A stretch of 64,000 nt of DNA. Origin: Planctomycetia bacterium (GTDB lineage: Bacteria; Planctomycetota; Phycisphaerae; Phycisphaerales; SM1A02). Under the pieces are notes generated by a model. That model made no database searches, was not told the origin of the DNA, and was given only the letters and a program-made list of their open reading frames with translations. The stretch lies in contig SYGP01000035.1 of assembly GCA_005799495.1 (NCBI GenBank), positions 1 to 64,000 of the forward strand, given 5' to 3'. Positions 1-64,000 of the stretch are shown in pieces. The translations under genes and the position numbers were made by a program. Within the stretch, counting starts at the first letter, position 1. Each line of letters opens with the position of its first letter.

Positions 1-826
1 CGAGCTGGACTTCGAAGAGAACCTGCGGGTCGTCCGCGATGTGGTGCGATACAACAAGCGTCTCGTATTCCCGAGCACTTCCGAGGTGTACGGCATGTGC
101 ACCGATGAGTTGTTCGATGAAGAGACCAGCCCGCTCGTGACGGGCCCGATCCACCGGCAGCGTTGGATCTATTCGGCGAGCAAGCAGCTGCTCGACCGCG
201 TCATTTGGGCATACGGCGCACAGCGCGGTCTTCGGTTCAGCCTCTTCCGCCCCTTCAACTGGATCGGTCCGCGCCTCGACTCGCTCGATTCGGCGCGCAT
301 CGGCAGCTCGCGCGCCATCACGCAACTGATTCTGAATCTCGTCGAGGGCACGCCGATCCTGCTGGTCGATGGGGGTGCGCAGCGCCGCTGTTTCACCGAC
401 GTTGATGAGGGCATCGAGTGCCTCTACCGCATCATCGCCAATGAACAGTCCACCTGCGACGGACGCATCTTCAATGTGGGCAACCCCGACAACGAGGCGA
501 GCATCCGCGAACTTGCGGAGATGCTCGTGAACGCATTCGATCGACATCCGCTGCGGTCGCTCTACCCACCGTTCGCGGGCTATCAGCAGATCGAGAGCGC
601 GTCGTACTACGGGCAGGGCTACGAGGATGTGCAGCATCGTCGGCCGAGCATCCGCAATGCGAGAACGCTGATTGATTGGACGCCGCGCATCGCCACGTCG
701 GCCAGTGTCGAACGCACCCTCGACTGGTTCCTGCAACAGCATGCGCGCGAGAACGGATTGCTGCGGCAGGGCATGGGCGGCGCGAAGGAGACGCCGCGGC
801 GCGGCAGTCCCACCGTCCGCGCGTGA
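1..826 (+). CDS. arnA: ArnA, UDP-glucuronate decarboxylase domain (5' partial)
   Basis: The visible part is the C-terminal dehydrogenase/decarboxylase half of ArnA, which oxidises and decarboxylates UDP-glucuronate to UDP-4-keto-L-arabinose on the way to 4-amino-4-deoxy-L-arabinose (L-Ara4N). The frame is open from base 2, so the gene enters from outside and any formyltransferase domain cannot be seen. Diagnostic residues are present: STSEVYG (its Ser and Glu match the E. coli active-site S433/E434), the YSASK Tyr-x3-Lys pair, RPFNWIGPR, and HRRPSIRNA with the Arg matching R619. A basic low-complexity tail of about 20 residues follows the domain. The TGA overlaps the GTG of arnD (GTGA), so the two are probably translationally coupled in one cytoplasmic pathway. 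Family assignment is secure; full length is unknown. Confidence 0.93.
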
Positions 827-1731
827 AGCCGACCGTGGTGGCGGGACTGCGCATCGATGTCGACACCTGGCGTGGAACGCAGCGCGGCGTTCCCACGCTC
901 CTGCGCACGCTGCGCAAGCGCGGGATCCGTGCCACATGGTTCGTGTCGCTCGGCCCCGACAACATGGGGCGGCACGCATGGCGAATGCTGCGACCTGCGT
1001 TCGCGCTGAAGATGCTGCGCTCCCGTGCGGCAAGCCTCTACGGATGGGACATCCTGCTTCGCGGCACGCTGTGGCCTGGACCTCGCATCGGTGCGGGACT
1101 GGCGGCGCAACTGCGTGATATCGAGGCGGATGGGCATGAAGTTGGCGTTCATGCGTGGGACCATCATCGCTGGCAGGTTGGGATCGACCGACTTCCCGCG
1201 GAAGTGCTCGATGCGGAACTGCGCCGAGCGTGCGAGGCGTTCCATGATGTATTCCAGCGCGCGCCCGAGTGTGCCGCGGCGCCGGGTTGGCGCTGCAGCG
1301 AACGCGTACTGGCCCTGCCCGCGTCTCGCGCGTTCCGGTGGCGCAGTGATTGCCGCGGACCGGCGCGCCCGTTTCTGCCGTTCGTCGAGGGAGTACCGCT
1401 GCAGCAGCCACAAGTCCCCGTGGATCTGCCCACCTTTGACGAAGCGGCGCAGCCTGGTGTGCGCGGCGATGCGCAGTGGAACGAGCAGTTGCTCGAGAGA
1501 CTTGGTGATGGTCAGCCGCATGTGCTGACCGTTCATGCGGAGTCCGAAGGTGGCGCGAAGGCGCAGCTCTTCGACGACTTCCTCGCGCGGGCGCTCGCGA
1601 AGGGACATAGGTTGGGCACCCTCGGCAGTTGGCTTGCATCGCAGTCGCTCGGCGAACCAGCGGCGCTTGCCGCGGGCGCGGTCGTTGGGCGCGAGGGCTG
1701 GGTGTGCGTTGCGCATGCGGCGCGGCGTTAG
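823..1731 (+). CDS. arnD: ArnD, undecaprenyl-P-L-Ara4FN deformylase
   Basis: Polysaccharide-deacetylase (NodB) fold enzyme that removes the formyl group from undecaprenyl-phosphate-L-Ara4FN before transfer to lipid A. At 302 aa it matches the usual ~296 aa. [12 protein letters not shown] carries the metal-binding Asp motif, GPDNMGRH and SLYGWDILL are ArnD hallmarks, HAWDHHRW supplies the histidines, and SDCRG, TVHAE and AGREGW close the domain. The start is taken as GTG at 823, four bases inside arnA, because the conserved GLRIDVD block begins a few residues later; the longer open frame upstream has no similarity. No Shine-Dalgarno is visible, consistent with coupling to arnA. It sits between arnA and arnT as in proteobacterial arn operons. 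Confidence 0.93.
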
Positions 1732-1741
1732 GATCGGGCGG

Positions 1742-3415
1742 ATGGCGATGCGCGCGCGCGTGTGGTGGGTGCTTGGGATCTTCGCAGCGGTCGGGCTGGT
1801 CGGACTCGGGGTGCGGCCCATGGTTCAGCCGGATGAGCCGCGCTACGCAATCATGGCGGCGGAGATGCTGGACACGGGCGCATGGACGAACCTGCGCATG
1901 GCGGGCTTCCACTACTACGAGAAGCCGCCGATGGGGATGTGGTGCATTGCACTTTCGCTCGAGATCTTCGGCAGGAACGAGTTCGCCGCGCGCCTGCCGA
2001 GCGCAGTCGCCGCATTCGCCATGGCCGCGCTCGCCGGCGTGATGGCTTCACGGATCAGCGGGAGGCGCGATGTCGGACTCGCCGCGTTTGCGGTGCAGGC
2101 AACGACGATCGGTCCAATGGTGATCGGCGGCGTGGTCACACTCGATGCGATGTTCGCAGCCTGGGTGACGGGCAGTCTGGTGGCGCTGCACGGATCGCTG
2201 TCGTCGGTCGGCGCAGCGCGCGCACGATGGCTGCTCATGGCGGGCAGCTGTTGCGGGATGGCGGTCCTGACGAAGGGACTCCTGGGTTGGGTGATCCCCG
2301 CGCTCGCCGCGGGTGCGTTCCTGATGTGGGAACGCCGCTGGCGTGAACTGCTCTGGGTGCCGCTGCCCGTGCTGGCGCAGAGCCTGATCGTCGTGCTGCC
2401 CGCTGCATGGCTGATTCACCGTGCAGAGCCACGATTCTGGGAGTACTTCATCACCGTGGAGCACCTGCGACGCTTTTCCGACCCCGACTCGAACCAACAC
2501 CGTGAGCCGTGGTGGTGGCTCATCGCGCTTCTTCCCGTGGGAGGCGTCGTGTGGTCGTTGGTGTGGTGGCACGCGCTGCAGGGCGTACGAAGCGCAGTGG
2601 CATGGGCTTCGGGCGCGCGATTTTCGTTTGCATGGATTGTGGCACCGCTGCTCCTGCTGTCGCTCAGCGCCGGAAAGCTGCCGACCTACATCCTGCCGCT
2701 CTATCCCGCGGTGTCGGTGCTGGTGGCGCTCGGGCTGGTGAAGGCGTTCGAGGGTGGACTCCGTCAGTCCGCGAGGGGGCGTGTGATGGGGCAGGTCGTG
2801 CTCCTGATCGCCGCGACCGCGGTCGTGCTGGCGATTTTTCTCGGTACAGCATGGGGCGGTTTTCCAGCGCAGTTGTGGTCGACTGGAACGACCGTGCGAC
2901 TCCTCGCGTTGGCGGCAGCGCTTCTGCTGTGGGCTGTTGTCGACCGATGGAGTTGGCGCGCGCGATCAGGAACCGATTGGGTGCTTCGAAGTGCAACGGC
3001 GCCTGCGGCGCTGCTCGCATTGGTGCCGTTCCTGTTTCCCGATGCGGCCGTTCGTTCCTCGCAGATTCCGCTCGATGCGCTGCGGGCGAGCGAGTCCGTG
3101 ATCTGCGACAGCGAAGTGGTCGCGAGCGACCACCAGATGGCGCACTGCGTCACATGGATCTCTGGTCGCCGAGATCAACTTGTGATGGGGCGCGCAGGCG
3201 AGTTCGACAACGAACTTGGATTGCCGCAGGACCAGGCGCGGCTTGTGTCGGTGGCGCAGGTCATTGAACGCCTGCGCATCGGCGGATGGAAGTCGTTCTG
3301 CGTCGTGACGATTCCATCCGATGCGCAGGTGATTCTGGGTGCTGCAGGCATCGCGAAGCCATCGCATCATCAGGTGCGAGGCGATGTCGTCGTGCTTGCT
3401 TGGTCGAACGAGTGA
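1742..3415 (+). CDS. arnT: ArnT-like L-Ara4N lipid A transferase (GT83)
   Basis: Integral membrane glycosyltransferase of the GT-C fold that moves L-Ara4N from undecaprenyl phosphate to lipid A on the outer face of the inner membrane. At 557 aa it is the family length. After a first membrane helix (about residues 7-25) comes QPDEPRYA, whose Asp corresponds to the catalytic Asp of ArnT/PMT enzymes, then the FHYYEKPPMGMW loop typical of ArnT. Roughly a dozen hydrophobic helices follow, and a soluble C-terminal domain fills the last ~100 residues. ATG 1742 is chosen: it lies 10 bases after the arnD stop and is preceded by AGGATCGGG. Enzymes of this family can act on other acceptors, but the operon context supports lipid A. 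No arnE/arnF flippase genes follow. Confidence 0.87.
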   Translation: MAMRARVWWVLGIFAAVGLVGLGVRPMVQPDEPRYAIMAAEMLDTGAWTNLRMAGFHYYEKPPMGMWCIALSLEIFGRNEFAARLPSAVAAFAMAALAGVMASRISGRRDVGLAAFAVQATTIGPMVIGGVVTLDAMFAAWVTGSLVALHGSLSSVGAARARWLLMAGSCCGMAVLTKGLLGWVIPALAAGAFLMWERRWRELLWVPLPVLAQSLIVVLPAAWLIHRAEPRFWEYFITVEHLRRFSDPDSNQHREPWWWLIALLPVGGVVWSLVWWHALQGVRSAVAWASGARFSFAWIVAPLLLLSLSAGKLPTYILPLYPAVSVLVALGLVKAFEGGLRQSARGRVMGQVVLLIAATAVVLAIFLGTAWGGFPAQLWSTGTTVRLLALAAALLLWAVVDRWSWRARSGTDWVLRSATAPAALLALVPFLFPDAAVRSSQIPLDALRASESVICDSEVVASDHQMAHCVTWISGRRDQLVMGRAGEFDNELGLPQDQARLVSVAQVIERLRIGGWKSFCVVTIPSDAQVILGAAGIAKPSHHQVRGDVVVLAWSNE

Positions 3416-3478
3416 GTGCACACTCACAACCGATTACACTGCGGATGAAAGCTGGAGTCGCAGGACCCGAACACAGGC

Positions 3479-4057
3479 ATGCAACGACCCTTCATCACCG
3501 TGGTGTCTGGTCTGCCGCGCTCAGGAACGAGCATGGCGATGCAAATGCTCGTGGCGGGGGGGCTGCAGCCCCTGACCGACTCCCTCCGCGCGGCCGACGA
3601 GGACAATCCGCGCGGCTACCTTGAGTTCGAGCGCGTGAAGACGCTTCGAGAAGACAAGGCGTGGGTGTCGGACGCCGTGGGCAAGTGCGTGAAGGTGATC
3701 CACCTGCTCCTGCCCGAGTTGCCGCCTCCTTTTTCGTACCGCGTGATTTTCCTGCGGCGCGGTCTCGACGAGGTGATCCGCTCGCAGGCAAAAATGCTCG
3801 AGCGAAGCGGGCGCGTGGGCGGAGGACTTCCGCTCGATCGCCTGAAGGCGATGTACGAGGCGCAACTGAAGAGTGTGGACACCTGGATTGCTGCGCAGCC
3901 CAACTTTTCCGTGCTGCGCGTCGACTACGCGGACTTCATTCGCAGTCCGCAAGAGGCTGCATCGGCGGTCGATGCGTTCCTTGGCAGCGGGCTTGATGTT
4001 CTCGCGATGTCCGCGGCGGTTGCCCCATCGCTGCATCGAAACCGTGGTGAATCGTGA
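3479..4057 (+). CDS. Sulfotransferase-family protein (P-loop)
   Basis: 192 aa protein beginning with VSGLPRSGTSM, the phosphosulfate-binding (PAPS-type) P-loop of the sulfotransferase superfamily. VIFLRRGLDEVIRSQ matches the second PAPS-contact region (strand, Arg, Asp, then Ser), and YADFIRSP matches the family's C-terminal block. It is short for a sulfotransferase (usually 250-300 aa) and ends soon after that block, so the acceptor domain is reduced. It lies 63 bases downstream of arnT on the same strand, which suggests cell-surface glycan or lipid modification, but the acceptor is unknown. Start ATG 3479 gives the P-loop at residue ~10, as expected; AGGAC lies about 17 bases upstream. Similar small planctomycete P-loop proteins exist whose activity is untested. 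Confidence 0.7.
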   Translation: MQRPFITVVSGLPRSGTSMAMQMLVAGGLQPLTDSLRAADEDNPRGYLEFERVKTLREDKAWVSDAVGKCVKVIHLLLPELPPPFSYRVIFLRRGLDEVIRSQAKMLERSGRVGGGLPLDRLKAMYEAQLKSVDTWIAAQPNFSVLRVDYADFIRSPQEAASAVDAFLGSGLDVLAMSAAVAPSLHRNRGES

Positions 4058-4064
4058 AACGACA

Positions 4065-4097
4065 GTCGCCGCGCGGAACAACGCCACGCGCGGCGAC
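4065..4097. terminator. Hairpin between convergent genes
   Basis: A perfect 11-bp inverted repeat (GTCGCCGCGCG at 4065-4075 with its complement at 4087-4097, 11-base loop) lies between the stop of the sulfotransferase-like gene (plus) and the stop of the PEP-CTERM-like gene (minus). Neither side has a strong T-tract, so intrinsic termination is probable rather than certain; it could act in both directions. Confidence 0.45.
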
Positions 4098-4142
4098 GGG
4101 TCAAATGGATGAAGATTGCCCTCGGTCGATTCCCCGAAGTGA

Positions 4143-4781
4143 TTAGGACCGCCGACGACGGATCCCGCAGCCCGCCGCGAGCGCAAGCAGGCCAGCCGCC
4201 GGGGCGGGCACTGGCACCGGGATGGTCGTGATCGCTGTGTTTGCAGTCGTTTCCCACCCGAATCCAATGACCGTGCGGTCGGTGGCAGTCGCTCCGATTC
4301 GCATATGAATGAACCCGTAGTGCGTTGTTGGAGTGGAAGAAGCCTCGTTGAGGAACCTGACGCCGATGTAGCCCTCGGAGTTCGGTGCCCACTGTCCCAC
4401 CGCCGTGCCCATGGCGGCGGCCGAATTGCCGTAGAAGAAGGCGGATGCACCTACCACGGTGCCAACGGGCAGATAGGTGCGGAAGGTGTTCGTCCCCGCA
4501 CCTGGATTCCGCATGATTCCAGTTCCAGAGCCCGCGAGCAGCGCCACATTTGTGGCCGATGTTCCGTACGGATTGATATCCCAGCCTGGTACGCCGCTCG
4601 CAACCCCGTTGAGAACGACTCCAGTCGCGAAGTTCACCACCGTGCCTTGGGAGGTGACCGGTACTTGATGATTCAGGACTCCGCTGAAAACAACGGCAGC
4701 GGACGCGACCTGGCCGTGGAGGAGTACTCCGGCGCCAAACAGAGCCGCCACCAACCCACCGTTCAGCCCTTTCATTTTCAT
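4143..4781 (-). CDS. Secreted PEP-CTERM-like protein, GWDINPYG family
   Basis: 212 aa secreted protein of unknown function. It has a basic N-terminus and hydrophobic core ending in ASA (signal peptide to about residue 28). The mature region contains PGWDINPYG near residue 70 and a YIGVRFL...HYGFIHMRIGATA stretch, both shared with the proteins at 5219-5839 and 35348-36925. The C-terminus is a PEP-CTERM-like tail: VPVPAPAAG, a small-residue hydrophobic helix, then RRRRS. ATG 4781 is preferred because GAGG lies six bases upstream; ATGs at 4793 and 4805 are in frame but poorly placed. Such tails are thought to direct exosortase-type processing and surface attachment; no exosortase is in the window. 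Divergent from the two relatives, so confidence in shared ancestry is moderate. Confidence 0.75.
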   Translation of the reverse strand: MKMKGLNGGLVAALFGAGVLLHGQVASAAVVFSGVLNHQVPVTSQGTVVNFATGVVLNGVASGVPGWDINPYGTSATNVALLAGSGTGIMRNPGAGTNTFRTYLPVGTVVGASAFFYGNSAAAMGTAVGQWAPNSEGYIGVRFLNEASSTPTTHYGFIHMRIGATATDRTVIGFGWETTANTAITTIPVPVPAPAAGLLALAAGCGIRRRRS

Positions 4782-5147
4782 CTTCTTCCTCATCCCTACT
4801 CCCATTCTCGGGCGCAGCGCGTCCCGATCAACACTGACGCATCCTCGAAGATCGCGGTTTCCTCATCCCTCGTCCGCCTGTCGTCCGTAGAGACACTTCT
4901 GCGGCACATCCAACAGACTTCCTTCCCTGCCAGACCCTTTGAACGACCACAGTGAAATGGCGTTCCCCAGTCATGCAGACCTCGTAGAAAGTGGAGCAAA
5001 GGCGCTATCGCCCACTGCCTTCCTTTCCCTCAATCTTCCATCAATATGCCCTCACTTTATGGGAGTGCCAATCACGGCTTCAATTTTCTTGAAAACATTT
5101 TCTGCACAGTGACCGGTAGACGCTTCGACGCACGGCAGGGGCAAAAT
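4782..5147. other. Intergenic region upstream of the PEP-CTERM-like gene
   Basis: No convincing gene is seen in these ~366 bases. The stretch 5030-5110 is AT-rich compared with its surroundings and is the likely promoter region for the minus-strand gene ending at 4143, but no confident -35/-10 pair could be picked. Confidence 0.4.
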
Positions 5148-5182
5148 GAAAAACCACCGACAGCCTTTCGACTGTCGGTGGT
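5148..5182 (-). terminator. Rho-independent terminator
   Basis: Stem CCACCGACAG (5154-5163) with CTGTCGGTGG (5172-5181), extendable by one A-T pair, 8-base loop. Read on the minus strand the stem is followed by TTTTTCATTTTG. It lies 37 bases after the stop of the minus-strand gene at 5219-5839 and fits an intrinsic terminator for it. Confidence 0.85.
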
Positions 5183-5218
5183 GAGTTGTTTGCCTCAAAT
5201 CGAACTTCTGACCCGAAA

Positions 5219-5839
5219 TCAGCGCCGACGACGGCTCACCAGTCCGGCCACGCCCAAGAGGGCGATGGCACCTGGGGCTGGGATCGCGGTGACGGTAATC
5301 GAGCCGCCCGAGTCTTCCCAGACGAGGGCAACCAAAGTTCGCGACGCCGCGGTGGCGCCAACCTGCATGATTCCGTATCCGTAGCGAACGACTCCCGGAG
5401 TCGAGCCCGGGTTGAAGCGGAAGCCAAAGTAGTTGGTCGAGTTGATCGCCCAACCATTGCTTCCGACGCCGGTAGCACTAATAACCGCGGTAGTGCTGTT
5501 GGCGTAGGTTGAGGACCCGCCGATCACTGTTCCGAGAGCCAAACTGCTCGGGCCACCAGAGGCCTGCGTCCGCACATAGGTCGTTGATGGGTTCGGACTG
5601 GTAGCAGAGGCGAAAAAACTAAGACTAGTTGCGCCGTAGGGATTGATGTCCCAGCCAGCAACTGCTGCCCCGGTCGCACCCGAGGTCTGGGCAGCCACAT
5701 TGATGTAGAGACCATCAAGGTTCGCCGGGATGGCAGCGTTGATGTTCCAAGTAACGATCGCTGCGTTTGCAGCTCCCGCCACCGCAACTGCCGCAGCAGC
5801 GACAACAAAGTGACGGTCAAGGCGCGACGAAATGTTCAT
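5219..5839 (-). CDS. Secreted PEP-CTERM-like protein, GWDINPYG family
   Basis: 206 aa secreted protein. Signal peptide (hydrophobic core VVAAAAVAVAGAA, cleavage near ANA-A). The whole mature domain, from TWNINA to the VGATAASRTL block, is closely similar to residues ~20-210 of the protein at 35348-36925, with GWDINPYGAT and YFGFRFNPGST identical or nearly so. This copy then ends in IPAPGAIALLGVAGLVSRRRR-type tail (hydrophobic helix plus four Arg), whereas the other continues into further domains. Start ATG 5839 is chosen over 5866 because GGAGAG lies just upstream. A strong terminator follows. Function unknown; likely exported and surface-attached by analogy with PEP-CTERM proteins, which is inference. 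Confidence 0.82.
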   Translation of the reverse strand: MNISSRLDRHFVVAAAAVAVAGAANAAIVTWNINAAIPANLDGLYINVAAQTSGATGAAVAGWDINPYGATSLSFFASATSPNPSTTYVRTQASGGPSSLALGTVIGGSSTYANSTTAVISATGVGSNGWAINSTNYFGFRFNPGSTPGVVRYGYGIMQVGATAASRTLVALVWEDSGGSITVTAIPAPGAIALLGVAGLVSRRRR

Positions 5840-5966
5840 TGTTGACTCTCCGAAAGAAAAGGGCAAACGGAACTCTCAGGCGCATCCAGCAGGGTTAGGG
5901 ATCTGCAGGACGCGGAGGCGGGAGCACGCCCGCATCGTCACCACCATACTTCACGATCATGCGCCT

Positions 5967-5976
5967 GCAAATTATT
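5967..5976 (-). promoter_or_regulatory. AT-rich element upstream of PEP-CTERM-like gene
   Basis: Minus-strand AATAATTTGC followed by AGG, 128 bases upstream of the start at 5839. A near-identical AATTATTTGC followed by GG lies 123 bases upstream of the PEP-CTERM-like gene starting at 59225. It could be part of a shared promoter or a regulator site; two examples in AT-rich spacers is weak evidence. Confidence 0.25.
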
Positions 5977-6093
5977 TGGGAAGTTTTGTATCAAGTTCCC
6001 GTTCAGCCGGATCTCTGGTGGACCTATCGCTCCAGGCCCCCCTTGGGGGAGATAGTTGACCCCGAGCCCACCAAACCTCAAAAAGAAGGCGTA

Positions 6094-7326
6094 TCAGCGG
6101 GACAGCTGATTGAAATCGTCGCCGCGCGAGCTGTGGAACTCCGGCAAGAACCACTTTGGTCCGATTGACTCGCAAGCTCCGATGGGTAGCTGGCGGATCA
6201 ATACCGCCCTAGGAGGTAGCATCCCGCCAGCTGGCTGAGCAGACGCGGGAGCCCCATCGGAGGGACGGATCGCCCAGGTCAAGCGGACGGAGATCACTTC
6301 GAGCGTTGTGGAGTCGGCAACCAGGCGAACCGACTGAGGGCCTTCTCCACCTCGCGAATCCAGACGGCGTGCCTGAACCACGGTTATCGGTCTTCCAAGC
6401 GAGGTGTCAGCATCCGTTCTTGAATCGAATGAGACTTGGTAGCCGCGCTGCAGCGAGTCGAGAACTGAAGAGAGGGTCATGTAGCCCAACGACTCACCTG
6501 AACCAGACATCGCGATCTGTTCGCCTTCGGTGTCGAGTTCGGGGCCGTCCAGAATCCCAACTTCGACGGCACCGGGGAAGCCCTTTCCAAACGTGATTTG
6601 AGAGTCGGAACGGCGGATCGATCCGCGCGGTCCAACCAGCCAATACTGCGTTCCGTCAAAGCCCATGACGATGCGCTCAAGAACGGGGCGATCGCCAGTC
6701 GGCGGCCGGTCGGCAGATTCTCGGCGCAGCTTGGACATCGTCAGCGTCCAGCGACCCTCCGCCCCGAGTTGAAGTTCTCCAACTCGGCGAAATCCCTCCG
6801 CCCGCGCGCGGTCGGGACGGTCTCCGCGCCCACGTTCTGGGCCATCCGCGCGCCCGCGTTCTGAGCCATCCGCGCGCCCGCGTTCCGGGCCATCCGCGCG
6901 CCCGCGTTCTGGGCCCGCCGAGGGAGGGCGGTGCGGCTGAATCAGAATCTCGTAGCACCGCCCACCCGCGCGCGCGGTTGAACGCATCGAGTTCAGGGCC
7001 GCAACTGCCGTTGCCTCAGTCGACGACGGGAAGAACAGCAGCGCAAGAACAATTGCCGCCGCCATGCCGGCACTTCCGCCGATCCACGCAAGCCGCTCAC
7101 GGAATCTGTGAGCGCGCGTTCCCACGAGCCGGAGCCCGCCTTCCTGCGCACGAACGGCGGCGGTTGCGCGGTCCACACGGGCCACAACGCGCGCAGATTC
7201 GCCCTCGTCGAGCATGCGAAGGAGCCCATGAACGACGCGCGCATCAGCCTGTTGGTGCGGTGCATCATCTTGGCCGAGGTCGAGCGCGCAAGGGTCGGGA
7301 GGAGTTGGGAGGTGGTCGTTGTTCAT
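6094..7326 (-). CDS. Probable membrane-anchored anti-sigma partner with GPERGRAD repeats
   Basis: 410 aa, no clear family. About 90 hydrophilic N-terminal residues precede one membrane helix (IGGSAGMAAAIVLALLFF), followed by a long extracytoplasmic region: the topology of ECF anti-sigma factors. Its ATG (7326) overlaps the TGA of the ECF sigma gene (ATGA), which is the main reason for the assignment. After the helix there are about four tandem 8-residue units G-P/S-ERGRAD, encoded by 24-bp DNA repeats, then a beta-rich region (YWLVGPRGS, ITVVQARRLDS) that resembles the outer-membrane lipoprotein-sorting (LolA-like) proteins often paired with such sigma factors. No zinc-binding anti-sigma motif (HxxxCxxC) was seen, so the anti-sigma role is inferred from context only. 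Confidence 0.6.
   Translation of the reverse strand: MNNDHLPTPPDPCALDLGQDDAPHQQADARVVHGLLRMLDEGESARVVARVDRATAAVRAQEGGLRLVGTRAHRFRERLAWIGGSAGMAAAIVLALLFFPSSTEATAVAALNSMRSTARAGGRCYEILIQPHRPPSAGPERGRADGPERGRADGSERGRADGPERGRGDRPDRARAEGFRRVGELQLGAEGRWTLTMSKLRRESADRPPTGDRPVLERIVMGFDGTQYWLVGPRGSIRRSDSQITFGKGFPGAVEVGILDGPELDTEGEQIAMSGSGESLGYMTLSSVLDSLQRGYQVSFDSRTDADTSLGRPITVVQARRLDSRGGEGPQSVRLVADSTTLEVISVRLTWAIRPSDGAPASAQPAGGMLPPRAVLIRQLPIGACESIGPKWFLPEFHSSRGDDFNQLSR
6834..6913. repeat. 24-bp tandem repeats in coding sequence
   Basis: Three full 24-bp units (6834-6857, 6858-6881, 6882-6905; about 1-2 mismatches) and a partial fourth, inside the minus-strand gene 6094-7326. They encode an Arg/Glu/Asp-rich octapeptide just outside the membrane helix. 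Unit length is a multiple of three, so copy-number change would keep the frame. Confidence 0.9.
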
Positions 7327-7850
7327 GCAAAAACCTGCTTGGTTTTCAGGCATTCCGCGAGCCAGAGTCGGGCGCGATACAGTCGCTTTCGGAGGGTTTC
7401 TTGGGCGGCTCCTACCGTTTCCGCCGCCACGGGAACATCCACGCCACGGATGTAGACCAGTTCGATCGCTTCGCGCCCTTCGGCGTGCAGGCGTTCGATG
7501 CACCGCTTGAGTTCAGCGATGCGTTCGGCGAATGAGTCGCCCGACTCGCGGTCAAGCCGACCAAACTGCTCCTCAATGCGATCTTCGAGCAACCCGTGCA
7601 AATGCGCCCGGTAGCGCTTGTTCTTTCGTGCCGCTGCAAGGATGTGGTTGCGCGCGATTCCGCGGAGCCACGGCGCGAAGGGTCGCGATGGGTCGAAGTC
7701 GTCGATTCGGGTCCAGGCGCTGATGATCGTTTCTTGAAAGATGTCGTCCACCTCGGAACGGTCAAAGGACATTGAATAGATGAACGCGCTGAGCATGTCC
7801 GCGTGCTGGCGGATAAGGATGTCGAAGATGTCCGATGCCTTGGGAGTCAT
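7323..7850 (-). CDS. ECF-family RNA polymerase sigma factor
   Basis: 175 aa sigma-70 family protein with only regions 2 and 4. Region 2 contains DDIFQETIISAWTRIDDF and the promoter-melting FAPWLRGIARNHILAAARK; region 4 contains the helix-turn-helix PVAAETVGAAQETLRKRLYRAR. The separation and length are typical of ECF sigma factors, of the type common in planctomycetes. Both ends are coupled: the ATG overlaps the TGA of the rRNA methyltransferase upstream and its own TGA overlaps the ATG of the membrane protein downstream. It presumably directs RNA polymerase to a small regulon in response to an envelope signal sensed by that neighbour; the signal and targets are unknown. Confidence 0.9.
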   Translation of the reverse strand: MTPKASDIFDILIRQHADMLSAFIYSMSFDRSEVDDIFQETIISAWTRIDDFDPSRPFAPWLRGIARNHILAAARKNKRYRAHLHGLLEDRIEEQFGRLDRESGDSFAERIAELKRCIERLHAEGREAIELVYIRGVDVPVAAETVGAAQETLRKRLYRARLWLAECLKTKQVFA

Positions 7851-8836
7851 GAGTGATCGCCCGATGCCGCTGCCTCTATTGAACCTCCCGTGACCCTTTG
7901 GGACCGCCGAGCCCCGTTCTTTTTCAGGAGTGCGAGGAAGAAGCCCTCGAGAGGCGGCAGCACGCGCTGCGCGAGTGCAAGGGACGGGGGCAGTGCCCGC
8001 CCTCGCACCTCCGTCAGGGCAGGGCGGGCGTGCGGCAGGGTGAGAGGCAGCGGTTCAAGCGTGACTGCTCCCTCGGCGTGGTCCATGGCTCTTTCCACCA
8101 CCAGTTCGTTTTCGTCGACGGAGAATGTGCAAGTGGAGTAAAGGAGCAGCCCACCCGGTTTGAGGGTCTCGATGGCGGCGTTCAGGAGCGATTTCTGGAG
8201 AGACGCAAGTCGCCGCACCCTGCTCGGGGACCACGCCGCCGCCGCCGCCTCGTCCCCGGAAAGGATCCTCCCCTCGGCAGAACATGGGGCATCGACGAGT
8301 ACGCGGTCGAATACCTCCCGTTGTCCGCGCGCCCAGCGCTCGCCATGGGCCGTGATGCAGTGTGCGCGAGCGCCGAGCAGCCGAAGCAGCTCCTGCATGC
8401 GGAAGGTGCGCGTTCGGCTTGAGTCAACCGCGACCAGGGTTCCGCTGTTCTGCATCAGCGCAGCGATGTGCGAGGTCTTGCTGCCTGGGGCGGCACAGAG
8501 GTCGAGGACAGAGTGACCCGGGCGCGGGTCGAGGCACAGTGCCGCGGCGATGCTTGGCAGGGACTGCACATGAACCCGCCCTTCGCGCCATGCGGCGCAC
8601 GCCTGCACACTTCGCAGTGGGGCATCGGTCGTGAATGCAAGCGCAAGGGATGGCTCTTCCCGCAGTGGAACGCCCGCGGCTTCGAGCTCGCTGCGTGTCT
8701 CTTCGGGTGGTGCGCGAAGAGGGTTCAGCCGAAGCGACAGTCGCGCCGGGGTTGCCGTGTTTTCTGCCATGCACTCCGCCGGCACAGTTTCGAGCAACCG
8801 CTCGAGGAGGGCGGGGTGGACGGGCGGCACGGTCAT
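7847..8836 (-). CDS. RsmB/RsmF-type rRNA cytosine-C5 methyltransferase
   Basis: 329 aa SAM-dependent RNA m5C methyltransferase of the NOL1/NOP2/Sun family, probably acting on 16S rRNA. SAM-binding motif I is LDLCAAPGSKTSHIAAL; DAPCSAEGRI (motif IV) and STCTFSVDENE (motif VI) supply the two cysteines, the second being the usual nucleophile. An N-terminal block (SLRLNPLRAP) matches the family's small RNA-binding part; there is no NusB domain, so it is nearer RsmF-like than classical RsmB. ATG 8836 overlaps the TGA of the upstream methyltransferase and the TGA overlaps the sigma-factor ATG. The exact target cytosine cannot be told from sequence. Confidence 0.85.
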   Translation of the reverse strand: MTVPPVHPALLERLLETVPAECMAENTATPARLSLRLNPLRAPPEETRSELEAAGVPLREEPSLALAFTTDAPLRSVQACAAWREGRVHVQSLPSIAAALCLDPRPGHSVLDLCAAPGSKTSHIAALMQNSGTLVAVDSSRTRTFRMQELLRLLGARAHCITAHGERWARGQREVFDRVLVDAPCSAEGRILSGDEAAAAAWSPSRVRRLASLQKSLLNAAIETLKPGGLLLYSTCTFSVDENELVVERAMDHAEGAVTLEPLPLTLPHARPALTEVRGRALPPSLALAQRVLPPLEGFFLALLKKNGARRSQRVTGGSIEAAASGDHS

Positions 8837-9687
8837 GAGGCAGTCCGCGGCGCAAGCAGCGCGATGCGCATCGCGGATTCCTCGGGGTGGTGGTGAATGG
8901 GGTCGATGCCGAGGAGCCTTTCCATTTCCATCGGGTGGAAGCACCGCTCGACCGATGCGTGTGCTGTCGTGGCGAGCGCGTGGAGGTCGACTGTCGTGAG
9001 GGCGTGAGTGCCGACGATTTGACGGATCAGGGAGTGGTATTCGCGCGTTTCCTGGAGTGCGCTGTCGCAGAGCGGCGATTGGTCGCCGCTGAACTCGACA
9101 ATTGCCCGCGATGCGGGGTGCGCTGAAAGGGCGAACCGCAGAATCGACGCAAGCGCATCCTGCGTGATGTAGTAGGCAAGACCCTCGATCACCCACAGGC
9201 TCGGCGCGTCATCACGCCAACCAGCTGTGCGCAGCGCGCGGCGGCAAGCAGCGGCGTCGGTGAGATCGCAGGGAATGCACTCGATGCGCCGAGCGAGCGA
9301 AGTGTCGGCGACCTGATCGATGACGCGCCGCTTCTGCACCATGTGATCGATGTCCAGTTCGAAGGCGCGTGCTTCGGGGTGCTCCACGCACCAATCCAGC
9401 GCGAGCGGGGAGAGCCCAGCGCCTGCGCTCACGAGCTGAAGTGCGCGCGGCTGGTGCTCCGTGGCGAGCGCGTTCAGTTGCATGCGGATGAACGGCTTCC
9501 GAACGAGGATTCGGCGTTGGGCAAGCGGGAACCGGATTCGGACTGCATCTGCGAGCGCCTCGCCCGCGCGGAGGTCGAGCAGTTTCAGGAGTGCGCTGCC
9601 CTGAGGCGTGACGGCGGCATCGCTCCCCGCGATAAGCATGACCATGGCGGCGGTTGGTCCTGCCTGAAGCGGTTCGGGGCTTGCCAT
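8833..9687 (-). CDS. Leucine-carboxyl-methyltransferase-family SAM methyltransferase
   Basis: 284 aa protein of the LCM/COG3315 class of SAM-dependent O-methyltransferases. It shows the family's VSAGAGLSPLALDW SAM-binding block, an acidic strand end (FELDIDHMVQKRR), CDLTD, and the WVIEGLAYYITQDAL block that corresponds to the WVxEGLxxYL motif of the family. Members methylate carboxyl groups of small molecules or peptides; the substrate here is unknown. Start ATG 9687 gives the expected short N-terminus. First gene of a four-gene minus-strand chain (rRNA methyltransferase, ECF sigma factor, membrane partner), each joined by ATGA. The promoter probably lies in the 71-base gap to the divergent PEBP gene. 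Confidence 0.78.
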   Translation of the reverse strand: MASPEPLQAGPTAAMVMLIAGSDAAVTPQGSALLKLLDLRAGEALADAVRIRFPLAQRRILVRKPFIRMQLNALATEHQPRALQLVSAGAGLSPLALDWCVEHPEARAFELDIDHMVQKRRVIDQVADTSLARRIECIPCDLTDAAACRRALRTAGWRDDAPSLWVIEGLAYYITQDALASILRFALSAHPASRAIVEFSGDQSPLCDSALQETREYHSLIRQIVGTHALTTVDLHALATTAHASVERCFHPMEMERLLGIDPIHHHPEESAMRIALLAPRTAS

Positions 9688-9758
9688 GATGCGCAGAGTA
9701 GGAGTGGAGCGATGCCGAGTGCTTCTGGTTTCGGGCGGCGCGCGCGTAGGATGCAGAA

Positions 9759-10403
9759 ATGCGAAACTCTTGGCTTGTTCTGGTGGCGGCAGTGTTTGGA
9801 GCGTCGCTCGCGGTCGGTGCGCCTGCGGATCGCGAGCCTGCACAGGGTTCGCCGAAGCCGACGGAGGCCGCGCCAACTGCGCCAGCCGCGCCAGCCGCGC
9901 CTACCGCGCCAGCGCAGTCCCAGATGAAACTCGGGAGCGATGCGTTCAAGAGCGGTGAGGCGTTCCCCGTGAAGTTCACTGCCGATGGTGCGGGAGTTTC
10001 GCCAGCGCTGCAATGGGAGTCTGCCCCTGAGGGAGTGAAGTCATTCGCGATCGTGATGGATGATCCCGATGCGCGCGGATTCGTGCACTGGATCGTGTGG
10101 GGGATTCCAGCTTCGGCGCGGAGCCTGCCCGAGGCGATGCCGCGCGATCTTGAACTCAAGGAGCCTGCTGGCGTGCGGCAGGGGGTGACATCGTGGGGGC
10201 GGGAGCGGCCCGGCTACTGGGGATCGGCGCCGCCACCTGGGAGCGGCGTTCATCACTACACATTCACTTTGTATGCGCTGGATGTTGCTCTTGATCTCGC
10301 GCCTGGCGCGACTGCGAAGGAGTATCGCAGGGCGATCAAGGGGCATGTATTGGCTGAAGCAAGGTTGATCGGTTTGTACGAGCGGAAGGCGGCGAAGCCA
10401 TGA
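9759..10403 (+). CDS. YbhB/YbcL (PEBP-like) protein, exported
   Basis: 214 aa protein with a phosphatidylethanolamine-binding-protein fold (Raf-kinase-inhibitor-like family). Signal peptide (SWLVLVAAVFGASLAVGA) is followed by a Pro/Ala-rich linker of about 30 residues and the domain from about residue 55: MDDPDARGFVHWIVWGIP is the conserved ligand-pocket motif and PPPGSGVHHYTFTLYALD the second. Bacterial members are of uncertain function. The ATG of the next gene overlaps its TGA (ATGA). Start ATG 9759 is the one that gives a proper signal peptide. Confidence 0.85.
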   Translation: MRNSWLVLVAAVFGASLAVGAPADREPAQGSPKPTEAAPTAPAAPAAPTAPAQSQMKLGSDAFKSGEAFPVKFTADGAGVSPALQWESAPEGVKSFAIVMDDPDARGFVHWIVWGIPASARSLPEAMPRDLELKEPAGVRQGVTSWGRERPGYWGSAPPPGSGVHHYTFTLYALDVALDLAPGATAKEYRRAIKGHVLAEARLIGLYERKAAKP

Positions 10404-11101
10404 GCGCGGATGCAAGCGATGTGGTCGGCTATGTGTTCGCTGGACTGGTTGGTTTCTCCCTTGCTGCGGCGTGCGGCATGCGGATCTTTGCGCCACTGGC
10501 CATCCTGTCCGCTGCGGTCCACTTCGGGTGGATCAGTCCCGGCGACAAGTTGTCCTGGATCGGTTCGACGCCTGCGCTCGTGTGCTTCTCGCTCGCCTGC
10601 GTCATCGAAGCGCTCGGGATGATGGTTCCTTGGGTGGATCACGCTCTGGATGTGGCTGGTGCGCCCGTTGCGGCGGTCGCGGGAACGCTGGTGATGGCCA
10701 CGCAGTTGGCGAGCGCTGCGGGTGTGGATACCTCGGCGGTCCCTGCCTGGGTGACATGGGCCCTTGCCGCGGTCGTTGGGGGTGGCGTAGCAACGGGTGT
10801 GCATGCTGCAACGGGCACGATGCGCGCTGGATCCACCGCGGTGAGCGGCGGACTGCTGAACCCGTTCTTCTCTCTGGCGGAGACCGTGTCGTCGTTCGTG
10901 CTGTCTGCGTTGGCCGTGGTGCTGCCGATTGTGGCAGTGATCATCGCCTTCGTGATCGTCGTCTCTCTGTTCGTGGTTGCTGCGCTGGTCTGGCAGTGGC
11001 GCAAGCGCGCTGCGGGGCGTGCGCAAACGCAAACGGATTCGGCTGCGGGTTCGGTGGGCGCTGCGAGGGGCGAAGTTCGCGGCGCGGCGAGCGGCGGCTG
11101 A
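10400..11101 (+). CDS. DUF4126-like membrane protein
   Basis: 233 aa protein with about five or six hydrophobic helices. The N-terminal part (FSLAAACGMRIFAPL) and the AGTLVMATQLA...GGGVATGVHAATGTMRAGSTA...GGLLNPFFSLAE blocks fit the DUF4126 family, whose function is unknown. The tail after the last helix is basic and then Gly/Ala-rich. Translationally coupled to the PEBP-like gene by ATGA. It is a probable inner-membrane protein; nothing in it suggests an enzyme. Confidence 0.75.
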   Translation: MSADASDVVGYVFAGLVGFSLAAACGMRIFAPLAILSAAVHFGWISPGDKLSWIGSTPALVCFSLACVIEALGMMVPWVDHALDVAGAPVAAVAGTLVMATQLASAAGVDTSAVPAWVTWALAAVVGGGVATGVHAATGTMRAGSTAVSGGLLNPFFSLAETVSSFVLSALAVVLPIVAVIIAFVIVVSLFVVAALVWQWRKRAAGRAQTQTDSAAGSVGAARGEVRGAASGG

Positions 11102-11288
11102 GGCGCAAGAAGTTTGGTGTGATTTTTCGGATTCCCCGCGCTGCGGGATAGGTTGTGCGCCGTTGGTGCGGGGGCGTTTCCTGCACGGGTTGGCTGGCGC
11201 ATTCGGGTGCGGCGCTCGCGAACGCGGCGATGTGGTTTTGATTGCATCTGACGGCTTTGCCGCGCGAGGCGGCGGGAGGGATTCACAC

Positions 11289-12050
11289 ATGACTTGTGAC
11301 ATTTCGGGGAACTTGCAGAACGCGTTGGTGGTGCGTTTCGTCGGCGCGGTGGTCGCGCTGATGTTTGCTGTGGGTGTGCGCAGTGCGGAGGCAAGCGCGG
11401 CGGTGCAGATTGCCGCGTGGAACTTCAACGGCGCACAGGGCACGCTTGAACCGTCTGCAGGTCAGGGCACGGCCGCAACGGTCGGAGGAACATCGGGGAC
11501 ATTTTCCGCCGGCGACCCAACCGACGATGGCAGCGCGAAGCCTGCGGAAAACAAGGCGTGGAACATCGCATCCTTTGCGGCGCAAGGAAGCGGCAGCGGT
11601 GAACGCGGCGTTCGCTTTGATGTGTCGACCGTCGGGCGGGGTTCGCTTGCCGTGTCGTGGCGCGAGCGGCACAGCAACTCTTCAAGCCGCTTCGTCCAGT
11701 TTCAGTACTCGCTCGATGGAACGACATTCGTGAGCACAGGGCTTGCGAACGATGGCATCTTCGAGGCGGTCCTTGGCGGTGAAGTATGGCAGCCGCAGCG
11801 GACCGTGGACCTCTCGTCAATCACTGGTGTTGCCGACAACGCGAAGTTCGCGGTACGGATTGTGAGTGTGTTCGCACCAGGGACGAGCGGCTACGCAGCC
11901 ACGGCACCGGGAGGGAACTACTCGGCAGCTGGCACGCTGCGTTTCGATCTCGTTGCGTTCTCGGGTACTCCGGTCCCTGCACCCGCAGCGGCGGGGCTCG
12001 GTGTCGCGAGTGGAGTCCTTGCACTCAGCGGCGGTCGACGCCGCGACTGA
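11289..12050 (+). CDS. Secreted protein with PEP-CTERM-like tail
   Basis: 253 aa exported protein. A signal peptide (FVGAVVALMFAVGVRSAEASA) is followed by a beta-rich domain starting IAAWNFNGAQGTL and containing RFVQFQYSLDGTTF and a C-terminal LRFDLVAFSGT strand, a pattern seen in planctomycete extracellular beta-sandwich proteins. The end is VPAPAAAGLGVASGVLALSGGRRRD, a PEP-CTERM-like tail with a weaker Arg cluster. ATG 11289 is chosen because GGGAGGG lies 7-8 bases upstream; the open frame continues far upstream without similarity. The stop is 10 bases from that of the convergent lipoprotein gene. Function unknown. Confidence 0.75.
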   Translation: MTCDISGNLQNALVVRFVGAVVALMFAVGVRSAEASAAVQIAAWNFNGAQGTLEPSAGQGTAATVGGTSGTFSAGDPTDDGSAKPAENKAWNIASFAAQGSGSGERGVRFDVSTVGRGSLAVSWRERHSNSSSRFVQFQYSLDGTTFVSTGLANDGIFEAVLGGEVWQPQRTVDLSSITGVADNAKFAVRIVSVFAPGTSGYAATAPGGNYSAAGTLRFDLVAFSGTPVPAPAAAGLGVASGVLALSGGRRRD

Positions 12051-12060
12051 TGATCTGATT

Positions 12061-12519
12061 TCAGCGCGAGCGGGTCTGCGCTGCGGAGTTCGCACCAATG
12101 GCAGTCTTGGCGATCACCTTGGTCTGCCGAGTCTGGAGCGGCTCCGCGGCGCGTCCGCCGCGTTCGGCGAGATAGAGCACGAGGTCGACTTCGCCAGGGG
12201 CTGTCACCTCGAAGGTGAGGATCTGCGTGTCGAACTCCTGTTCCAGTGGCGACTCCTCGATGGTGTCACCGATGAGACCGATGAACGGGGGTAGTTGTCC
12301 GGTCGGGCGCCATGAACGCCCGGTTCTCGGTTGAATGGGGAGGACAAGAACGAGCGACTGCCCGACCTCCACTTTCGTTGTCGCTGGAAGTGGTTCGAAC
12401 TTCGTTTGGGGTGGCAGGTCGGTCGTGGGCTTCGACTTGCATGCGCTCAGTCCGCTGATGCAGAGGACCACCACGAACGCGAAGAGCCCGAGGGGTCGTG
12501 GTGCGGGAGTATTGAGCAT
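12061..12519 (-). CDS. Lipoprotein with chagasin (I42)-like domain
   Basis: 152 aa. A signal peptide ends in a lipobox (SGLSAC), so the mature protein should be lipid-anchored. The rest resembles the chagasin/I42 cysteine-protease-inhibitor fold: VGQSLVLVLPIQPRTGRSW corresponds to the first inhibitory loop (usually NPTTGYxW), and ILTFEVTAPGEVDLVLYLAERG...VIAK to the last strands and third loop. The key loop residues are only partly conserved (RTG instead of TTG, no RPW), so inhibitor activity is uncertain. Faces a PEP-CTERM-like gene across a 10-base gap. Confidence 0.55.
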   Translation of the reverse strand: MLNTPAPRPLGLFAFVVVLCISGLSACKSKPTTDLPPQTKFEPLPATTKVEVGQSLVLVLPIQPRTGRSWRPTGQLPPFIGLIGDTIEESPLEQEFDTQILTFEVTAPGEVDLVLYLAERGGRAAEPLQTRQTKVIAKTAIGANSAAQTRSR

Positions 12520-12609
12520 GCGCTGAGGAGAACGCTACACCTCAGGTGCGTATTGCAGCAACCTTGCAGGGCGACTTCCTGGGCAACCACTGTGCGGTCG
12601 GTTCAGTGC

Positions 12610-13659
12610 TCAGGACCATGCACTCAGCACGACTGCCAAGTCAACGCCGTCCACATTTCCGTCTTGGTTGACGTCCGCAGTCGGCAAGTCAGATCCCCAA
12701 GCTGACAGGACGATCGCCAAATCAGCGCCGTCCACGCTCCCATCGCCGTTGACATCCGCGGGGTCCGTCTGCTGGCTGCCACTTGCCGCGAGCGAGAGAT
12801 TCAGCGAAGTCGTCCCCGTCGATTCCCCGAAAGTGCCAGAAAAGAGCAGACTTGCCGTTCCACCCGTGGGAATCACCGTGGGCAGAGCCACGGGTTGATT
12901 TTCGAGAGGCGGTAAGGGTGGCAGCGGTCCGATTGGGTCGTTGCTGCTCGCCGAGACAGCGAGGGAAGCACTTGATCCCTTGACAGTCAGTGTTCCAACA
13001 AGGGCAAGCACTCCAGGCAGTGGTCCCGGATCGGCGGCTTGGCCGGCGACAGAGCCCACGATGGTGATCGTCACTGGCACCGCAACATTCACCGAGTAGG
13101 TTCCTGCAGATGTTGCCACCGCAATGCCGATCGCCTTTCCTGATTGAACGGCTGTTGCTTCGGTGATCGATCCGCTCCCGAGAGGAATGGTGATCTCTCC
13201 GACGGAGGGGAAGAGCGAGCTCGGGTTCACCGTCCGGAAGGTCGAGTAGGTGAGCAATTGTTCGAGATCGACCGTGCCGGGGATTTCGTTGAGCAGATCA
13301 AAGGTCAATCCCGACACGGAGCACGCATCACCACCGAGCAACGCGAGTGAGAACGAACCTGCAGGGTTCGTGGCGATCGACTGCGTGATGCGAATCGTGC
13401 TGGAGTACGGAATGGGCTGGTTGCCAGATCCTCCAAAGAGACCGGGCAGTGTTCGAGTGCCCGTCGGATTGGTCGCGTCGTTGTAGTTGCCGATGAGCGT
13501 TCCCGTGAGCGGCGTGTCGAGCGTGAGGATCTGCTGGACCGTGCTCTCGGGGAGCACGGTGAAGTCGAAGGTCTGCGCGCGTGCGGCGGTGGCCAAGCCC
13601 AGCGCGGTCGCGAGGGCGGCTGCGAGGGTCAGGTGGAGGCTTGGGGAGGTTCGCAACAT
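12610..13659 (-). CDS. Secreted dockerin-like repeat protein
   Basis: 349 aa exported protein, signal peptide ending AARA-QT. The body is Ser/Thr/Gly-rich and beta-predicted without a recognised domain. The last ~60 residues are two dockerin-type calcium-binding repeats, DVNGDGSVDGADLAIVLSAWG and its near copy, each an EF-hand-like loop followed by a helix ending in W-G/S. No cohesin domain is visible in the window, so these may act as surface-anchoring or stabilising tags rather than in a cellulosome. Start ATG 13659 gives the signal peptide; a weak AGG precedes it. Confidence 0.78.
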   Translation of the reverse strand: MLRTSPSLHLTLAAALATALGLATAARAQTFDFTVLPESTVQQILTLDTPLTGTLIGNYNDATNPTGTRTLPGLFGGSGNQPIPYSSTIRITQSIATNPAGSFSLALLGGDACSVSGLTFDLLNEIPGTVDLEQLLTYSTFRTVNPSSLFPSVGEITIPLGSGSITEATAVQSGKAIGIAVATSAGTYSVNVAVPVTITIVGSVAGQAADPGPLPGVLALVGTLTVKGSSASLAVSASSNDPIGPLPPLPPLENQPVALPTVIPTGGTASLLFSGTFGESTGTTSLNLSLAASGSQQTDPADVNGDGSVDGADLAIVLSAWGSDLPTADVNQDGNVDGVDLAVVLSAWS

Positions 13660-13719
13660 GCCTGAATGTAGTTCGACAGTCGCGGCGCGCAACTTCGATC
13701 GGACGGATTGACGACAACT

Positions 13720-14475
13720 TCAGAATCGTGACCGAAGAATCACGAACAGGGCGCGGATTGCATCGCGCGGGCCGATCTTTTTTCCGGCGCTTTTTCCCCG
13801 TGGCGAATAGGACACGGGAACCTCGATGACCGATACTCGCGCCGCTGCCAGCGCCGCCGCGATCTGCGGTTCAATGCCGAAGCGCTGCTCAGTGAGGCGC
13901 GGCAGGATGCTGCGCAGATCGCAGCAGCGCATCAGTTTGTAGCAGCACTCCATGTCGCTGATGCGCAGACCTGTGAGTGCGTTGCTTGCGCGCGTGAGCA
14001 TTCGGTTGGCACGGCGATGCAGTCGCGCATAGTGGCTGGCGGGAGCGTGGTTGGCATGCCAACGATTGCCAAAGACCGCGGTGCGCGGCGGCGCGGCATC
14101 CAGCGCGCCAAGAAGTGCGATGTAATCCTGAGGGTCGTACTCAAGATCCGCGTCCTGGATGATGACGGCATCTCGGTCGCCACTGGATTGGCGCAGTGCC
14201 TCGTGCATTCCCGTCTGCAGGGCGGCGCCCTTTCCTTGGTTGTGCGGATGTCGCAGCAGATGAACGTGCGCGTCCTGGGCGCTTGCAATGGACTGCGAAG
14301 CGGCTTGCGTGTGGGCATCCGATCCATCATCGATCAGAACCACCCTCATCACCCATGGTTGCGGCAGTCGGACCGCGAGCACACGCTGCACGCACGCTGC
14401 GAGCGTTGCCGCCTCGTTGAAGACAGGCATGATGACGAACAGCGTGCTCACGCTCACGCGGGCGGTATACCGCAT
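13720..14475 (-). CDS. Family 2 glycosyltransferase (polyprenyl-phosphate type)
   Basis: 251 aa GT-A glycosyltransferase resembling dolichyl/polyprenyl-phosphate hexosyltransferases. It starts FVIMPVFNEAATLAACV, has the acceptor loop NQGKGAALQTGM, the metal-binding DADLEYDP (DxD) motif, FGNRW, and RISDMECCYKLMR followed by RFGIEPQIAA and YSPRGKSAGKKIGPRDAI. No transmembrane helices follow the catalytic domain, so it would act at the inner face of the membrane, probably charging a lipid carrier with a sugar. The GKK...RDAI end matches the polyprenyl-phosphate group. The sugar donor is not predictable. Confidence 0.85.
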   Translation of the reverse strand: MRYTARVSVSTLFVIMPVFNEAATLAACVQRVLAVRLPQPWVMRVVLIDDGSDAHTQAASQSIASAQDAHVHLLRHPHNQGKGAALQTGMHEALRQSSGDRDAVIIQDADLEYDPQDYIALLGALDAAPPRTAVFGNRWHANHAPASHYARLHRRANRMLTRASNALTGLRISDMECCYKLMRCCDLRSILPRLTEQRFGIEPQIAAALAAARVSVIEVPVSYSPRGKSAGKKIGPRDAIRALFVILRSRF

Positions 14476-14522
14476 GCGAGGGGCAAACGCACCTCCGGGA
14501 TCGGAGGTAGCGTGATGCCCTG

Positions 14523-15149
14523 ATGCGCTTGCTCCTGACGGGATTTGAGCCCTTTGGCGGGAGTGATGTGAACCCCAGCGCGCGTCTCGCCGAGCATCTG
14601 GCGCACGAGCAGTGGCCCGGCATGTCAGTGGCGTTCAGGCTGCTGCCTGTCGTCACAGGAACCGAGTCAGGCTCCGCGCGTGCAGCGCTCGCGGAGTCGA
14701 TTGCCAAGGTGCGGCCCGATGTGACTGTCTGCTTCGGCGAGTCCGCGCGTGCAACGCATGTGACCTTTGAGCGCGTGGCGGTGAATCTGCGTGATGGTCC
14801 CGAAGACAATGCGGGGGTGCGCTGTGCCGATGTGCCGGTCGATGAAGGTGGGCCCGCTGCGCACTTCGTGACGCTGCCCGTGCGCCGCATGTCCGCCGCA
14901 TGTGAGGGGGAGGGAGTACCAGCCGTTCTGTCGACATCCGCGGGAACTTTCTTGTGCAATGAGGTGCTCTATGCGCTGCTCGAGGGCGCAGCGAGTGGAC
15001 GCTGGCCATTCGTGCGCGCCGCGGGGTTCATCCATGTGCCGCAGTTGCCCGAGCAGGCGCGCGTGCGCGGCGGACCCTCGATGCCGTTCGATCATGTTGT
15101 TCGCGGAGTCCGCGCGAGCGTCTTCAGCCTGCTGGTGCCGCTTGGCTGA
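14523..15149 (+). CDS. pcp: Pyroglutamyl-peptidase I
   Basis: 208 aa cysteine peptidase that removes N-terminal pyroglutamate from peptides (C15 family, usually ~215 aa). LLTGFEPFGGSDVNPS is the classic N-terminal signature. The catalytic Cys lies in STSAGTFLCNEVLY, the His in GFIHVPQLPEQ, and the Glu in the FERVAVNLRD region. Cytoplasmic, no signal peptide. ATG 14523 begins directly at the conserved block. Divergent from the glycosyltransferase with a 47-base gap. Confidence 0.9.
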   Translation: MRLLLTGFEPFGGSDVNPSARLAEHLAHEQWPGMSVAFRLLPVVTGTESGSARAALAESIAKVRPDVTVCFGESARATHVTFERVAVNLRDGPEDNAGVRCADVPVDEGGPAAHFVTLPVRRMSAACEGEGVPAVLSTSAGTFLCNEVLYALLEGAASGRWPFVRAAGFIHVPQLPEQARVRGGPSMPFDHVVRGVRASVFSLLVPLG

Positions 15150-15209
15150 TGGGGGGGGGCGAATGGACCGACTGCCTACACTGGGCGTCGTGCAAGGGTG
15201 CGGCCAACC

Positions 15210-15740
15210 ATGACGGGCAGTGACCTGAACGACCGACTTCGGCGTGTGAGGGCTCTGGTGCTCGATGTGGATGGCACGCTCACGGATGGTTCGATCCTGA
15301 TCAACGATCTTGGGCATGAGACCAAGAGGTTCGATGTCCGCGATGGACTTGGACTTGAACTCTGGCGACGCGCGGGTCTCTCGGTGGCGGTGGTGACGGG
15401 GCGACGAGGACTGGCGCTCGAGCATCGGTTGCGCGAGTTGAAGATCGCAGTCGCGCTGCACGCGGTCACGGACAAGGCTCGCGGATTTGCCGATGCAGCG
15501 GCGCAGCTCGGTGTTCCGCGGGAATCCTGCGCGTTCATGGGGGATGATCTTCCGGATCTCGCCGCGATGCGATTCGCCGCCGTGGCATGCGCTCCTGCGG
15601 ATGCGGCAGCGGAGGTGCGGGAATCGGCGCATGTCGTGACGCGCGCCCGCGGCGGATTCGGCGCGGTTCGCGAGTTCATCGAGATGATGCTGAAGGCGCA
15701 GGGAAAGTGGGACGAACTCGTGCGCGTTGGTACGAGCTAA
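15210..15740 (+). CDS. kdsC: KdsC-like Kdo-8-phosphate phosphatase
   Basis: 176 aa HAD-superfamily phosphatase (subclass C0, no cap) that dephosphorylates Kdo-8-phosphate in lipopolysaccharide core synthesis. Motif I LDVDGTLTDG, motif II VVTGRRG, Lys in VTDKARGF, motif IV FMGDDLPDLAAM, with the C-terminal GGFGAVREFIE of KdsC. ATG 15210 is used; GTG 15198 is possible. Usual length ~180 aa. Its TAA overlaps the stop of the convergent RND pump gene. With the arn genes it implies the organism makes Kdo-containing LPS; a role in another 9-carbon sugar pathway cannot be excluded. Confidence 0.85.
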   Translation: MTGSDLNDRLRRVRALVLDVDGTLTDGSILINDLGHETKRFDVRDGLGLELWRRAGLSVAVVTGRRGLALEHRLRELKIAVALHAVTDKARGFADAAAQLGVPRESCAFMGDDLPDLAAMRFAAVACAPADAAAEVRESAHVVTRARGGFGAVREFIEMMLKAQGKWDELVRVGTS

Positions 15741-18700
15741 GGAGCAGACGACGGCGCGGTCGAAACGGAATCACTAGCTGGTGGGGTGGCTGTCGGCGGT
15801 GGATCGCCTGCGATTGCCGCGCCGCCACCATGCGGACGGCGCCCGCCGATGCCGAGCCGCGTCGAGAGCGTCATCAGAATCACGAAGAAGACGGGTACGA
15901 CAAGCTGATCCATCGATGCGGATCCGAGCATGCCGCCGATGACCGTCGTGCCGATGGACTGACGGCTGTTGGCGCCCGCGCCCGTTGCCACCACAAGGGG
16001 CACGACGCCAAGGATGAAGGCGATGGCAGTCATCATGATGGGACGCAGGCGTTGGTGCGACGCGTTCACTGCGGCATCGATGATCCCCTCGCCTTGGTCG
16101 TAACGCATCTTGGCGAACTCCACGATGAGGATGCCGTTCTTCGCGGCGAGCCCAACGAGCATGACCATGCCGATCTGTGCGTACACATCGAGGTTCCGCC
16201 CGCGCAGGTGCATGAAGATGAGTGCGCCGAGGACCGCGAAGGTGACCGCAAGCAGCACATTCAGCGGCAGCACCCAGCTCTCGTAGAGTGCCGCGAGCAG
16301 CAAGAACACTGCGACGATCGCGGCTGCGAACACGTAGGGCGCGTAACTTCCTGCTTCAATCTCTTGATAGGTGGTCCCTGTCCACTCGTAGGTGATCCCT
16401 GCCGGCAGCGTCGCGGCCGCGACCTCCTCGATTGCGTTGATCGCGTCGCCGGATCCGTAGCCCGGGCCTGTTGCTCCGTTGAGCTGGATGGTGTTGTACA
16501 GGTTGTAGCGGGTGGCATTGTCCGTGCCGACGATGAACGATGAAGTCATGAAACTCTTGAGCGGCACCATCTCACCCTGCTTGTTCCGCACGAACAACTT
16601 GAACGCCTGTGAGAGGCGCATGCGATTGGGCGCATCCGCCTGCACCATCACGTTGTAGACCTGGTTGAACTCGTTGAAGTTGTTGATGAACGACTGACCG
16701 AGCGTTTGCCCCATGGCGTTGAAGACATCGCCCATGTCGACGGCGAGTTGAAGCGCCTTTGTTCGGTCGATGTCGATGCGCACCATCGGCACCTGCGACT
16801 GGAAGGGCGTGCTGATGTTTGCAACCTCGGGTCGCTTGGAGAGCGCTTCGATGAAGTCGAAGGCGGCCTCGGAAAGCACATTGAAGCCCTGACCGTTGAC
16901 ATCCTCGATCTGTAACTGCCAGCCCGCCACCGTGCCGAGCCCTGGGATCGGCGGCGGTGGAAAGGCCAGTGCTGTCGCCTCGGGGATGGCGCGGATCTTG
17001 GGGACGATGCGGGTGATGATGGCGCGGGCGTTCTCCGTGACGGGGTCGCGCTGGTCCCATGGCTTGAGTACCACGATGATGAAGCCTGCGTTGGTCGTGG
17101 GCACGCTCGTGAGGAAGTTGAATCCGTTGATCTCGATCACGTCGACGACCGATGATTCCTCGCGCACGATCGAGAGCACCTTTGCGCTGACCGCCTCGGT
17201 GCGCGAGAGGCTCGCCCCCGATGGAAGGCTGACGCCGACGTAGAAGTACCCCTGATCCTCATTGGGGATGAACGCCGTCGGCGTTCGGGAGAGCAGGTGA
17301 ACGACGGCGAACACGCCGATCACGAAGGTGATGATGATGATCGACCAGCGGTGCGCAAGGAACCGCACGAACGCCGAGTAGCGGTGCGTCGACCAGTCGA
17401 AGCCGCGGTTGAAGAGCACAAACGGTGTGAAAGTGGTCTTGTGCGGTTTCTGGAGCAGCACCGCACACAGCGCAGGCGAGAGCGTCAGTGAGTTCACCAT
17501 GCTCAGTGCGATGCTGAACGCGATGGTGAGTGCGAACTGGTTGTACAGCTGCCCCGTGATGCCGGGCATCAGCGCAGCCGGGATAAAGACGGCAAGCAGC
17601 ACCGAACTGGTGGCGACGATCGGCGCTGCCACTTCGTCCATCGCGCGCTCCGCTGCAACAACGCCGTTGGGCGCACCAAGCTCCAACTGTCTGTAGACAT
17701 TCTCCACCACGATGATGGAGTCATCGACCACGAGTCCGATGGCGAGCACGAGCCCGAGCAATGTGAGGGTGTTGATCGAGAAGCCGGCTGCAAGCATCAC
17801 CGCGAAGGTGCCGACGATCGACACGGGGATGGCGATCATCGGGATGAGTGTGGCGCGCCAACTTTGCAGGAAGATGAAGATGACCGCGAGCACGAGGACA
17901 CCCGCCTCGATCAGGGTCTTGATGAGATCATGGATCGATGCCGAGACGAATGCGGTGCTGTCGTAGGTGACCTGCCACTTCACGCCCGGGGGAAAGAGCG
18001 GCGCAATGCGCTCCATCTGCTTCTTTACATTCTCGACCACGTTGTAGGCGTTGGCAGTCGGCAGCTGATAGATGCCGATGGTGCCCGTGGCTTTCCCATT
18101 CAGTTTGGAAGTGCTGCTGTATTGGAACGCACCCAGTTCTGCGCGCCCCACATCCTTCACGCGGACGACGGCGCCGCTCGGTCCCGTACGCACGATGATG
18201 TCCTCGAACTCCTCAGGCTTCGTCAGCCGCCCAGTCGTGATCATCGTCAACTGGAAGGATGGCGCACCGACCACGGGTGCAGCGCCCACACTTCCGATCG
18301 ATGCCTGTTGGTTCTGATCCTGAACGGCGCGCACGACATCCTGCGGCGAGATGTTCATGGCCGTCATGCGATCGGGATCGAGCCACACGCGCATCGAATA
18401 CTGCAGCAGACCGAAGATCGTGATCTGTCCCACCCCGTCCACTCGCGCGAGTACCGGCTGCACGATGATGTTCGCATAGTTGGAGAGGAACACGCTGTCG
18501 AACGATCCATCGGGGGACTCGAGCGACACCACGACCGTGAGGTTGGTGGACTGCTTCGTGATCGTGACACCGAGCTGCTGCACCTGCTGCGGCAACTGTG
18601 GCGTGGCGGATTGGACACGGTTGAGCACATCCATGGTCGCCGTGTTCAGGTCGTAGCCCACCTCGAATGTCGCGGTGATGTTGCAGTTTCCAAGGTTGGT

Positions 18701-18946
18701 GCTGTTCGATGAGATGTAGATCATCCCCTCGGCGCCGTTCACTTGGTTCTCGATCGGCATCGTCACCGTCGATGCAACGGTCAGCGCATCCGCCCCGTTG
18801 TAGGTCGCTGCGATCTGGACGGTCGGCGGCACCACATTGGGGAACTGTGCAATCGGGAGTACCACCATCGCAACAGCGCCCGCAAGCGCCGTGATGATGG
18901 CGATCACGCTGGCGAAGATCGGCCTGTGGATGAAGAATCGGACCAT
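15737..18946 (-). CDS. RND (HAE1/AcrB-type) efflux transporter
   Basis: 1069 aa proton-driven inner-membrane pump of tripartite drug/lipophile efflux systems. N-terminal MVRFFIHRPIFASVIAIIT is typical; 12 membrane helices in two repeats surround two large periplasmic domains. The proton-relay Asp pair is in GLVVDDSIIVVENVYR and the Lys in GLAAKNGILIVEFAK. QLPTANAY, GQSFINNFNEFNQVYNV and YEWTGTTYQE are conserved HAE1 segments. Last gene of a tolC-acrA-acrB order operon, 18 bases after the adaptor. The C-terminus is Pro/Ser/Ala-rich. Substrates unknown, likely hydrophobic compounds. Confidence 0.93.
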   Translation of the reverse strand: MVRFFIHRPIFASVIAIITALAGAVAMVVLPIAQFPNVVPPTVQIAATYNGADALTVASTVTMPIENQVNGAEGMIYISSNSTNLGNCNITATFEVGYDLNTATMDVLNRVQSATPQLPQQVQQLGVTITKQSTNLTVVVSLESPDGSFDSVFLSNYANIIVQPVLARVDGVGQITIFGLLQYSMRVWLDPDRMTAMNISPQDVVRAVQDQNQQASIGSVGAAPVVGAPSFQLTMITTGRLTKPEEFEDIIVRTGPSGAVVRVKDVGRAELGAFQYSSTSKLNGKATGTIGIYQLPTANAYNVVENVKKQMERIAPLFPPGVKWQVTYDSTAFVSASIHDLIKTLIEAGVLVLAVIFIFLQSWRATLIPMIAIPVSIVGTFAVMLAAGFSINTLTLLGLVLAIGLVVDDSIIVVENVYRQLELGAPNGVVAAERAMDEVAAPIVATSSVLLAVFIPAALMPGITGQLYNQFALTIAFSIALSMVNSLTLSPALCAVLLQKPHKTTFTPFVLFNRGFDWSTHRYSAFVRFLAHRWSIIIITFVIGVFAVVHLLSRTPTAFIPNEDQGYFYVGVSLPSGASLSRTEAVSAKVLSIVREESSVVDVIEINGFNFLTSVPTTNAGFIIVVLKPWDQRDPVTENARAIITRIVPKIRAIPEATALAFPPPPIPGLGTVAGWQLQIEDVNGQGFNVLSEAAFDFIEALSKRPEVANISTPFQSQVPMVRIDIDRTKALQLAVDMGDVFNAMGQTLGQSFINNFNEFNQVYNVMVQADAPNRMRLSQAFKLFVRNKQGEMVPLKSFMTSSFIVGTDNATRYNLYNTIQLNGATGPGYGSGDAINAIEEVAAATLPAGITYEWTGTTYQEIEAGSYAPYVFAAAIVAVFLLLAALYESWVLPLNVLLAVTFAVLGALIFMHLRGRNLDVYAQIGMVMLVGLAAKNGILIVEFAKMRYDQGEGIIDAAVNASHQRLRPIMMTAIAFILGVVPLVVATGAGANSRQSIGTTVIGGMLGSASMDQLVVPVFFVILMTLSTRLGIGGRRPHGGGAAIAGDPPPTATPPASDSVSTAPSSAP

Positions 18947-18964
18947 CGTGCCTCTTCGTGACTG

Positions 18965-20134
18965 TCAGGGAGTTGAACTGGGGGCCTTCTGGACCGGAGC
19001 AGGGGCTGCCCCCGTGTCCTGCACGAGAGCACCTGGCTTCAAGCGTTGGATGCCGTCAACCACGACGCGGTCACCTTCGGCAATGGACCCGGTGATCGCG
19101 AGCAATCCATTGAATCCCCGCTGGAGTTCCACGAGCACGGACTCCACTGTGTTGTCACTCTTGACGCGCCAGATGTAAATGTCGGCTTCGCGCGCGAAGA
19201 CCGCCCGCTCTGGCACGACGAGCGCATTGTCGAGCGTGCCCAGGATGACATCCACCTCGGCGTAGGTGCCCGGACGGAACACCATGTCCATGTTGGCGAA
19301 CTGCGCCCGAAGCATCAGGGTGCTGGTCGTCGTCACGACTTGGTTGTCGGCGAAGATGATCGTGCCCTTGGTCTTGAGCGTCTCGTTGCCGTCGTAGGTG
19401 ATGTCGACCGTGAGCGGTCCCTTCGCCATCAGATCGCGGTACTTCGGCCACTCGGTGGACGAGGGGCTGAACTGCACCCAGAGTGGATCGAGTTGGACGA
19501 GCGAGTTCAGTTTGGTGGACGATGGTTGTCCAACGACATCGCCCTCGAACTGCTCGCTCGCGCCGATCATCCCTGGAAATGGTGCTGCGACGGTGCAGAA
19601 CGACAGATTGAGTTCCGCTTGCGCGAGATCCGCCTTGGCGGTCAGCACTGCACCTTCCGCAGCCGCGAGTTTGGCGACAATCTGGTCGTATGACAGTTGG
19701 CTGATGGCGTTCACGGCCACCAGTGGTTCGTTGCGTTGCTGGTCGATCGCTGCGTAGTCGCGCTCGGCGATTGCTTGAGCAAGCTTGCCCTGGGCCGCCA
19801 GCACGGTGGCTTCGTATTGGCGCGGATCGATGCGATAGATCACATCGTTGGACTTGACGACTGCGCCGTCGGCGATGACCTGCGGGAGCAGGAAGCCCTC
19901 GACGCGCGCGTTGAGCTGAATGTCTCGCGGCGAATAGACGATGCCTGGATAGGTACTGCGCAGCGGGATGTTCTGTCGCTGGATGGTGGTGGTGGTGACG
20001 GGGAGTGCGGCAGGGCGCTGTTGGGCGGCTTCTGGATTCTTCGTGCATGCGACAACTGCCGTGCAGAGCAGCAGGAGTGGCAGCAGGCGTGGGCTCGGAT
20101 GGAACGAAGGACAGTGCATGGTTTGGGGCTTCAC
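18965..20134 (-). CDS. RND efflux periplasmic adaptor (AcrA/MexA-type lipoprotein)
   Basis: 389 aa membrane-fusion protein linking the inner-membrane pump to the outer-membrane channel. A signal peptide ends in a lipobox-like VVAC, so it is probably lipidated. PGIVYSPRDIQLNARVEGFL is the first beta-barrel/lipoyl half, followed by a short alpha-hairpin (QAIAERDYAAIDQQ...), the second lipoyl half (TVAAPFPGMIGA) and the barrel and membrane-proximal domains. The start is GTG 20134, which overlaps the TGA of the channel gene (GTGA); ATG 20119 is an in-frame alternative that also gives a signal peptide. Confidence 0.9.
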   Translation of the reverse strand: MKPQTMHCPSFHPSPRLLPLLLLCTAVVACTKNPEAAQQRPAALPVTTTTIQRQNIPLRSTYPGIVYSPRDIQLNARVEGFLLPQVIADGAVVKSNDVIYRIDPRQYEATVLAAQGKLAQAIAERDYAAIDQQRNEPLVAVNAISQLSYDQIVAKLAAAEGAVLTAKADLAQAELNLSFCTVAAPFPGMIGASEQFEGDVVGQPSSTKLNSLVQLDPLWVQFSPSSTEWPKYRDLMAKGPLTVDITYDGNETLKTKGTIIFADNQVVTTTSTLMLRAQFANMDMVFRPGTYAEVDVILGTLDNALVVPERAVFAREADIYIWRVKSDNTVESVLVELQRGFNGLLAITGSIAEGDRVVVDGIQRLKPGALVQDTGAAPAPVQKAPSSTP

Positions 20135-21636
20135 TTCGGTGCGGCGGTGGAGGATGCCATGTCGGCTGAACGCAGCGCAGACTCGTTGACGGCTCCTTCG
20201 TCCCAGCCTCCGCCGAGAGCGCGGTAGAGCGAGACGATGTTCTGCGCGACCGAGCCGTCAGCGTCGGCCTGCATCCGCTGCGCTTGCAGCAGCCTGTTCT
20301 GCAGGTTGACGAGCCGATCGATGTCGATCGTGCCTGCGCTGAACTGCTTGTTGGCGAGGTCGTAGGCAGTTTGATAGCTCTTGACCGCTTCGGCGGTGCG
20401 CTCGGCTGCCTGCTTGGAATAGACGAGCATGCTTGCCGTCGTTTCGACATCGCGTACTGCGTCAAGCACCGTGCCCCGATAGGCCGCGAGCGCCACCTGC
20501 GCCTGCGCTCGGCTCTGCGTGATCATCGAGGTCACATAGCCGCCCGAGAACGCGAGCCAACTCACGGTGGGCCCGAAGCCGTACGCGATGTTGCTGGAAT
20601 TGCCGAGCCCCGAGAACTGGTTCGCCGCGACATAGATGTTCCCGCTGAGGGCGAAGACGGGCAGGTTGAGTGCCTCATTGGCGCCGATCATGGCGACTGC
20701 CGCGGCAGCGTTTCGTTCGCTCGCGCGAACATCGGGCCGTCGCCGCAGCAGGTCGGCGGGTATGCCCATGCCGATCCGTTCATCCATCGTCGGCAGAGGG
20801 GCAGGGGCCTCGAGCAGCGCCTTGATCGGAGCTGGCGCGCTCCCGCACAGCTCGGCGATCGCGAAGATCGCGGCATCGAGGTCTCCCTCGACATCCGGAA
20901 GCATCGCCTCGAGCGAATCAAGCTCTGCTTGAATCTGCGCGACATCCAGCGCAGTGTTCGTTCCTGCCGTGAGGCGGCGCTGCGCAACATCGAGCGTGAT
21001 CTTGACATTCTCGATGCCCGCCTTCAGCAGTGCCAACTGCCGCTGCAGCGTGCGCACTGCCATGTAGCCGGTGCCGACCTCGGAGCGGATCGTGATGAGC
21101 GCCGCGCGCAGGTTCTCGATGTCGGATTCGAGTTCCGCCTTTGCTGACTCCACCATCCGGGCAACGCGCCCCCACACATCAATTTCCCAGCTGGCCATCA
21201 CTGCGCCGGCACCCCACACGTCGTACGGCGATGTCTCCACGCCCTGTGCGGCCAGCAGCGAGATATTCGTCTTGTTTCGCTCGTACATACCGACAACGGA
21301 GACTTGTGGCCAGAATTGGCTCTCGCTGACACCGAGGGCGCCGAGCGAGACACGCACACTCGCGAGCGCTTGCTCAAGCGTTGCGTTGGACTGTTCCGCC
21401 TGACCGATGAGCTGGTCGAGGATCGGATCGTTGAAGTTCCGCCACCACTCGCGCAGTTGCGGCGTGTCGTCACTCAGAGGCGCATCGCTCCGACGGGACC
21501 ACTGCTCGGCGGGCAGCACTTGGGGCGTTTCGTAGTTGGGTCCGACCTTGCAGCCTTGGAGCGACACAAGGACCAATGCCAGCGCGAGGCACGGGGCGAG
21601 GGCGTGACTCAGGATGTGGCGTGGCTGCGCATCCAT
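20131..21636 (-). CDS. TolC/NodT-family outer-membrane efflux lipoprotein
   Basis: 501 aa outer-membrane factor of the efflux system. Signal peptide with lipobox (SLQGC) followed by KVGPNYETP, the standard NodT N-terminus. Contains the duplicated coiled-coil/beta-barrel OEP domains, with WWRNFNDPILDQL in the first and RRRPDVRASERNAAAAVAMIGAN in the second. First gene of the three-gene operon, so the promoter should lie in the 44 bases up to the sdhB stop or further upstream. Start ATG 21636 is the one giving the lipoprotein signal. Confidence 0.92.
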   Translation of the reverse strand: MDAQPRHILSHALAPCLALALVLVSLQGCKVGPNYETPQVLPAEQWSRRSDAPLSDDTPQLREWWRNFNDPILDQLIGQAEQSNATLEQALASVRVSLGALGVSESQFWPQVSVVGMYERNKTNISLLAAQGVETSPYDVWGAGAVMASWEIDVWGRVARMVESAKAELESDIENLRAALITIRSEVGTGYMAVRTLQRQLALLKAGIENVKITLDVAQRRLTAGTNTALDVAQIQAELDSLEAMLPDVEGDLDAAIFAIAELCGSAPAPIKALLEAPAPLPTMDERIGMGIPADLLRRRPDVRASERNAAAAVAMIGANEALNLPVFALSGNIYVAANQFSGLGNSSNIAYGFGPTVSWLAFSGGYVTSMITQSRAQAQVALAAYRGTVLDAVRDVETTASMLVYSKQAAERTAEAVKSYQTAYDLANKQFSAGTIDIDRLVNLQNRLLQAQRMQADADGSVAQNIVSLYRALGGGWDEGAVNESALRSADMASSTAAPK

Positions 21637-21680
21637 GGGGGTGCGGGAGACTACCACCCGCACCGCGTTACACCGCTCGG

Positions 21681-22463
21681 TCAGCGAGGCTTGAAGATGC
21701 GGAACAGCCGAGTGAGCGGATCGTAGAACTCGTCCACCACGCGCTCCTTCATCGGGATGATCGCGTTGTCGGTGATACCGATGTGCTCTGGGCACACCTT
21801 CGTGCAGCACTTGGTGATGTTGCAGTAGCCGATGCCGTTCTCCTGCTTGAGATCGGCGATGCGATCCTCCGTGTCCAGCGGATGCATTTCGAGTGCTGCG
21901 GTGTACATGAGGAAACGCGGGCCGATGAACTCATCGTGCTTGTGATGGTCGCGCAGCACATGGCACACATCTTGGCAGAGGAAGCACTCGATGCACTTCC
22001 GGAACTCCTGAACGCGGTCGACATCCTCCTGCATCATCGTCCACGAGCCGTCAGCATGGTCCGGCTTGCGCGGCTTGAATGGCTTGATGCGCCGCTTCAT
22101 GCGGAAGTTCCAGCTGACATCGGTCACGAGATCGCGGATGGATGGGAATGACCGCATCGGTTCAACGGTCACCGGACGGTCCGCGGGCAGCGCATCCATC
22201 CTCGTCATGCACATGAGCTTCGGGTGCCCGTTGATCTCCGCCGAGCAAGACCCGCACTTTCCCGCCTTGCAGTTCCAGCGGACGGCGAGGTCATTCGCTT
22301 GATCCGCCTGGATGCGATGGATGCAATCGAGCACGACCATGCCTTGCGTGACTTGCACGGAATAGCTCTGGAACGCCCCACCCGAGCGGTCGCCACGCCA
22401 AACGCGGAATTCGACCGTGCGGGTGGCTTCGTGGTTTCCGTTGTGGGAGGCGGGGGATGGCAT
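21681..22463 (-). CDS. sdhB: Succinate dehydrogenase iron-sulfur subunit (Sdh1-like)
   Basis: 260 aa electron-transfer subunit of succinate dehydrogenase/fumarate reductase. [2Fe-2S] ligands are in NCKAGKCGSCSAEING plus a later Cys (LMC); the [4Fe-4S]/[3Fe-4S] ligands are in CIECFLCQDVC and CNITKCCTKVC. VEFRVWRGD...GMVVLDCIHRIQA is the N-terminal ferredoxin pattern of the actinobacterial Sdh1-like branch rather than the E. coli type. ATG 22463 has an excellent AAGGAGA 7 bases upstream. It follows the flavoprotein gene by 20 bases and is last in the operon. Location: cytoplasmic side of the inner membrane. Confidence 0.93.
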   Translation of the reverse strand: MPSPASHNGNHEATRTVEFRVWRGDRSGGAFQSYSVQVTQGMVVLDCIHRIQADQANDLAVRWNCKAGKCGSCSAEINGHPKLMCMTRMDALPADRPVTVEPMRSFPSIRDLVTDVSWNFRMKRRIKPFKPRKPDHADGSWTMMQEDVDRVQEFRKCIECFLCQDVCHVLRDHHKHDEFIGPRFLMYTAALEMHPLDTEDRIADLKQENGIGYCNITKCCTKVCPEHIGITDNAIIPMKERVVDEFYDPLTRLFRIFKPR

Positions 22464-22483
22464 GCTGTTCTCCTTCGTGTCTT

Positions 22484-24304
22484 TCACTTCATCTTCTCGA
22501 CGATGGCTTTCAGGTCGTCGCGCATCGGTGGGAGTGGGCGGCGCGAAACTTCCATGGACCCGTCCGCGGCCTTGCGGCAGACCATGTTGAAGGTGCTGCA
22601 CGCGTCGTCCTTCTTCGGGAAGTCCTCACGGAACTGCGCGCCCCGGCTCTCCTTGCGATCGATCGCGGATCTCGCAATCGACTCGGCGACAGTGAGCAGA
22701 CAGCCGAGATCAATCGCGGTGTGCCACCCTGGGTTGTACTCGCGGTGACCACTCACTGCGACATTTTTCGCGCGTTTCTTGAGGTCTTCGATGATGCCGA
22801 CCGCGCGCTCCATCTCGTCATGCGTCCGCACGATGCCGACAAGATCCTGCATCGAGTCCTGCAACTGCGACTGGATGGCGTAGGGGTTTTCACCCGTCCG
22901 ACGCGCGAAGGGTTCTTCGAGCGCTGCCGTCTTCGTGGCGACCTCCGCCGCATCGATCTCCACGGCACGGTTCGCCTTGGCGTACTTCGCAGCGTGTTCG
23001 CCCGCGAGCTTGCCGAACACAATGAGGTCGGAGAGCGAGTTGCCCCCGAGTCGGTTCGCGCCGTGAAGTCCAGCGGCGACCTCACCCGCCGCAAACAGTC
23101 CCGGCACGCTCGACGCCTGCGTGTCGCCATCGACGAGCACGCCGCCCATCACATAGTGGGTGGTCGGACCAACCTCCATGCGCTCAGCCGTGATGTCGAC
23201 GCCTGCGAGCTGCTTGAACTGGTGGTACATGCTGGGGAGCTTGCGCTGAATGTGCGCGCCCGCATTCGGGAGTTTCTCCTTGATCCACGCGATGTCGAGG
23301 AACACCCCGCCGTGCGGCGAGCCGCGTCCAGCCTTGATTTCGCGGTTGATGCAGCGCGCAACATGATCGCGCGTCAGCAGCTCAGGCGGGCGGTTGGCGT
23401 TCTTGTCGCCGCACACATAGCGCCAACCCTCTTCTTCGTCCTTGGCGACCTGATTCCTGTACGCATCTGGAATGTCATCGAACATGAAGCGGCGGCCCTC
23501 GCTGTTGCGGAGCACGCCACCCTCGCCACGAACGCCTTCGGTCACAAGCAGCCCGCGCACGCTCGGCGGCCAGACCATGCCGGTGGGATGGAACTGCACG
23601 AACTCCATGTCCATCAACTCCGCCCCCGCGTGGTACGCGAGAGCGTGTCCGTCGCCCGTTCCTTCCCAGCTGTTGCTCGTGATGCGGAACGCCTTGCCAA
23701 TGCCACCGGTGGCGAGCACCACGGCCTTCGCCTTCCACACATGCATGCGACCGCGTTCGCGGTCATAGCCGAGTGCGCCGTTGACGCGACCACCGCTCTT
23801 GAGCAGCGACACGACCGTCATCTCCATGAAGACTTCCATCCCCTGATGAATGCCGTGATCCTGCAGCGTGCGGATGAGTTCGAGTCCCGTGCGATCGCCG
23901 ACATGGGCGAGCCGCGGGTAGCGGTGACCGCCGAAGTTGCGCTGCAGGATGCGCCCATCCTTGGTTCGGTCAAACACGGCGCCCCACGCCTCGAGTTCGC
24001 GCACGCGCTCGGGTGCTTCCTTGGCGTGGTGCTCGGCCATGATGGGATTGTTCAGGTACTGCCCGCCACGCATCGTGTCGGCGAAGTGCACCTCCCAGCC
24101 GTCGCGATCATCGACATTTCCCATCGCGGCGGCCATGCCGCCTTCGGCCATCACGGTGTGCGCCTTGCCAAGCAGCGACTTGCAGATCACGCCGACCTTG
24201 ACGCCCGCGGCTGACGCTTCAATCGCAGCACGAAGGCCTGCGCCGCCGGCACCAATGACGAGCACATCATGTTCGTGAACGATGAACGAATCGGGAAGGC
24301 TCAC
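22484..24304 (-). CDS. sdhA: Succinate dehydrogenase flavoprotein subunit
   Basis: 606 aa catalytic subunit that oxidises succinate to fumarate with covalently bound FAD. FAD-binding VLVIGAGGAGLRAAIEA, the HTVMAEGGMAAAMGN region holding the flavinylation/active-site segment, EFVQFHPTG, RGEGG and the THYVMGGVLVD and GANRLGGNSLSDLIVFG blocks are all present. The start is GTG 24304, overlapping the TGA of sdhC (GTGA) and preceded by GGAGA; the longer frame upstream lies inside sdhC. It belongs to the sdhC-sdhA-sdhB operon. The direction of catalysis in vivo (succinate oxidation or fumarate reduction) cannot be decided from sequence. Confidence 0.94.
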   Translation of the reverse strand: MSLPDSFIVHEHDVLVIGAGGAGLRAAIEASAAGVKVGVICKSLLGKAHTVMAEGGMAAAMGNVDDRDGWEVHFADTMRGGQYLNNPIMAEHHAKEAPERVRELEAWGAVFDRTKDGRILQRNFGGHRYPRLAHVGDRTGLELIRTLQDHGIHQGMEVFMEMTVVSLLKSGGRVNGALGYDRERGRMHVWKAKAVVLATGGIGKAFRITSNSWEGTGDGHALAYHAGAELMDMEFVQFHPTGMVWPPSVRGLLVTEGVRGEGGVLRNSEGRRFMFDDIPDAYRNQVAKDEEEGWRYVCGDKNANRPPELLTRDHVARCINREIKAGRGSPHGGVFLDIAWIKEKLPNAGAHIQRKLPSMYHQFKQLAGVDITAERMEVGPTTHYVMGGVLVDGDTQASSVPGLFAAGEVAAGLHGANRLGGNSLSDLIVFGKLAGEHAAKYAKANRAVEIDAAEVATKTAALEEPFARRTGENPYAIQSQLQDSMQDLVGIVRTHDEMERAVGIIEDLKKRAKNVAVSGHREYNPGWHTAIDLGCLLTVAESIARSAIDRKESRGAQFREDFPKKDDACSTFNMVCRKAADGSMEVSRRPLPPMRDDLKAIVEKMK

Positions 24305-25149
24305 AGGATTCTCCAGTCTGTCCACACACCGCTCGCGCAGAGCCGAACATAAATGTCGGCGAATGCAACGCCGAAGAGGCTGATCCATGCGAAGAGTTGA
24401 TGCCGTTCATTGAGCCACGTCACCGCGCGGTATCGGGAAATGCGCGCCTGACTGCACGAGAGGCAGTCATGCTTGCCGCCCACCAGATGACGAAGGCAGT
24501 GGCAGCCGAAGGTGTACGCGCCGAGGAAAGTCGGATTGAGAATCAGCACGATCGTGCCCACGCTTACGCCAAGACTTCTGGAGCCATCTTCGTTGTAGTG
24601 CCAGAGCGCCTGCCACGCATCCCACGCAAGCAGCCCGATGAAGAGGATGGCGACATACAGGAAGTACCGGTGAATGTTCTGAAAGATCAGCGGGAACTTC
24701 TGCTCGCCTCGGTAGTTCGTTCCGCGGAACGCGGGTTCGCCGACGGCGCAGCTCGCTGGGTCGCCCCAGAATGCCTTGTAGTACGCGCCTCGGTAGTAGT
24801 AACACGTGAAGCGGAAACCAGCAGGGAAGGGGAGGATGAGCAGTGCGGGCGAAAAGAGGAGCCAGGCTGGCCACCACTGTGGCAGCGATCCAAGCCAAGC
24901 GTGCCCGGATTCAATGCCCGGCGGATCCCACAGCACGGGCGAGTAGAACGGTGACAGCAGGACTTGGATGCCAGGTTGATCCTTGCCTCCAATGAAGAAG
25001 TTCTGCCCTTGGAACGCCGCCCATGTGCTGTAAATGACGAATGCGCCGAGACCCGCAAGAACGAGCGCGGGCGTAAGCCACCAGTTGTCGGTTCGCTGCG
25101 TTTTGAGGAAGCCGCGGGCTTGGGGGAGCGGGAACGGTGTCTGGCTCAT
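24301..25149 (-). CDS. sdhC: Succinate dehydrogenase membrane anchor (Sdh1-like)
   Basis: 282 aa polytopic membrane protein with about five helices, serving as the heme/quinone-binding anchor. It matches the long single-subunit anchors of actinobacterial Sdh1-type complexes rather than the ~120 aa SdhC/SdhD pair. Candidate heme or quinone histidines lie in FQNIHRYFLYVAI, FGCHCLRHLVGGKH and ERHQLFAWISLFGVAF; FRFTCYYYRGAYYKAFWGDP is a conserved family segment. ATG 25149 starts the operon. A promoter should lie in 25150-25413, upstream of which a terminator isolates the operon. Confidence 0.85.
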   Translation of the reverse strand: MSQTPFPLPQARGFLKTQRTDNWWLTPALVLAGLGAFVIYSTWAAFQGQNFFIGGKDQPGIQVLLSPFYSPVLWDPPGIESGHAWLGSLPQWWPAWLLFSPALLILPFPAGFRFTCYYYRGAYYKAFWGDPASCAVGEPAFRGTNYRGEQKFPLIFQNIHRYFLYVAILFIGLLAWDAWQALWHYNEDGSRSLGVSVGTIVLILNPTFLGAYTFGCHCLRHLVGGKHDCLSCSQARISRYRAVTWLNERHQLFAWISLFGVAFADIYVRLCASGVWTDWRIL

Positions 25150-25413
25150 GCTTTCGTGAAGTCCTTGCTGCTCAGAAGAATGCGAAGTTCCCAACTATAG
25201 GGCGGCACGGCGCCGACTGTCCAACATGCGAGAACTGCCCGATTTGACTTGCGTCGCGGTCCGGTGAATCGCATGTTTGCCAGGTATGGAAAAGGGAAGC
25301 TCCATCAGCAAAGTGCACCAAGTTCTCGTCGCGGCATTCAGCCTGTTCGTTGGAATCCTGCTCGCTCGGGCGATGGGATTCTGAGATCAGGCATCCCGTT
25401 TGAGGATCAAGGG
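25150..25413. other. Intergenic region upstream of sdh operon
   Basis: About 260 bases between the sdh operon start and a terminator. It should hold the sdh promoter (minus strand); no confident -35/-10 was recognised. On the plus strand it contains a 32-codon hydrophobic reading frame, listed separately. Confidence 0.4.
25286..25384 (+). CDS. Possible small single-helix membrane protein
   Basis: A 32-codon plus-strand frame, ATG to TGA, whose product is a short polar N-terminus (MEKGSSISKVHQ) and one strong hydrophobic helix (VLVAAFSLFVGILLARAMGF). It is divergent from sdhC and just before the terminator of the opposite-strand gene. The Shine-Dalgarno is poor: AGG is only one base from the ATG. 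Random small frames in GC-rich DNA are common, but a clean polar/hydrophobic split with a basic residue near the membrane edge is less so. Low confidence without conservation data. Confidence 0.3.
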   Translation: MEKGSSISKVHQVLVAAFSLFVGILLARAMGF

Positions 25414-25448
25414 GGAAAAAAGCGCCCTCGGTCGTCAACCGAGGGCGC
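25414..25448 (-). terminator. Rho-independent terminator
   Basis: Perfect 11-bp stem GCGCCCTCGGT (25422-25432) with ACCGAGGGCGC (25438-25448), 5-base loop. On the minus strand it is followed by a run of six T then C. It terminates the minus-strand dockerin-like gene 25499-26035 and insulates the sdh operon. Confidence 0.88.
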
Positions 25449-25498
25449 GGGAAGTAGGCGAAACTGGAGTGGTCGATGGGGGGCGACTGGACAGCGAG

Positions 25499-26035
25499 TC
25501 AGGGGACCGATCCCCAGCGTGCGAGCAGGGCGCCAAGGTCCTCAGGGCCACAGGAGCCGTCGCCGTCGAGGTCGCCGAACTGCGGCGATGGAATCCCCCA
25601 CCACCCCAACAGGATGCTGACATCTTGCTGGTTGACGGTGCCGTTGAGATTCAAATCCCCGTAGGCGAACTCGCACTGGTCGAGTCGACCGTCCGAATCC
25701 GAGTCAGCGGCGCCGGAAGCGATGTCTTCGGCATCATCGATGCCGTTGCCGTCGCAGTCATTGATGACTGACTCCTGTGACTCGTCGGCGGCAGCGCGCT
25801 CGTCCGCCAATCTCTCGCGCGCGTCCACCGTTGCAACAGCGTCTTCAACCCAAACCGTCCCGGCCTTGCGAAGGACCGTCGTGGACTCGGCTTCGAGCGA
25901 TGCAGTGTCGACCCTCGTGATGACCTTCTTACCCGCGGACACAGTGGTCAGATCGACTGTGTCTGCGAAAACCCAACCCTGAGCGATGAGGGTCGCGGAA
26001 ATTGCGGCGACCACAGATGAAGGAGAAAAACGCAT
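25499..26035 (-). CDS. Exported dockerin-like calcium-binding protein
   Basis: 178 aa. Signal peptide ending about WVFA-DT, then a ~65 residue Thr/Val/Ala-rich part and a cluster of acidic calcium-binding loops: DCDGNGIDDAEDI, DSDSDGRLDQCEF, then two dockerin-type repeats DLNLNGTVNQQDVSILLGWWG and DLDGDGSCGPEDLGALLARWG. The protein is essentially a signal peptide plus Ca-binding repeats, so it may be a small dockerin-only surface protein. Downstream is a strong terminator; the upstream neighbour on the same strand is the heparinase-like gene, 166 bases away. Function unknown. Confidence 0.75.
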   Translation of the reverse strand: MRFSPSSVVAAISATLIAQGWVFADTVDLTTVSAGKKVITRVDTASLEAESTTVLRKAGTVWVEDAVATVDARERLADERAAADESQESVINDCDGNGIDDAEDIASGAADSDSDGRLDQCEFAYGDLNLNGTVNQQDVSILLGWWGIPSPQFGDLDGDGSCGPEDLGALLARWGSVP

Positions 26036-26201
26036 GTCCCACTCTATCGGTCATGACGCTCTGAAGGGTGGAATTCATGTGGTGATGCGGTTGAGCGCGT
26101 CCGATCGAAGCCCAATCGGCGCATTGAGATTTCGGCGCAACTCATGGCGAAGCAATGGCTTGCCATCCCATGACCATCAGGAGCCAGTACGCGATAACTT
26201 C

Positions 26202-28997
26202 CTATTGCGTGACTGCCAAGTCGATGACGAAATCGCTCACCAGTTGTAGAAGGCTCGTCCCATTCTTCGTCTTGATCTGTATTGTCTGATGCTGGTTTGG
26301 TGCCCTGATCTTGTTTGGGCTCGTCATTTGGTCAACCTCAATCGGGCTGTCTGCAGAGATGTGCAAACTGGTGCCGTTCCACGCGACATCCCACTCCTGG
26401 TCCGAGCCAGTGATGGTGAGCGGCTGGGAGCTGCCCGTATGAAAGCGGTAGATCTCTGCGCCCGCAGGTGCGGCTGCAGCCAACGCCACATTGTCGATGA
26501 CCCGCACATTTCCCGCGGAATCCCACGACACGTTGCGTGTGCAGGTCGACCCAGGGTATGCAGCCGATGTATTGATGTCGACATTCCCACCCGCTGGACC
26601 GAGGGTGTTCACGAACATGGGGGCGTTCACTGGTTGGCTCGTTGGGAGGAGCTGCCCGATCTGCATCAGGCTCTTGCCTCCGACTCCCGCATAGCCAGAC
26701 AAGTAGTCCGGCGCGTTGTACTCAGCGGTTCCACAGTTCGACAGAACGATCCTGTTTCCCACCACGATGGTCAGGTGACCTTGCTCGCGGTGGATGTGGT
26801 TTTCGCGGACGGTCCCGCCCTTGACCCACAGAGCGAACGCGGTCTGCGGTCCCACGATCGGTTCGAATCGTGAACGCCAAACAACCATCTCTTGCTGAGG
26901 GAAGTGCGCGAAGGTTGACAGTTGACTCGGCGCGGCAGACCCGTTTGACGCGAGGAAATCGGCGTACTTCAACGCATCAATCGAACCAATCGGGGTGGGG
27001 TTGGGGTACAGGAACTTCAGGTCCGACGCCGCTGTCGAACCGACAGCCAGCGCGCCAGATGAAAACGCACTCAGTGGCACCGTGATGCTGTAATCAGGCA
27101 ACACAGACATCTTTGAATCGTTGCAGTTCACGAGCAGCCCACCGGGCAGATGCATCTGGGCGAACCACTTCCAATTGTTGGCACCGAAGCCAGAGCCGGC
27201 AGCTCGAGTATCACCCGACAAACGCATCAACTCTGATACCTCGTGCAGCCCGCGAAGCGACATCTCCGCGTAGGACACTCCCTCGAGGAACTCGCCTCGC
27301 TCTCCATGAGCAGCGAGGCTTGCCAGCAGGTTCTCGACACCCAGGTTGTATGCGGGCAGCAGATCAGGATCGCCGAGAAACAGGCACGCGCGCACGAGAC
27401 CGATGTTGGGTTCGATCCACTGATTGGTCACCGAGTTGTTCGACTTGACAAACCAAGGTCGGCGATCTCGCCAATCCACGCAGATGCGCTTGATTTCCTC
27501 GCGCGCCTGATCCTTCAGTTTCGCCAACAGGTCTGGGGGCACTGCGTCACCCAAGATGGAGCACATCTCGGCCATTGCCGTGAGCCCCCAGCCAGTCGCA
27601 AGCCAAACCCCATCGCCGTCCGCGGGAATCGGCACCGATGGATCGAACGATGTCCAACCGGTCCGCTGCATCGGCTGATACTTGTTCAGTTCTCTGAGAA
27701 TGTTGAGCGCGCGTTCCAGCAGGATGGGGTCGGATGAGAACTTGGCAGCCACCGCTGCCATGGCCCCATTTGTCATCATCCAGTGAGTTTGGGTCGAGTC
27801 CACCGTCGCGAGTGCGAACAATTCCTTGCGAGCCGCAGGGGTGCCGTTCACCATGGGGTCGATCAACTTCTGCGGCATGGAACCCAATGTGTCGAAGCGG
27901 CGGTAATTGTCGGGGTCGATGAAACCCGTACGACCTCCAATGTCGACGATTTGCGTCAACATTCGGAACATCATGTCGTTGTTCGCGGCGCGCGCGAACA
28001 GTGCGTTCCAGTCTGTGCCCACATACTTCAGCGGACCGCCGTAGGGCTGGGATTTCGGGCCGCCGGGAATCTGGGCGAGCGCTGCATTCGCCGCCTCGAT
28101 GGTCAGGCGGGTCACCTCAGGCATGACGATCGCTGGTTGCGCTGGAGGGTTCTGCTGATCGGAGCCGGCACCATCGAGTCCGATCGTCTCGCCTGCGAGT
28201 GCGGCTTCCAGATCATCGCCCGAGATTCGGCCCGCTGCAAAGTCCGCTATGGCTTGATTGAGATTGGCATCAGACGGAGGCGCGGGCGGCGGCTCGATCG
28301 CTGGCTGTTGAACCAACGCAGGCGGAGGGGGCGCGGGCTTCGGCGGCGTAGGGGCGCTCGGACCGGTGGTCGCAACAGCAGTTGCATCACTCCTTGCCGA
28401 GGACTCAGTGGGGCGGGGAAGGCCACCTGGAGTGGGGGCGATCGACTTACCGCCAGTCGACTCGCCGACCACCGTCTTTGCCTCCGAAGGTTTTCTTGCT
28501 GGGGGTGCTGCTTGCACCTGCTTCGTTACCGGCGCAGGCGGCGGAGTGGTGGCAGGTGGCGCGGCCTTCGGCGCTGGCGCAGGCGGCGGAGTGGTGGCAG
28601 GTGGCGCGGCCTTCGGCGCTGGCGCGGGCGGCGGAGTGGTGGCAGCGGGCGCAGCTTTCGGCGCAGATGCCGCGGGCGGCGGAGTGGTGGCGGCAGGCGC
28701 AGCCTTCGGCGCTGGCGCAGGCGGGGGAGTTGTGGCAGCGGGCGTGGCCTTTGGCGCTGATGCCGCGGGCGGGGGAGTTGTGGCAGCTGGCCTAGGCGGT
28801 GGAGTTGTGGCAGCTGGCGCGGCCTTCGGCGCTGGCGCAGGCGGCGGGCTTGTTTTTTTGGGCGGGGTCACGGTCTTTCCGCTGGTCTGCGGACCCGACT
28901 TGCTGGACCCCTTCTGCTGAGCAAACGCACTTGGGGAAATCGCGAGGGCGAGCACCAAAGCGAAACAACATCCTGCTGAACGCTTCCACGTTGTCAT
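26202..28997 (-). CDS. Secreted heparinase II/III-like protein with Pro/Ala repeat linker
   Basis: 931 aa. Signal peptide (CCFALVLALAISPSAFA) is followed by about 120 residues of repeated Pro/Ala/Thr-rich units (APKAAPAATTPPP), a second low-complexity stretch, and from about residue 320 an alpha/alpha-toroid-like region (TNGAMAAVAAKF, DGVWLATGWGLTAMAEM, NSVTNQWIEPNIGLVRACLFLGD, FLEGVSYAEMSLRGLHE). The C-terminal third contains a NHIHREQGHLTIVVG...LSNCGTAEYNAPDY block that resembles the DHxHxDxGxF...Gxx..Y core of heparinase II/III beta-sandwich domains. It is a plausible polysaccharide lyase of unknown glycan specificity, but the match is distant. ATG 28997 is preceded by GAGGTGG. Confidence 0.6.
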   Translation of the reverse strand: MTTWKRSAGCCFALVLALAISPSAFAQQKGSSKSGPQTSGKTVTPPKKTSPPPAPAPKAAPAATTPPPRPAATTPPPAASAPKATPAATTPPPAPAPKAAPAATTPPPAASAPKAAPAATTPPPAPAPKAAPPATTPPPAPAPKAAPPATTPPPAPVTKQVQAAPPARKPSEAKTVVGESTGGKSIAPTPGGLPRPTESSARSDATAVATTGPSAPTPPKPAPPPPALVQQPAIEPPPAPPSDANLNQAIADFAAGRISGDDLEAALAGETIGLDGAGSDQQNPPAQPAIVMPEVTRLTIEAANAALAQIPGGPKSQPYGGPLKYVGTDWNALFARAANNDMMFRMLTQIVDIGGRTGFIDPDNYRRFDTLGSMPQKLIDPMVNGTPAARKELFALATVDSTQTHWMMTNGAMAAVAAKFSSDPILLERALNILRELNKYQPMQRTGWTSFDPSVPIPADGDGVWLATGWGLTAMAEMCSILGDAVPPDLLAKLKDQAREEIKRICVDWRDRRPWFVKSNNSVTNQWIEPNIGLVRACLFLGDPDLLPAYNLGVENLLASLAAHGERGEFLEGVSYAEMSLRGLHEVSELMRLSGDTRAAGSGFGANNWKWFAQMHLPGGLLVNCNDSKMSVLPDYSITVPLSAFSSGALAVGSTAASDLKFLYPNPTPIGSIDALKYADFLASNGSAAPSQLSTFAHFPQQEMVVWRSRFEPIVGPQTAFALWVKGGTVRENHIHREQGHLTIVVGNRIVLSNCGTAEYNAPDYLSGYAGVGGKSLMQIGQLLPTSQPVNAPMFVNTLGPAGGNVDINTSAAYPGSTCTRNVSWDSAGNVRVIDNVALAAAAPAGAEIYRFHTGSSQPLTITGSDQEWDVAWNGTSLHISADSPIEVDQMTSPNKIRAPNQHQTIQIKTKNGTSLLQLVSDFVIDLAVTQ
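28531..28850. repeat. 45-48-bp tandem repeats in coding sequence
   Basis: About six imperfect 45- or 48-bp units (one truncated) in the minus-strand gene 26202-28997, encoding A-P-A-P-K-A-A-P-A-A-T-T-P-P-P or the related A-A-S-A-P-K variant. Two adjacent copies near 28546-28640 are almost identical at the DNA level, which suggests recent expansion. Length in threes keeps the frame. Confidence 0.85.
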
Positions 28998-29229
28998 CTT
29001 TGTTGCCACCTCATGACGACTTCCGAACCCACAGCGCCGAACACCACACGCAGATTGTCCCGGTTTCACCGCAGCCATCGGCACCTTTGTGCCATGGCTT
29101 GAGTTCAACCGCACGAACACTCGGATTGACTTCCCGAATCCGCAGAGTCCGCGCCAAGGCAGACTATGCCATCGGCAATCCTGCGTGGCAAGCAGTTACG
29201 GGACAAAATGTGATCGAAATTCCTGCTCC

Positions 29230-30111
29230 ATGGATCCATCGCCGCTCCTGAAGCCACCTGTGAAAGCCACAAGTCCGCCTCGACCCTACCTTCGAGGCGT
29301 GATGCGTCTTCTGGGACTGCTCCTGCTCGTTGCGGTGTCGTTCACGATGGCCAGCGTCGTTGGTCTCGTGACGGTGATTGCGATCGCGTCCTTCCCGAGT
29401 GAGTTGCACGATGTCCCGACCCGCGTCGCGGAGGTGATCTTCCGTCGGCTGCCGACGGACATCGAGTCTTGGTGGCCCATCTGGATTGGAGCCGCGTTCA
29501 TTGCCATCACCCAAGGCGCATTTCTGTTGCCGACCTTTTCACCCATCGCGCGATCTGGACGCCCCCGATCGCTGCGGTGGACAGTGTTCGCGGCAAGCGG
29601 CATCGCAGCGATGCTCTCCGCTGCATGGCTGTTCGCCCTGTTCGGCACGATCGCGCACTTCGCCGCAAACAATGCGCCCCAACTCTCGGCGGGAACCGTG
29701 CTCGCCATGTTTGCTGCTCAGTTGATTGTGCCATGGATCGTGTGGCACCGATGGATCTCGCGGCGTGCGATGCGCCACGATGTGCCCGAGGCATGGATCG
29801 TCCGCCGCGTGCTCGCTGGCACGGGACTGCTGGTGGCGGGCACGATTCCGCTTGATGTGATCGTGCGGCGCAAGACAAACTGCTACTGCGCGGAAGGCAG
29901 TCTCTTTGCGTTGACATGGGGCATCGGTGGCGCGTTCTGGTGCTTTGGTCCGGCGATCTTGCTTGGGCGAACCCGCCGCATGCGCCGCGCGCTGCGCGGT
30001 GCGTTCTGCCGAGGCTGTGGACACGCGCGCAGCCCCGCGGGCGAACTCCGCTGCCCAGAATGCGGACTCGAACATCGGATTCCACTCGACGACGCGGCGA
30101 AATCGGGGTGA
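29230..30111 (+). CDS. Membrane protein with C-terminal zinc ribbon
   Basis: 293 aa hypothetical protein. Five or so hydrophobic helices lie between about residues 25 and 250 (LLGLLLLVAVSFTMASVV, WWPIWIGAAFIAITQGAFLL, IAAMLSAAWLFALFGTIAHF and others). The C-terminus is a zinc-ribbon with CxxCGH (FCRGCGHARSP) and CPECG (RCPECGLEH), of a type common in planctomycete membrane proteins. The start is uncertain: ATG 29230 is used, ATG 29302 would begin at the first helix. The TGA falls inside the acceptor stem of the opposite-strand tRNA-Pro, an overlap of 9 bases. Function unknown. Confidence 0.65.
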   Translation: MDPSPLLKPPVKATSPPRPYLRGVMRLLGLLLLVAVSFTMASVVGLVTVIAIASFPSELHDVPTRVAEVIFRRLPTDIESWWPIWIGAAFIAITQGAFLLPTFSPIARSGRPRSLRWTVFAASGIAAMLSAAWLFALFGTIAHFAANNAPQLSAGTVLAMFAAQLIVPWIVWHRWISRRAMRHDVPEAWIVRRVLAGTGLLVAGTIPLDVIVRRKTNCYCAEGSLFALTWGIGGAFWCFGPAILLGRTRRMRRALRGAFCRGCGHARSPAGELRCPECGLEHRIPLDDAAKSG

Positions 30112-30176
30112 CCGGATTTGAACCTGCGGCCTCTTGGTCCCGAACCACGCGCTCTACCAAGCTGAGCTACACCCCG
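30103..30176 (-). tRNA. tRNA-Pro (anticodon CGG)
   Basis: Minus-strand cloverleaf: acceptor CGGGGTG/CACCCCG, D-arm GTAGCTCAGCTTGGTAGAGC, anticodon stem-loop with loop TTCGGGA (anticodon CGG), T-arm with GGTTCAAATCC. The discriminator is A and CCA is not encoded. Overlaps the end of the convergent gene 29230-30111 by 9 bases. Confidence 0.93.
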
Positions 30177-30252
30177 CGCTCATTCCGACTCTGCGCGGCG
30201 AACGGACGAGAATAGCCGCGCTCGCTGCGGGCGGCAATCGAGGCGGAATCCA

Positions 30253-33200
30253 TCATCCCGCGCGGTCGTCGCCGTCCATCTCCTCTTTCGCCCTGCGTTT
30301 GGCGCGTCGGAGCCGCGAAAGTGGATCGCTCGTCTCCTCCTCCGCAGCGCGCGCCGCGGAATCTGAAGTCGTTGAAGTTCCGTTTTGGATGGTGGGCGTC
30401 TCGGGCATCTTCGTCGTGGGTGCTGCGGGCGCTGTCGGCATCACGCGAGATCGGCTGCGGGCGGACGCTGCTGCAGGAGTGGCCGAGTTCGCGAGCACCG
30501 TGCGTTCACCGCTCCCGTCGCCGCCACCCGCGGATGCCGCGCGCGCACGCTTCCACGCAGCGATCGTCTCACCGCGGCCGGCACGCGAAACACCCGTGAC
30601 GCTCAAGAGCCCATCCCGCAGCACGCCTGAATCGAGCACGAGCCGACGCGACGCCACATCGATCACCAACAACACGGCCGCGATGATGGCGAGGATGTCC
30701 CAGATCTGACGGATCGAGCGTGGCCTTGTCAGCCCTGAACGGTCGAAGAGGTCTTCGCTCGCCAGCGATGCAGCAGACAGCACGCGCCCTCCCGTCTGCT
30801 CCGCAGTCTGGATCAGCAACATCGAGTTGTCGCGCGTCATGCGATACTCCCGTGAGTAGGGAACGCTGACGCTCGCCTGCACCGAACCGCCCGCGCGCGC
30901 CGCACCGCTCTCGCTCAGCCCAGCGTCAACGAGGTATGACCCCGTTCCCTCGCAGGTGAAACGCCCCTCGAATCGACCAAGTCCCTTCTGCACCATGGGC
31001 AGTCGCTGCACGGTGCCATCGGGCATCACAATCCGCGCCTCCGCGCGACCAAACGGCGCAGACCCAGAGTTCATCCCGGTTGCATCCAGCTCGACAACGG
31101 CATCATCGCCGTCGATCCGAGTGCGGAGCATCAGGGTGTCAGGCGCTGCGGGACGCATGAGCCAGCGCACCACGCGCTCCCAGAAGGGCTGGAACCCGCT
31201 CCAGGAGACCCACGCGGATCCCCAGCGACCCGTCGTATCGCTCGTGAATGCAACGACCTTTCCGAGTCCGTGGTTCCAATGCGCCAAGATTGGATCGGTT
31301 CCCTCCTCCGAAACCCGCACGATCGGATACTGCGACAGCCCTTCGCGCGGCACCGTGATCACCGAACCTCCGAGCGGTGGAAGCGCAGTGAGATCGGGTG
31401 CCACAGGGCCCGCCGCATCGCGACGCAGTTGCGGTTGGAAGCTCCCCTCAGCGATGAGATTTCGCGAGCCGATGGACATCTCACGAATGAACATCGCCGG
31501 CAGGCGCCGCGCGGCTGCAGGGGAGTCGATGGAGTAATGCTCGCCGCCTCCCTCTTGCGCGAGGAACATGAGCAGTTCATCGTTGCTTCCATCGCCCACG
31601 CCGATCGTCGAGATCGTGATTTTGTTGCGGCGCGCTGTCTGCACGATCTGCTTGCCCAGCTCCTGATCGCCCGTGGTCTGTCCATCCGTGAGGATCACCA
31701 TGTGCCGCGTTGCAGCCTTGGACTTGAGCAACTCCTCGAGCGCAAGCTCCATCCCTGCGAACTGATTCGTCCCGCCGCCCGACTGCATGCTCAGGATCGA
31801 TGCGGCGATTTTTTTGCCGTCGCCAACTTGCTGGCGTGGTACACGAACTTCCGCATCCTGATTGAACGGCACGACGATGATCTCGTCGAGGCGAGTCATC
31901 GAACGAAGCCCTGCAACGGCCGCGTCATTCGCCTCTTCCTGCTGCGTTCGTCCCGTCCCAGAAACCACATTGCACATCGATCCGGAGGTGTCGATCACCA
32001 CGGCAACACAGGCGCGCATCATCTCGCGCGAGGCTGGCGGATCCAGTTTCACGGGAAGCGCATCCGCGAGTGCGCTTCCGATCCAGCCGCCTGCGCCGAA
32101 GGAACTGTCGCCGCCTGTCACAAGCAGCCCGCCGCCGAGATCATGCACATAGGAGCGCAGCAGCCTGTCGGTGGCGTTGTCGATGGAGTAGCGGGGAACA
32201 TTCGACAGCACGACGGCGTCGTACGCGGAAAGCGACGCCATGTCGCCCACCAGTTGATCGCTCGAGATGGTGTCGACGGTGAGTCCGCCGCGTTGCAGGG
32301 CCTGCACGAGCGAAGCACTCTCCGCCTCGGCATCGTGTATGACCAGCACGCTGCCTTCGCCTGCAACGAATGTGGTGGTGGCGCCGCGGTTGTTCTCGAC
32401 GACGCCATCGCCAGTCGCAGCATCCGGCTCGAACAGCGCACGGAAGCGGCGTGCACCAGAGCGATCCAGTGACAACGGCACCTCGATGGTGCTCGGGCCC
32501 GCGGGCAGCGTGATGCGGCGACCCGAACCAGGCGATGCGGAATCCAAGTCGATGGGCTGGTCGTTCTCCCACACCAAGAGCGTGCCACTGCCACCGCCTT
32601 GGCTGCGCAGCGCGATGCGGAGCGATGCGGCCTGTCCCGATCGAACGCGGGAGGGCAGTCGGATGCTCTCGATGAGCGTCTCACGCGAGTGCGAGTAGGT
32701 GATCGGCAGCACATCGATGGGCACACGGTTGGCGGCTGCCAGATCTGCTGCGGCGGCAAGACTCCCCGCCGTCTCGTTGCCATCCGAAACCAGCAGGATG
32801 CGGTTCATCGTGTCGGGCGGCAACACGGCGAGCGCGCGCTGTACCCCCTTCGCGAGATCCGAGCCCTCGAGATCGCTCGGCCGGGCGGTGAAATCGATTC
32901 GCCCGCCCACTCGCGGAATCTCCGTGACTGCTGCGTTGCGTCCGACCGCCACCACGCCGATTCGATCGTTGCGGTCAGTCCTGCGCTCGACGGCGCGCTC
33001 GAGTTGTTCCTGCGCCTGCTGCAGGAGTTCGGTGGGAACCGACTTGCTGACATCGGCAACGACCACGAGCGTGACCTGCTCACCCGTGCGGCGGATGGCG
33101 GGCTGCGCGAGCGCGAGGGCAAGGAGTGCCAACAGCAGTGACCGCGCCGTCGCCGCCATGGCGGCACGACGCGTGCCTGTGAAGCCGCGTCGCCTCCACA

Positions 33201-33267
33201 CCGACCACCAGATCAGCGGCAGCACCGCGAGGATCAGGAGCGCAATCGGACGATCGAAGTGCGGCAC
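30253..33267 (-). CDS. Large membrane protein with two vWA domains and GATase-like domain
   Basis: 1004 aa. Two N-terminal membrane helices (LLILAVLPLIWWSVW; LLLALLALALAQPAI) precede a vWA-type domain with a MIDAS-like DVSKS (about residue 72). A region (VLVIHDAEAESASLVQALQRGGL ... VVLSNVPRYS ... GGGLLVTGGDSSFGAGGW) resembles the class I glutamine-amidotransferase fold. A second vWA domain follows with complete MIDAS DTSGS and TDGQTTGD. Near the end a further helix (IWDILAIIAAVLLVIDVA) precedes a long basic cytoplasmic tail. Such BatA-like proteins occur in planctomycetes without a proven role. ATG 33267 starts at the first helix. Confidence 0.8.
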   Translation of the reverse strand: MPHFDRPIALLILAVLPLIWWSVWRRRGFTGTRRAAMAATARSLLLALLALALAQPAIRRTGEQVTLVVVADVSKSVPTELLQQAQEQLERAVERRTDRNDRIGVVAVGRNAAVTEIPRVGGRIDFTARPSDLEGSDLAKGVQRALAVLPPDTMNRILLVSDGNETAGSLAAAADLAAANRVPIDVLPITYSHSRETLIESIRLPSRVRSGQAASLRIALRSQGGGSGTLLVWENDQPIDLDSASPGSGRRITLPAGPSTIEVPLSLDRSGARRFRALFEPDAATGDGVVENNRGATTTFVAGEGSVLVIHDAEAESASLVQALQRGGLTVDTISSDQLVGDMASLSAYDAVVLSNVPRYSIDNATDRLLRSYVHDLGGGLLVTGGDSSFGAGGWIGSALADALPVKLDPPASREMMRACVAVVIDTSGSMCNVVSGTGRTQQEEANDAAVAGLRSMTRLDEIIVVPFNQDAEVRVPRQQVGDGKKIAASILSMQSGGGTNQFAGMELALEELLKSKAATRHMVILTDGQTTGDQELGKQIVQTARRNKITISTIGVGDGSNDELLMFLAQEGGGEHYSIDSPAAARRLPAMFIREMSIGSRNLIAEGSFQPQLRRDAAGPVAPDLTALPPLGGSVITVPREGLSQYPIVRVSEEGTDPILAHWNHGLGKVVAFTSDTTGRWGSAWVSWSGFQPFWERVVRWLMRPAAPDTLMLRTRIDGDDAVVELDATGMNSGSAPFGRAEARIVMPDGTVQRLPMVQKGLGRFEGRFTCEGTGSYLVDAGLSESGAARAGGSVQASVSVPYSREYRMTRDNSMLLIQTAEQTGGRVLSAASLASEDLFDRSGLTRPRSIRQIWDILAIIAAVLLVIDVASRRLVLDSGVLRDGLLSVTGVSRAGRGETIAAWKRARAASAGGGDGSGERTVLANSATPAAASARSRSRVMPTAPAAPTTKMPETPTIQNGTSTTSDSAARAAEEETSDPLSRLRRAKRRAKEEMDGDDRAG

Positions 33268-33303
33268 GATGCCGAGAGGCTAACGGGCGAAGCGCTCTTC
33301 CGA

Positions 33304-35157
33304 CTATGGGCTGACCGGTCGCGCACCAAGCGACTGCCCAATCACATCGAGGAGCTTCTGATCGCGGTCGGCGGTGATCTCCCAGAACATGGCACCCGAC
33401 AGTCCGATCTCGTTCGCCCACTCCAGCTTCAGGGCGATGGACTGTTGGTCGTCGTAGCCGATCCAGTGTCCGCCGTGAGCGGTTGCGCTGTACAGGAACG
33501 GATTCTTGGTCACTGGATCCCAGTGCCGCTGATAGCCGCTCCCTGATGCGAGCAAGGTGCGATCGATCTCCGTGAAGTCGTTCACGCCCGTGGCGCCGCT
33601 CGACCAGTCGTCCCACGTGCCTGGCGGAACGCCGGTGCCTGGCTGATGCAGTCCGAATCCCGTTGCAGGAACACCGCGCCATGCACGCCCGTAGAAGGGG
33701 AGCCCAAGCACAACCTTGTCGGGCGGAGTGCCGGCAGTGAGATACTGCTCCACTGCGTGACGAGTGTTGTACTTCGTCCGCAGCTGCTCGTTTGCGCTCG
33801 GGAGTCCGAGATCCGGCTCGAACGCTGCGTGATTTGCGGTGTAGGCAAGTTCCCACGCACCGAAGTAGTCGTAGGTCATGATGTTGATGAAGTCGAGATG
33901 CTGGTGGATCTGCGACGCCTCCAAGTTCTCGAACTTGTCGTAGCCCGCGGGAGCCGCAATCGTGAGGAGGTAGTGCTTCCCATCCTCCGCACCCGCTGCA
34001 TTCAGCGCGAGGCGTGTATCCCGCAGCAGCAGGGTGAAGTTCTGTTTGTCCGCAGGGCGGTATGTATTCGAAGGCAGCCCACCGGCAACGGGATATTCCC
34101 AGTCGATATCGACACCGTCGAATCCGTAGGTACGGATGAAATCCACGCAGCTCTGCGCAAACACTGCGCGGCTGCTCGGGGTGAGCGCCGCATCGCTGAA
34201 TGCCCCGCTCAGCGTCCAGCCGCCGACGGAAATCAGTGTCTTGATGTGCGGGTACTGCTTGCGAAGGACCGTGTTGAGTTGGTGGTAGGTCCCGCGGATC
34301 GGCTGATCCCAGGTGTCACCCGGGTAGTTCTTCTCGATCGCCGCATAGGTATCGAATGGCGCGACTCGTCCCTGCGAATCAATCTTGGCGAAGGCGTAGT
34401 TCAGATGCGTGATCTTGTGCAGTGGCGTATCCGAAGGCTGGTAGTTGCGCCCGTAAATGCCCCACTCGATCCAATAGGCAACGATGCGTCGCTCGGGCGG
34501 GCAGGCCCCCCAATTCGACAGCAGCATGCTGAGGTCTGTCCCATCGATCGATCCGTTTCCATCCAGATCCGCCGCTGCAGCGCCTCCTGCTTGACCCCAC
34601 GATCCAAGCATGACGGCGAGATCGCTGCCGCCCGTTTCACCATTCCCATCCATATCGCTGATGCAGGTGAACGGGCCGCGTGGGTTTTCCGGTGGAGTAC
34701 CGCCACCACCACCGCTGCCACCACCACCACCGCCGCCGCCCCCGCCGCCGCCACCGCCGCCGCCACCGGTGCTGCCTTGATAGGCAACCTCAGCTGAAAC
34801 GCCGTTGACGGAGCATTCACTGACGTTTTCAAGCAGTGTTCCCACGCCCGTGTAGCCCACCGTGGCACTCGCTCCTGGTGCAATCGTTCCGTTCCATCCC
34901 GCGTTGATGAGTGTTGCGTGTCCGCTCGAGAAGGAGTAGGTGCCGTTCCATGCCGAGGCAACGCTGGGACCGTTGTCCCACTCGGCGCGCCAGTCCTGGA
35001 TCGCCGTTGCCGCGCGGTTGGTGATGATGATCGAACCGTTGTAGCCACCGTCCCACGAGTTGTTCTTCACGAAGGTGACGAGCGGCGGTTCAGCAGCCGA
35101 GTGAAAGGCTGAAGCGAGTGAGAGGACCCAAGTGAATCCGATGAATGCGCGCTGCAT
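33304..35157 (-). CDS. Secreted GH18 chitinase with CBM2 and internal dockerin-like repeats
   Basis: 617 aa secreted glycoside hydrolase likely to cleave chitin. Order: signal peptide (1-22); CBM2-type carbohydrate-binding module (about 23-125, with NSWDGGYNGSIIITN and aromatic residues); poly-Gly linker; two dockerin-like repeats (DMDGNGETGGSDLAVMLGSWG, DLDGNGSIDGTDLSMLLSNWG); and GH18 (about 225-617) with YGFDGVDIDWEYP carrying the catalytic Glu, ISVGGWTLSG and INIMTYDYFG. GH18 enzymes use substrate-assisted catalysis. The position of dockerin-like repeats between CBM and catalytic domain is unusual. Start ATG 35157 has AGGAGGTG four bases upstream, a near-ideal ribosome site. Confidence 0.9.
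   Translation of the reverse strand: MQRAFIGFTWVLSLASAFHSAAEPPLVTFVKNNSWDGGYNGSIIITNRAATAIQDWRAEWDNGPSVASAWNGTYSFSSGHATLINAGWNGTIAPGASATVGYTGVGTLLENVSECSVNGVSAEVAYQGSTGGGGGGGGGGGGGGGGGSGGGGGTPPENPRGPFTCISDMDGNGETGGSDLAVMLGSWGQAGGAAAADLDGNGSIDGTDLSMLLSNWGACPPERRIVAYWIEWGIYGRNYQPSDTPLHKITHLNYAFAKIDSQGRVAPFDTYAAIEKNYPGDTWDQPIRGTYHQLNTVLRKQYPHIKTLISVGGWTLSGAFSDAALTPSSRAVFAQSCVDFIRTYGFDGVDIDWEYPVAGGLPSNTYRPADKQNFTLLLRDTRLALNAAGAEDGKHYLLTIAAPAGYDKFENLEASQIHQHLDFINIMTYDYFGAWELAYTANHAAFEPDLGLPSANEQLRTKYNTRHAVEQYLTAGTPPDKVVLGLPFYGRAWRGVPATGFGLHQPGTGVPPGTWDDWSSGATGVNDFTEIDRTLLASGSGYQRHWDPVTKNPFLYSATAHGGHWIGYDDQQSIALKLEWANEIGLSGAMFWEITADRDQKLLDVIGQSLGARPVSP
34701..34767. repeat. GGN/CCN microsatellite encoding poly-Gly linker
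   Basis: About 22 CCN-type triplets (CCA, CCG, CCC) in the minus-strand chitinase gene, translated as a run of about 24 Gly with one Ser. Triplet slippage would only vary linker length. Confidence 0.8.
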
Positions 35158-35279
35158 GAACACCTCCTGCTCGCCCTGAGTGGACAAGTCGGTCCACGCA
35201 GTGGAATACGCGCCGCGCGCGTCGGCAGTTTCGCGATCGCGAAGAAAGAAAACCCGCTGCGCGACAAGGCGCAAGTCGT

Positions 35280-35319
35280 TTGCAAAAGTGAAACGCGGGG
35301 TGCCCGAAGGCACCCCGCG
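35280..35319 (-). terminator. Rho-independent terminator with UUCG loop
   Basis: 11-bp stem CGCGGGGTGCC (35294-35304) with GGCACCCCGCG (35309-35319); on the minus strand the loop is TTCG and the stem is followed by TTTCACTTTTGC. It lies 29 bases after the stop of the minus-strand gene 35348-36925 and before the chitinase start. Confidence 0.85.
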
Positions 35320-35347
35320 GATATCGGCAACGTCTTGAAGCCGTGAC

Positions 35348-36925
35348 TTACTGGCAGGCACCCCAACCGCTGAGCAGGATCGTCAAATCCGATCCGCCCG
35401 TCACGCCGTCGCCGTCGAGGTCGGCGCCCGATGAACCCCAGTTGGAGAGAAGAATCGTCAGATCAGAGCCTCCTCGCACGCCATCGCTGTCGAAGTCGCC
35501 AGGACATGGAGGCGTTTGTGGCGGACCATCGATCACCAAGTTGGCGGAGATAGCTGCCGTCGTTGAGCCGTATCCACCGATGACGAGCAGATAGGACTGG
35601 CCCGCCACCAAGTCTTGCGTCAGCGGGATACCTGTGTTGGTGCCATTGAGGCGACTTGAGAAGTTCGACTGCGTGGTGGTTCCGCATCCGGATGTGCATG
35701 CGCACGCATCGTCGTTGTACGCAATCGACTGGAGCGTCGCATTGACCGCAGGACAGTCTGATGCAATGGCCATCTTGGTGTCATTGACTGACCCGCAGGC
35801 GCTGAAGGTGTAGGGCCCCGTCACGGTCGGCGTGAAGCGGTACCACCGAGCCTTGTAGACAACCGCAGTGGCGGTGGGTGACGAGCGCACCGTGAGATCG
35901 CCAGTGATTCCAGCGTTGTCGACGGCGTTGTCGCCAAACTGAAGGGCTGTTGCGCTGGCGCAGTTTGGGTTCGGCGGCGGGGGTGGTGCCGTCACATCGA
36001 TGGAAAGCGGTGACGCCAGATCGGATCCGCCTTCGCCACCGACCACCACATACACAATCTGTCCGCTGTTCAGCGACAGATCGAGCGACGATGAACTGCC
36101 GCAGGCATCGTCGTTGCACGCAAGCTGATTGGAACCAGCCGCGCAACCATCCAAGACTGCCAAGCGCGTCGCGGCCCCACCCGAGCATGTGCTGAAGGTG
36201 TAACTACCCGTGTACGGCGCCGTGTACTTGTAATAGTTTGCCTTCGCAGCCGTCCCGCAGCCGCTGAGGGCGAGATCCTGTGCCGTGTCCACATTCACAA
36301 AAACGCTGTTGGCACCGCTTGCGAGCACTGGGTTGAACGAGGCGCACGGGTCGTACGCCGGCGGTGGACCATCGGGTCCCACCGTGATCGGTGCACCAGT
36401 GTCATCCCACTTGATGTAGAGCAGGGTGCGCTGCGCTGCGGTGGCGCCAACCTGCAAGGCACCGAACCCGTATCGAACCGTCCCTGCAGTGGATCCTGGG
36501 TTGAAGCGGAATCCGAAGTAACCGATCGAATTCAATGCCCAACCGTTGGCGCCAACGCCGGCTGCACTGATGACCGCTGTCGTGCTGTTCGCGAAAGGAC
36601 CACTCGAACCGACCACGAAACCCTCGGACAGGTTGCTTGGTCCGCCAGTGGTCTGCGTTCGGACATAGGTCGTTGCTGGGTTCGGGGATGTCCCAGACGC
36701 GAAGAAATTCAGAGTGGTAGCGCCGTAGGGATTGATGTCCCAGCCGGCCGTTGCTCCGCCGGTTGCGCCGGTGGTCTGCGTCGCGATGTTGATGTACAGA
36801 CCGTCGATGTTGGCCGGAATCACTGCGTTGATGTTCCAAGTGATGACTTCGGCCTGCGAAGCTGCAGCGATCGACAGCGCGGCTGCAGCGACTGCAAAGT
36901 GACTATTGAGACGAGCATTCAACAT
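35348..36925 (-). CDS. Large secreted GWDINPYG-family protein with beta domains and dockerin-like tail
   Basis: 525 aa. Signal peptide (AVAAAALSIAAASQA), then a GWDINPYG domain (about 20-210) very similar to the whole mature part of the protein at 5219-5839, sharing NINA, GWDINPYGAT, SPNPxTTYVRTQ and YFGFRFNPGST. Then come two beta-sandwich repeats (YYKYTAPYTGSYTFSTC and RWYRFTPTVTGPYTFSAC) of the pre-peptidase/PPC type, and two C-terminal dockerin-like repeats (GGSDLTILLSNWG, GGSDLTILLSGWG). It lacks the PEP-CTERM-like tail. Likely an extracellular adhesin or matrix protein; that is inference. ATG 36925 is preceded by AAAGGGAA. A terminator follows. Confidence 0.82.
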   Translation of the reverse strand: MLNARLNSHFAVAAAALSIAAASQAEVITWNINAVIPANIDGLYINIATQTTGATGGATAGWDINPYGATTLNFFASGTSPNPATTYVRTQTTGGPSNLSEGFVVGSSGPFANSTTAVISAAGVGANGWALNSIGYFGFRFNPGSTAGTVRYGFGALQVGATAAQRTLLYIKWDDTGAPITVGPDGPPPAYDPCASFNPVLASGANSVFVNVDTAQDLALSGCGTAAKANYYKYTAPYTGSYTFSTCSGGAATRLAVLDGCAAGSNQLACNDDACGSSSSLDLSLNSGQIVYVVVGGEGGSDLASPLSIDVTAPPPPPNPNCASATALQFGDNAVDNAGITGDLTVRSSPTATAVVYKARWYRFTPTVTGPYTFSACGSVNDTKMAIASDCPAVNATLQSIAYNDDACACTSGCGTTTQSNFSSRLNGTNTGIPLTQDLVAGQSYLLVIGGYGSTTAAISANLVIDGPPQTPPCPGDFDSDGVRGGSDLTILLSNWGSSGADLDGDGVTGGSDLTILLSGWGACQ

Positions 36926-37093
36926 GGCGACGTTTCCCTTTGTGAAAAACTTGTGCGATGAATGGAGAAACCTTTGTGAGCTGGGAACCCTCCCCAACCC
37001 ATGGACAACATGCCCGCAAATCTCATGCAAGGCAAGCCAGGAGTGGAAGATTGATGCAATCGCATCGGCAACGGCCGTGCGGGGAGCAAACAA

Positions 37094-37175
37094 TGGGCGA
37101 AGTAGGATTCGAACCTACGAAGGCAAAGCCAACAGATTTACAGTCTGTCCTCGTTGACCACTTGAGTATTCGCCC
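37094..37175 (-). tRNA. tRNA-Tyr (anticodon GTA)
   Basis: Minus-strand class II tRNA: acceptor GGGCGAA/TTCGCCC, anticodon stem-loop CAGA-CTGTAAA-TCTG (anticodon GTA), long variable arm and T-arm GGTTCGAATCC. Discriminator A, no encoded CCA. Lies between the DedA gene and the GWDINPYG-family gene on the same strand. Confidence 0.92.
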
Positions 37176-37267
37176 AAAACGAACCAGATTCTCGTCCTCT
37201 CCCGCAGCACGAACTCGAGCGGACGAGGATTCAAGAGTCTAACGATCCTCGATCGGATCGGCAACGA

Positions 37268-38050
37268 TCACCCTCCGTCGTGGAGGCGGGGTCGGGGGCT
37301 TCGGCGCATGGATGGCGTACCGCGCAGCGACTCAAGCCAGGAGACTTTCGCACGGGGCTTGCTGGCATGCTTGGCTCGGCGGGCGATGATCAGATGCAAG
37401 ATGAACATGCCCAGCACCACGGCAAGGGTGGCGCCGATGTAGAGCATCCATCGGTGCGCATCGCTCTCGAACTGACGCCCAAGTTTCGCCACTCCGACGC
37501 CGATCAGCATCTGCAGGGGAGCGGTGAAGACGACGCCGCTCATTTCCACGGCCAATACCTTCCACCAAGAGAGGTGCATCAGTCCGCACACCGTGATCAT
37601 GGGCGTGCGCGCGCCTGGGATGAAGCGCGCCGCGAGCAGCGCCCACGCTCCACGGCGATCCACTTCGTACTTCATTTCCAGCAGCGTTCTCGGTCCGACC
37701 AAACGCAGGAACCATCGACCTGCCAATATCCGCGCACCGAAGTGCCTGCAGATCCAAACCCACCCGACATCCCCAACGATGATGCCCGCCCAGGCCGCCA
37801 CTCCGAACTCCACGAAGAGGGGCCAAGAAACATTCCCCGTGGCAGCATCGACCGTCAGGATGCCGGCTGGAATGAGGATGAAATCCTCCGAGAGGTGCAG
37901 TCCGATTCCACAGAGGACGAACGCCACGAAGATCGCGAGTGCGCCGTGGCCTGCCAGCCACGCGCCCGCTTCGCGCAAGAGTCCGCTGGCCGCGGGATCC
38001 GCGCTTGGGGCAACGGCAGCGACCGCGAGCAGGGCAAGAGAGGCGAACAT
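37268..38050 (-). CDS. DedA-family membrane protein
   Basis: 260 aa inner-membrane protein of the DedA/VTT family. Conserved blocks include EFGVAAWAGIIVGDVGWVWICRHFG, the RFIPGARTPMITVCGLMHLSWWKV segment with the family's Arg-Pro pair, and SGVVFTAPLQMLIGVGV. Family members are implicated in undecaprenyl phosphate recycling and phospholipid scrambling. Its start, ATG 38050, opens with a hydrophobic stretch. The basic C-terminal tail (about 30 residues) is not conserved. It precedes tRNA-Tyr on the minus strand and follows the pyrophosphatase gene by 59 bases. Confidence 0.88.
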   Translation of the reverse strand: MFASLALLAVAAVAPSADPAASGLLREAGAWLAGHGALAIFVAFVLCGIGLHLSEDFILIPAGILTVDAATGNVSWPLFVEFGVAAWAGIIVGDVGWVWICRHFGARILAGRWFLRLVGPRTLLEMKYEVDRRGAWALLAARFIPGARTPMITVCGLMHLSWWKVLAVEMSGVVFTAPLQMLIGVGVAKLGRQFESDAHRWMLYIGATLAVVLGMFILHLIIARRAKHASKPRAKVSWLESLRGTPSMRRSPRPRLHDGG

Positions 38051-38109
38051 CTCTCCGACAGTCTAGGTCGGCAACCAGCGTTCGGTTGACTCGGTGTTTG
38101 TCCGTTCGA

Positions 38110-40581
38110 TCAGCGCTTTGCGTTCGTCGGGATGCGCATGCCGTAGAAGCTGCGCCAGACGAAGAAGCACGCCACCAACGCACATCCCACACCGATCCAC
38201 ACGCGCGCCGGGTTGTTCTTCATCGCGATGGCGATCTCCACCGCGAGCAGTCCAAACAGGGTCGTGAACTTGATGACGGGATTGAGAGCCACCGAACTCG
38301 TGTCCTTGAAGGGATCGCCGACGGTATCGCCGACGACCGTTGCCGCGTGCAGCTCCGTGCCCTTCGCGCGCAGGTTGACCTCAACGATTTTCTTCGCATT
38401 GTCCCATGCACCGCCCGCGTTGGCCATGAAGATCGCCTGATAGAGCCCGAAGAATGCCATCGACACGAGGTAGCCGATGAAGAAGAACGGATCGAAGAAG
38501 GGGAGTCCGAGCGAGAAGAAGAAGACCACGAGGAAGATGTTGGTCATTCCCTTCTGCGCGTAGACCGTGCAGATTTCCACCACCTTCTTGGCGTCGTCGA
38601 TGCTTGCTTCAGCCTTGTCCAGATTGATGTTCTCCTTGATGAACACCACGGCTCGGTACGCGCCCGTGACAACGGCTTGCGTTGCCGCGCCGGTGAACCA
38701 ATAGATCACGGCGCCACCGATGAGAAGCCCAAGCAGAATCTCGGGTGTCACGATGGATAGCTTGCCGATCACCATTTGGCTCGCTGCCTGCAACTGCTGC
38801 AACGTGGCGTCGGCAGGCGCCTCCGACTTGATCAGCGCCAGGATGATGCCGAACACCATGGTGGTTGCGCCGACCACGGCCGTGCCAATCAGCACGGGCT
38901 TCGCGGTCGCCTTGAAGGTGTTGCCCGCTCCGTCGGCCTTCTCGAGCGTGTGCTTTGCAACCTCGAAGTCTGGATGGAAGCCGAAGTCGCGCTTGATTTC
39001 CTCCCGGATGCCGGGCTGAGCCTCAATGCGGCTGAGTTCGTACACGGACTGCGCGTTGTCCGTCACTGGACCGAAACTGTCGACGGCGATCGTCACGGGA
39101 CCCATGCCGAGGAATCCGAATGCGATCAGTCCGAACGCGAAGATGGGGCCGGCAAAGGCATACGCGGCGGGCATCAGCGCTGCGATGTCCTTTTCCGTGG
39201 AGATCCACCAACCGATGCCCATGAGACCTGCGATGACGAGTCCCTTCCAGAAGGCGCTGTAGTTGCCGGCCACGAAGCCAGACAGGATGTTCAGCGATGC
39301 GCCACCCTGCTTGCTCGCGTTGACCACTTCGTCCACATGACCCGAGCTGGTGCTCGTGAATACCTTGGTGAACTCCGGGATGACGGCGCCTGCAATCGTC
39401 CCGCACGAGATGATGACGCTGAGCGCCCACCAGAGGTTTTCCAGTTTGACGCCGTTGTATTCGATGTTGCCGAGCAGCCACTTGCTTGCCACGAATGTGA
39501 CCACGATCGAGAGAATCGAGGTGATCCACACAAGCCAGGTGAGCGGCGCTTCCTCGTGGAAGTCCTTTGCGGTGGCGAACCGGGCCTTGCTGATCGCCTC
39601 ATTGATGAAGTAGGAGGCAAGCGAAGTCACGATCATCAGCGCGCGCATGGCGAAGAGCCACACGATCAGCTTGCCGCACATCTCGCCTGCGTTGCCGACC
39701 GCTCCGAGCGAATAGGCAAGGAATGCGATGAGCGCCACGCCGGTCACACCGTAGGTTTCGAAGCCGTCGGCAGTCGGACCGACGGAATCGCCTGCGTTGT
39801 CTCCCGTGCAGTCGGCGATGACGCCGGGGTTCTTTGGATCGTCCTCCGGCAGCTTGAAGACGATCTTCATCAGATCGGCGCCGATGTCCGCGATCTTCGT
39901 GAAGATGCCGCCGCAAATGCGCAGCGCGGATGCGCCGAGCGATTCACCGATGGCGAAGCCGATGAAGGATGGCCCCACCAGTTCCGGCGGCAAGAAGCAG
40001 AGGATGCAGATCATGAAGAACAGTTCCACGGAGACGAGCAACATGCCGATCGACATGCCCGACTTCAGTGGAATCCCCAGTACGGGGAGCGGGTAGCCCT
40101 TCAGGCTGGCGAACGCTGCCCGCGAGTTGGCTTGCGTGTTGATGCGGATGCCGAACCATGCCACGCCGTAGGAACCGAGGATGCCGAGCACCGACGCGAG
40201 CAGGATCACGATCACATCGCGGGCACCCTTGTGCTCGAGATAACCGAAGTAAAAGATGATCGCGCCCGCGATGAGGATCCAGAGCACCGAGAGGTACTTG
40301 CCTTGCTGAATGATGTAACTCTTGCAGGTCTCCCAGATGATGTTGGAGACTGCGAGCATGCTCTTGTGCGCAGGAAGCGCCACGGTTTGGCGGTACTGCA
40401 GGACTCCAAAGAGCGCACCGACCACGGCGATCGCGAGTCCGCCCATCATGAGTTTCCATCCTGTGAGTCCGCCGCCGAAGTCGACATCGGCGACTTGCGG
40501 GAGCTTCAGGTCCGCCTCGCCCGCAAGGGCCGTGGAAGCGGTGGCGAGCAAAGTGAACAGGGCGAGCGGAGCGAATCGCAT
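38110..40581 (-). CDS. hppA: Membrane-bound ion-translocating pyrophosphatase
   Basis: 823 aa membrane enzyme that couples PPi hydrolysis to H+ and/or Na+ pumping. The cytoplasmic catalytic motifs are KIADIGADL, LPEDDPKNPGVIADCTGDNAGD and, near the end, GGAWDNAKKIVE and GDTVGDPFKDTSS. A GNTFKA stretch, with Lys where K+-dependent enzymes usually have Ala, suggests the K+-independent class; this is inference from one residue. About 16 hydrophobic helices. The N-terminus has a signal-like segment; ATG 40581 is preceded by AAGGAAAC. Divergent from the methyltransferase gene, with a 92-base promoter region. Confidence 0.93.
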   Translation of the reverse strand: MRFAPLALFTLLATASTALAGEADLKLPQVADVDFGGGLTGWKLMMGGLAIAVVGALFGVLQYRQTVALPAHKSMLAVSNIIWETCKSYIIQQGKYLSVLWILIAGAIIFYFGYLEHKGARDVIVILLASVLGILGSYGVAWFGIRINTQANSRAAFASLKGYPLPVLGIPLKSGMSIGMLLVSVELFFMICILCFLPPELVGPSFIGFAIGESLGASALRICGGIFTKIADIGADLMKIVFKLPEDDPKNPGVIADCTGDNAGDSVGPTADGFETYGVTGVALIAFLAYSLGAVGNAGEMCGKLIVWLFAMRALMIVTSLASYFINEAISKARFATAKDFHEEAPLTWLVWITSILSIVVTFVASKWLLGNIEYNGVKLENLWWALSVIISCGTIAGAVIPEFTKVFTSTSSGHVDEVVNASKQGGASLNILSGFVAGNYSAFWKGLVIAGLMGIGWWISTEKDIAALMPAAYAFAGPIFAFGLIAFGFLGMGPVTIAVDSFGPVTDNAQSVYELSRIEAQPGIREEIKRDFGFHPDFEVAKHTLEKADGAGNTFKATAKPVLIGTAVVGATTMVFGIILALIKSEAPADATLQQLQAASQMVIGKLSIVTPEILLGLLIGGAVIYWFTGAATQAVVTGAYRAVVFIKENINLDKAEASIDDAKKVVEICTVYAQKGMTNIFLVVFFFSLGLPFFDPFFFIGYLVSMAFFGLYQAIFMANAGGAWDNAKKIVEVNLRAKGTELHAATVVGDTVGDPFKDTSSVALNPVIKFTTLFGLLAVEIAIAMKNNPARVWIGVGCALVACFFVWRSFYGMRIPTNAKR

Positions 40582-40673
40582 GCAGTTTCCTTCCTGAGTG
40601 GTTGCCTGTGAAATGAAGGGGGGAAGGTAGCGTTCCCTGCGTAAATCGGCAACGCGCCGAGGCAACCACCCGC

Positions 40674-41648
40674 ATGCTCGATAACCGACTTGCCAAGCGA
40701 TTCAAGCACCTTTCCAAGTGGTCGCGTCGCACGGGCACGCCATGTTTCCGTGTCTATGAACGGGATATCCCCGAGTATCCGCTGGTCGTGGACTGGTACG
40801 ACGGGGATGTTGTCGCGTGGCTCCATCCGCGGACGCGCGACGACACGCTCGAACTGGAAGAGGCCCATGCCCAAGCCTGCGTGGAGCACATCCTGCGCGG
40901 ACTCTCGGTGGAGCGTTCGCGGCTGTTCCTGAAACGGCGGCAGCGCCAGCGAGGTCTCGCGCAGTACGAACGCGTGGACACGCGCGGCGTCGTGCGAATC
41001 GTGCGCGAGCAGGGGCTGTCGTTCGAGGTGAACCTTTCCGATTACCTCGATACTGGACTGTTCCTCGATCACCGAACGACGCGGAGCCTGGTGCGTGCGC
41101 GCGCGAACGGTCGGCGCGTGCTGAACCTCTTCGCGTACACGGGGGCGTTTACCTGTCACGCGGTGGCGGGTGGCGCCGCGCAGACGCGCACCGTGGATCT
41201 CAGCAACACATACCTCGGATGGGCGCAGCGCAACATGGCGCTGAACGGTTTCGGCGGCAGCTCGCATCGCTTCGAACAAGCGGACTGTCTCCAGTGGTTG
41301 GAGCAGCCGACGCGAGGCGAGTCATTCGACATCATCGTGCTCGATCCGCCGACCTTCTCCAACAGCAAGCGCATGGCGGCAGACAGTTTCGCGGTGGAAC
41401 GCGACTGGCCCGCGCTGATCGCATCCGCCATGCGTTGGCTCGATCCGCGCGGGCAGATCTGGTTCAGCACCAACGCGCGTTCGTTCGCGCCCGATCCCGC
41501 GTTGGTGCCGGCGGGAGTGGTCATGCGCGACATCACATCATTCACGCTCCCAGAGGACTTCGCCGGTCGCACGCCGCACCGCGCTTATCTCGTGGCACAC
41601 GCGGGTTCCCCGGGTGCGGTGGACTTGCGCCTGCAGCGCGGCGCCTAG
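40674..41648 (+). CDS. rlmK: RlmK-type 23S rRNA methyltransferase (stand-alone)
   Basis: 324 aa SAM-dependent methyltransferase matching the C-terminal (RlmK) half of the fused RlmKL protein, which makes m7G2069 in E. coli 23S rRNA. The N-terminal NRLAKRFKHLSKW, VDWYDGDVVAW and LKRRQRQRG segments and the catalytic block NLSDYLDTGLFLDHR, NLFAYTGAFTCHA (SAM motif I), VDLSNTYLGWAQRNM, VLDPPTFSNSKRM fit that domain throughout. Because the RlmL (m2G) half is absent, this is a stand-alone version. The TAG shares bases with the stop of the convergent lipoprotein gene. The exact target nucleotide in this organism is inferred. Confidence 0.85.
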   Translation: MLDNRLAKRFKHLSKWSRRTGTPCFRVYERDIPEYPLVVDWYDGDVVAWLHPRTRDDTLELEEAHAQACVEHILRGLSVERSRLFLKRRQRQRGLAQYERVDTRGVVRIVREQGLSFEVNLSDYLDTGLFLDHRTTRSLVRARANGRRVLNLFAYTGAFTCHAVAGGAAQTRTVDLSNTYLGWAQRNMALNGFGGSSHRFEQADCLQWLEQPTRGESFDIIVLDPPTFSNSKRMAADSFAVERDWPALIASAMRWLDPRGQIWFSTNARSFAPDPALVPAGVVMRDITSFTLPEDFAGRTPHRAYLVAHAGSPGAVDLRLQRGA

Positions 41649-42880
41649 CCGCCCGACTTGGCGTTGCGCTGCGAGTCGGCGGGGAGAGACGCGTCCGGGG
41701 ATGCTTTGATGATGGACGCCGGGATCATGAACTCGGGGGCATCAGGCAGCTTGTCGACGAATGCGTCGTGGGACCGCTCGCCAGTCTCTGTGTTGAAACG
41801 CAGGATCTGCATGCGCTTGCGGTCGCCCACATAGAGGTGCGTGTCGTCGAGGGCGAGCGAACTCGGCAGTTCGGGGCAGCCCGTGCGGGCGTTGGCAAAA
41901 AGGATGAATTCGCCCGTGCGCACATTCGTGCGGAAGATTGCGGGCGCGCCGTTGTCGCTGATGTAGAGCGTTTCACCGTCGGGTGCGAACAGCAGTTGGA
42001 TCGGGTGCTTGAGCCCCTGCGATGCACCGGCCACGACCGAGTGGCGAAGCCCCGTCTTGCAATCGAAGGCCAGGACCTGCGATGCGCCGCGGTCGGCGAC
42101 ATAGAGAAGTCCATCCGCACCGATTGCGATGCCACGAATCTCCGTGATGCCTTGCGGGGAAACTCCTGCTCGCGGAACGATGGTGCCTGGCGGGAGTCCG
42201 AGTCCGGCAATCTCGGGCGGAACGGCAATCGGTTGCCCGGGTGTCGCCGTTCCGATGCCGCTGTATCGAGTGACCGTGTTGGTGTCCTGGTTGGAGGCGA
42301 ACACGGTTCCATCGATGCCCACGGCGAGTGCGTAGGAGTGAACCATCTCCGGGTTGGTCAGGCGCTTCGCCGTAAAGGTGGAGCTGAACGGCAGAATGCC
42401 GTCAGAGTTTGGTGAGCCGTACCAAAGGATGCGCGTGTCCGACATGTTGGCGCTGACGAGCAGCAGCCCATGCCGCCCCGTGTGCAACATGCCGCGAACA
42501 CCCTGCGCTTCTCCGCCGGCCGATTCGGGGACATCGCCGAGCACGCTGCCGAGCAGTTCTCCCTTGCTGTTGATGCCGTGCACGGTATTGCCCGCAGGCT
42601 TGCCGTGCATGGTGATGTACCAACGGGGATCCTTTGCGGTGAGATCGTGGTCGTGCGTTCGCTTCGTGGCCTGATCCGCTTCCTTCGAATGATGGGCGTG
42701 CTTCGGGAATTCGCCCTCGCGTCGATCGAAACGCTCCTCGGTGGGCTCGGTCGCAGACCTCCCGTCGGGCGGCGGTTCGCACCCCAAGAGGCTCGTCAGG
42801 AGGACTGCGGCGCCCGCCAACAGGCACCCCACGGCGCCCGAGCCAGAGCGGCGACGGAATGGCAGGTTGCGCACTTCCAT
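41645..42880 (-). CDS. Beta-propeller (NHL/SMP-30-like) lipoprotein
   Basis: 411 aa exported lipoprotein: basic N-terminus, hydrophobic core, lipobox SLLGC at about residue 34, then an acidic/His-rich stretch and a propeller region with recurrent IAIGADGLLYVADRG, LLFAPDGETLYISDN and LALDDTHLYVGDRKR strands, characteristic of NHL or SMP-30-like six-bladed propellers. The function is not clear; such proteins often bind or hydrolyse small molecules, or serve as scaffolds. ATG 42880 is chosen because it begins the signal peptide; 24 bases separate it from the divergent transporter operon, so promoters must overlap. The stop overlaps the rlmK stop. Confidence 0.72.
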   Translation of the reverse strand: MEVRNLPFRRRSGSGAVGCLLAGAAVLLTSLLGCEPPPDGRSATEPTEERFDRREGEFPKHAHHSKEADQATKRTHDHDLTAKDPRWYITMHGKPAGNTVHGINSKGELLGSVLGDVPESAGGEAQGVRGMLHTGRHGLLLVSANMSDTRILWYGSPNSDGILPFSSTFTAKRLTNPEMVHSYALAVGIDGTVFASNQDTNTVTRYSGIGTATPGQPIAVPPEIAGLGLPPGTIVPRAGVSPQGITEIRGIAIGADGLLYVADRGASQVLAFDCKTGLRHSVVAGASQGLKHPIQLLFAPDGETLYISDNGAPAIFRTNVRTGEFILFANARTGCPELPSSLALDDTHLYVGDRKRMQILRFNTETGERSHDAFVDKLPDAPEFMIPASIIKASPDASLPADSQRNAKSGG

Positions 42881-42904
42881 GGTCTCAGGCGAGAATACTC
42901 CCAC

Positions 42905-43669
42905 ATGACAGTCCTTGATGCGCTGCAGCGTGTTCCTTGCCTCCTCGCAGAGAAGGGGCATTCCTTGATTCCGTTGTTCGAGCAGCAGCAGCAGCGGGAT
43001 CACCAGCTGAACTTTCATGGGGTGCAGAGTTCGCTCAGTCATTTCACGAATGGATGGTTCGTCCTGTCGCTGCTGTTGGGACTGGTCGTTGCTGCGCTCT
43101 GCGGATTCGCCATTGCATGGCATCCGCGCCGATCGGGGAAGGGAGATCCCGTGGAGGATCTCGAGCAGCGCAACACGCTGATCGTGCTGGCGCTCGTCGG
43201 CGCCGTCGTGTCGGAACTGGTGCGCGTCGATTCGGCGATGGCGCTCGTCATCTTCGGCATCGGTGGATTGATCCGTTTTCGTACGGTGCTCGAGAATCCG
43301 AAGATCACGGGCAAGGCGATCATGGTGGTCGTCATCGGTCTCGCCTGTGGGCTCGGCGAGTTGGCAATGGCGGTCTTCTTCACCGTGTTCTCCTGGCTGC
43401 TGATCTTCTGGCTCGACTCGACCGTCGGGTTCCGGCTGAGGATGAAGCTGCCGAGCAAGTCGGATCCAAAAGCCGTGATGCTGACGGCGATGGAACTGAT
43501 CCGCAAGGTGGGCGGCAAGATCTCGTCGGCGCAGGAGTACGAACATAAACGGCAGGTGATCATCGTTGGAAAGGTGCCATCGTCCGCGGATCCCGTGAAG
43601 TTCCAAGCATCCCTGATGCATCGCCTTCCGCCGGGTGAAGACATCGAGATCGACCTGAAGACTGGATGA
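42905..43669 (+). CDS. MgtC/DUF4956-like membrane protein
   Basis: 254 aa protein opening the five-gene plus operon. It has a ~50-residue soluble N-terminus, then four or five helices: GWFVLSLLLGLVVAALCGFAI, NTLIVLALVGAVVSELV, ALVIFGIGGLIRFRTVLEN, and AIMVVVIGLACGLGELAMAVFFTVFSWLLIFWL. IGGLIRFRTVLENPKITGKA resembles the GxxxRFRTxLxxP signature of MgtC-related/DUF4956 proteins. The last ~85 residues form a soluble domain. The ATG of the ATPase gene overlaps its TGA. Its link to the importer (as partner, sensor or unrelated passenger) cannot be told. ATG 42905 lies 24 bases from the divergent lipoprotein start. Confidence 0.65.
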   Translation: MTVLDALQRVPCLLAEKGHSLIPLFEQQQQRDHQLNFHGVQSSLSHFTNGWFVLSLLLGLVVAALCGFAIAWHPRRSGKGDPVEDLEQRNTLIVLALVGAVVSELVRVDSAMALVIFGIGGLIRFRTVLENPKITGKAIMVVVIGLACGLGELAMAVFFTVFSWLLIFWLDSTVGFRLRMKLPSKSDPKAVMLTAMELIRKVGGKISSAQEYEHKRQVIIVGKVPSSADPVKFQASLMHRLPPGEDIEIDLKTG

Positions 43670-44424
43670 CCCGTCTGCCGCCGACACTGCAGTTCGATCG
43701 GGTCGCTCGCGAGTTCGCAGGTGGAGTGCGTGCGGTCGATGGCGTGACGCTGTCGTTGGCGCCTGGGTCGTTGACGGCGGTGATCGGCCCGAGTGGTTGT
43801 GGAAAGACCACGCTGCTGCGGCTTGCAGCGGGGCTGGATGTGCCGACGGCGGGTCGGGTGGAGGCGGAGGGTGCGAGTGGTTCGCGGTCCGCGCGGTCCG
43901 TGTGCTTCCAGGATCCGCGATTGCTCCCGTGGCGACGCGTCGTCGACAATGTCGCGCTGCCGCTGGAGTTGGCGGGCGTTCCCCGCGAGCAGAGGCAAGC
44001 GAGTGCGTTGGAGGTTCTGCGCGCAGCGGGACTCGCTCACGCATCGCGCATGCTGCCCGCGCAGTTGTCGGGGGGGATGCGCATGCGCGTGGCACTTGCG
44101 CGCGCGCTCGTGACGCAGCCGCAGGTGCTGTTGCTCGATGAGCCGTGCAGCGCGGTCGATGAGTTCACGCGCATGCAACTCGACGAAGAGATCCTCCGCA
44201 CGTTTCGCGCGTGTGGCGCCACAACGATGCTCGTCACGCACTCGGTCAGCGAAGCGGTGTGGCTCGCCGACCGAGTCATCGTGATGGCGCGCGGGCGTGT
44301 TCATGCAGATCATGCCGTTCGAGTCCAGCGGGACCGGCGCGATCGTGGGGATGTGGGGTTCCTGAGCGAGGTGGAGCATTGCATGCGCTTGCTCGCCGCC
44401 GCATCGGGGAGGGATGCCGCATGA
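43666..44424 (+). CDS. ABC transporter ATPase (SsuB/TauB/ThiZ-like)
   Basis: 252 aa nucleotide-binding subunit of an importer. Walker A GPSGCGKTTLL, Q-loop CFQDPRLLPWRRV, signature LSGGMRMRV, Walker B VLLLDEP, D-loop CSAVDE and switch His (LVTHSVSEAVWLADRV). The PWRR and SEAxxLADR signatures place it in the nitrate/taurine/aliphatic sulfonate/HMP family. ATG overlaps the preceding gene's TGA and its own TGA overlaps the permease ATG. Substrate is set by the binding protein. Cytoplasmic side of the membrane complex. Confidence 0.9.
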   Translation: MTRLPPTLQFDRVAREFAGGVRAVDGVTLSLAPGSLTAVIGPSGCGKTTLLRLAAGLDVPTAGRVEAEGASGSRSARSVCFQDPRLLPWRRVVDNVALPLELAGVPREQRQASALEVLRAAGLAHASRMLPAQLSGGMRMRVALARALVTQPQVLLLDEPCSAVDEFTRMQLDEEILRTFRACGATTMLVTHSVSEAVWLADRVIVMARGRVHADHAVRVQRDRRDRGDVGFLSEVEHCMRLLAAASGRDAA

Positions 44425-45224
44425 ATGCACTTGCTCGCCAAGTCCGCGCCGTCGTGTGGCCGCTCGTCGGCGTGGCGATCGTGCTCGGCGCGTGGCAAGT
44501 CGGCGTCCTGATCTCTGGGGTCGCGCCGTATCTGCTTCCGCCGCCCACGGCGATCGCGCGCGCCATGTGGGAGAGCCGCGACATGCTCGCCTCAGCCATG
44601 GGACGAACGGCTCTGGGTGCGACGATCGGTTTTGCCTGCGCCGCCGCTGGGGGAATCCTGATCGGAAGCGTGATTGCGCTCATCCCGATCCTGCGGCGTT
44701 CGCTCTACCCGCTCGCGACGGTCCTGCAGATGGTGCCTGTTGTGGCGGTGGCGCCGCTGCTGCAACTCTGGGTCGACAATGGGTTGCCGATGGCGATCCT
44801 GTCCGCCGCGATCGTCTCGCTCTTCCCCGTCCTCGCCGCGACCATCGACGGGCAAGCATCCGTCGACCCTGGTCTGCGGGAACTCTTCCAGTTGTCGAGA
44901 GCGTCGCTGCTGAGTCGCTGGTGGAAGTTGGATCTTCCCTGGTCGGTGCCAGCCACCGTGACCGGACTCCGCATCGCGGCGGGACTTGCCGTGATTGGTG
45001 CAGTGGTGGGGGAGTTCGTCTCGGGCTACGGAGGTGTGCGCGCGCCGCTCGGTATCGTCATCCAAGCTGCGATGCGTGATGCGAGGACCGATCTCGTGTT
45101 CGCTGCGGTTGCGCTCACCACGGTGGTGGGATTCGCGCTGTTCGGTGCAGTCAGCCTGGTGGGCTGGCTGCTGGTGCGCCGCTGGCACGCGTCGGCGGTC
45201 AACGAAACGGAGGATCGGCGGTGA
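44421..45224 (+). CDS. ABC transporter permease (SsuC/ThiX-like)
   Basis: 267 aa membrane permease with about six helices. It has the family's PPPTAIARAMW segment, TALGATIGFACAAAGGILIGSVIALIP, and the cytoplasmic EAA loop RELFQLSRASLLSRWWKLDLPWSVPATVTGLRIA. It pairs with the ATPase at 43666-44424 by ATGA and with the binding protein by GTGA. Typical length is 250-280 aa. The substrate is not indicated by the permease alone. Confidence 0.9.
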   Translation: MNALARQVRAVVWPLVGVAIVLGAWQVGVLISGVAPYLLPPPTAIARAMWESRDMLASAMGRTALGATIGFACAAAGGILIGSVIALIPILRRSLYPLATVLQMVPVVAVAPLLQLWVDNGLPMAILSAAIVSLFPVLAATIDGQASVDPGLRELFQLSRASLLSRWWKLDLPWSVPATVTGLRIAAGLAVIGAVVGEFVSGYGGVRAPLGIVIQAAMRDARTDLVFAAVALTTVVGFALFGAVSLVGWLLVRRWHASAVNETEDRR

Positions 45225-46228
45225 TGCGGCGAAGTGCGATGGTGATGACGGCGGCGTTCCTCTGCGTCCATGCAGGCTGCGATGGATCGAAGGATGGCAG
45301 CGCGGCGCCCGCGCGAACGCCAGTGCGGGTTCAACTGAACTGGGTGCCTGAGCCTGAGTTCGGTGGCATCTTTGCCGCACAGCAGGATGGGCTCTATGCG
45401 GCGGCGGGACTCGATGTGGACATCCGCAAGGGCGGCTCGCAGGTGCCCGTGGCACAACTCGTGGCGAGCGGGCAGGCGGATTTCGGCGTGATGACCGCGG
45501 AGGATGTTCTCACGCTGCGCGACCGAGGTGGCGATCTTGTCGCGGTCTTCGCGATCTTCCAGGACAACCCGACTGGGTTCCTGCTGCACGAGTCGAATCC
45601 CATCACGACGATCGAACAGTTGTGGATGAGTGCTTCCACGGTGGCCGTCGACGCGAGTCCTCCATATGTCAGGCTGCTCAATCTGAAGTACGGGGGCAAG
45701 GACTTGAAACTGGTGCCGTACACGGGAGCACTCGCTGGGTTCCTCGCGTCGAAGGATGCCGTGCAGCAGTGCTTCATCACTGCGGAGCCCGTGGAGTGCA
45801 GGCTCCGAGGCGTGCCGACGCGTGTGCTGTCGGTGGCGACGGTGTTCAATCCGTATGCGGCAGTGCTTGCCACGAGCGCGGTGTCTGCCGCGAAGCGCCC
45901 GGAGATCGTGGAGGCGTTCGTGCGCGCCACGAGCGAGGGTTGGCGGCGTTACTTCGCGGATCCACCGAAGTACAACGTCGGCATCGCGGCACTCAACCCG
46001 TCGATGTCGCTCGAGGCGATGAACATCGCAGCGGAGTTGGAGCGTCCTCTGATCGTTCCTGCGGATGGCGCAGCGATTGGTTCGATGCGGATCGAACGCT
46101 GGCAGCGGTTGGAGCGCGAACTGGGGCAGGTGGGCACGATCGAGTCAGGGCGCACGCCTTCATCGGGAGTGCTCTGGAGCGCACCAACCGGAACGCCGAG
46201 TGGCGCAGCAGCCGGCGCGACACGATGA
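45221..46228 (+). CDS. NMT1/THI5-type ABC substrate-binding lipoprotein
   Basis: 335 aa, signal peptide with lipobox VHAGC, then a periplasmic binding-protein type II fold: VRVQLNWVPEPEFGGIFAAQQDGLYAAAGLDVDIRKGGSQVPVAQLVASGQADFGV is the NMT1/THI5 family N-lobe (mature start about residue 20; quoted here across a continuous stretch described by its pieces QLNWVPEPEF, GLYAAAGLDVDI and ASGQADFGV). Members bind thiamine precursors (HMP-like), riboflavin or sulfonates; no residue picks one. GTG 45221 overlaps the permease TGA and has GGAGG seven bases upstream; ATG 45224 is possible. The methyltransferase ATG overlaps its TGA. Confidence 0.82.
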   Translation: MMRRSAMVMTAAFLCVHAGCDGSKDGSAAPARTPVRVQLNWVPEPEFGGIFAAQQDGLYAAAGLDVDIRKGGSQVPVAQLVASGQADFGVMTAEDVLTLRDRGGDLVAVFAIFQDNPTGFLLHESNPITTIEQLWMSASTVAVDASPPYVRLLNLKYGGKDLKLVPYTGALAGFLASKDAVQQCFITAEPVECRLRGVPTRVLSVATVFNPYAAVLATSAVSAAKRPEIVEAFVRATSEGWRRYFADPPKYNVGIAALNPSMSLEAMNIAAELERPLIVPADGAAIGSMRIERWQRLERELGQVGTIESGRTPSSGVLWSAPTGTPSGAAAGATR

Positions 46229-46989
46229 ACCGCCCGCCGCTTCGGATCGCTCCCACCACGCTCTGGGAATACCCGAGCCAGCACTACACCGCGGCCGACG
46301 GGGCGCGCATGCAGGGCGACAAGGCCTATGTGGGAGCGACGCCGTCCTGGGTCATCTGGCAGTTGTTGCAGCGATACACGCGCGAGGGAGATCTGGTGCT
46401 TGATCCGATGTGTGGCAGCGGCACCACGCTGGATGTCTGCGCCGATCTCGGGCGAAAGGGAGTCGGATTCGATCTGGTGCCGTCGCGTCCCGACATTCGC
46501 GCAGCCGACGCACGGGAGATTCCGCAGGGCGATGGGACGGCAGATTTCGTGTTCATCGATCCGCCGTACTCGACTCATGTGGATTACTCCGATGATCCGC
46601 GCTGCATCGGAAAGCTCGATGCGTCGGGCGAGGATGGCGGCGCCGCGTATTACCGCGCGATGGAGCGAGTGATCGGGCAGATCGACCGTGTGCTGAAGCC
46701 GCGTCGATACATGGCTCTGTATGTCAGCGACTCGTGGCGCAAGCGGCGGGGTGCGGCAGGCGGTGGCGGCGGGGTGTTCATGCCGATCGGCTTCGAGTTG
46801 TTCGAGCGCCTTCGCAAGAGGTTTCAGCCCGTGGACATCATTTGCGTGGTACGGCACAACGCTTCGCTCGGCAAGGGCAATTGGCGGCGGGCCGCGGAGG
46901 AGGGGAATTTCTTCCTCCGAGGGTTCAACTATCTCTTCATCATGAAGAAGATGCCTGCGGACGCCAGGCGGACGGATGCTCGTCGCTGA
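46225..46989 (+). CDS. Orphan DNA methyltransferase (N6/N4 type)
   Basis: 254 aa SAM-dependent DNA methylase. SAM motif I is DPMCGSGTTLDVCADLGR (about residue 55) and the catalytic motif IV is DPPYSTHVDYSD (about residue 113), preceded by PSWVIWQLLQRYT and followed by RYMALYVSDSW and FFLRGFNYLFIMKK. Motif order FxGxG then DPPY is unlike classical beta-class enzymes. No restriction enzyme is nearby, so it is an orphan. Its ATG overlaps the TGA of the ABC binding protein, which is an odd coupling. The target base and recognition site are unknown; the DPPY form fits amino-methylation of A or C. Confidence 0.8.
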   Translation: MNRPPLRIAPTTLWEYPSQHYTAADGARMQGDKAYVGATPSWVIWQLLQRYTREGDLVLDPMCGSGTTLDVCADLGRKGVGFDLVPSRPDIRAADAREIPQGDGTADFVFIDPPYSTHVDYSDDPRCIGKLDASGEDGGAAYYRAMERVIGQIDRVLKPRRYMALYVSDSWRKRRGAAGGGGGVFMPIGFELFERLRKRFQPVDIICVVRHNASLGKGNWRRAAEEGNFFLRGFNYLFIMKKMPADARRTDARR

Positions 46990-46990
46990 G

Positions 46991-49378
46991 TCAGGGGCCA
47001 GTCGACGGAGGGATGTCCAGTCCCGCATCGCGCGCCGCTCGGACGGCTGCATTCACGCGGCGCATCGAGAGTGAACGCAACTCCGGTTGCTCCGTCACAA
47101 GGGCTGCGATCGTCGCGTCGTCGGGCGCGCTCATGGGCAGCCCGGCGACCGCTGCGCGCACGGCAGCGACCACTTCGCCATCGAGCGCATCGAGCTGCGG
47201 GCTGATCGCATCCCAAGCACTGTCCGGCAGTCGATCTGCCAGGGCGCGCGCTTCCTCGAAGTCGCGCCCGAGCGGTGTCGCGCTTCCCGTGAACATCTCG
47301 GGAAAGCGGCGCATCATGCGCACACTGCGGAGCATCCGTGCATCGCCATCATCGGAGAGCACGGAGCACACTTCATCCACGATGCGGTCCTCGATCCGCT
47401 CCCAGATGGCTTCGCTGCTTCGGTAGCGGCGAAGGATGGCGGCGAGTGCGGTGCGCGCTTCGGGGGAGGGCCTGTCACTTCGGTGGACCAGCATGAGCTG
47501 CAGGATGTCCCGCAGCGCTTGCTCTCGCGCGACGGATGCGTCTCGCATGGCCGGGAGAAGTTCATCCCAGTACTCGGCCATCATGCCGCCGAGCAACTCC
47601 CGAGTGTGCTGCGGCAGTTCTTCGTCGATGACCAGGAGCGCAATGCACCCTGCAGGAAGCGTGTCGAACACCACATGGAAACGGAACCAACCGCCCTGGA
47701 GGCGGCGGCGGATGGACTGGGGACTTGGTGCGCCGGAGACACGCAGCGCCTCGAACAACATGGTCGCGGGTCGGGCGGGCCGCCCCTGCAGCGCACACCG
47801 AAGGCGGAAGTCCTCGAGGAGTGCGGTATCCGCATCCGTCACGAGTCGTCGCGCCGACTGCAGATGACTGAAGTAGGTTTGCACAGCCACTTGCGCTGTT
47901 CGCGCCCGGTCCTTGTCGGTTTCCCCTCGGTCGTGCTTCATCGCCTCGGTCTCACCCTGTTCGACTCGCACCGCGAGGTCTTTTTCGAGTGCGCGGTAGC
48001 GCGCATCGCCCGCCGCTGCGATGAGAAGAGATGTGTCCCTGTCCAAACCGGCCGCAGTGCCCACGGCACAGACTCGGTTCGTGTCGATGCGGTGCGGCAG
48101 CAAACCAAGATCGCGCCACACGCTCAGTCGGACTTCTTCCTCCAGTTCATCCGGCTGCGGCACGGAAGTCTCGGGTGGGTCCATGGCTCTGCCGTGTTGG
48201 AGCGCGAACTGCACTGCCTTGGCGAGATCCTCGTTGCCTTGGACCTCAGCGCTCAGCGAAACCGATGCACGCTCCAGTGTGCTCCGCAGTGAAGCGAGCG
48301 ATGCATCGCCGCGCTGAGCGGCATGGATGCGTTGACGGATCTTTCTCAGCGCCGCGCGCGTGGACGCGCTGCACTTGGGGTGCTCGGTGGCAACGCGGAT
48401 CGCGATCATCACATTGGCCTGGACAAACTGCGCCGCGTTGTCGAGCAGCGCTTCGGTGGTGGCCGCCCTCGCGGGGGCGGGAAGGCTGGACGACTGCGAA
48501 TCGATCGCGTCGGCCACGGCACGGTGGTATTCGATCAGCCTGTCTCGGGCGCGCTCCCCTGCCTGCTCGGTGGTATCGGGCAGCGGCGGGAGGTCTGCAT
48601 CGGGCGCGGCAGGTGGCGCTTGCGCATCGGCGTCGGCGTTCTGCGCCTGCTGCTGCAGATTCGAAAGGAGGACTGCGCGTTCGTACTCCAACGCGGCCGC
48701 CATGCTGAATGCACCGACGGACTGCCACCACCTCTCAGCCGTCGGTTGTGAACGCCCCGCAATCTCCGTGAACGCCGTGCAGAGACTCGGCGTGGAGGGA
48801 CGCGCACCACCATCGGCACCCGCGCGTCGCAGTTCGCTCGCGAGCAGCGTCAGGGGATCCTCGCTTGTCGCAGCGTGGAGATTGCCAGCGGTGTGGCTCG
48901 CGCCTGCGAGTTGGTGGATCCGCTCGAGTCCACGGCGTGCGACAAGCATCGGAGGGATGCATGGGGCAACTCCTCTCACCGACCGAAGTGCGGAGAAGAA
49001 CTCCTCTTCGAGCGCGCGGCTTTCAGCGAGCAGCCGCGTCTGAATGGATGCCGCTGCGCTTGCTTGCGCCGGCAGGAGTTGCGGCCAATCCACATCGGCG
49101 AACTCGTAGTTGCACGGAGCGATGCCGCGGAGCGCAAGGGCTGCAGCAGTTCGGACACGCAGGATCTGTCCGAGGTGCACATCGTGGAGGCGATCGATCT
49201 CCGTCCAGTCCAGATCGGTTCGCGGGACGCCCGCATCATCGAACCAGCGCACCAAATCGGATGCGCGGATTTCCTGCGGCATCGCCATCTGCGCGGGTCG
49301 ATCCGACCCGCTGCAACTGATCCCTCCCGCGCCGAACACCAGCGCGGCAAGTGTGGCGATCAGGCGGCGCATACTCAT
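46991..49378 (-). CDS. Large hypothetical lipoprotein
   Basis: 795 aa with no recognised family. A signal peptide ends in a lipobox-like GGISC, so it is predicted to be lipid-anchored. The mature protein is mostly alpha-helical and Ala/Arg/Glu-rich, with an acidic Ala/Asp/Pro-rich stretch (about 250-285), and is likely coiled-coil or helical-repeat in structure. It is one base from the stop of the convergent methyltransferase gene. No Shine-Dalgarno before ATG 49378; ATG 49372 is an alternative. Its upstream 226 bases are shared with the divergent beta-helix gene and hold no other frame of note. Confidence 0.6.
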   Translation of the reverse strand: MSMRRLIATLAALVFGAGGISCSGSDRPAQMAMPQEIRASDLVRWFDDAGVPRTDLDWTEIDRLHDVHLGQILRVRTAAALALRGIAPCNYEFADVDWPQLLPAQASAAASIQTRLLAESRALEEEFFSALRSVRGVAPCIPPMLVARRGLERIHQLAGASHTAGNLHAATSEDPLTLLASELRRAGADGGARPSTPSLCTAFTEIAGRSQPTAERWWQSVGAFSMAAALEYERAVLLSNLQQQAQNADADAQAPPAAPDADLPPLPDTTEQAGERARDRLIEYHRAVADAIDSQSSSLPAPARAATTEALLDNAAQFVQANVMIAIRVATEHPKCSASTRAALRKIRQRIHAAQRGDASLASLRSTLERASVSLSAEVQGNEDLAKAVQFALQHGRAMDPPETSVPQPDELEEEVRLSVWRDLGLLPHRIDTNRVCAVGTAAGLDRDTSLLIAAAGDARYRALEKDLAVRVEQGETEAMKHDRGETDKDRARTAQVAVQTYFSHLQSARRLVTDADTALLEDFRLRCALQGRPARPATMLFEALRVSGAPSPQSIRRRLQGGWFRFHVVFDTLPAGCIALLVIDEELPQHTRELLGGMMAEYWDELLPAMRDASVAREQALRDILQLMLVHRSDRPSPEARTALAAILRRYRSSEAIWERIEDRIVDEVCSVLSDDGDARMLRSVRMMRRFPEMFTGSATPLGRDFEEARALADRLPDSAWDAISPQLDALDGEVVAAVRAAVAGLPMSAPDDATIAALVTEQPELRSLSMRRVNAAVRAARDAGLDIPPSTGP

Positions 49379-49604
49379 GTTCGGAGGGTAAACGCCCCAG
49401 AATGCCTGCCGTGGGGGTGGTGGAGGGCCTTTTCCCATCCAAAGTTGGCGGAAATCACAGGTTGGACAGAAGTGGGGATTCCCACGCGCCGACGGAAGCG
49501 GCATGTTCGTTGATTTTCGCCTTCCCTCGGTTGCAACTGCGCAGGGGGAAACGGATTGTTTGGAAGGCTCTGCGAGGGCAACGCAGGTCAGGAGGATTCA
49601 CCAC

Positions 49605-50915
49605 ATGGAACGCAGGACGACGACAAGGGGCGGACAGGGAGGAAGGCGTTCCAGGAAGGTGGCCCTCCTGGCTTGCGGTGGGATTGCCGTGGTCTCATTT
49701 GCCCACGGCGTGTGGACCACGCCGACTTCCGCGAACCCCGATCTCGAGACGGAGACCACCCCGGTCGTCGCACCCGCGTCTGTCCGTGGAACGCTGCGTG
49801 TGCCATCGGAGTTCGGCGATCTCCAGTCTGCCATCGATGCAGCAGCCACAGGTGCCACTGTGCTCGTGGCACCAGGCGTCTACAAGGGCAACTGGACGAT
49901 CCGCGACAAGTGGATCACGCTTCGCGGCGAGGGTGATGCAGCGGCGCCCGCGGCATGGCTGCAGGGCGAGCGGGCCAACACGCCCGTGCTGGCCATCGAG
50001 GGTCTCGCCGCGTGCGGGACGGAGATCGACAACCTGCTGTTGTTCGGTGCTGCAGGCAAGGACGGCGTGGGACTCCTCGTGGAGCGCGCGGACATCAGCG
50101 CGCGGCGATGCGCGTTCAATGGGAATGAGGGCGGCGGTGTGGTGCACCACCATGGCAAGAGCGAGTTCTTCTCCTGCCTCTTCGAGCGCAACGGCGCGGA
50201 TTTCGCGGGCGGTGGACTGCGCAACGAAACCGGCAGTGTGACGCTCATCAGCTGCGTGGTACGCGGCAACAGCGCGCGAACATTCGGTGGTGGCATCTAC
50301 ACATCACAGGGCAGCGTGACGCTCGTGGAGGTGACCGTCAGCGGCAACTTCACGCGCAGCGGAGCCTGGGGCGGCGGCATCTACTCGGCGGAGAGTTCGC
50401 TGTTGGCACTCGATGCGTCGATCGAACGCAATGCATCCGCCGCATCGGGCGGCGGCGTGTTCGTTGCAGGCGGCGACGCATCGCTCCATGCCTGCCGTTT
50501 CACCGCCAACCGAAGCGCAGAGGCATGGAGCGTGGATGGTCGCGATGCCAAGGTGCAACTCGACACATCGCTCGTGTGCGGCGACGACCTGTCGCCCAAT
50601 CTGGGCGCGTCGATCAGCCGCGCCGGCGTGACATTCCTCGGCGAGTGCTTCCCAGACCGCAATCGCAATGCCATCGATGATGCGCAGGAAATTGCCGATG
50701 GCAGGGTGTCTGACTGCGACGGCAACGGGGTTCCCGACCCGGCCGATCCGGATTGCAATGAGAACGGGCTGGTGGATGCGTGCGAGATCGCTTCGGGTTG
50801 GGTGCGCGATTGCAATGGCAACGGCATTCCCGATCGGTGCGAGATTCGTCTCGATCTTTCCGAGGATCGCAACGGCAACGGTCTGCTCGACGAGTGCGAG
50901 TCCGTCGCCGAGTGA
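49605..50915 (+). CDS. Secreted right-handed beta-helix protein with Ca-binding tail
   Basis: 436 aa exported protein. N-terminal signal/anchor region (KVALLACGGIAVVSFAHGVW), then a parallel beta-helix of the pectate lyase/PbH1 type: VPSEFGDLQSAIDAAATGATVLVAPGVYKGNWTI, and repeated LISCVVRGNSA, LVEVTVSGNFT, LDASIERNASAASGGG rungs. The C-terminus has four Asp/Asn-rich loops (DCDGNGVPD, DCNENGLVD, DCNGNGIPD, DRNGNGLLD) resembling thrombospondin type 3 or dockerin calcium sites. No catalytic residues were recognised, so it may bind polysaccharide. ATG 49605 has AGGAGGA eight bases upstream. Confidence 0.78.
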   Translation: MERRTTTRGGQGGRRSRKVALLACGGIAVVSFAHGVWTTPTSANPDLETETTPVVAPASVRGTLRVPSEFGDLQSAIDAAATGATVLVAPGVYKGNWTIRDKWITLRGEGDAAAPAAWLQGERANTPVLAIEGLAACGTEIDNLLLFGAAGKDGVGLLVERADISARRCAFNGNEGGGVVHHHGKSEFFSCLFERNGADFAGGGLRNETGSVTLISCVVRGNSARTFGGGIYTSQGSVTLVEVTVSGNFTRSGAWGGGIYSAESSLLALDASIERNASAASGGGVFVAGGDASLHACRFTANRSAEAWSVDGRDAKVQLDTSLVCGDDLSPNLGASISRAGVTFLGECFPDRNRNAIDDAQEIADGRVSDCDGNGVPDPADPDCNENGLVDACEIASGWVRDCNGNGIPDRCEIRLDLSEDRNGNGLLDECESVAE

Positions 50916-50959
50916 ACCGCCCCGCTCGAGGATCGGCGCGGTATCCTTCCGCGTGACCC

Positions 50960-51033
50960 GCATGCGTAGCTCAGTTGGATAGAGCATCGGTCTTCGAAAC
51001 CGAGGGTCGTTGGTTCGAGTCCAACCGCGTGCG
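50960..51033 (+). tRNA. tRNA-Arg (anticodon TCG)
   Basis: Plus-strand cloverleaf: acceptor GCATGCG/CGCGTGC (one T-G pair), D-arm GCTCAGTTGGATAGAGC, anticodon stem TCGGT with loop CTTCGAA (anticodon TCG), T-arm GTTGGTTCGAGTCCAAC, discriminator G. No CCA encoded. Lies between the beta-helix gene and fabI. Confidence 0.92.
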
Positions 51034-51147
51034 TTCAACACTCCGCGTGGAGCGAGGGGAGCGGGCAGCCCGCGCCGCCCGTCGGCGTGCCGCGTGTGGT
51101 GGCGCGCACTGCGCGGAATCGATCGCTTTCCCGTACTCTCCGAAGGC

Positions 51148-51957
51148 ATGAGTTCCATGCAGGGAAAACGCGGCCTCGTCATCGGCGTGGCCAATGAGCA
51201 CTCGATCGCAACGGCCATCACGCAGGCGCTGATGCGCGAGGGCGCACACTGCCTCTTCACGCATCTCCCGGGTGAAAAGAGCGAACGGCGAACGCGCCGC
51301 GCCCTCGAGGAGAGTGGCGTCGTCGACCCATGGCTGATGCCACTCGATGCGGGCAGCGACGAGCAACTCGATGCGGTCTTCTCCCGCGTGGCATCGGAGT
51401 TCGGCACGATCGATTTCCTCGTCCACTGCATCGCCTACTGCGACAAGGAGTGGCTGAAGGAGGGCAAATTCACAGGAACGCCGCGCGGGGTCTTTACGCA
51501 GGCGTGTGATCTCTCGGCGTACACCTATGTGGCGATGGCGCAGCGTGCAGCGCCGCTGATGACCGCGGGCGGCGCGATGGTGTCGCTCAGTTACCTCGGC
51601 GCCGAGCGCGCTGTCGCCGCGTACAACGTGATGGGAGTTGCCAAGGCTGCGCTCGAGGCGAGCACGCGCTACCTCGCGGCGGATCTTGGTCCCAAGAACA
51701 TCCGCGTGAACTCCGTGTCCGCGGGACCCGTCCGCACCATGAGTGCGATGGCGGTGGGTGGGTTCAACGACATCCTCGGCTGGATCGAGCGCACGGCACC
51801 GCTGCGGCGGAACATCAGCGCCGAGGAAGTCGGCGAAGCGTGCCTGTTCCTCCTGTCGCCGCGCGCGTCGGGCATCACGGGACAGGTTGTCTATGTCGAT
51901 GGCGGCTATTCGTGCGTGGGCGTGCCGAGCGGGTTCGGCAGCGGCGCAGCCGGCTGA
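51148..51957 (+). CDS. fabI: Enoyl-ACP reductase (FabI)
   Basis: 269 aa SDR-family enzyme that reduces trans-2-enoyl-ACP with NADH in fatty acid elongation. GLVIGVANEHSIATAI is the FabI cofactor motif; FLVHCIAYCDK and the catalytic Y-x6-K (YNVMGVAKAALE) with the upstream SLSYLGAERAVAAY are FabI-specific. Length is close to the usual ~262 aa. ATG 51148 follows GAAGG; a second ATG at 51157 is possible. It is the target of triclosan-type inhibitors in other bacteria. Its last 52 bases overlap the opposite-strand GTPase-like gene. Confidence 0.92.
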   Translation: MSSMQGKRGLVIGVANEHSIATAITQALMREGAHCLFTHLPGEKSERRTRRALEESGVVDPWLMPLDAGSDEQLDAVFSRVASEFGTIDFLVHCIAYCDKEWLKEGKFTGTPRGVFTQACDLSAYTYVAMAQRAAPLMTAGGAMVSLSYLGAERAVAAYNVMGVAKAALEASTRYLAADLGPKNIRVNSVSAGPVRTMSAMAVGGFNDILGWIERTAPLRRNISAEEVGEACLFLLSPRASGITGQVVYVDGGYSCVGVPSGFGSGAAG

Positions 51958-53009
51958 AAGACCCACGGGTCGTCGCACACGAGATCTGCATCCGCGATCA
52001 GTGCGCGGCGCACGGCAACTGCCAGTGCATCGAGTCCCGTCCGCTCCGTACAACTGACGCAGACATCGGCGACCTTCGCTTCCGCTGATTCGCGTGCGGT
52101 ATCGCGGTCGGCATGCGTACAGACGCGCAGTCGCGCTGCGGTACACCCGGCCGTGCGGATGGTCGGGCAGGGTTTTCCCGGCGCCGACACCTCAATCAGC
52201 AGATCCGCGCGGCGGCGCAGTGGTTCGAGCAATGCGTGCGCGGCGCGTTCCACCGCATCGGCATCGTCGCGGATGCCTGGTGTATCGAACCAGTCTGCGA
52301 CAAGTCCATCGAGCGTGAGCTGGGCTGCCACCGCATCGCGCGTGGTGCCCTCCGCGTCGAAGGCGATCGCGATGCAGCGACCGGCGAGCGCGTTCAGCAG
52401 CGATGACTTGCCGACATTCGTCTGTCCCACCGCCACGATGCAGGGCGGATCGATCCAGTGCATGAGACGGCGCGAGCGCGAGAGATCGTCGGTCGTCGGT
52501 TGCCAGCCGGGGCCGACCCGACGGCGGCACATCGACTGCGCGAGCAGCAGCGGCACGGCGCGTGCACTCGCGGCGTGAGCGAGCAGTTGCAGCGCCGCCG
52601 CTTCCGTGTCATCGGCTGCTTCTGGGAACGCGTCGCGCGGCGATGGGTTCTCATCGATGGCTGCGCCACGCGAGCACATCCACTCCCGAAGGCAGGTGCA
52701 GGAGTAGGGACCGCCATGAGGAAAGACCCACGCGGAACAGGAACTGGAACGCGCGACGATGCCATCATCGATCTCGGCAAGCGTGCGGTGAACGATCGCG
52801 CCCACCGGGATGGCGCGTTCGTTTGAACCAGCGGCGGATCCGGTGAGTGCACCGAGCGCGCGTTCCAGAGCGGTGGCATCCGATGTGTGCAGCCGTGCCA
52901 TCGCAATCGCGCCGACGCCTCGCGCGGTTTCCCAGTGCAGGCGCACACCATGAAAGGGCGGCAAGCCCGCTTGCACTGCGACTCCTTCAATCTTCTGCGG
53001 CTGGTTCAT
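51906..53009 (-). CDS. Degenerate MnmE-like GTPase
   Basis: 367 aa. The N-terminal ARGVGAIAMARLH resembles MnmE's folate-domain start (PxGRGAIAVVRLSG), then a divergent region, a helical segment, and a G domain: G1 GQTNVGKSSLLNALAG, G2 GTTRDAV, G3 DTPGIRDDAD, G4-like VCTHADR, G5 SCTERTGLDAL. The Asn before the P-loop Gly-Lys-Ser and the K-loop (AIAFDAEGTTRD) match K+-activated GTPases. The usual NKxD is THAD, and MnmE's C-terminal helices with the CIGK motif are missing, so full MnmE function is unlikely. Start ATG 53009 overlaps coaX by 23 bases, suggesting coupling. Role unknown. Confidence 0.7.
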   Translation of the reverse strand: MNQPQKIEGVAVQAGLPPFHGVRLHWETARGVGAIAMARLHTSDATALERALGALTGSAAGSNERAIPVGAIVHRTLAEIDDGIVARSSSCSAWVFPHGGPYSCTCLREWMCSRGAAIDENPSPRDAFPEAADDTEAAALQLLAHAASARAVPLLLAQSMCRRRVGPGWQPTTDDLSRSRRLMHWIDPPCIVAVGQTNVGKSSLLNALAGRCIAIAFDAEGTTRDAVAAQLTLDGLVADWFDTPGIRDDADAVERAAHALLEPLRRRADLLIEVSAPGKPCPTIRTAGCTAARLRVCTHADRDTARESAEAKVADVCVSCTERTGLDALAVAVRRALIADADLVCDDPWVFQPAAPLPNPLGTPTHE

Positions 53010-53772
53010 CCACACCTGAGGCAGCAACGGACGATGCAATGCCAAGCAGCAGCAGCTCGGGCACGATGCGGTCCACGAAGTCCTCGTGTTCGAAGATGCT
53101 CTGCGCATCACCGCCAGTGACCACCACCATGGGGAATGCACCTTGCGCGTCCGCGTAGCGCTCGATGAGCCGCTGCGCCAGCCCACGGATCCCGTGGAAC
53201 ACGCCGTGCAGCATCGCTTCACGCGTGTTGCGACCGAACGGTTCGTCCGGCGGAGGCTCGAACGCGATCTCCGGAAGCGCATCGGTGTGCTCATGCAGGG
53301 CGCGAAGCTGCATGGCAGCGCCTGGCGCGATGGCGCCGCCATGGAATGTGCCTTCGCCATCGACGAAGTCGACCGTCACGGCAGTGCCCACATCGATGAC
53401 AACGCATGCTTGCTTCAGTCGTGCAAAGGCTGCTGCAGCACAGAGCAGTCGGTCCACCCCAGTGGTGGCATCTGGATCGAGGCGTGTCGCGACCGCAGGC
53501 ATGATGTCCTCGCCGATCACTCCGATCTCGATGCCCAACTGTCCCTCTGCGCGCGCGCGGAGAGGGTCGGAGAAGGATCGATTGACGCTCGCCATCACCA
53601 CGCATGCATCGCCGCTCTCCACCTCATGGAAGGCGTGTGCGATGCGCGCGACAACCGTGTCGATCTCGCTGTTGGGGATGCTTTCGCTGGCATCGAGATC
53701 GCCACGCAGATCGCTGAAACGACCAATCTGCGTGCGGGTATTGCCGACTGAAATCGCAACGAGGGCGTTCAC
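52987..53772 (-). CDS. coaX: Type III pantothenate kinase
   Basis: 261 aa CoaX-family enzyme that phosphorylates pantothenate, the first step of coenzyme A synthesis. TGVDRLLCAAAAF (catalytic Asp), CVVIDVGTAVTVDFVD (nucleotide-binding Asp) and FHGGAIAPGAAMQLRAL are conserved. The N-terminal phosphate loop reads ISVGNTRT where the family normally has DxGNT, so the first metal-linked Asp is Ser here. ATG overlaps the TGA of the aminotransferase (ATGA). It is in an operon with BtpA-like, aminotransferase and MnmE-like genes. Dimeric cytoplasmic enzyme by family knowledge. Confidence 0.87.
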   Translation of the reverse strand: MNALVAISVGNTRTQIGRFSDLRGDLDASESIPNSEIDTVVARIAHAFHEVESGDACVVMASVNRSFSDPLRARAEGQLGIEIGVIGEDIMPAVATRLDPDATTGVDRLLCAAAAFARLKQACVVIDVGTAVTVDFVDGEGTFHGGAIAPGAAMQLRALHEHTDALPEIAFEPPPDEPFGRNTREAMLHGVFHGIRGLAQRLIERYADAQGAFPMVVVTGGDAQSIFEHEDFVDRIVPELLLLGIASSVAASGVDEPAAED

Positions 53773-54695
53773 GCCGCAAGTATAGGAGTCGCCGCGTCAC
53801 GCAAGCCGAGAGTCACTTCCTCGCGCAAGCGGTTCAGGAGTGCGGCATGGGCGCGTCGTGCGAGAGGGCCGACCGATCCATCGCCCACGGCGCGGTCGCC
53901 CAGCCGCGTGACGGCGGAGTACATCCGCTTGCTGGCCGTGACGATCACTTCGCGCGCGGCGCTCAACTGCGCTTCGGTGACGGGATGCACCGCGCATGGC
54001 ACGCCGTGACGGATGCACGCTTCGAGCAATCGTGTCCGCATCACGCCGTGCAGGATGGAAGACTCGCCCTCCACAGGTGGCGTGACAAGGACGCCGTCTA
54101 CTTCGACAAACACATTCGTGGATGTGCCCTCGCTGACGAATCCGTCGCGGATCAGGATGACTTCCTCCGCGCCTGAAGCCGCGTGCTCCACCATGGGCAG
54201 CACGCTGCCGAGCAGCGATGTGGACTTGATGGCGCAGCGCAGCCAGCGTTCATCGCGTGCCGTGGCGCAGTGCATCGTGGTGATGCGTTCGAGTTCGCCC
54301 CATCCGCCGCATGGCGTGGCCATGGCAAAGATCGTCGGCTCCATGTGCGCGGGTGGGATGTGGCTTCGAACGGCTGCCGTTCCGCGGCTGACCTGCAGGT
54401 AGATCGCCGCGTCCGTCAGATGGTTGGCTGCAAGCAGGGCATGCGAGATCGTCCGGAGGCAGTCGGGGTCCACGCCGCGGATGTGCACCTGCGCCAGACT
54501 CGCTCCGAGTCGCGCCTCATGCAGATCGAGCCCGATCCCAACGCCGCCGAAGAACCGCACCACCTCGTACACGCCGTCACCAAAGAGAAACCCGCGGTCG
54601 AGCGGACTGATCCGCGCCTGCGACAGGGGTACGAGCGTGCCTCCGAGCCACACGAGCGCCTCACGATCCTTGCATCCTTGCGTACTGCTCGACAT
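53769..54695 (-). CDS. Class IV aminotransferase (D-amino-acid-transaminase-like)
   Basis: 308 aa PLP enzyme of fold type IV (D-alanine or branched-chain aminotransferases). Hallmarks: ARISPLDRGFLFGDGVYEVVRFF, the catalytic Lys in CAIKSTSLLGSVL, VSEGTSTNVFVEVDG for PLP phosphate/Glu, and VMRTRLLEAC. The Lys context (IKSxxLLGxVL) and ~300 aa length are closer to D-amino-acid aminotransferase than to IlvE. TGA overlaps the coaX ATG (ATGA). It could supply D-Glu/D-Ala for peptidoglycan or act on other amino acids; ADCL-lyase (PabC) is an alternative. ATG 54695 lies 19 bases after the BtpA-like stop. Confidence 0.8.
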   Translation of the reverse strand: MSSSTQGCKDREALVWLGGTLVPLSQARISPLDRGFLFGDGVYEVVRFFGGVGIGLDLHEARLGASLAQVHIRGVDPDCLRTISHALLAANHLTDAAIYLQVSRGTAAVRSHIPPAHMEPTIFAMATPCGGWGELERITTMHCATARDERWLRCAIKSTSLLGSVLPMVEHAASGAEEVILIRDGFVSEGTSTNVFVEVDGVLVTPPVEGESSILHGVMRTRLLEACIRHGVPCAVHPVTEAQLSAAREVIVTASKRMYSAVTRLGDRAVGDGSVGPLARRAHAALLNRLREEVTLGLRDAATPILAA

Positions 54696-54714
54696 GGGGT
54701 GAACGCACCTCGAT

Positions 54715-55524
54715 CTACGAACGGAGACTGTCACGAGCGCGCACGAGCGCAGCGACTCGCGCCGCGTCGAGTTCATTTCGCCACATGCCGCCGCGCTTCA
54801 GCGTGCTGCCCACGATGGCTGCATCGGCAACCGACAGGATGTCCGCCACATTTTCGGGGGTCGTTCCACTGCCCACGAGCAGCGGTCCGCTCGCAGCGGC
54901 TCGGGCACGCCGCAGTTCATCCATGTCAGGTGCCATCGCAGTCTCCTCGCCCGTGACGATCACCCCGTCGGCGGCGAAGAACTCGGCGGCGCGGATCCAC
55001 GCCGCGATATCCAGGTCCGCCGTCAGCGCATGCGAGGCATGTTTCTTGCGGCAGTCGGCGAGCACGCGGATTCCCTCCGCACCGAGGCGGCGGCGTTCCC
55101 GCAGCAGGGGCCCCGCGCATCCCGTCGCCACCAGACCCTCATCCGCCACGGCAGCAAAGACGAATCCCTCCGCGCGGATGAATGCCGCACCAGCGGCATG
55201 GGCGATGGCAAGTGCAGCGGCGTTCGCGTTGGAAAGCACCTGCAGCCCCACGGGAACTTTCACCGCGTCGACGACCGCCGCCGCTGCCACGGCGAATGGT
55301 GCGACGGTATCCGCCCCCGAGGCATCCGGCAGATAAGGCACATCGTGCATGTTCTCCACGAGCAGCGCATCGAAACCGGCGGCCGCGAGTTGCCGCGCCT
55401 CGGCAACGGCGATGTCGACGATCTCACGCACCGCGAGGCGGCCGTGCGGCGTGCCAGGTAGCGCGCGCAGATGAACCATGCCGACGAGCGCATGCGGGCG
55501 AGTGAAGAGGGGAGATGCGTTCAT
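54715..55524 (-). CDS. BtpA/SgcQ-family TIM-barrel protein
   Basis: 269 aa protein of the BtpA family. LVGMVHLRALPGTPHG is the N-terminal signature; FDALLVENMHDVPY, GLQVLSNANAAALAIAHAAGAAFIRAEGFV and LLVGSGTTPENVADILSVADAAIVGSTLKRGG are conserved blocks of this TIM-barrel group. In cyanobacteria BtpA is linked to photosystem I assembly, but the wider family occurs in non-photosynthetic bacteria with unknown function. First gene of the minus-strand operon BtpA-aminotransferase-CoaX-GTPase-like; the promoter should lie in the 65 bases to the divergent epimerase gene. Confidence 0.85.
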   Translation of the reverse strand: MNASPLFTRPHALVGMVHLRALPGTPHGRLAVREIVDIAVAEARQLAAAGFDALLVENMHDVPYLPDASGADTVAPFAVAAAAVVDAVKVPVGLQVLSNANAAALAIAHAAGAAFIRAEGFVFAAVADEGLVATGCAGPLLRERRRLGAEGIRVLADCRKKHASHALTADLDIAAWIRAAEFFAADGVIVTGEETAMAPDMDELRRARAAASGPLLVGSGTTPENVADILSVADAAIVGSTLKRGGMWRNELDAARVAALVRARDSLRS

Positions 55525-55589
55525 GGGAAACGCCGTTCGCGGCAGTGCAAAGATAGCCCAGTGCGCCCCGTGCGAGTTAGGCTCAACGC

Positions 55590-56552
55590 ATGAATGCGCC
55601 GATCGTGCTCGAACATCCCCAGCATGCGCAGCGCCTGACCGTGCATCCTGCGGCGGGTTGTGTGGCGGTGTCGTGGGTCGTGTCGGGGCGCGAGTGCCTT
55701 GCGCTTCCCGATGCGCTCCCCGCATTCCTCGCGTCCGCGCGCACGGGCGGCATTCCGCTGCTCTACCCCTACGCCAATCGGCTGTCGACGGACCGTTTCG
55801 AGGCAGCAGGTCGGAAGGTCGACCTCACCCAATTCCCCGATCTCAAGCGAGACGGCAATGGACTGCCCATCCATGGACTGCTGCTGCGTTGGTCAAGGTG
55901 GGAACTGGAGCAAACATCACCAAGCGAACTGCGTGCGCGCATTCGATGGGGTGAGCATGCCACGCTGCTTCAAGCCTTTCCGTTCCCGCATTCGCTTCTG
56001 GTGTCGTGGCGATTGCGTGCGCAGGATGTGAACGCAGTGCTCGATGTGGAAGTGCAGGTGCAGGCGGATGGCGGATGCGATGTTCCGATCGCCTTCGGCT
56101 GGCATCCTTACTTCGCTGCGGAACCACATGCCGTGTCGGCAACGGGCGCGGGCGAGGACGCTCACAGCATGCCGAGCATCGATCTCCCCGCGGCGCGCCA
56201 GTGGGTGCTCGGTTCGACCGGTTTGCCGAGTGGCAGGAGTGCAGCGGATCCGTTGCCGCCGCGCAGCGAGCGGGTTGGCAGCGGGCAGGATGCGCTGCTC
56301 GAGTTGCCGCCGCAGAGTGCGGGTGCGATCGCTTCGCTTCGCTGCGCCGAAAGCACCACGGAGGTCCATCTGCGAAGCGGCTGGCGATTTCTCCAGGTCT
56401 ACTCGCCGCTCGGCGCCGCCTTCGCGGCGATCGAACCCATGACAGCTGCAACGAACGCGCTCGTCACGGACGCGCCGACCGTACGCAGTGGATCGGTCTT
56501 CTCCGCTGCGTTCACGCTGAGGCATCGCCCGAGCGATGCACGGCTACGCTGA
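55590..56552 (+). CDS. Aldose 1-epimerase family protein
   Basis: 320 aa GalM-type epimerase, interconverting sugar anomers or hexose-phosphate anomers. LYPYANRLS (substrate Arg/Asn), PIHGLLL, the FGWHPYF motif with catalytic His, and AAIEPMTAATNAL with the Glu are present. A non-conserved stretch around residues 185-230 (Ser/Gly/Pro-rich) interrupts the usual spacing. It begins a plus-strand group; the SDR gene starts 5 bases after its stop. The natural sugar is unknown. Cytoplasmic. Confidence 0.83.
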   Translation: MNAPIVLEHPQHAQRLTVHPAAGCVAVSWVVSGRECLALPDALPAFLASARTGGIPLLYPYANRLSTDRFEAAGRKVDLTQFPDLKRDGNGLPIHGLLLRWSRWELEQTSPSELRARIRWGEHATLLQAFPFPHSLLVSWRLRAQDVNAVLDVEVQVQADGGCDVPIAFGWHPYFAAEPHAVSATGAGEDAHSMPSIDLPAARQWVLGSTGLPSGRSAADPLPPRSERVGSGQDALLELPPQSAGAIASLRCAESTTEVHLRSGWRFLQVYSPLGAAFAAIEPMTAATNALVTDAPTVRSGSVFSAAFTLRHRPSDARLR

Positions 56553-56557
56553 CGGTG

Positions 56558-57421
56558 ATGGGCAGGATCCTGACTGGACAGGTGGCGATCGTGACAGGCG
56601 CGTCGAGCGGAATCGGCGCTGCAACGGCCATTGCCATGGCGCGCGCAGGAATGGATGTCCTGCTGGCGGCGCGCCGGGCGGATCGTCTCGAAGCGGTGGC
56701 ACTGGAGGTGAAGTCCCTCGGTCGGCGTGCATGCGTGGTCGCCGTGGACGTCACGCAGCCTGGTTCGGAGTGCATGCTGCTCGACGCCGCGGAGCGTCAG
56801 CTCGGGCGATGGGATGTCGTGTTTGCCAACGCGGGCTATGGACTCGAGCGCGATGTGCATCTCACACCCGAGAAGGAGATCCGAGCACTTTTCGAAGTCA
56901 ACTTCTTTGCCTCCGTGGCGCTCCTGCGCGAGTCGGCGCGGAGGCTCCGCGGGGCAGGGCGGGGTGGTCATCTGCTGATGTGTTCGAGTTGCCTGTCGAA
57001 GTTCTCCCTGCCGGGGCATGGTGCGTACGCGGCATCCAAAGCGGCACAGGAGTCCATCTGTCGTGCCATGCGCTTCGAGCTGCTGCCTCATGGAATCGAA
57101 GTCGCAAGCGTGCACCCCATCACGACCACCACGGAGTTCTTTGCCGAGAGCGCTGCGCGAAGTGGCTTGCGTGGCGGAGCCGTTCCAGAGCACGCGCCGC
57201 GCTGGGCCGTCCAACCGCCCGAGCGTGTTGCGGATGCCATTGTGGATTGCCTGCGCCAACCGCGTTCAGAGGTCTGGACGAGTGAGATCGTGCGCCTGTC
57301 CGCCGCCCTCTTCAACGCCTGCCCGTGGATCTTCGATCTGGTTCTTCGCCGCGAGGCCAAGCGACGCGCACGCCAACTGGCGCGTGAGTCGGCAGATGCC
57401 GCTCCGCCGTCACAACACTAA
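56558..57421 (+). CDS. Short-chain dehydrogenase/reductase
   Basis: 287 aa classical [15 protein letters not shown] is the cofactor-binding motif, FANAGYG the NAG motif, [25 protein letters not shown] carries the catalytic Ser and Tyr-x3-Lys (YAASK). The AARRADR after the second strand suggests NADP(H) preference. The C-terminus has a hydrophobic/basic tail ([19 protein letters not shown]) like those of peripheral membrane SDRs. Substrate unknown. It follows the aldose epimerase by 5 bases and so is probably co-transcribed; GAPDH follows after 80 bases. Confidence 0.85.
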
Positions 57422-57501
57422 TCTTCCCCGCTCACGGCACATGCGTGCCGTCGTCTGCAGTCACCCGCCTCGGCATCGGCGAGGCAATACTTGGAGGAAA
57501 C

Positions 57502-58524
57502 ATGCCCATTCGCGTTGCCATCAATGGATTCGGTCGCATTGGCCGCCTCGTCTACCGCATCATCGCCTCTCGTACTGACATGGAAGTGGTGGCGATCAAC
57601 GATCTGGTGCCAGCCGACAACCTTGCCTACCTCCTTCGCCACGACACGATGCATGGGCGGTTTGGATCTGGCCTCCGCGCAGAGGGGTCAACGATCGTGG
57701 ATGGTTCCAAGCGCACCGAGTGCTGCGCCGTCAAAGATCCAGCGCAACTTCCATGGAAGTCACATCAGGTGGATTACGTCATTGAATCGACGGGGTTGTT
57801 CACCACGATCGAGGACGCACGAAAGCACCTCGATGCGGGCTGCCGACGCGTACTGATTTCCGCACCCACCAAGAGTGAGCGGGAGGTTCCAACGCTGGTG
57901 TACCGCGTGAATCACGAGCAGTTCGATCCCGCCGCGCACCGAGTGGTGTCGAACGCATCCTGCACCACGAACTGCCTTGCCCCTGTCGTCAAGGTCCTGC
58001 TTGATTCGGTGGGGTTGGAGGAGGGGCTGATGACCACGGTGCACGCGGTCACCGCGACGCAGCCCACCCAGGACGGTCCGAGCAAGAAGGATTGGCGAGG
58101 AGGGCGCAACGGCTACATGAACATCATCCCAGCGTCGACGGGTGCAGCGAAGGCTGTCGCGCTGTGCCTGCCAGCCACGAAGGGCAAGCTGACTGGGATG
58201 TCGTTCCGAGTGCCGACCGCCACGGTGTCCTGCGTCGATCTCACATTCAAGCCGTCGCGCGCCACCTCCCTCGAGGAGATCACGGGGTTCATGCGGGCCG
58301 CCGCTGAGGGGCCGATGCGCGGCGTCCTTGGGGTGACCGACGAGGAAGTTGTCTCGAGCGATTTTGTGGGCGATCCGCGTTCATCGATCTTCGATGTTGG
58401 GGCGTGCGTTCAACTGAACGACCGTTTCTTCAAACTTGTTACCTGGTACGACAACGAAGCAGGCTATGCGAACCGCTGCGTCGACATGCTCGCCTACATG
58501 TCTTCCAGGGAAGGCATCCGCTGA
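57502..58524 (+). CDS. gap: Glyceraldehyde-3-phosphate dehydrogenase
   Basis: 340 aa glycolytic enzyme converting glyceraldehyde-3-phosphate to 1,3-bisphosphoglycerate. [13 protein letters not shown] is the NAD motif; the Asp in AINDL after the second strand supports NAD over NADP. The catalytic Cys is in [12 protein letters not shown], the His in TVHAVTATQ, and the phosphate-binding and S-loop residues lie in [11 protein letters not shown] and [21 protein letters not shown] directly precedes ATG 57502. A bidirectional terminator follows. Function is secure. Confidence 0.95.
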
Positions 58525-58577
58525 AGCAAGGTGGGGGGCAAGATGCGGGGTGGGCTGAGAACGCTGAGGAAACGATA

Positions 58578-58609
58578 AAAGGGATGCTCCGGTTAGGGAG
58601 CATCCCTTT
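58578..58609. terminator. Intrinsic terminator between convergent genes
   Basis: 13-bp stem AAAGGGATGCTCC (58578-58590) with GGAGCATCCCTTT (58597-58609), 6-base loop. The minus strand continues TTTTATCGTTT, a good T-tract for the PEP-CTERM-like gene at 58680; the plus strand has only CCCTTT from the stem, so termination of gap is weaker. Confidence 0.8.
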
Positions 58610-58679
58610 GAAGACTGACTCAACTCTCCTGCGGCGGCCTTCGCTCAGGCGCGCCGCGGGGCGAGTGCCGACGCGCTCC

Positions 58680-59225
58680 TTAGCGGCGGCGGCGACCCGC
58701 GAGACCTGCCAGGCCGAGCAGCGCAAGCGCGCCCGGGGCTGGAACCTGATTCACGCCGATCAGCGTGACGGAACCTGTCCAGGTGCCTGAAGTTCCTGCA
58801 GCGCCGTAGCCGTTTCCGATCCAGACAGTCAGATCAGAGGCCGAGCCGCTGAAGTTGACAGCCGTTGTGAAGTTGACTGTGCCGACGGAAGTGGTGCCCG
58901 GTGCCGACGAGCCGCCGTTTGGCCAGAAGTACCGCTGACCTGCGCTCAGGTTCGAAAAACCACCGCACTGGAGCGCACCGCCCGTGGCGATTGGGTTTGG
59001 CCCAACGTAGACGCAGAGATCATCCGCATAAGTGAACGACGTCGACGCATTCAGCGTCACATTGATCGATGCACCAGACAGTGAGCCCTGCAGCGTGCCA
59101 GCCGCAAAAGCCTCATTGAAGTTGAACCCTGTCCAAGTCTGGTTCGTGAAGGAATAGGTGACATCCGCAGATGCGGCTGCACCAACGAGAGCGGCGAGGG
59201 AAACGCCAGCAAGCACAGTCTTCAT
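58680..59225 (-). CDS. Secreted PEP-CTERM-like protein
   Basis: 181 aa exported protein. Signal peptide MKTVLAGVSLAALVGAAASA, a mature region rich in Ser/Thr/Asn/Gly (SFTNQTWTGFNFNEAF, NVTLNASTSFTYADDLCVYVG), and the clearest PEP-CTERM-like tail of the window: VPAPGALALLGLAGLAGRRRR. No similarity to the GWDINPYG family. ATG 59225 has GGAGATAG upstream. A shared AT-rich element lies 123 bases upstream. Probably cell-surface exposed; function unknown. Confidence 0.82.
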   Translation of the reverse strand: MKTVLAGVSLAALVGAAASADVTYSFTNQTWTGFNFNEAFAAGTLQGSLSGASINVTLNASTSFTYADDLCVYVGPNPIATGGALQCGGFSNLSAGQRYFWPNGGSSAPGTTSVGTVNFTTAVNFSGSASDLTVWIGNGYGAAGTSGTWTGSVTLIGVNQVPAPGALALLGLAGLAGRRRR

Positions 59226-59347
59226 GTTTCTATCTCCGAAGGTGAGTAACTCTCGAAGAGCGGAAATACGGCTTCCGACTCGACCCCATTGCCCAACCTC
59301 CAGACAGCGAGACCATGCACCAGAATCATCGCGTGTCAAAGAACACC

Positions 59348-59357
59348 GCAAATAATT
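59348..59357 (-). promoter_or_regulatory. AT-rich element upstream of PEP-CTERM-like gene
   Basis: Minus-strand AATTATTTGC followed by GG, 123 bases before the ATG at 59225. It matches the element 128 bases before the gene starting at 5839. A sigma-54-like reading (TGG..TTGC) fails on spacing, so if functional it is something else. Confidence 0.25.
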
Positions 59358-59398
59358 GCCAAACAATATGGCGGCGTGGCGCTGAAATAGTCCTATAA

Positions 59399-60421
59399 CT
59401 AATAGGGGTGCGTCGGACCATAGGTCGACTGGTGCTTTGGCGGGCGCGTCAGGAGTGAAGCAACAACGCCGCACCCCAAAAGGGAGGCAACCACCCCAAG
59501 GAGCACCAGGTTGAAGTGTGCGCCAATCGCTGCCTTCAGCCAGTCAGCAAAGAACATCTTGCATCCGATCAGAAGGAGGATTGTGGCGAGGGAGTAGCGG
59601 AGGGCATGAAAACGGTCGAGAAGCCCAGCAAGAAGGAAAAAGAGCGACCGTAGCCCGAGAATCGCGAATATGTTGCTGCTGAAGACAAGGAACGGGTCCG
59701 CAGTGATCGTGAAGATCGCCGGGATTGAATCGACGGCAAACACCACATCAGTCGTCTCCACGGTCACAAGGGCAACGGCCAGCGGAGTCAGATGCAGCGC
59801 ACCGCCCTTTTCTGGCAAGCGGATCAGAAAGCGGTTTCCGTGGTATCGGTCCGAGACAGGGATGAACCGTTTGATGAGCCTCACGCTCCAGCTGAGGGTT
59901 GGATCGGAGTGAGAGTCCTTGCTGAACAGCAACTTGAGTGCAGTCAGCACCAGGATTCCGCCGAACACAAAGAGGAGCCAGTGGAACATCTGGATGAGCT
60001 GGATGCCCACCCCGATCATGGCGCCGCGCAGCACGATGGCGCCGAGGATTCCCCAGAAGAGCAGGCGATGCTGGTTTGCCGCAGGCACTGCGAAGGAGCT
60101 GAAAATCACTGCGATGACAAAGAGGTTGTCCACGCTGAGCGACTGCTCGATCAGCCACCCTGTGAGGTACTTGCTCGCGGCCGCCATTCCTGTCAGAGCG
60201 ACACCGTCGACAGGATCGGGCCTTGATCCAAGCCCAAACCACTGGCCCTCATAGGCAAACCAGACAAAAACGCTGAAAGATGCGCCGAGCCCGAGCCAGA
60301 CGGCGGACCAGCGTGCAGCCTCTCGGAAGCCGACGGGGTGCGCGCCACGGTGAAAGACGCCGAGGTCAAGCGCGAGCAACAGCAGGATCAATGCGACGAA
60401 TCCAGACCAGAGAAGGATCAC
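59399..60421 (-). CDS. TerC/Alx-family membrane protein
   Basis: 340 aa protein with about nine helices. SLSVDNLFVIAVIF and VETTDVVFAVDSIPAIFTIT carry the paired acidic residues typical of TerC/Alx proteins, which are linked to manganese export and tellurite or alkaline-pH response. The N-terminal LWSGFVALILLLLALDLGVFH is the usual start. GTG 60421 is taken so the protein begins at that helix; an in-frame TTG at 60514 would add 31 residues with no similarity. Divergent from the DUF3817 gene. No riboswitch was recognised in front of it. Confidence 0.85.
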   Translation of the reverse strand: MILLWSGFVALILLLLALDLGVFHRGAHPVGFREAARWSAVWLGLGASFSVFVWFAYEGQWFGLGSRPDPVDGVALTGMAAASKYLTGWLIEQSLSVDNLFVIAVIFSSFAVPAANQHRLLFWGILGAIVLRGAMIGVGIQLIQMFHWLLFVFGGILVLTALKLLFSKDSHSDPTLSWSVRLIKRFIPVSDRYHGNRFLIRLPEKGGALHLTPLAVALVTVETTDVVFAVDSIPAIFTITADPFLVFSSNIFAILGLRSLFFLLAGLLDRFHALRYSLATILLLIGCKMFFADWLKAAIGAHFNLVLLGVVASLLGCGVVASLLTRPPKHQSTYGPTHPY

Positions 60422-60527
60422 TTGAGTTGGACCGTGCCTTTCATCCGTGAGGCGGCGTGTGTCGCGGCGGGAGAGAGTACCGCCCGCGTATCCGCTGCGT
60501 AGGCTTCTGACCAAAGAGAACCCCTCC

Positions 60528-60866
60528 GTGGACCATCAACCCCTCCCTAGCGATGCCCGCATCTTCCGCATTGTGGCCGTGGCGGAGGCGTGGTCCTGGA
60601 TCGGGCTGCTTGCCGGGATGTACTTCAAGTACTCCGATTGGGGCAATCCAGTTGGTGTTCGAATCATGGGGCCGATCCACGGACTGCTGTTCGTGGCGTA
60701 TCTCGTCGCAGCATGGCGTGTCGCTGGCGCTCGCGCCTGGCCGATCGGTCGCCTGTTCTGGGCACTTGCCGCGGCCGTTCCACCGCTCGCAACATGGGTC
60801 TTTGAACGCATCGCCTTGCGGCGGGGATGGCTCACGGCGCCGCAGGCAGCAGGACCTCGGCCGTAA
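60528..60866 (+). CDS. DUF3817-family small membrane protein
   Basis: 112 aa. IFRIVAVAEAWSWIGLLAGMYFKY and GVRIMGPIHGLLFVAYLVAAW, then a third helix (LFWALAAAVPPLATWVFER), fit the three-helix DUF3817 family of unknown function. GTG 60528 is chosen because it gives the normal length. Its 3' end overlaps the convergent transglutaminase-esterase gene by 35 bases. Divergent from terC with about 106 bases between. Confidence 0.78.
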   Translation: MDHQPLPSDARIFRIVAVAEAWSWIGLLAGMYFKYSDWGNPVGVRIMGPIHGLLFVAYLVAAWRVAGARAWPIGRLFWALAAAVPPLATWVFERIALRRGWLTAPQAAGPRP

Positions 60867-63573
60867 GTGCAGCGGCAGGGTCGGAGCGTTCGCCGAGCAT
60901 CTTCGCGATGGTGCCAATCGTTCGCGGTACGGGGGCGTTCAGAATCTCCCGCCCATTTCGAATGATGCGCACGGGTCGGTCGAGGTCGAGAAGCCTGTCA
61001 TCGAGCCGAACGCGAATCGGGCTGTCCGGCGGTGCCTCTTCGATTTGAATCTGCTGATCATCGCACACGGCGACAATGCGGGTGCGCTCGCGAGGGCTGT
61101 CGACTGCGAGCCAGTAAGAGCGCTGGTGCAGCACATCATCCTGCAGCCACACGATGCGTTTGGGCAGCACAGTTCGATTGAACTGGGACATCCAGGCGAG
61201 CGCCGTTGCATCCTCGCGGTCCATCCAGTGACCCTTGCCTTCGTGAATCTCGACCAGGTGCGGGTAGCCCCCCGGATCCGCCGCCGCGAGCGAACGGAGC
61301 ATGTTTGCCCAATCGGCCGCCACGGCATTTCTCTTGAACGCAGCGTCCTGCGCCCCCATGTGAAGGGTGAAGGGGAGATTTCGGAGGCCATCGGGTCGAG
61401 TCTCGTTTGGGTGACCAGCCATCATCGCCGCAGCGGCAAATCGATCCGCCATGCGCGGCGCGAGTTGAAAGACACCATCACCACCCGCGCTGTAGCCCAT
61501 CAGGTAGACCCGGTCTGCATTCACGCCATGGGCGATCACCATGCTCTCGATCAGACGCGAGAGGAGTTGATCGACCGGCGCACGATGCCAGAGATCCCAA
61601 GTGTCGCTCGGCGCGCGCGGCGCAACATAAATGCCCTCCGACGGTTCATAGAGCCGCTGCTGGTTCTTCCATTGCTGGTCGTTCACCTCGCTCGGCGCAC
61701 CTCCGCCACCGTGCATGGAGATGAAGAGGCTGTGCCCGCCCGTCGGCGGTTGACCGAATGTCTTGAACCAGATTGGCAGGCGGGCGCCGTCCACTTCGAT
61801 GATGCCCGAGGCGATTTCCCGCTGACGATCCGCGCGCTGTTGTGCAGCCAAAGCGTTCCACAGGATGTCGCGCGCGGTCGATGCGTCAGCCTTGCTGAGC
61901 GCAACCGAGGCGAACGGCTGCTCACCAACGCTCGCCGCGAGGGGGCGGTCGCCAGGCGCACGGGCGATGAAACGGCGCAAGTCTGCGACCGCGCTTCGCG
62001 ATGCGGTTGCCTCCATGCGCACCGAGATGAGTTGCCCGTCCGCCGCTGCCGTGAACGCCATCGGCGCGAACGCATCAGAGCGAAGTTCGCATGCCGCCCC
62101 GAGCGGCAAGACCGCGGTGAGGTGGTCATTGGCATCGAACCCTTCACCGTGGGTCGTTCCCTCGAACAGTGACGCATCGTCGGCGCCGTGCACCTCGACG
62201 CGCACCGCGATGCGTTCATCCCCGTCGAGCGCGCGAATGCGGATGCGAGCCTGTCCCTGCGCGATGGGTGGTTCTGGTCGAAGGTAACGAGCGGTGACAT
62301 TGAACGCGCGGATGTTCGCGTCCGCACCCTCGCGCCAAGCGATGGGGAAGTGCACGGGCGAATCGTTCCAAGTGACGGCATAGACCGCGTGCAGCGGCTC
62401 GTCCCCGATGCAGTCCGCTGCACGGTCGGTGAACCACGCCTCGTCGAGGCGGTCTCCCGTCGGTTCTGCTGCGCCTGTGTAGTGCCAGCCGCCGTCCCAT
62501 ACCTCGACCCAGGAGTGGTTTCCGCTGCGGTCTGGCCAGAGGGGAGTCCCTACGAAACGCGCTGGGATTCCGACAGATCGACATGCGTCGACGAGCAGGA
62601 TCGCCAGACCTGTGCAGGATGCCATGCCCGACTCGATCGACTGGCTCGGCGACTGGTCGGCGCGTTTGCGCTGGGTCGAGTACTGAACGCCGACGGCGGG
62701 AAAGAGCCGCTGATTGATCAGCACGGTTGCCATGCCTGGTGTTGTCGCTTCCCCGATCAGGGGCCGGCAGCGCGCGCGCATTGCGTCGAACCATGCCTCG
62801 CGCGGTTCCGTGATCGATGCGTAGGGCAGGATGCAGTCGAGGAAGAGTTCTTCGCTCACGGCGTCGGCCCACGGCGCCGATCGCCACGCGTTCCATGCGC
62901 CATCGCAGTGGCGCAGCAGAAAGTCGCCCGAGAGTTCGCGGAGGTCCGAGTCGGGCATGTGAACGATCAGCCATTCGATCGCGCGCCGCTGCGCGCTCGG
63001 GGCGGATCGCAGCGCTGTTTCCAACTCGCTCCGATTGTTGCCCGCAGCGTCGAGTGCGCGTTCGATCTCAGTTTGGATCGTGATGCGAGAGGGTGGTTCG
63101 CTTGCATCGGGTGCAGCGTGCGTTTCAGGTGCTGCGTTTACCTCGCTTGCTCCACGCATCGGAATGCCGCCGCGGGAGAGCCAGACGAGAATGCCGCCAA
63201 AGAGCAAGGTTGCGCCACAGATGCGGATGAGCCGAACGCGCTTCATGTCGCGCAGGAAGGGCGCCGGCAGATGGGCTGCTGCCATGCTCCGTGCGAGCGC
63301 GAAGGAGCCGAAGATGGTCTGTGCGAGGAGCAGTCCGAGTGCCACGACCGTGGCGGGGACGATCCGTTCGGGGCGAAGGAATACGACCACGGTGTAGACG
63401 AGCGCGAGCAGCAGGGGCACGGCCAGCATCGCGATGCGCCGAGACGCGGTGACCGCGAACAGGCGGCGCTTGTCTTCGTCGCTCAGCCGATTCAGCGCAG
63501 CGCGGAACTTCGTGGACGCCGCGACCGTGCAGATGAGGAAGAGCCCGATGAGGATGCCGACCGTGTGATCCAT
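60832..63573 (-). CDS. Membrane protein with transglutaminase-like and esterase-like domains
   Basis: 913 aa fusion. Three or so N-terminal helices (1-130: ILIGLFLICTVAA, IAMLAVPLLLALVYTVVVFL, VVALGLLLAQTIFGSF), then an extracytoplasmic region with a transglutaminase-like core: SCTGLAILLVDACRSVGIPARFVG (Cys) and NHSWVEVWDGGWHYTGAAEP (His, then Asp/Glu partner). After a linker beta domain an alpha/beta hydrolase of the PHB-depolymerase/esterase type follows: HGGGG oxyanion region, nucleophile GYSAGGDGVFQL, and HEGKGHWM with His. Likely a secreted-side hydrolase acting on peptide or ester bonds; its substrate is unknown. ATG 63573 follows the upstream gene's TGA by one base. Confidence 0.78.
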   Translation of the reverse strand: MDHTVGILIGLFLICTVAASTKFRAALNRLSDEDKRRLFAVTASRRIAMLAVPLLLALVYTVVVFLRPERIVPATVVALGLLLAQTIFGSFALARSMAAAHLPAPFLRDMKRVRLIRICGATLLFGGILVWLSRGGIPMRGASEVNAAPETHAAPDASEPPSRITIQTEIERALDAAGNNRSELETALRSAPSAQRRAIEWLIVHMPDSDLRELSGDFLLRHCDGAWNAWRSAPWADAVSEELFLDCILPYASITEPREAWFDAMRARCRPLIGEATTPGMATVLINQRLFPAVGVQYSTQRKRADQSPSQSIESGMASCTGLAILLVDACRSVGIPARFVGTPLWPDRSGNHSWVEVWDGGWHYTGAAEPTGDRLDEAWFTDRAADCIGDEPLHAVYAVTWNDSPVHFPIAWREGADANIRAFNVTARYLRPEPPIAQGQARIRIRALDGDERIAVRVEVHGADDASLFEGTTHGEGFDANDHLTAVLPLGAACELRSDAFAPMAFTAAADGQLISVRMEATASRSAVADLRRFIARAPGDRPLAASVGEQPFASVALSKADASTARDILWNALAAQQRADRQREIASGIIEVDGARLPIWFKTFGQPPTGGHSLFISMHGGGGAPSEVNDQQWKNQQRLYEPSEGIYVAPRAPSDTWDLWHRAPVDQLLSRLIESMVIAHGVNADRVYLMGYSAGGDGVFQLAPRMADRFAAAAMMAGHPNETRPDGLRNLPFTLHMGAQDAAFKRNAVAADWANMLRSLAAADPGGYPHLVEIHEGKGHWMDREDATALAWMSQFNRTVLPKRIVWLQDDVLHQRSYWLAVDSPRERTRIVAVCDDQQIQIEEAPPDSPIRVRLDDRLLDLDRPVRIIRNGREILNAPVPRTIGTIAKMLGERSDPAAALTAEVLLPAAP

Positions 63574-63574
63574 C

Positions 63575-64000
63575 TCAGGGTGTGGCCGGGGATGGTGTCG
63601 GGCGAGCGGTCGTGAGCTGCGCAACACGCCGCTCGGCTGCATCAACCTTTTCCGCGAGGTGCGGCGCATGCGTCTGCATGATTTGCACATGCTCGCGCGC
63701 CACGGCCAGTGCAGTGGCATCATCGCCGCCCAGCTGCGCAAGAATCGACAACAGCGCCAGCGAGTCGCAGAGCTTCAGGAAGGAGCGATCATCGATGCGG
63801 CGCCCCTCGATCGCGGCGCGAACCGCAGCCGATGCCTCGTCGAGGGCCGCGCGGTCAATCACCGTGGCATCGCCTCGCACATTCCCGCCTTCCACGGCCA
63901 GTTGCGCAAGCATTTCCGCGAGCCGTTGATGCCCGTTGGTCGTCGTGGCATGGGTCGGGCCGTAGCGACCGATGAGCAGCGCGGGGACGCGCCGCTGGTG
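63575..64000 (-). CDS. Unknown protein, 3' part (5' end outside window)
   Basis: The minus frame is open from the stop at 63575 to the window edge, so the gene begins beyond 64000. At least 141 residues are seen: an alpha-helical, Ala/Glu-rich segment (MLAQLAVEGGNVRGDATVIDR... AAERRVAQLTTA) with no recognised motif. The helical, Leu/Ala-periodic character could be a TPR-like or coiled region. It is coupled to the transglutaminase-esterase gene (TGA then one base then ATG), suggesting a joint role. Confidence 0.55.
   Translation of the reverse strand, partial: HQRRVPALLIGRYGPTHATTTNGHQRLAEMLAQLAVEGGNVRGDATVIDRAALDEASAAVRAAIEGRRIDDRSFLKLCDSLALLSILAQLGGDDATALAVAREHVQIMQTHAPHLAEKVDAAERRVAQLTTARPTPSPATP

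Follow-up and report, generated by a model that had tools for sequence, protein, structure and literature searches.

Two display frames and the apparent exchange of a secreted domain between genera of Planctomycetes

Choice-of-anchor domains are described in NCBIfam as secreted domains that occur with varied C-terminal signals (e.g., choice_anch_R, NF041539). The domain analyzed here resembles them in being found with PAP/Arg, dockerin-like, PEP-CTERM, and T9SS tails, and differs from them in that no NCBIfam or Pfam model covers it, two anchors are used within one genome, and the domain appears to cross genera. Domain exchange in surface proteins has been described elsewhere. In the VARTIG proteins of Thermococcales archaea, as presented in the part of that account used here, a variable C-terminal Ig domain with a sorting signal is off the species tree and is exchanged in situ between species, and shorter genes may act as donors (PMC8416519). 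The present locus shares with VARTIG a surface-type protein of which one domain departs from the species tree, with species exchanging it at a conserved locus. It differs in that the organisms are bacteria, the variable part is the N-terminal mature domain, the signal peptide and, mostly, the tail are fixed, and there are two tail types. In Porphyromonas gingivalis, surface-protein domains are exchanged allelically within the species, and the resulting mosaic is unrelated to the genome phylogeny (PMC5266723). The surface-protein mosaic described below is comparable, but exchange would occur between genera and in two frames, the latter having no counterpart in the part of the P. gingivalis account considered. 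A further relative is PEP-CTERM/exosortase sorting, which in the portion consulted is marked by a C-terminal hydrophobic stretch, an Arg cluster, and an EpsH/exosortase gene in the genome, all of them found here; unlike in that system, PAP is present in 101 of the 106 short tails and PEP in none (PMC1569441). Finally, a cohesin/dockerin complex, the planctosome, was proposed for Nemodlikiaceae, according to the part of the source drawn on (PMC6461901). A literature search, in which the domain had no name to be searched by and subscription journals were mostly outside coverage, found no published report of the exchange of this domain.

Three family members in one window

The window, i.e., the whole stretch of 64,000 nucleotides that was analyzed, includes three genes of the family, designated A, B, and C. 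Two frames are distinguished. Frame P is short, with a signal peptide and a PAP/Arg tail, and is often arrayed beside a TPR-phosphodiesterase gene. Frame D is long, with a signal peptide, usually two PPC-like modules, and a dockerin-like pair. The features are as follows.

3479..4057 (+): gene named sulfotransferase-like from its sequence (GLPRSGTSM); convergent with the array
4143..4781 (-): gene C, 212 aa; distant member, tail type as in A
4230..4697 (-): domain of C, profile match
5153..5182 (-): terminator-like hairpin of 13 pairs, 3' of A
5219..5839 (-): gene A, 206 aa; signal peptide, putative exchangeable domain, PAP/Arg tail
5222..5299 (-): tail of A with PAPGAIALLGVAGLVSRRRR, PEP-CTERM-like without the Glu
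5300..5764 (-): putative exchangeable domain of A, own profile, E 1.7e-50
5765..5839 (-): putative signal peptide region of A, MNISSRLDRHFVVAAAAVAVAGAAN, the residues preceding the domain model match
35348..36925 (-): gene B, 525 aa; signal peptide, domain, two PPC-like modules, dockerin-like pair
35351..35506 (-): dockerin-like pair of Ca-loop repeats of B, Cys near both ends
35522..35962 (-): second PPC-like module of B, from the internal repeat and the model; borders approximate
35987..36349 (-): first PPC-like module of B, from the predicted model; borders approximate
36392..36853 (-): putative exchangeable domain of B; a different domain type is found in the syntenic relative in genome G015
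36854..36925 (-): putative signal peptide region of B, the residues preceding the domain
37268..38050 (-): membrane gene upstream of B that, from its sequence, we take to be SNARE-associated-like; it flags the syntenic position of B in G014 and G015

The first-pass annotation had described A and B as carriers of one domain and C as a more distant member, and both relationships were confirmed. A and B are 69% identical over 181 ungapped residues (E 4e-75), in an alignment that takes in the signal-peptide region and stops where the tails part, and C is 35% identical to A (E 6e-19). The identical DNA stretch that had been pointed out between A and B is real; it is 26 bases long and reads GGCTGGGACATCAATCCCTACGGCGC on the coding strand. 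Since this stretch codes for GWDINPYGA and the remainder of the domain is far less alike (71% of nucleotides and 28 of 69 fourfold sites), it is no sign of recency. The C-terminal tails differ as proposed: that of A, like that of C, has a hydrophobic stretch and an Arg cluster, with PAP in place of PEP, and that of B has two PPC-like modules and a pair of dockerin-like repeats. When the genome of the window (G000, 97.8% complete) was searched with A, the clear matches were A, B, and C (E 6e-126, 1.8e-81, and 1.3e-18). Seven more matches had E values of 2.6e-4 to 0.63, and three of these cover the tail only. A relative of the sulfotransferase-like gene is present at 35 of 101 loci, the window counted in.

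It had also been suggested that A and B originated by a recent duplication in this genome, after which one copy swapped its tail. The likeness of A and B in signal region and domain agrees with such an origin, as does the clustering of the four copies of their genus (g1) in one clade, the support for which is weak (81/33). In another genome, G120, the P and D domains are 88% alike in bases (66 of 81 fourfold sites), so sharing of one domain across both tails inside one genome does occur. For A and B, a recent event is ruled out by the fourfold sites, whose agreement (41%) is at the level of the mean identity of GAPDH between genera (0.41). In addition, A and B each have their own orthologue in the sister species G014, and their signal peptides are identical at just 11 of 25 residues. 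On these sequence comparisons, the duplication is already refuted as a recent one, and we consider the scheme as a whole improbable. A and B have both carried their common domain type for a long time, A in frame P and B in frame D, and no recent exchange of this type was seen. The tag swapping is better read in reverse: the mature domain would be replaced, often from another genus, within a conserved frame of signal, tail, and flanks.

The domain was also compared with known families and folds. A comparison of 88 members with NCBIfam and Pfam gave only isolated weak hits, none of them shared by more than two members (best E 0.0056). An AlphaFold2 model of 5285-5767 had a pLDDT of 90.6, and Foldseek found no match at E 0.001 in PDB and BFVD. 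A second structural comparison gave 8b6a (BfrB), one of the HmuY-like hemophores, with Z 7.8, rmsd 3.9, and 130 aligned residues, the next row having Z 3.6; this is a lead only.

Two tails on one domain

A survey for the co-occurrence of both tails on the domain, a check proposed in the first-pass annotation, found them in 30 of the 59 genomes examined; the domain is not confined to one tail type, the outcome that would have spoken against that annotation. The two-tail pattern is general and not peculiar to the window. Further anchors are attached to the domain at other loci, namely PEP-CTERM (L233, L216, and L184) and T9SS (L236).

At least three Arg residues are found within the last seven in 105 of the 106 P tails; the hydrophobic stretch was read from the sequences. 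The tail of C matches TIGR02595 with 16.2 bits (cut-off 16), and that of A matches PF07589 with 15.6, below the cut-off of 20.7, such weak matches being present in 13 of 14 control genomes as well. The genome of the window has one exosortase gene (PF09721, E 4.3e-47), and PF09721 was found in 167 of 181 genomes, with or without the domain.

The D tails are dockerin-like in that a profile of 20 of them matches solved dockerins (E 1.4e-5), and the pair of B has two helices in the predicted model. PF00404 is present in 11 of the 20 D tails; B is not among these, and B alone gave no match to PF00404 even at E 10. The GC-type dockerin model NF041540, with a curated score of 29 bits, likewise had no match in the tail of B; 11 of the 20 D tails match it (best E 1e-5), and of five scored singly three had 15.1-19.2 bits and two had none. 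The PPC-like modules of B are an internal repeat with 31 of 101 columns identical (E 3e-10). Their best Foldseek match is the tandem collagen-binding ColG s3a-s3b chain 5iku (E 1.2e-7, at low TM values of 0.25/0.33), and PF04151 was found in 2 of 20 D tails (best E 0.0046). Pfam cohesin (PF00963, E 0.001), a model that a divergent cohesin might escape, is present in none of the 19 genomes of the genus g1 and in 30 of 181 genomes of the family. A cellulosome reading of B was rejected on the former count. The planctosome is similar in having dockerin-like repeats without a tie to cellulose, and differs, as far as the consulted part of its description goes, in that the 19 genomes lack a Pfam cohesin and a peptidase domain was looked for in B and not found (PMC6461901). 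It is plausible from the sequences that A and B reach the surface by two routes.

Domains that depart from their frames

Some domains in different genera are nearly identical, matching at up to 97% of bases and 99% of fourfold sites, and stand behind unlike signal peptides. The domains of G084 (genus g28) and G123 (genus g34) agree in 458 of 471 bases and 99% of fourfold sites, compared with 64% and 38% in the adjacent AlkP-like gene; gapped DNA alignments, which were used for signals, tails, flanks, and AlkP, give about 0.7 even for unrelated stretches, and the main examples were recounted on codons. GAPDH was compared in 208 inter-genus pairs from 23 genomes of 5 genera. On base identity and on fourfold identity alike, all of these are exceeded by 60 of the 8,717 inter-genus domain pairs, which involve 35 rows and 9 genus pairs. 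The best domain pair exceeds AlkP by more than 0.05 in bases and more than 0.15 in fourfold identity in 136 of 667 inter-genus genome pairs; in both comparisons, the best of several domain copies is set against a single-copy gene. Only the flank control is also a many-gene comparison: a partner in another genus with at least 85% identity exists for 36 of 148 domain rows and for none of the 290 flanking ORFs that match across genera at all, whose maximum is 76.8%. Like domain bodies are found in both P and D frames, while the signal peptide, the flanks, and mostly the tail remain local.

Vertical descent still accounts for much of the history of the domain. In 78 of 128 rows (22 expected with shuffled labels) and in 24 of 30 D genes, the closest domain from any other genome is of the same genus; for signals the count is 104 of 128 rows. 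For the same 29 D genes, the tail tree requires 5 genus changes and the domain tree 10. Across 148 domains, tail class requires 20 changes, or 21 if one undetermined row is counted; starred branches force at least 10 of them. The tail label is clustered on the full tree, with 21 changes vs. a shuffled mean of 36.6. A vertical explanation would be that the domains are ancient paralogous types, none of them transferred, and that gene conversion homogenized signals and tails in each genome. The arrays at a conserved locus in many genera, the better tracking of genus by signals than by domains, and the many inter-genus pairs at 85-90% of bases with moderate fourfold identity (about 0.6-0.7) speak in its favor. 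However, fourfold identities of 82-99% across genera are impossible for vertical types when GAPDH reaches at most 69% and the adjacent AlkP at most 56%, and the tails of about 345 codons and the upstream and downstream DNA also track the local lineage. The fourfold identities refute this explanation for the closest pairs, and as a general account it is unlikely; vertical inheritance with gene conversion may apply to older splits.

The same frame was also found around different domains. In 41 same-tail pairs from different genomes, the signals are at least 88% alike and the domains agree in less than 70% of bases. The D genes of G019 and G007, for example, share 21 of 23 residues in the signal, 54 of 149 in the domain, and 291 of 340 in the tail. 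In g34 each of the two states is present in two genomes (G117 and G118 vs. G119 and G123), and in g1 one is present in two (G018 and G019) and the other in one (G007). At the position of B itself, next to the SNARE and H+-pyrophosphatase genes, G015 has a D gene with 273 of 345 tail residues (79%) and 76 of 149 domain residues in common with B. The domain of this gene shares 142 of 164 residues (87%) and 77 of 91 fourfold sites with a D gene of G116, of genus g34. An AU test rejected a single clade for the three syntenic D domains (p 2e-107), the groups having been picked after the identities were seen. Because every genome is a draft, any one junction might be a chimera of the assembly, the most exposed pair being G003 and G073, which are from one sample. 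The named records are nearly all MAGs, and contig ends cut several copies. That chimeras or mis-binned contigs produced the mosaic is nevertheless quite improbable, because the states recur in independent assemblies: G018 (Loc090402-8m) and G019 (ME-21oct19) share frame and domain, and G007 (F1-140) has the same frame with another domain. Moreover, the domain type of G123 is also found in G084 and G081, and the neighboring genes on these contigs show normal divergence.

The borders of the replaced segment were located by change points in place of a PAPG-anchored profile, which was dropped because differences in linker length blurred it. Of 30 inter-genus pairs with at least 85% identity, 15 were analyzed; 13 change points start between domain codons -10 and +9, and the others comprise starts at codons 35 and 11 and one end at 81. 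The high block reaches the gene end (tail codons 25-27) in 5 of the 15 pairs, so the P tail may have moved too in these. Between B and the G015 gene, the best low block is codons 58-112. These positions point to a 5' border near the signal cleavage site and a 3' border mostly near the domain end or tail start, in some pairs at the gene end. Transfer of whole genes, with local signals and tails acquired afterwards by drift, is very improbable: a horizontal origin of the domain region is difficult to escape in several pairs and the tail is alike too in those five, but domain fourfold identities of 82-99% leave signals little time to diverge to the background level, the breaks at the 5' side are sharp, and none of the ten pairs listed has a signal as close as its domain.

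We favor, with a probability of about 0.8, the reading that the mature domain of about 155 residues, which follows the signal peptide, is a module open to exchange, i.e., the domain moves and the frame stays.

A possible route and its meaning for the family

Replacement may proceed by homologous recombination of incoming DNA, or between array paralogues, through the conserved sequence at the domain edges. Selection would then retain a new domain that alters what the cell surface recognizes or shows. The P frame is predicted to be anchored by the single exosortase of the genome, and the D frame to dock onto an extracellular partner or to adhere to a partner through its PPC-like modules. Carriage of the domain by phages or plasmids was rejected after empty searches: 50,697 phage records and 72,556 plasmid records, searched by tblastn with A, contained no match, and none of 28 pattern matches in viral_contigs encodes a relative. 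One ComEC-like match was found, of a family that 10 of the 14 control genomes have as well. A diversity-generating retroelement is not needed to explain the replacement of a whole domain.

We infer that the domain serves recognition at the surface and has been diversified by inter-lineage recombination. More tentatively, the genera of this widespread family of freshwater Planctomycetes could draw on a common pool of surface recognition domains that are shuffled by recombination into two display frames, so that the same specificity is both anchored and docked or adhesive. It might then be a bacterial counterpart of VARTIG, serving kin/nonself recognition or escape from phages or grazers.

The analysis brings to light an unnamed domain family that is strongly variable in lake bacteria, and for annotation it means that the domain alone is insufficient to call genes of this family orthologues. 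The exchange would offer a natural experiment on the function of PAP/Arg and dockerin-like tails in Planctomycetes, where both are predicted display routes. Exchange between genera with a 5' break near the signal cleavage site would uncouple the recognition potential of a surface protein from its display.

Genes A, B and C and the age of the A/B pair

Three genes, all encoded on the minus strand of the window, carry one secreted domain. They and the neighboring genes considered here are:

4143-4781 (-), gene C, a distant member, in the short P frame (PAP/Arg PEP-CTERM-like tail)
5219-5839 (-), gene A, in the P frame
6094-7850 (-), ECF sigma factor and anti-sigma-like gene, immediately 5' of A and co-oriented (names read from the sequence)
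11283-12050 (+), 12610-13692 (-) and 58680-59231 (-), three more genes for secreted proteins whose bodies are unrelated and whose tails are dockerin-like or PAP-type
33304-35157 (-), directly 3' of B, GH18 chitinase that also has CBM2 and, centrally, a dockerin-like pair
35348-36925 (-), gene B, in the long D frame (two PPC-like modules and a dockerin-like pair)

These three are the clear copies of the domain in the genome, G000 (2.36 Mb, 50 contigs, 97.8% complete), and no Pfam or NCBIfam model covered the domain in the window genes or in 88 members scanned. A and B are identical at 125 of 181 residues, including a 26-base identical stretch that encodes GWDINPYGA; A and C share 35% of residues. 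The first-pass annotation had suggested that A and B arose by a recent duplication with tag swapping. The pattern is true, but the dating was wrong. The two domains agree at 71% of bases and 28/69 fourfold sites, which is the level of GAPDH between genera (means of 70% and 0.41) and below the identity of A (85%, 0.73) and B (91%, 0.80) to their orthologues in G014, a genome with which G000 shares 88% of GAPDH bases and 0.63 of fourfold sites. The pair is therefore old.

Tails, loci and predicted structure across the family

The B domain was matched in 65 of the 181 genomes of the family (E 0.001). Among the matches listed, 100 stretches were fetched from 58 of the 64 other matching genomes (G006, G060, G105, G111, G115 and G121 were left out) and, with the window, the set comprised 155 domain copies in 154 frames at 101 loci. 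The tail was of the short PAP/Arg type (P) in 106 copies and of the longer, dockerin-ended type (D) in 38; three long tails were cut at a contig end and eight were unclassed. By tail, 30 of 59 genomes held both versions, 22 P only, 6 D only and 1 neither. PAP was present in 101 of the 106 P tails and PEP in none. Most D tails (26/38) measured 338-352 residues, which corresponds to B's two PPC-like modules plus the dockerin-like pair, and three (62-64 residues) were dockerin-like only. In locus L048 a C-type lectin (PF00059, E 1.2e-14) replaces the second PPC-like module of a D tail, so the tails are modular too; the L053 tail is 87% identical to it. One D protein (L087, 7321-9801) bears two exchangeable domains with separate positions on the domain tree. 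The signal peptides of many P and D copies, across genera, share a recurring n-region motif like N-R-L-x-K-H-F, a conservation unusual for a signal peptide. A profile search at the order level matched 87 of 400 genomes (E 1e-5). In other phyla, as named in MAG record titles, which can err, the domain ends in a true PEP-CTERM signal in L233, L216 and L184, and a T9SS signal ends the protein of L236 (E 8.6e-6).

Outside the window, 70 copies are single and 33 same-strand groups hold two to five, six of these mixing P and D. A TPR-phosphodiesterase gene (AlkP, PF01663) is found in 44 of the 101 loci, and in G000 it is encoded away from the array (C31); a sulfotransferase-like gene is found in 35. 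In several genomes of the window's genus, as in the window, an ECF sigma/anti-sigma-like pair lies ahead of the array; it has relatives at 11 of the 101 loci (window included) and is a possible regulator of the array.

The domain model was a predicted beta-rich fold (pLDDT 90.6) with no Foldseek match at E 0.001. BfrB, an HmuY-type protein (PMC12106395), stood out in a second structure comparison at Z 7.8, a score which that tool describes as common when a model has no clear match. The B tail model (pLDDT 87) best matched the tandem collagen-binding domains of ColG. One exosortase is encoded in G000, and of eight PEP-CTERM matches (E up to 10) one lies above the cut-off. In the same 2.36 Mb the dockerin model PF00404 matched 72 times at E up to 10 (by our count about 45 times above the cut-off, with several matches in a single frame), and no Pfam cohesin was found there. 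B's dockerin-like pair is absent from these 72, and weak PF00404 matches also occurred in 9 of 14 control genomes.

Exchange of the domain between lineages, within conserved frames

Draft genome sequences show that, in addition to vertical descent, lineages of the family have repeatedly exchanged the domain, which was placed in either of two conserved frames (signal peptide and tail). On a tree of 148 domains (seven copies with fewer than 110 model positions were dropped) genera are intermingled and very short branches are frequent. Tail class changes 20 times among the P and D rows, or 21 with one undetermined row, compared with a shuffled mean of 36.6, and the starred branches force at least 10 changes. 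Domain pairs from different genera that agree at 93-97% of bases have 82-99% of fourfold sites equal. In ten inter-genus pairs compared, signals agreed at 0.67-0.78 (gapped alignment, background about 0.7) and downstream DNA, where readable, at 0.67-0.80; the P tail was also alike (0.90-0.96) in three of nine readable pairs.

For GAPDH, obtained from 23 of the 25 requested genomes (G164 and G173 gave no match), none of 208 inter-genus pairs exceeded 80% of bases or 0.69 of fourfold sites, compared with 60 of 8,717 domain pairs above both; the AlkP-like gene beside the array (41 genomes) reached at most 69% and 0.56 in 667 inter-genus pairs, 136 of which had a best domain pair clearly above it, both comparisons somewhat favoring the domain because genomes hold several copies. 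Of the 290 flanking ORFs that matched one from another genus, none reached 85%; 36 of 148 domain rows did. The three controls agree in direction.

Outside the domain, the same genes appear to have descended vertically for the most part. In 41 pairs of genes that share a tail type but come from different genomes, and in some cases from different genera, signals agree at 88% or above and domains below 70% of bases (examples in the table).

Identical residues in frame-sharing gene pairs (codon-based counts)
Pair; signal; domain; tail
G019 vs G007 (D); 21/23; 54/149; 291/340
G118 vs G123 (D); 22/23; 68/149; 301/351
G117 vs G119 (P); 24/24; 63/146; 22/24

On trees of 29 of the 38 D rows (the lectin pair, the G180 gene's second domain and six rows whose tails were not 320-480 residues long were excluded), genus changed 5 times by tail and 10 by domain. 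The nearest row was of the same genus for 104 of 128 signals and 78 of 128 domains, compared with about 22 for both under shuffled labels, which indicates a strong vertical component in the domain as well. The corresponding counts were 74 (signal), 62 (tail) and 53 (domain) for 90 P rows, and 28 (tail), 24 (domain) and 24 (signal) for 30 D rows among themselves.

G014 and G015 have a D gene at B's position, beside SNARE-like and H+-pyrophosphatase genes; a relative of the GH18 chitinase gene also lies downstream in G014. The G015 gene matches B in the tail (273/345) and signal (17/25), but at just 76/149 residues of the domain. That domain and the one in a D gene of another genus (G116, cut by a contig end) agree at 142/164 residues and 77/91 fourfold sites; the two genes agree at 11/24 in the signal and 84/161 in the tail. 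AU tests on 38 of the 148 rows, hand-picked and with groups named once identities were known, rejected a single clade for the three syntenic D domains (p 2e-107); in genus g34 a single clade of five P domains that lie next to AlkP was rejected as well (p 7e-40). As a check for assembly chimeras, frame and domain states were seen to recur in assemblies whose record titles name different sites (G018, Loc090402-8m, and G019, ME-21oct19, versus G007, F1-140); the pair G003/G073, from one sample, is the weakest case.

For the borders of exchange, 15 of the 30 pairs that agree at 85% or above across genera were analyzed, any row being used at most twice. The block of high identity started at domain codons -10 to +9 in 13 of 15 pairs; its end fell within domain codon 141 to tail codon 12 in nine, at the gene end in five and at codon 81 in one. 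Ten further pairs that share a frame were picked by hand; in these the block of low identity started at -6 to +9 in eight, and its end fell within domain codon 152 to tail codon 5 in seven; between B and G015 it was restricted to codons 58-112. Borders at module edges are those that a functional protein would tolerate, so a dedicated enzyme need not be implied. Homologous recombination at the domain edges may have mediated the exchange; its selective cause and the function are likewise inferred.
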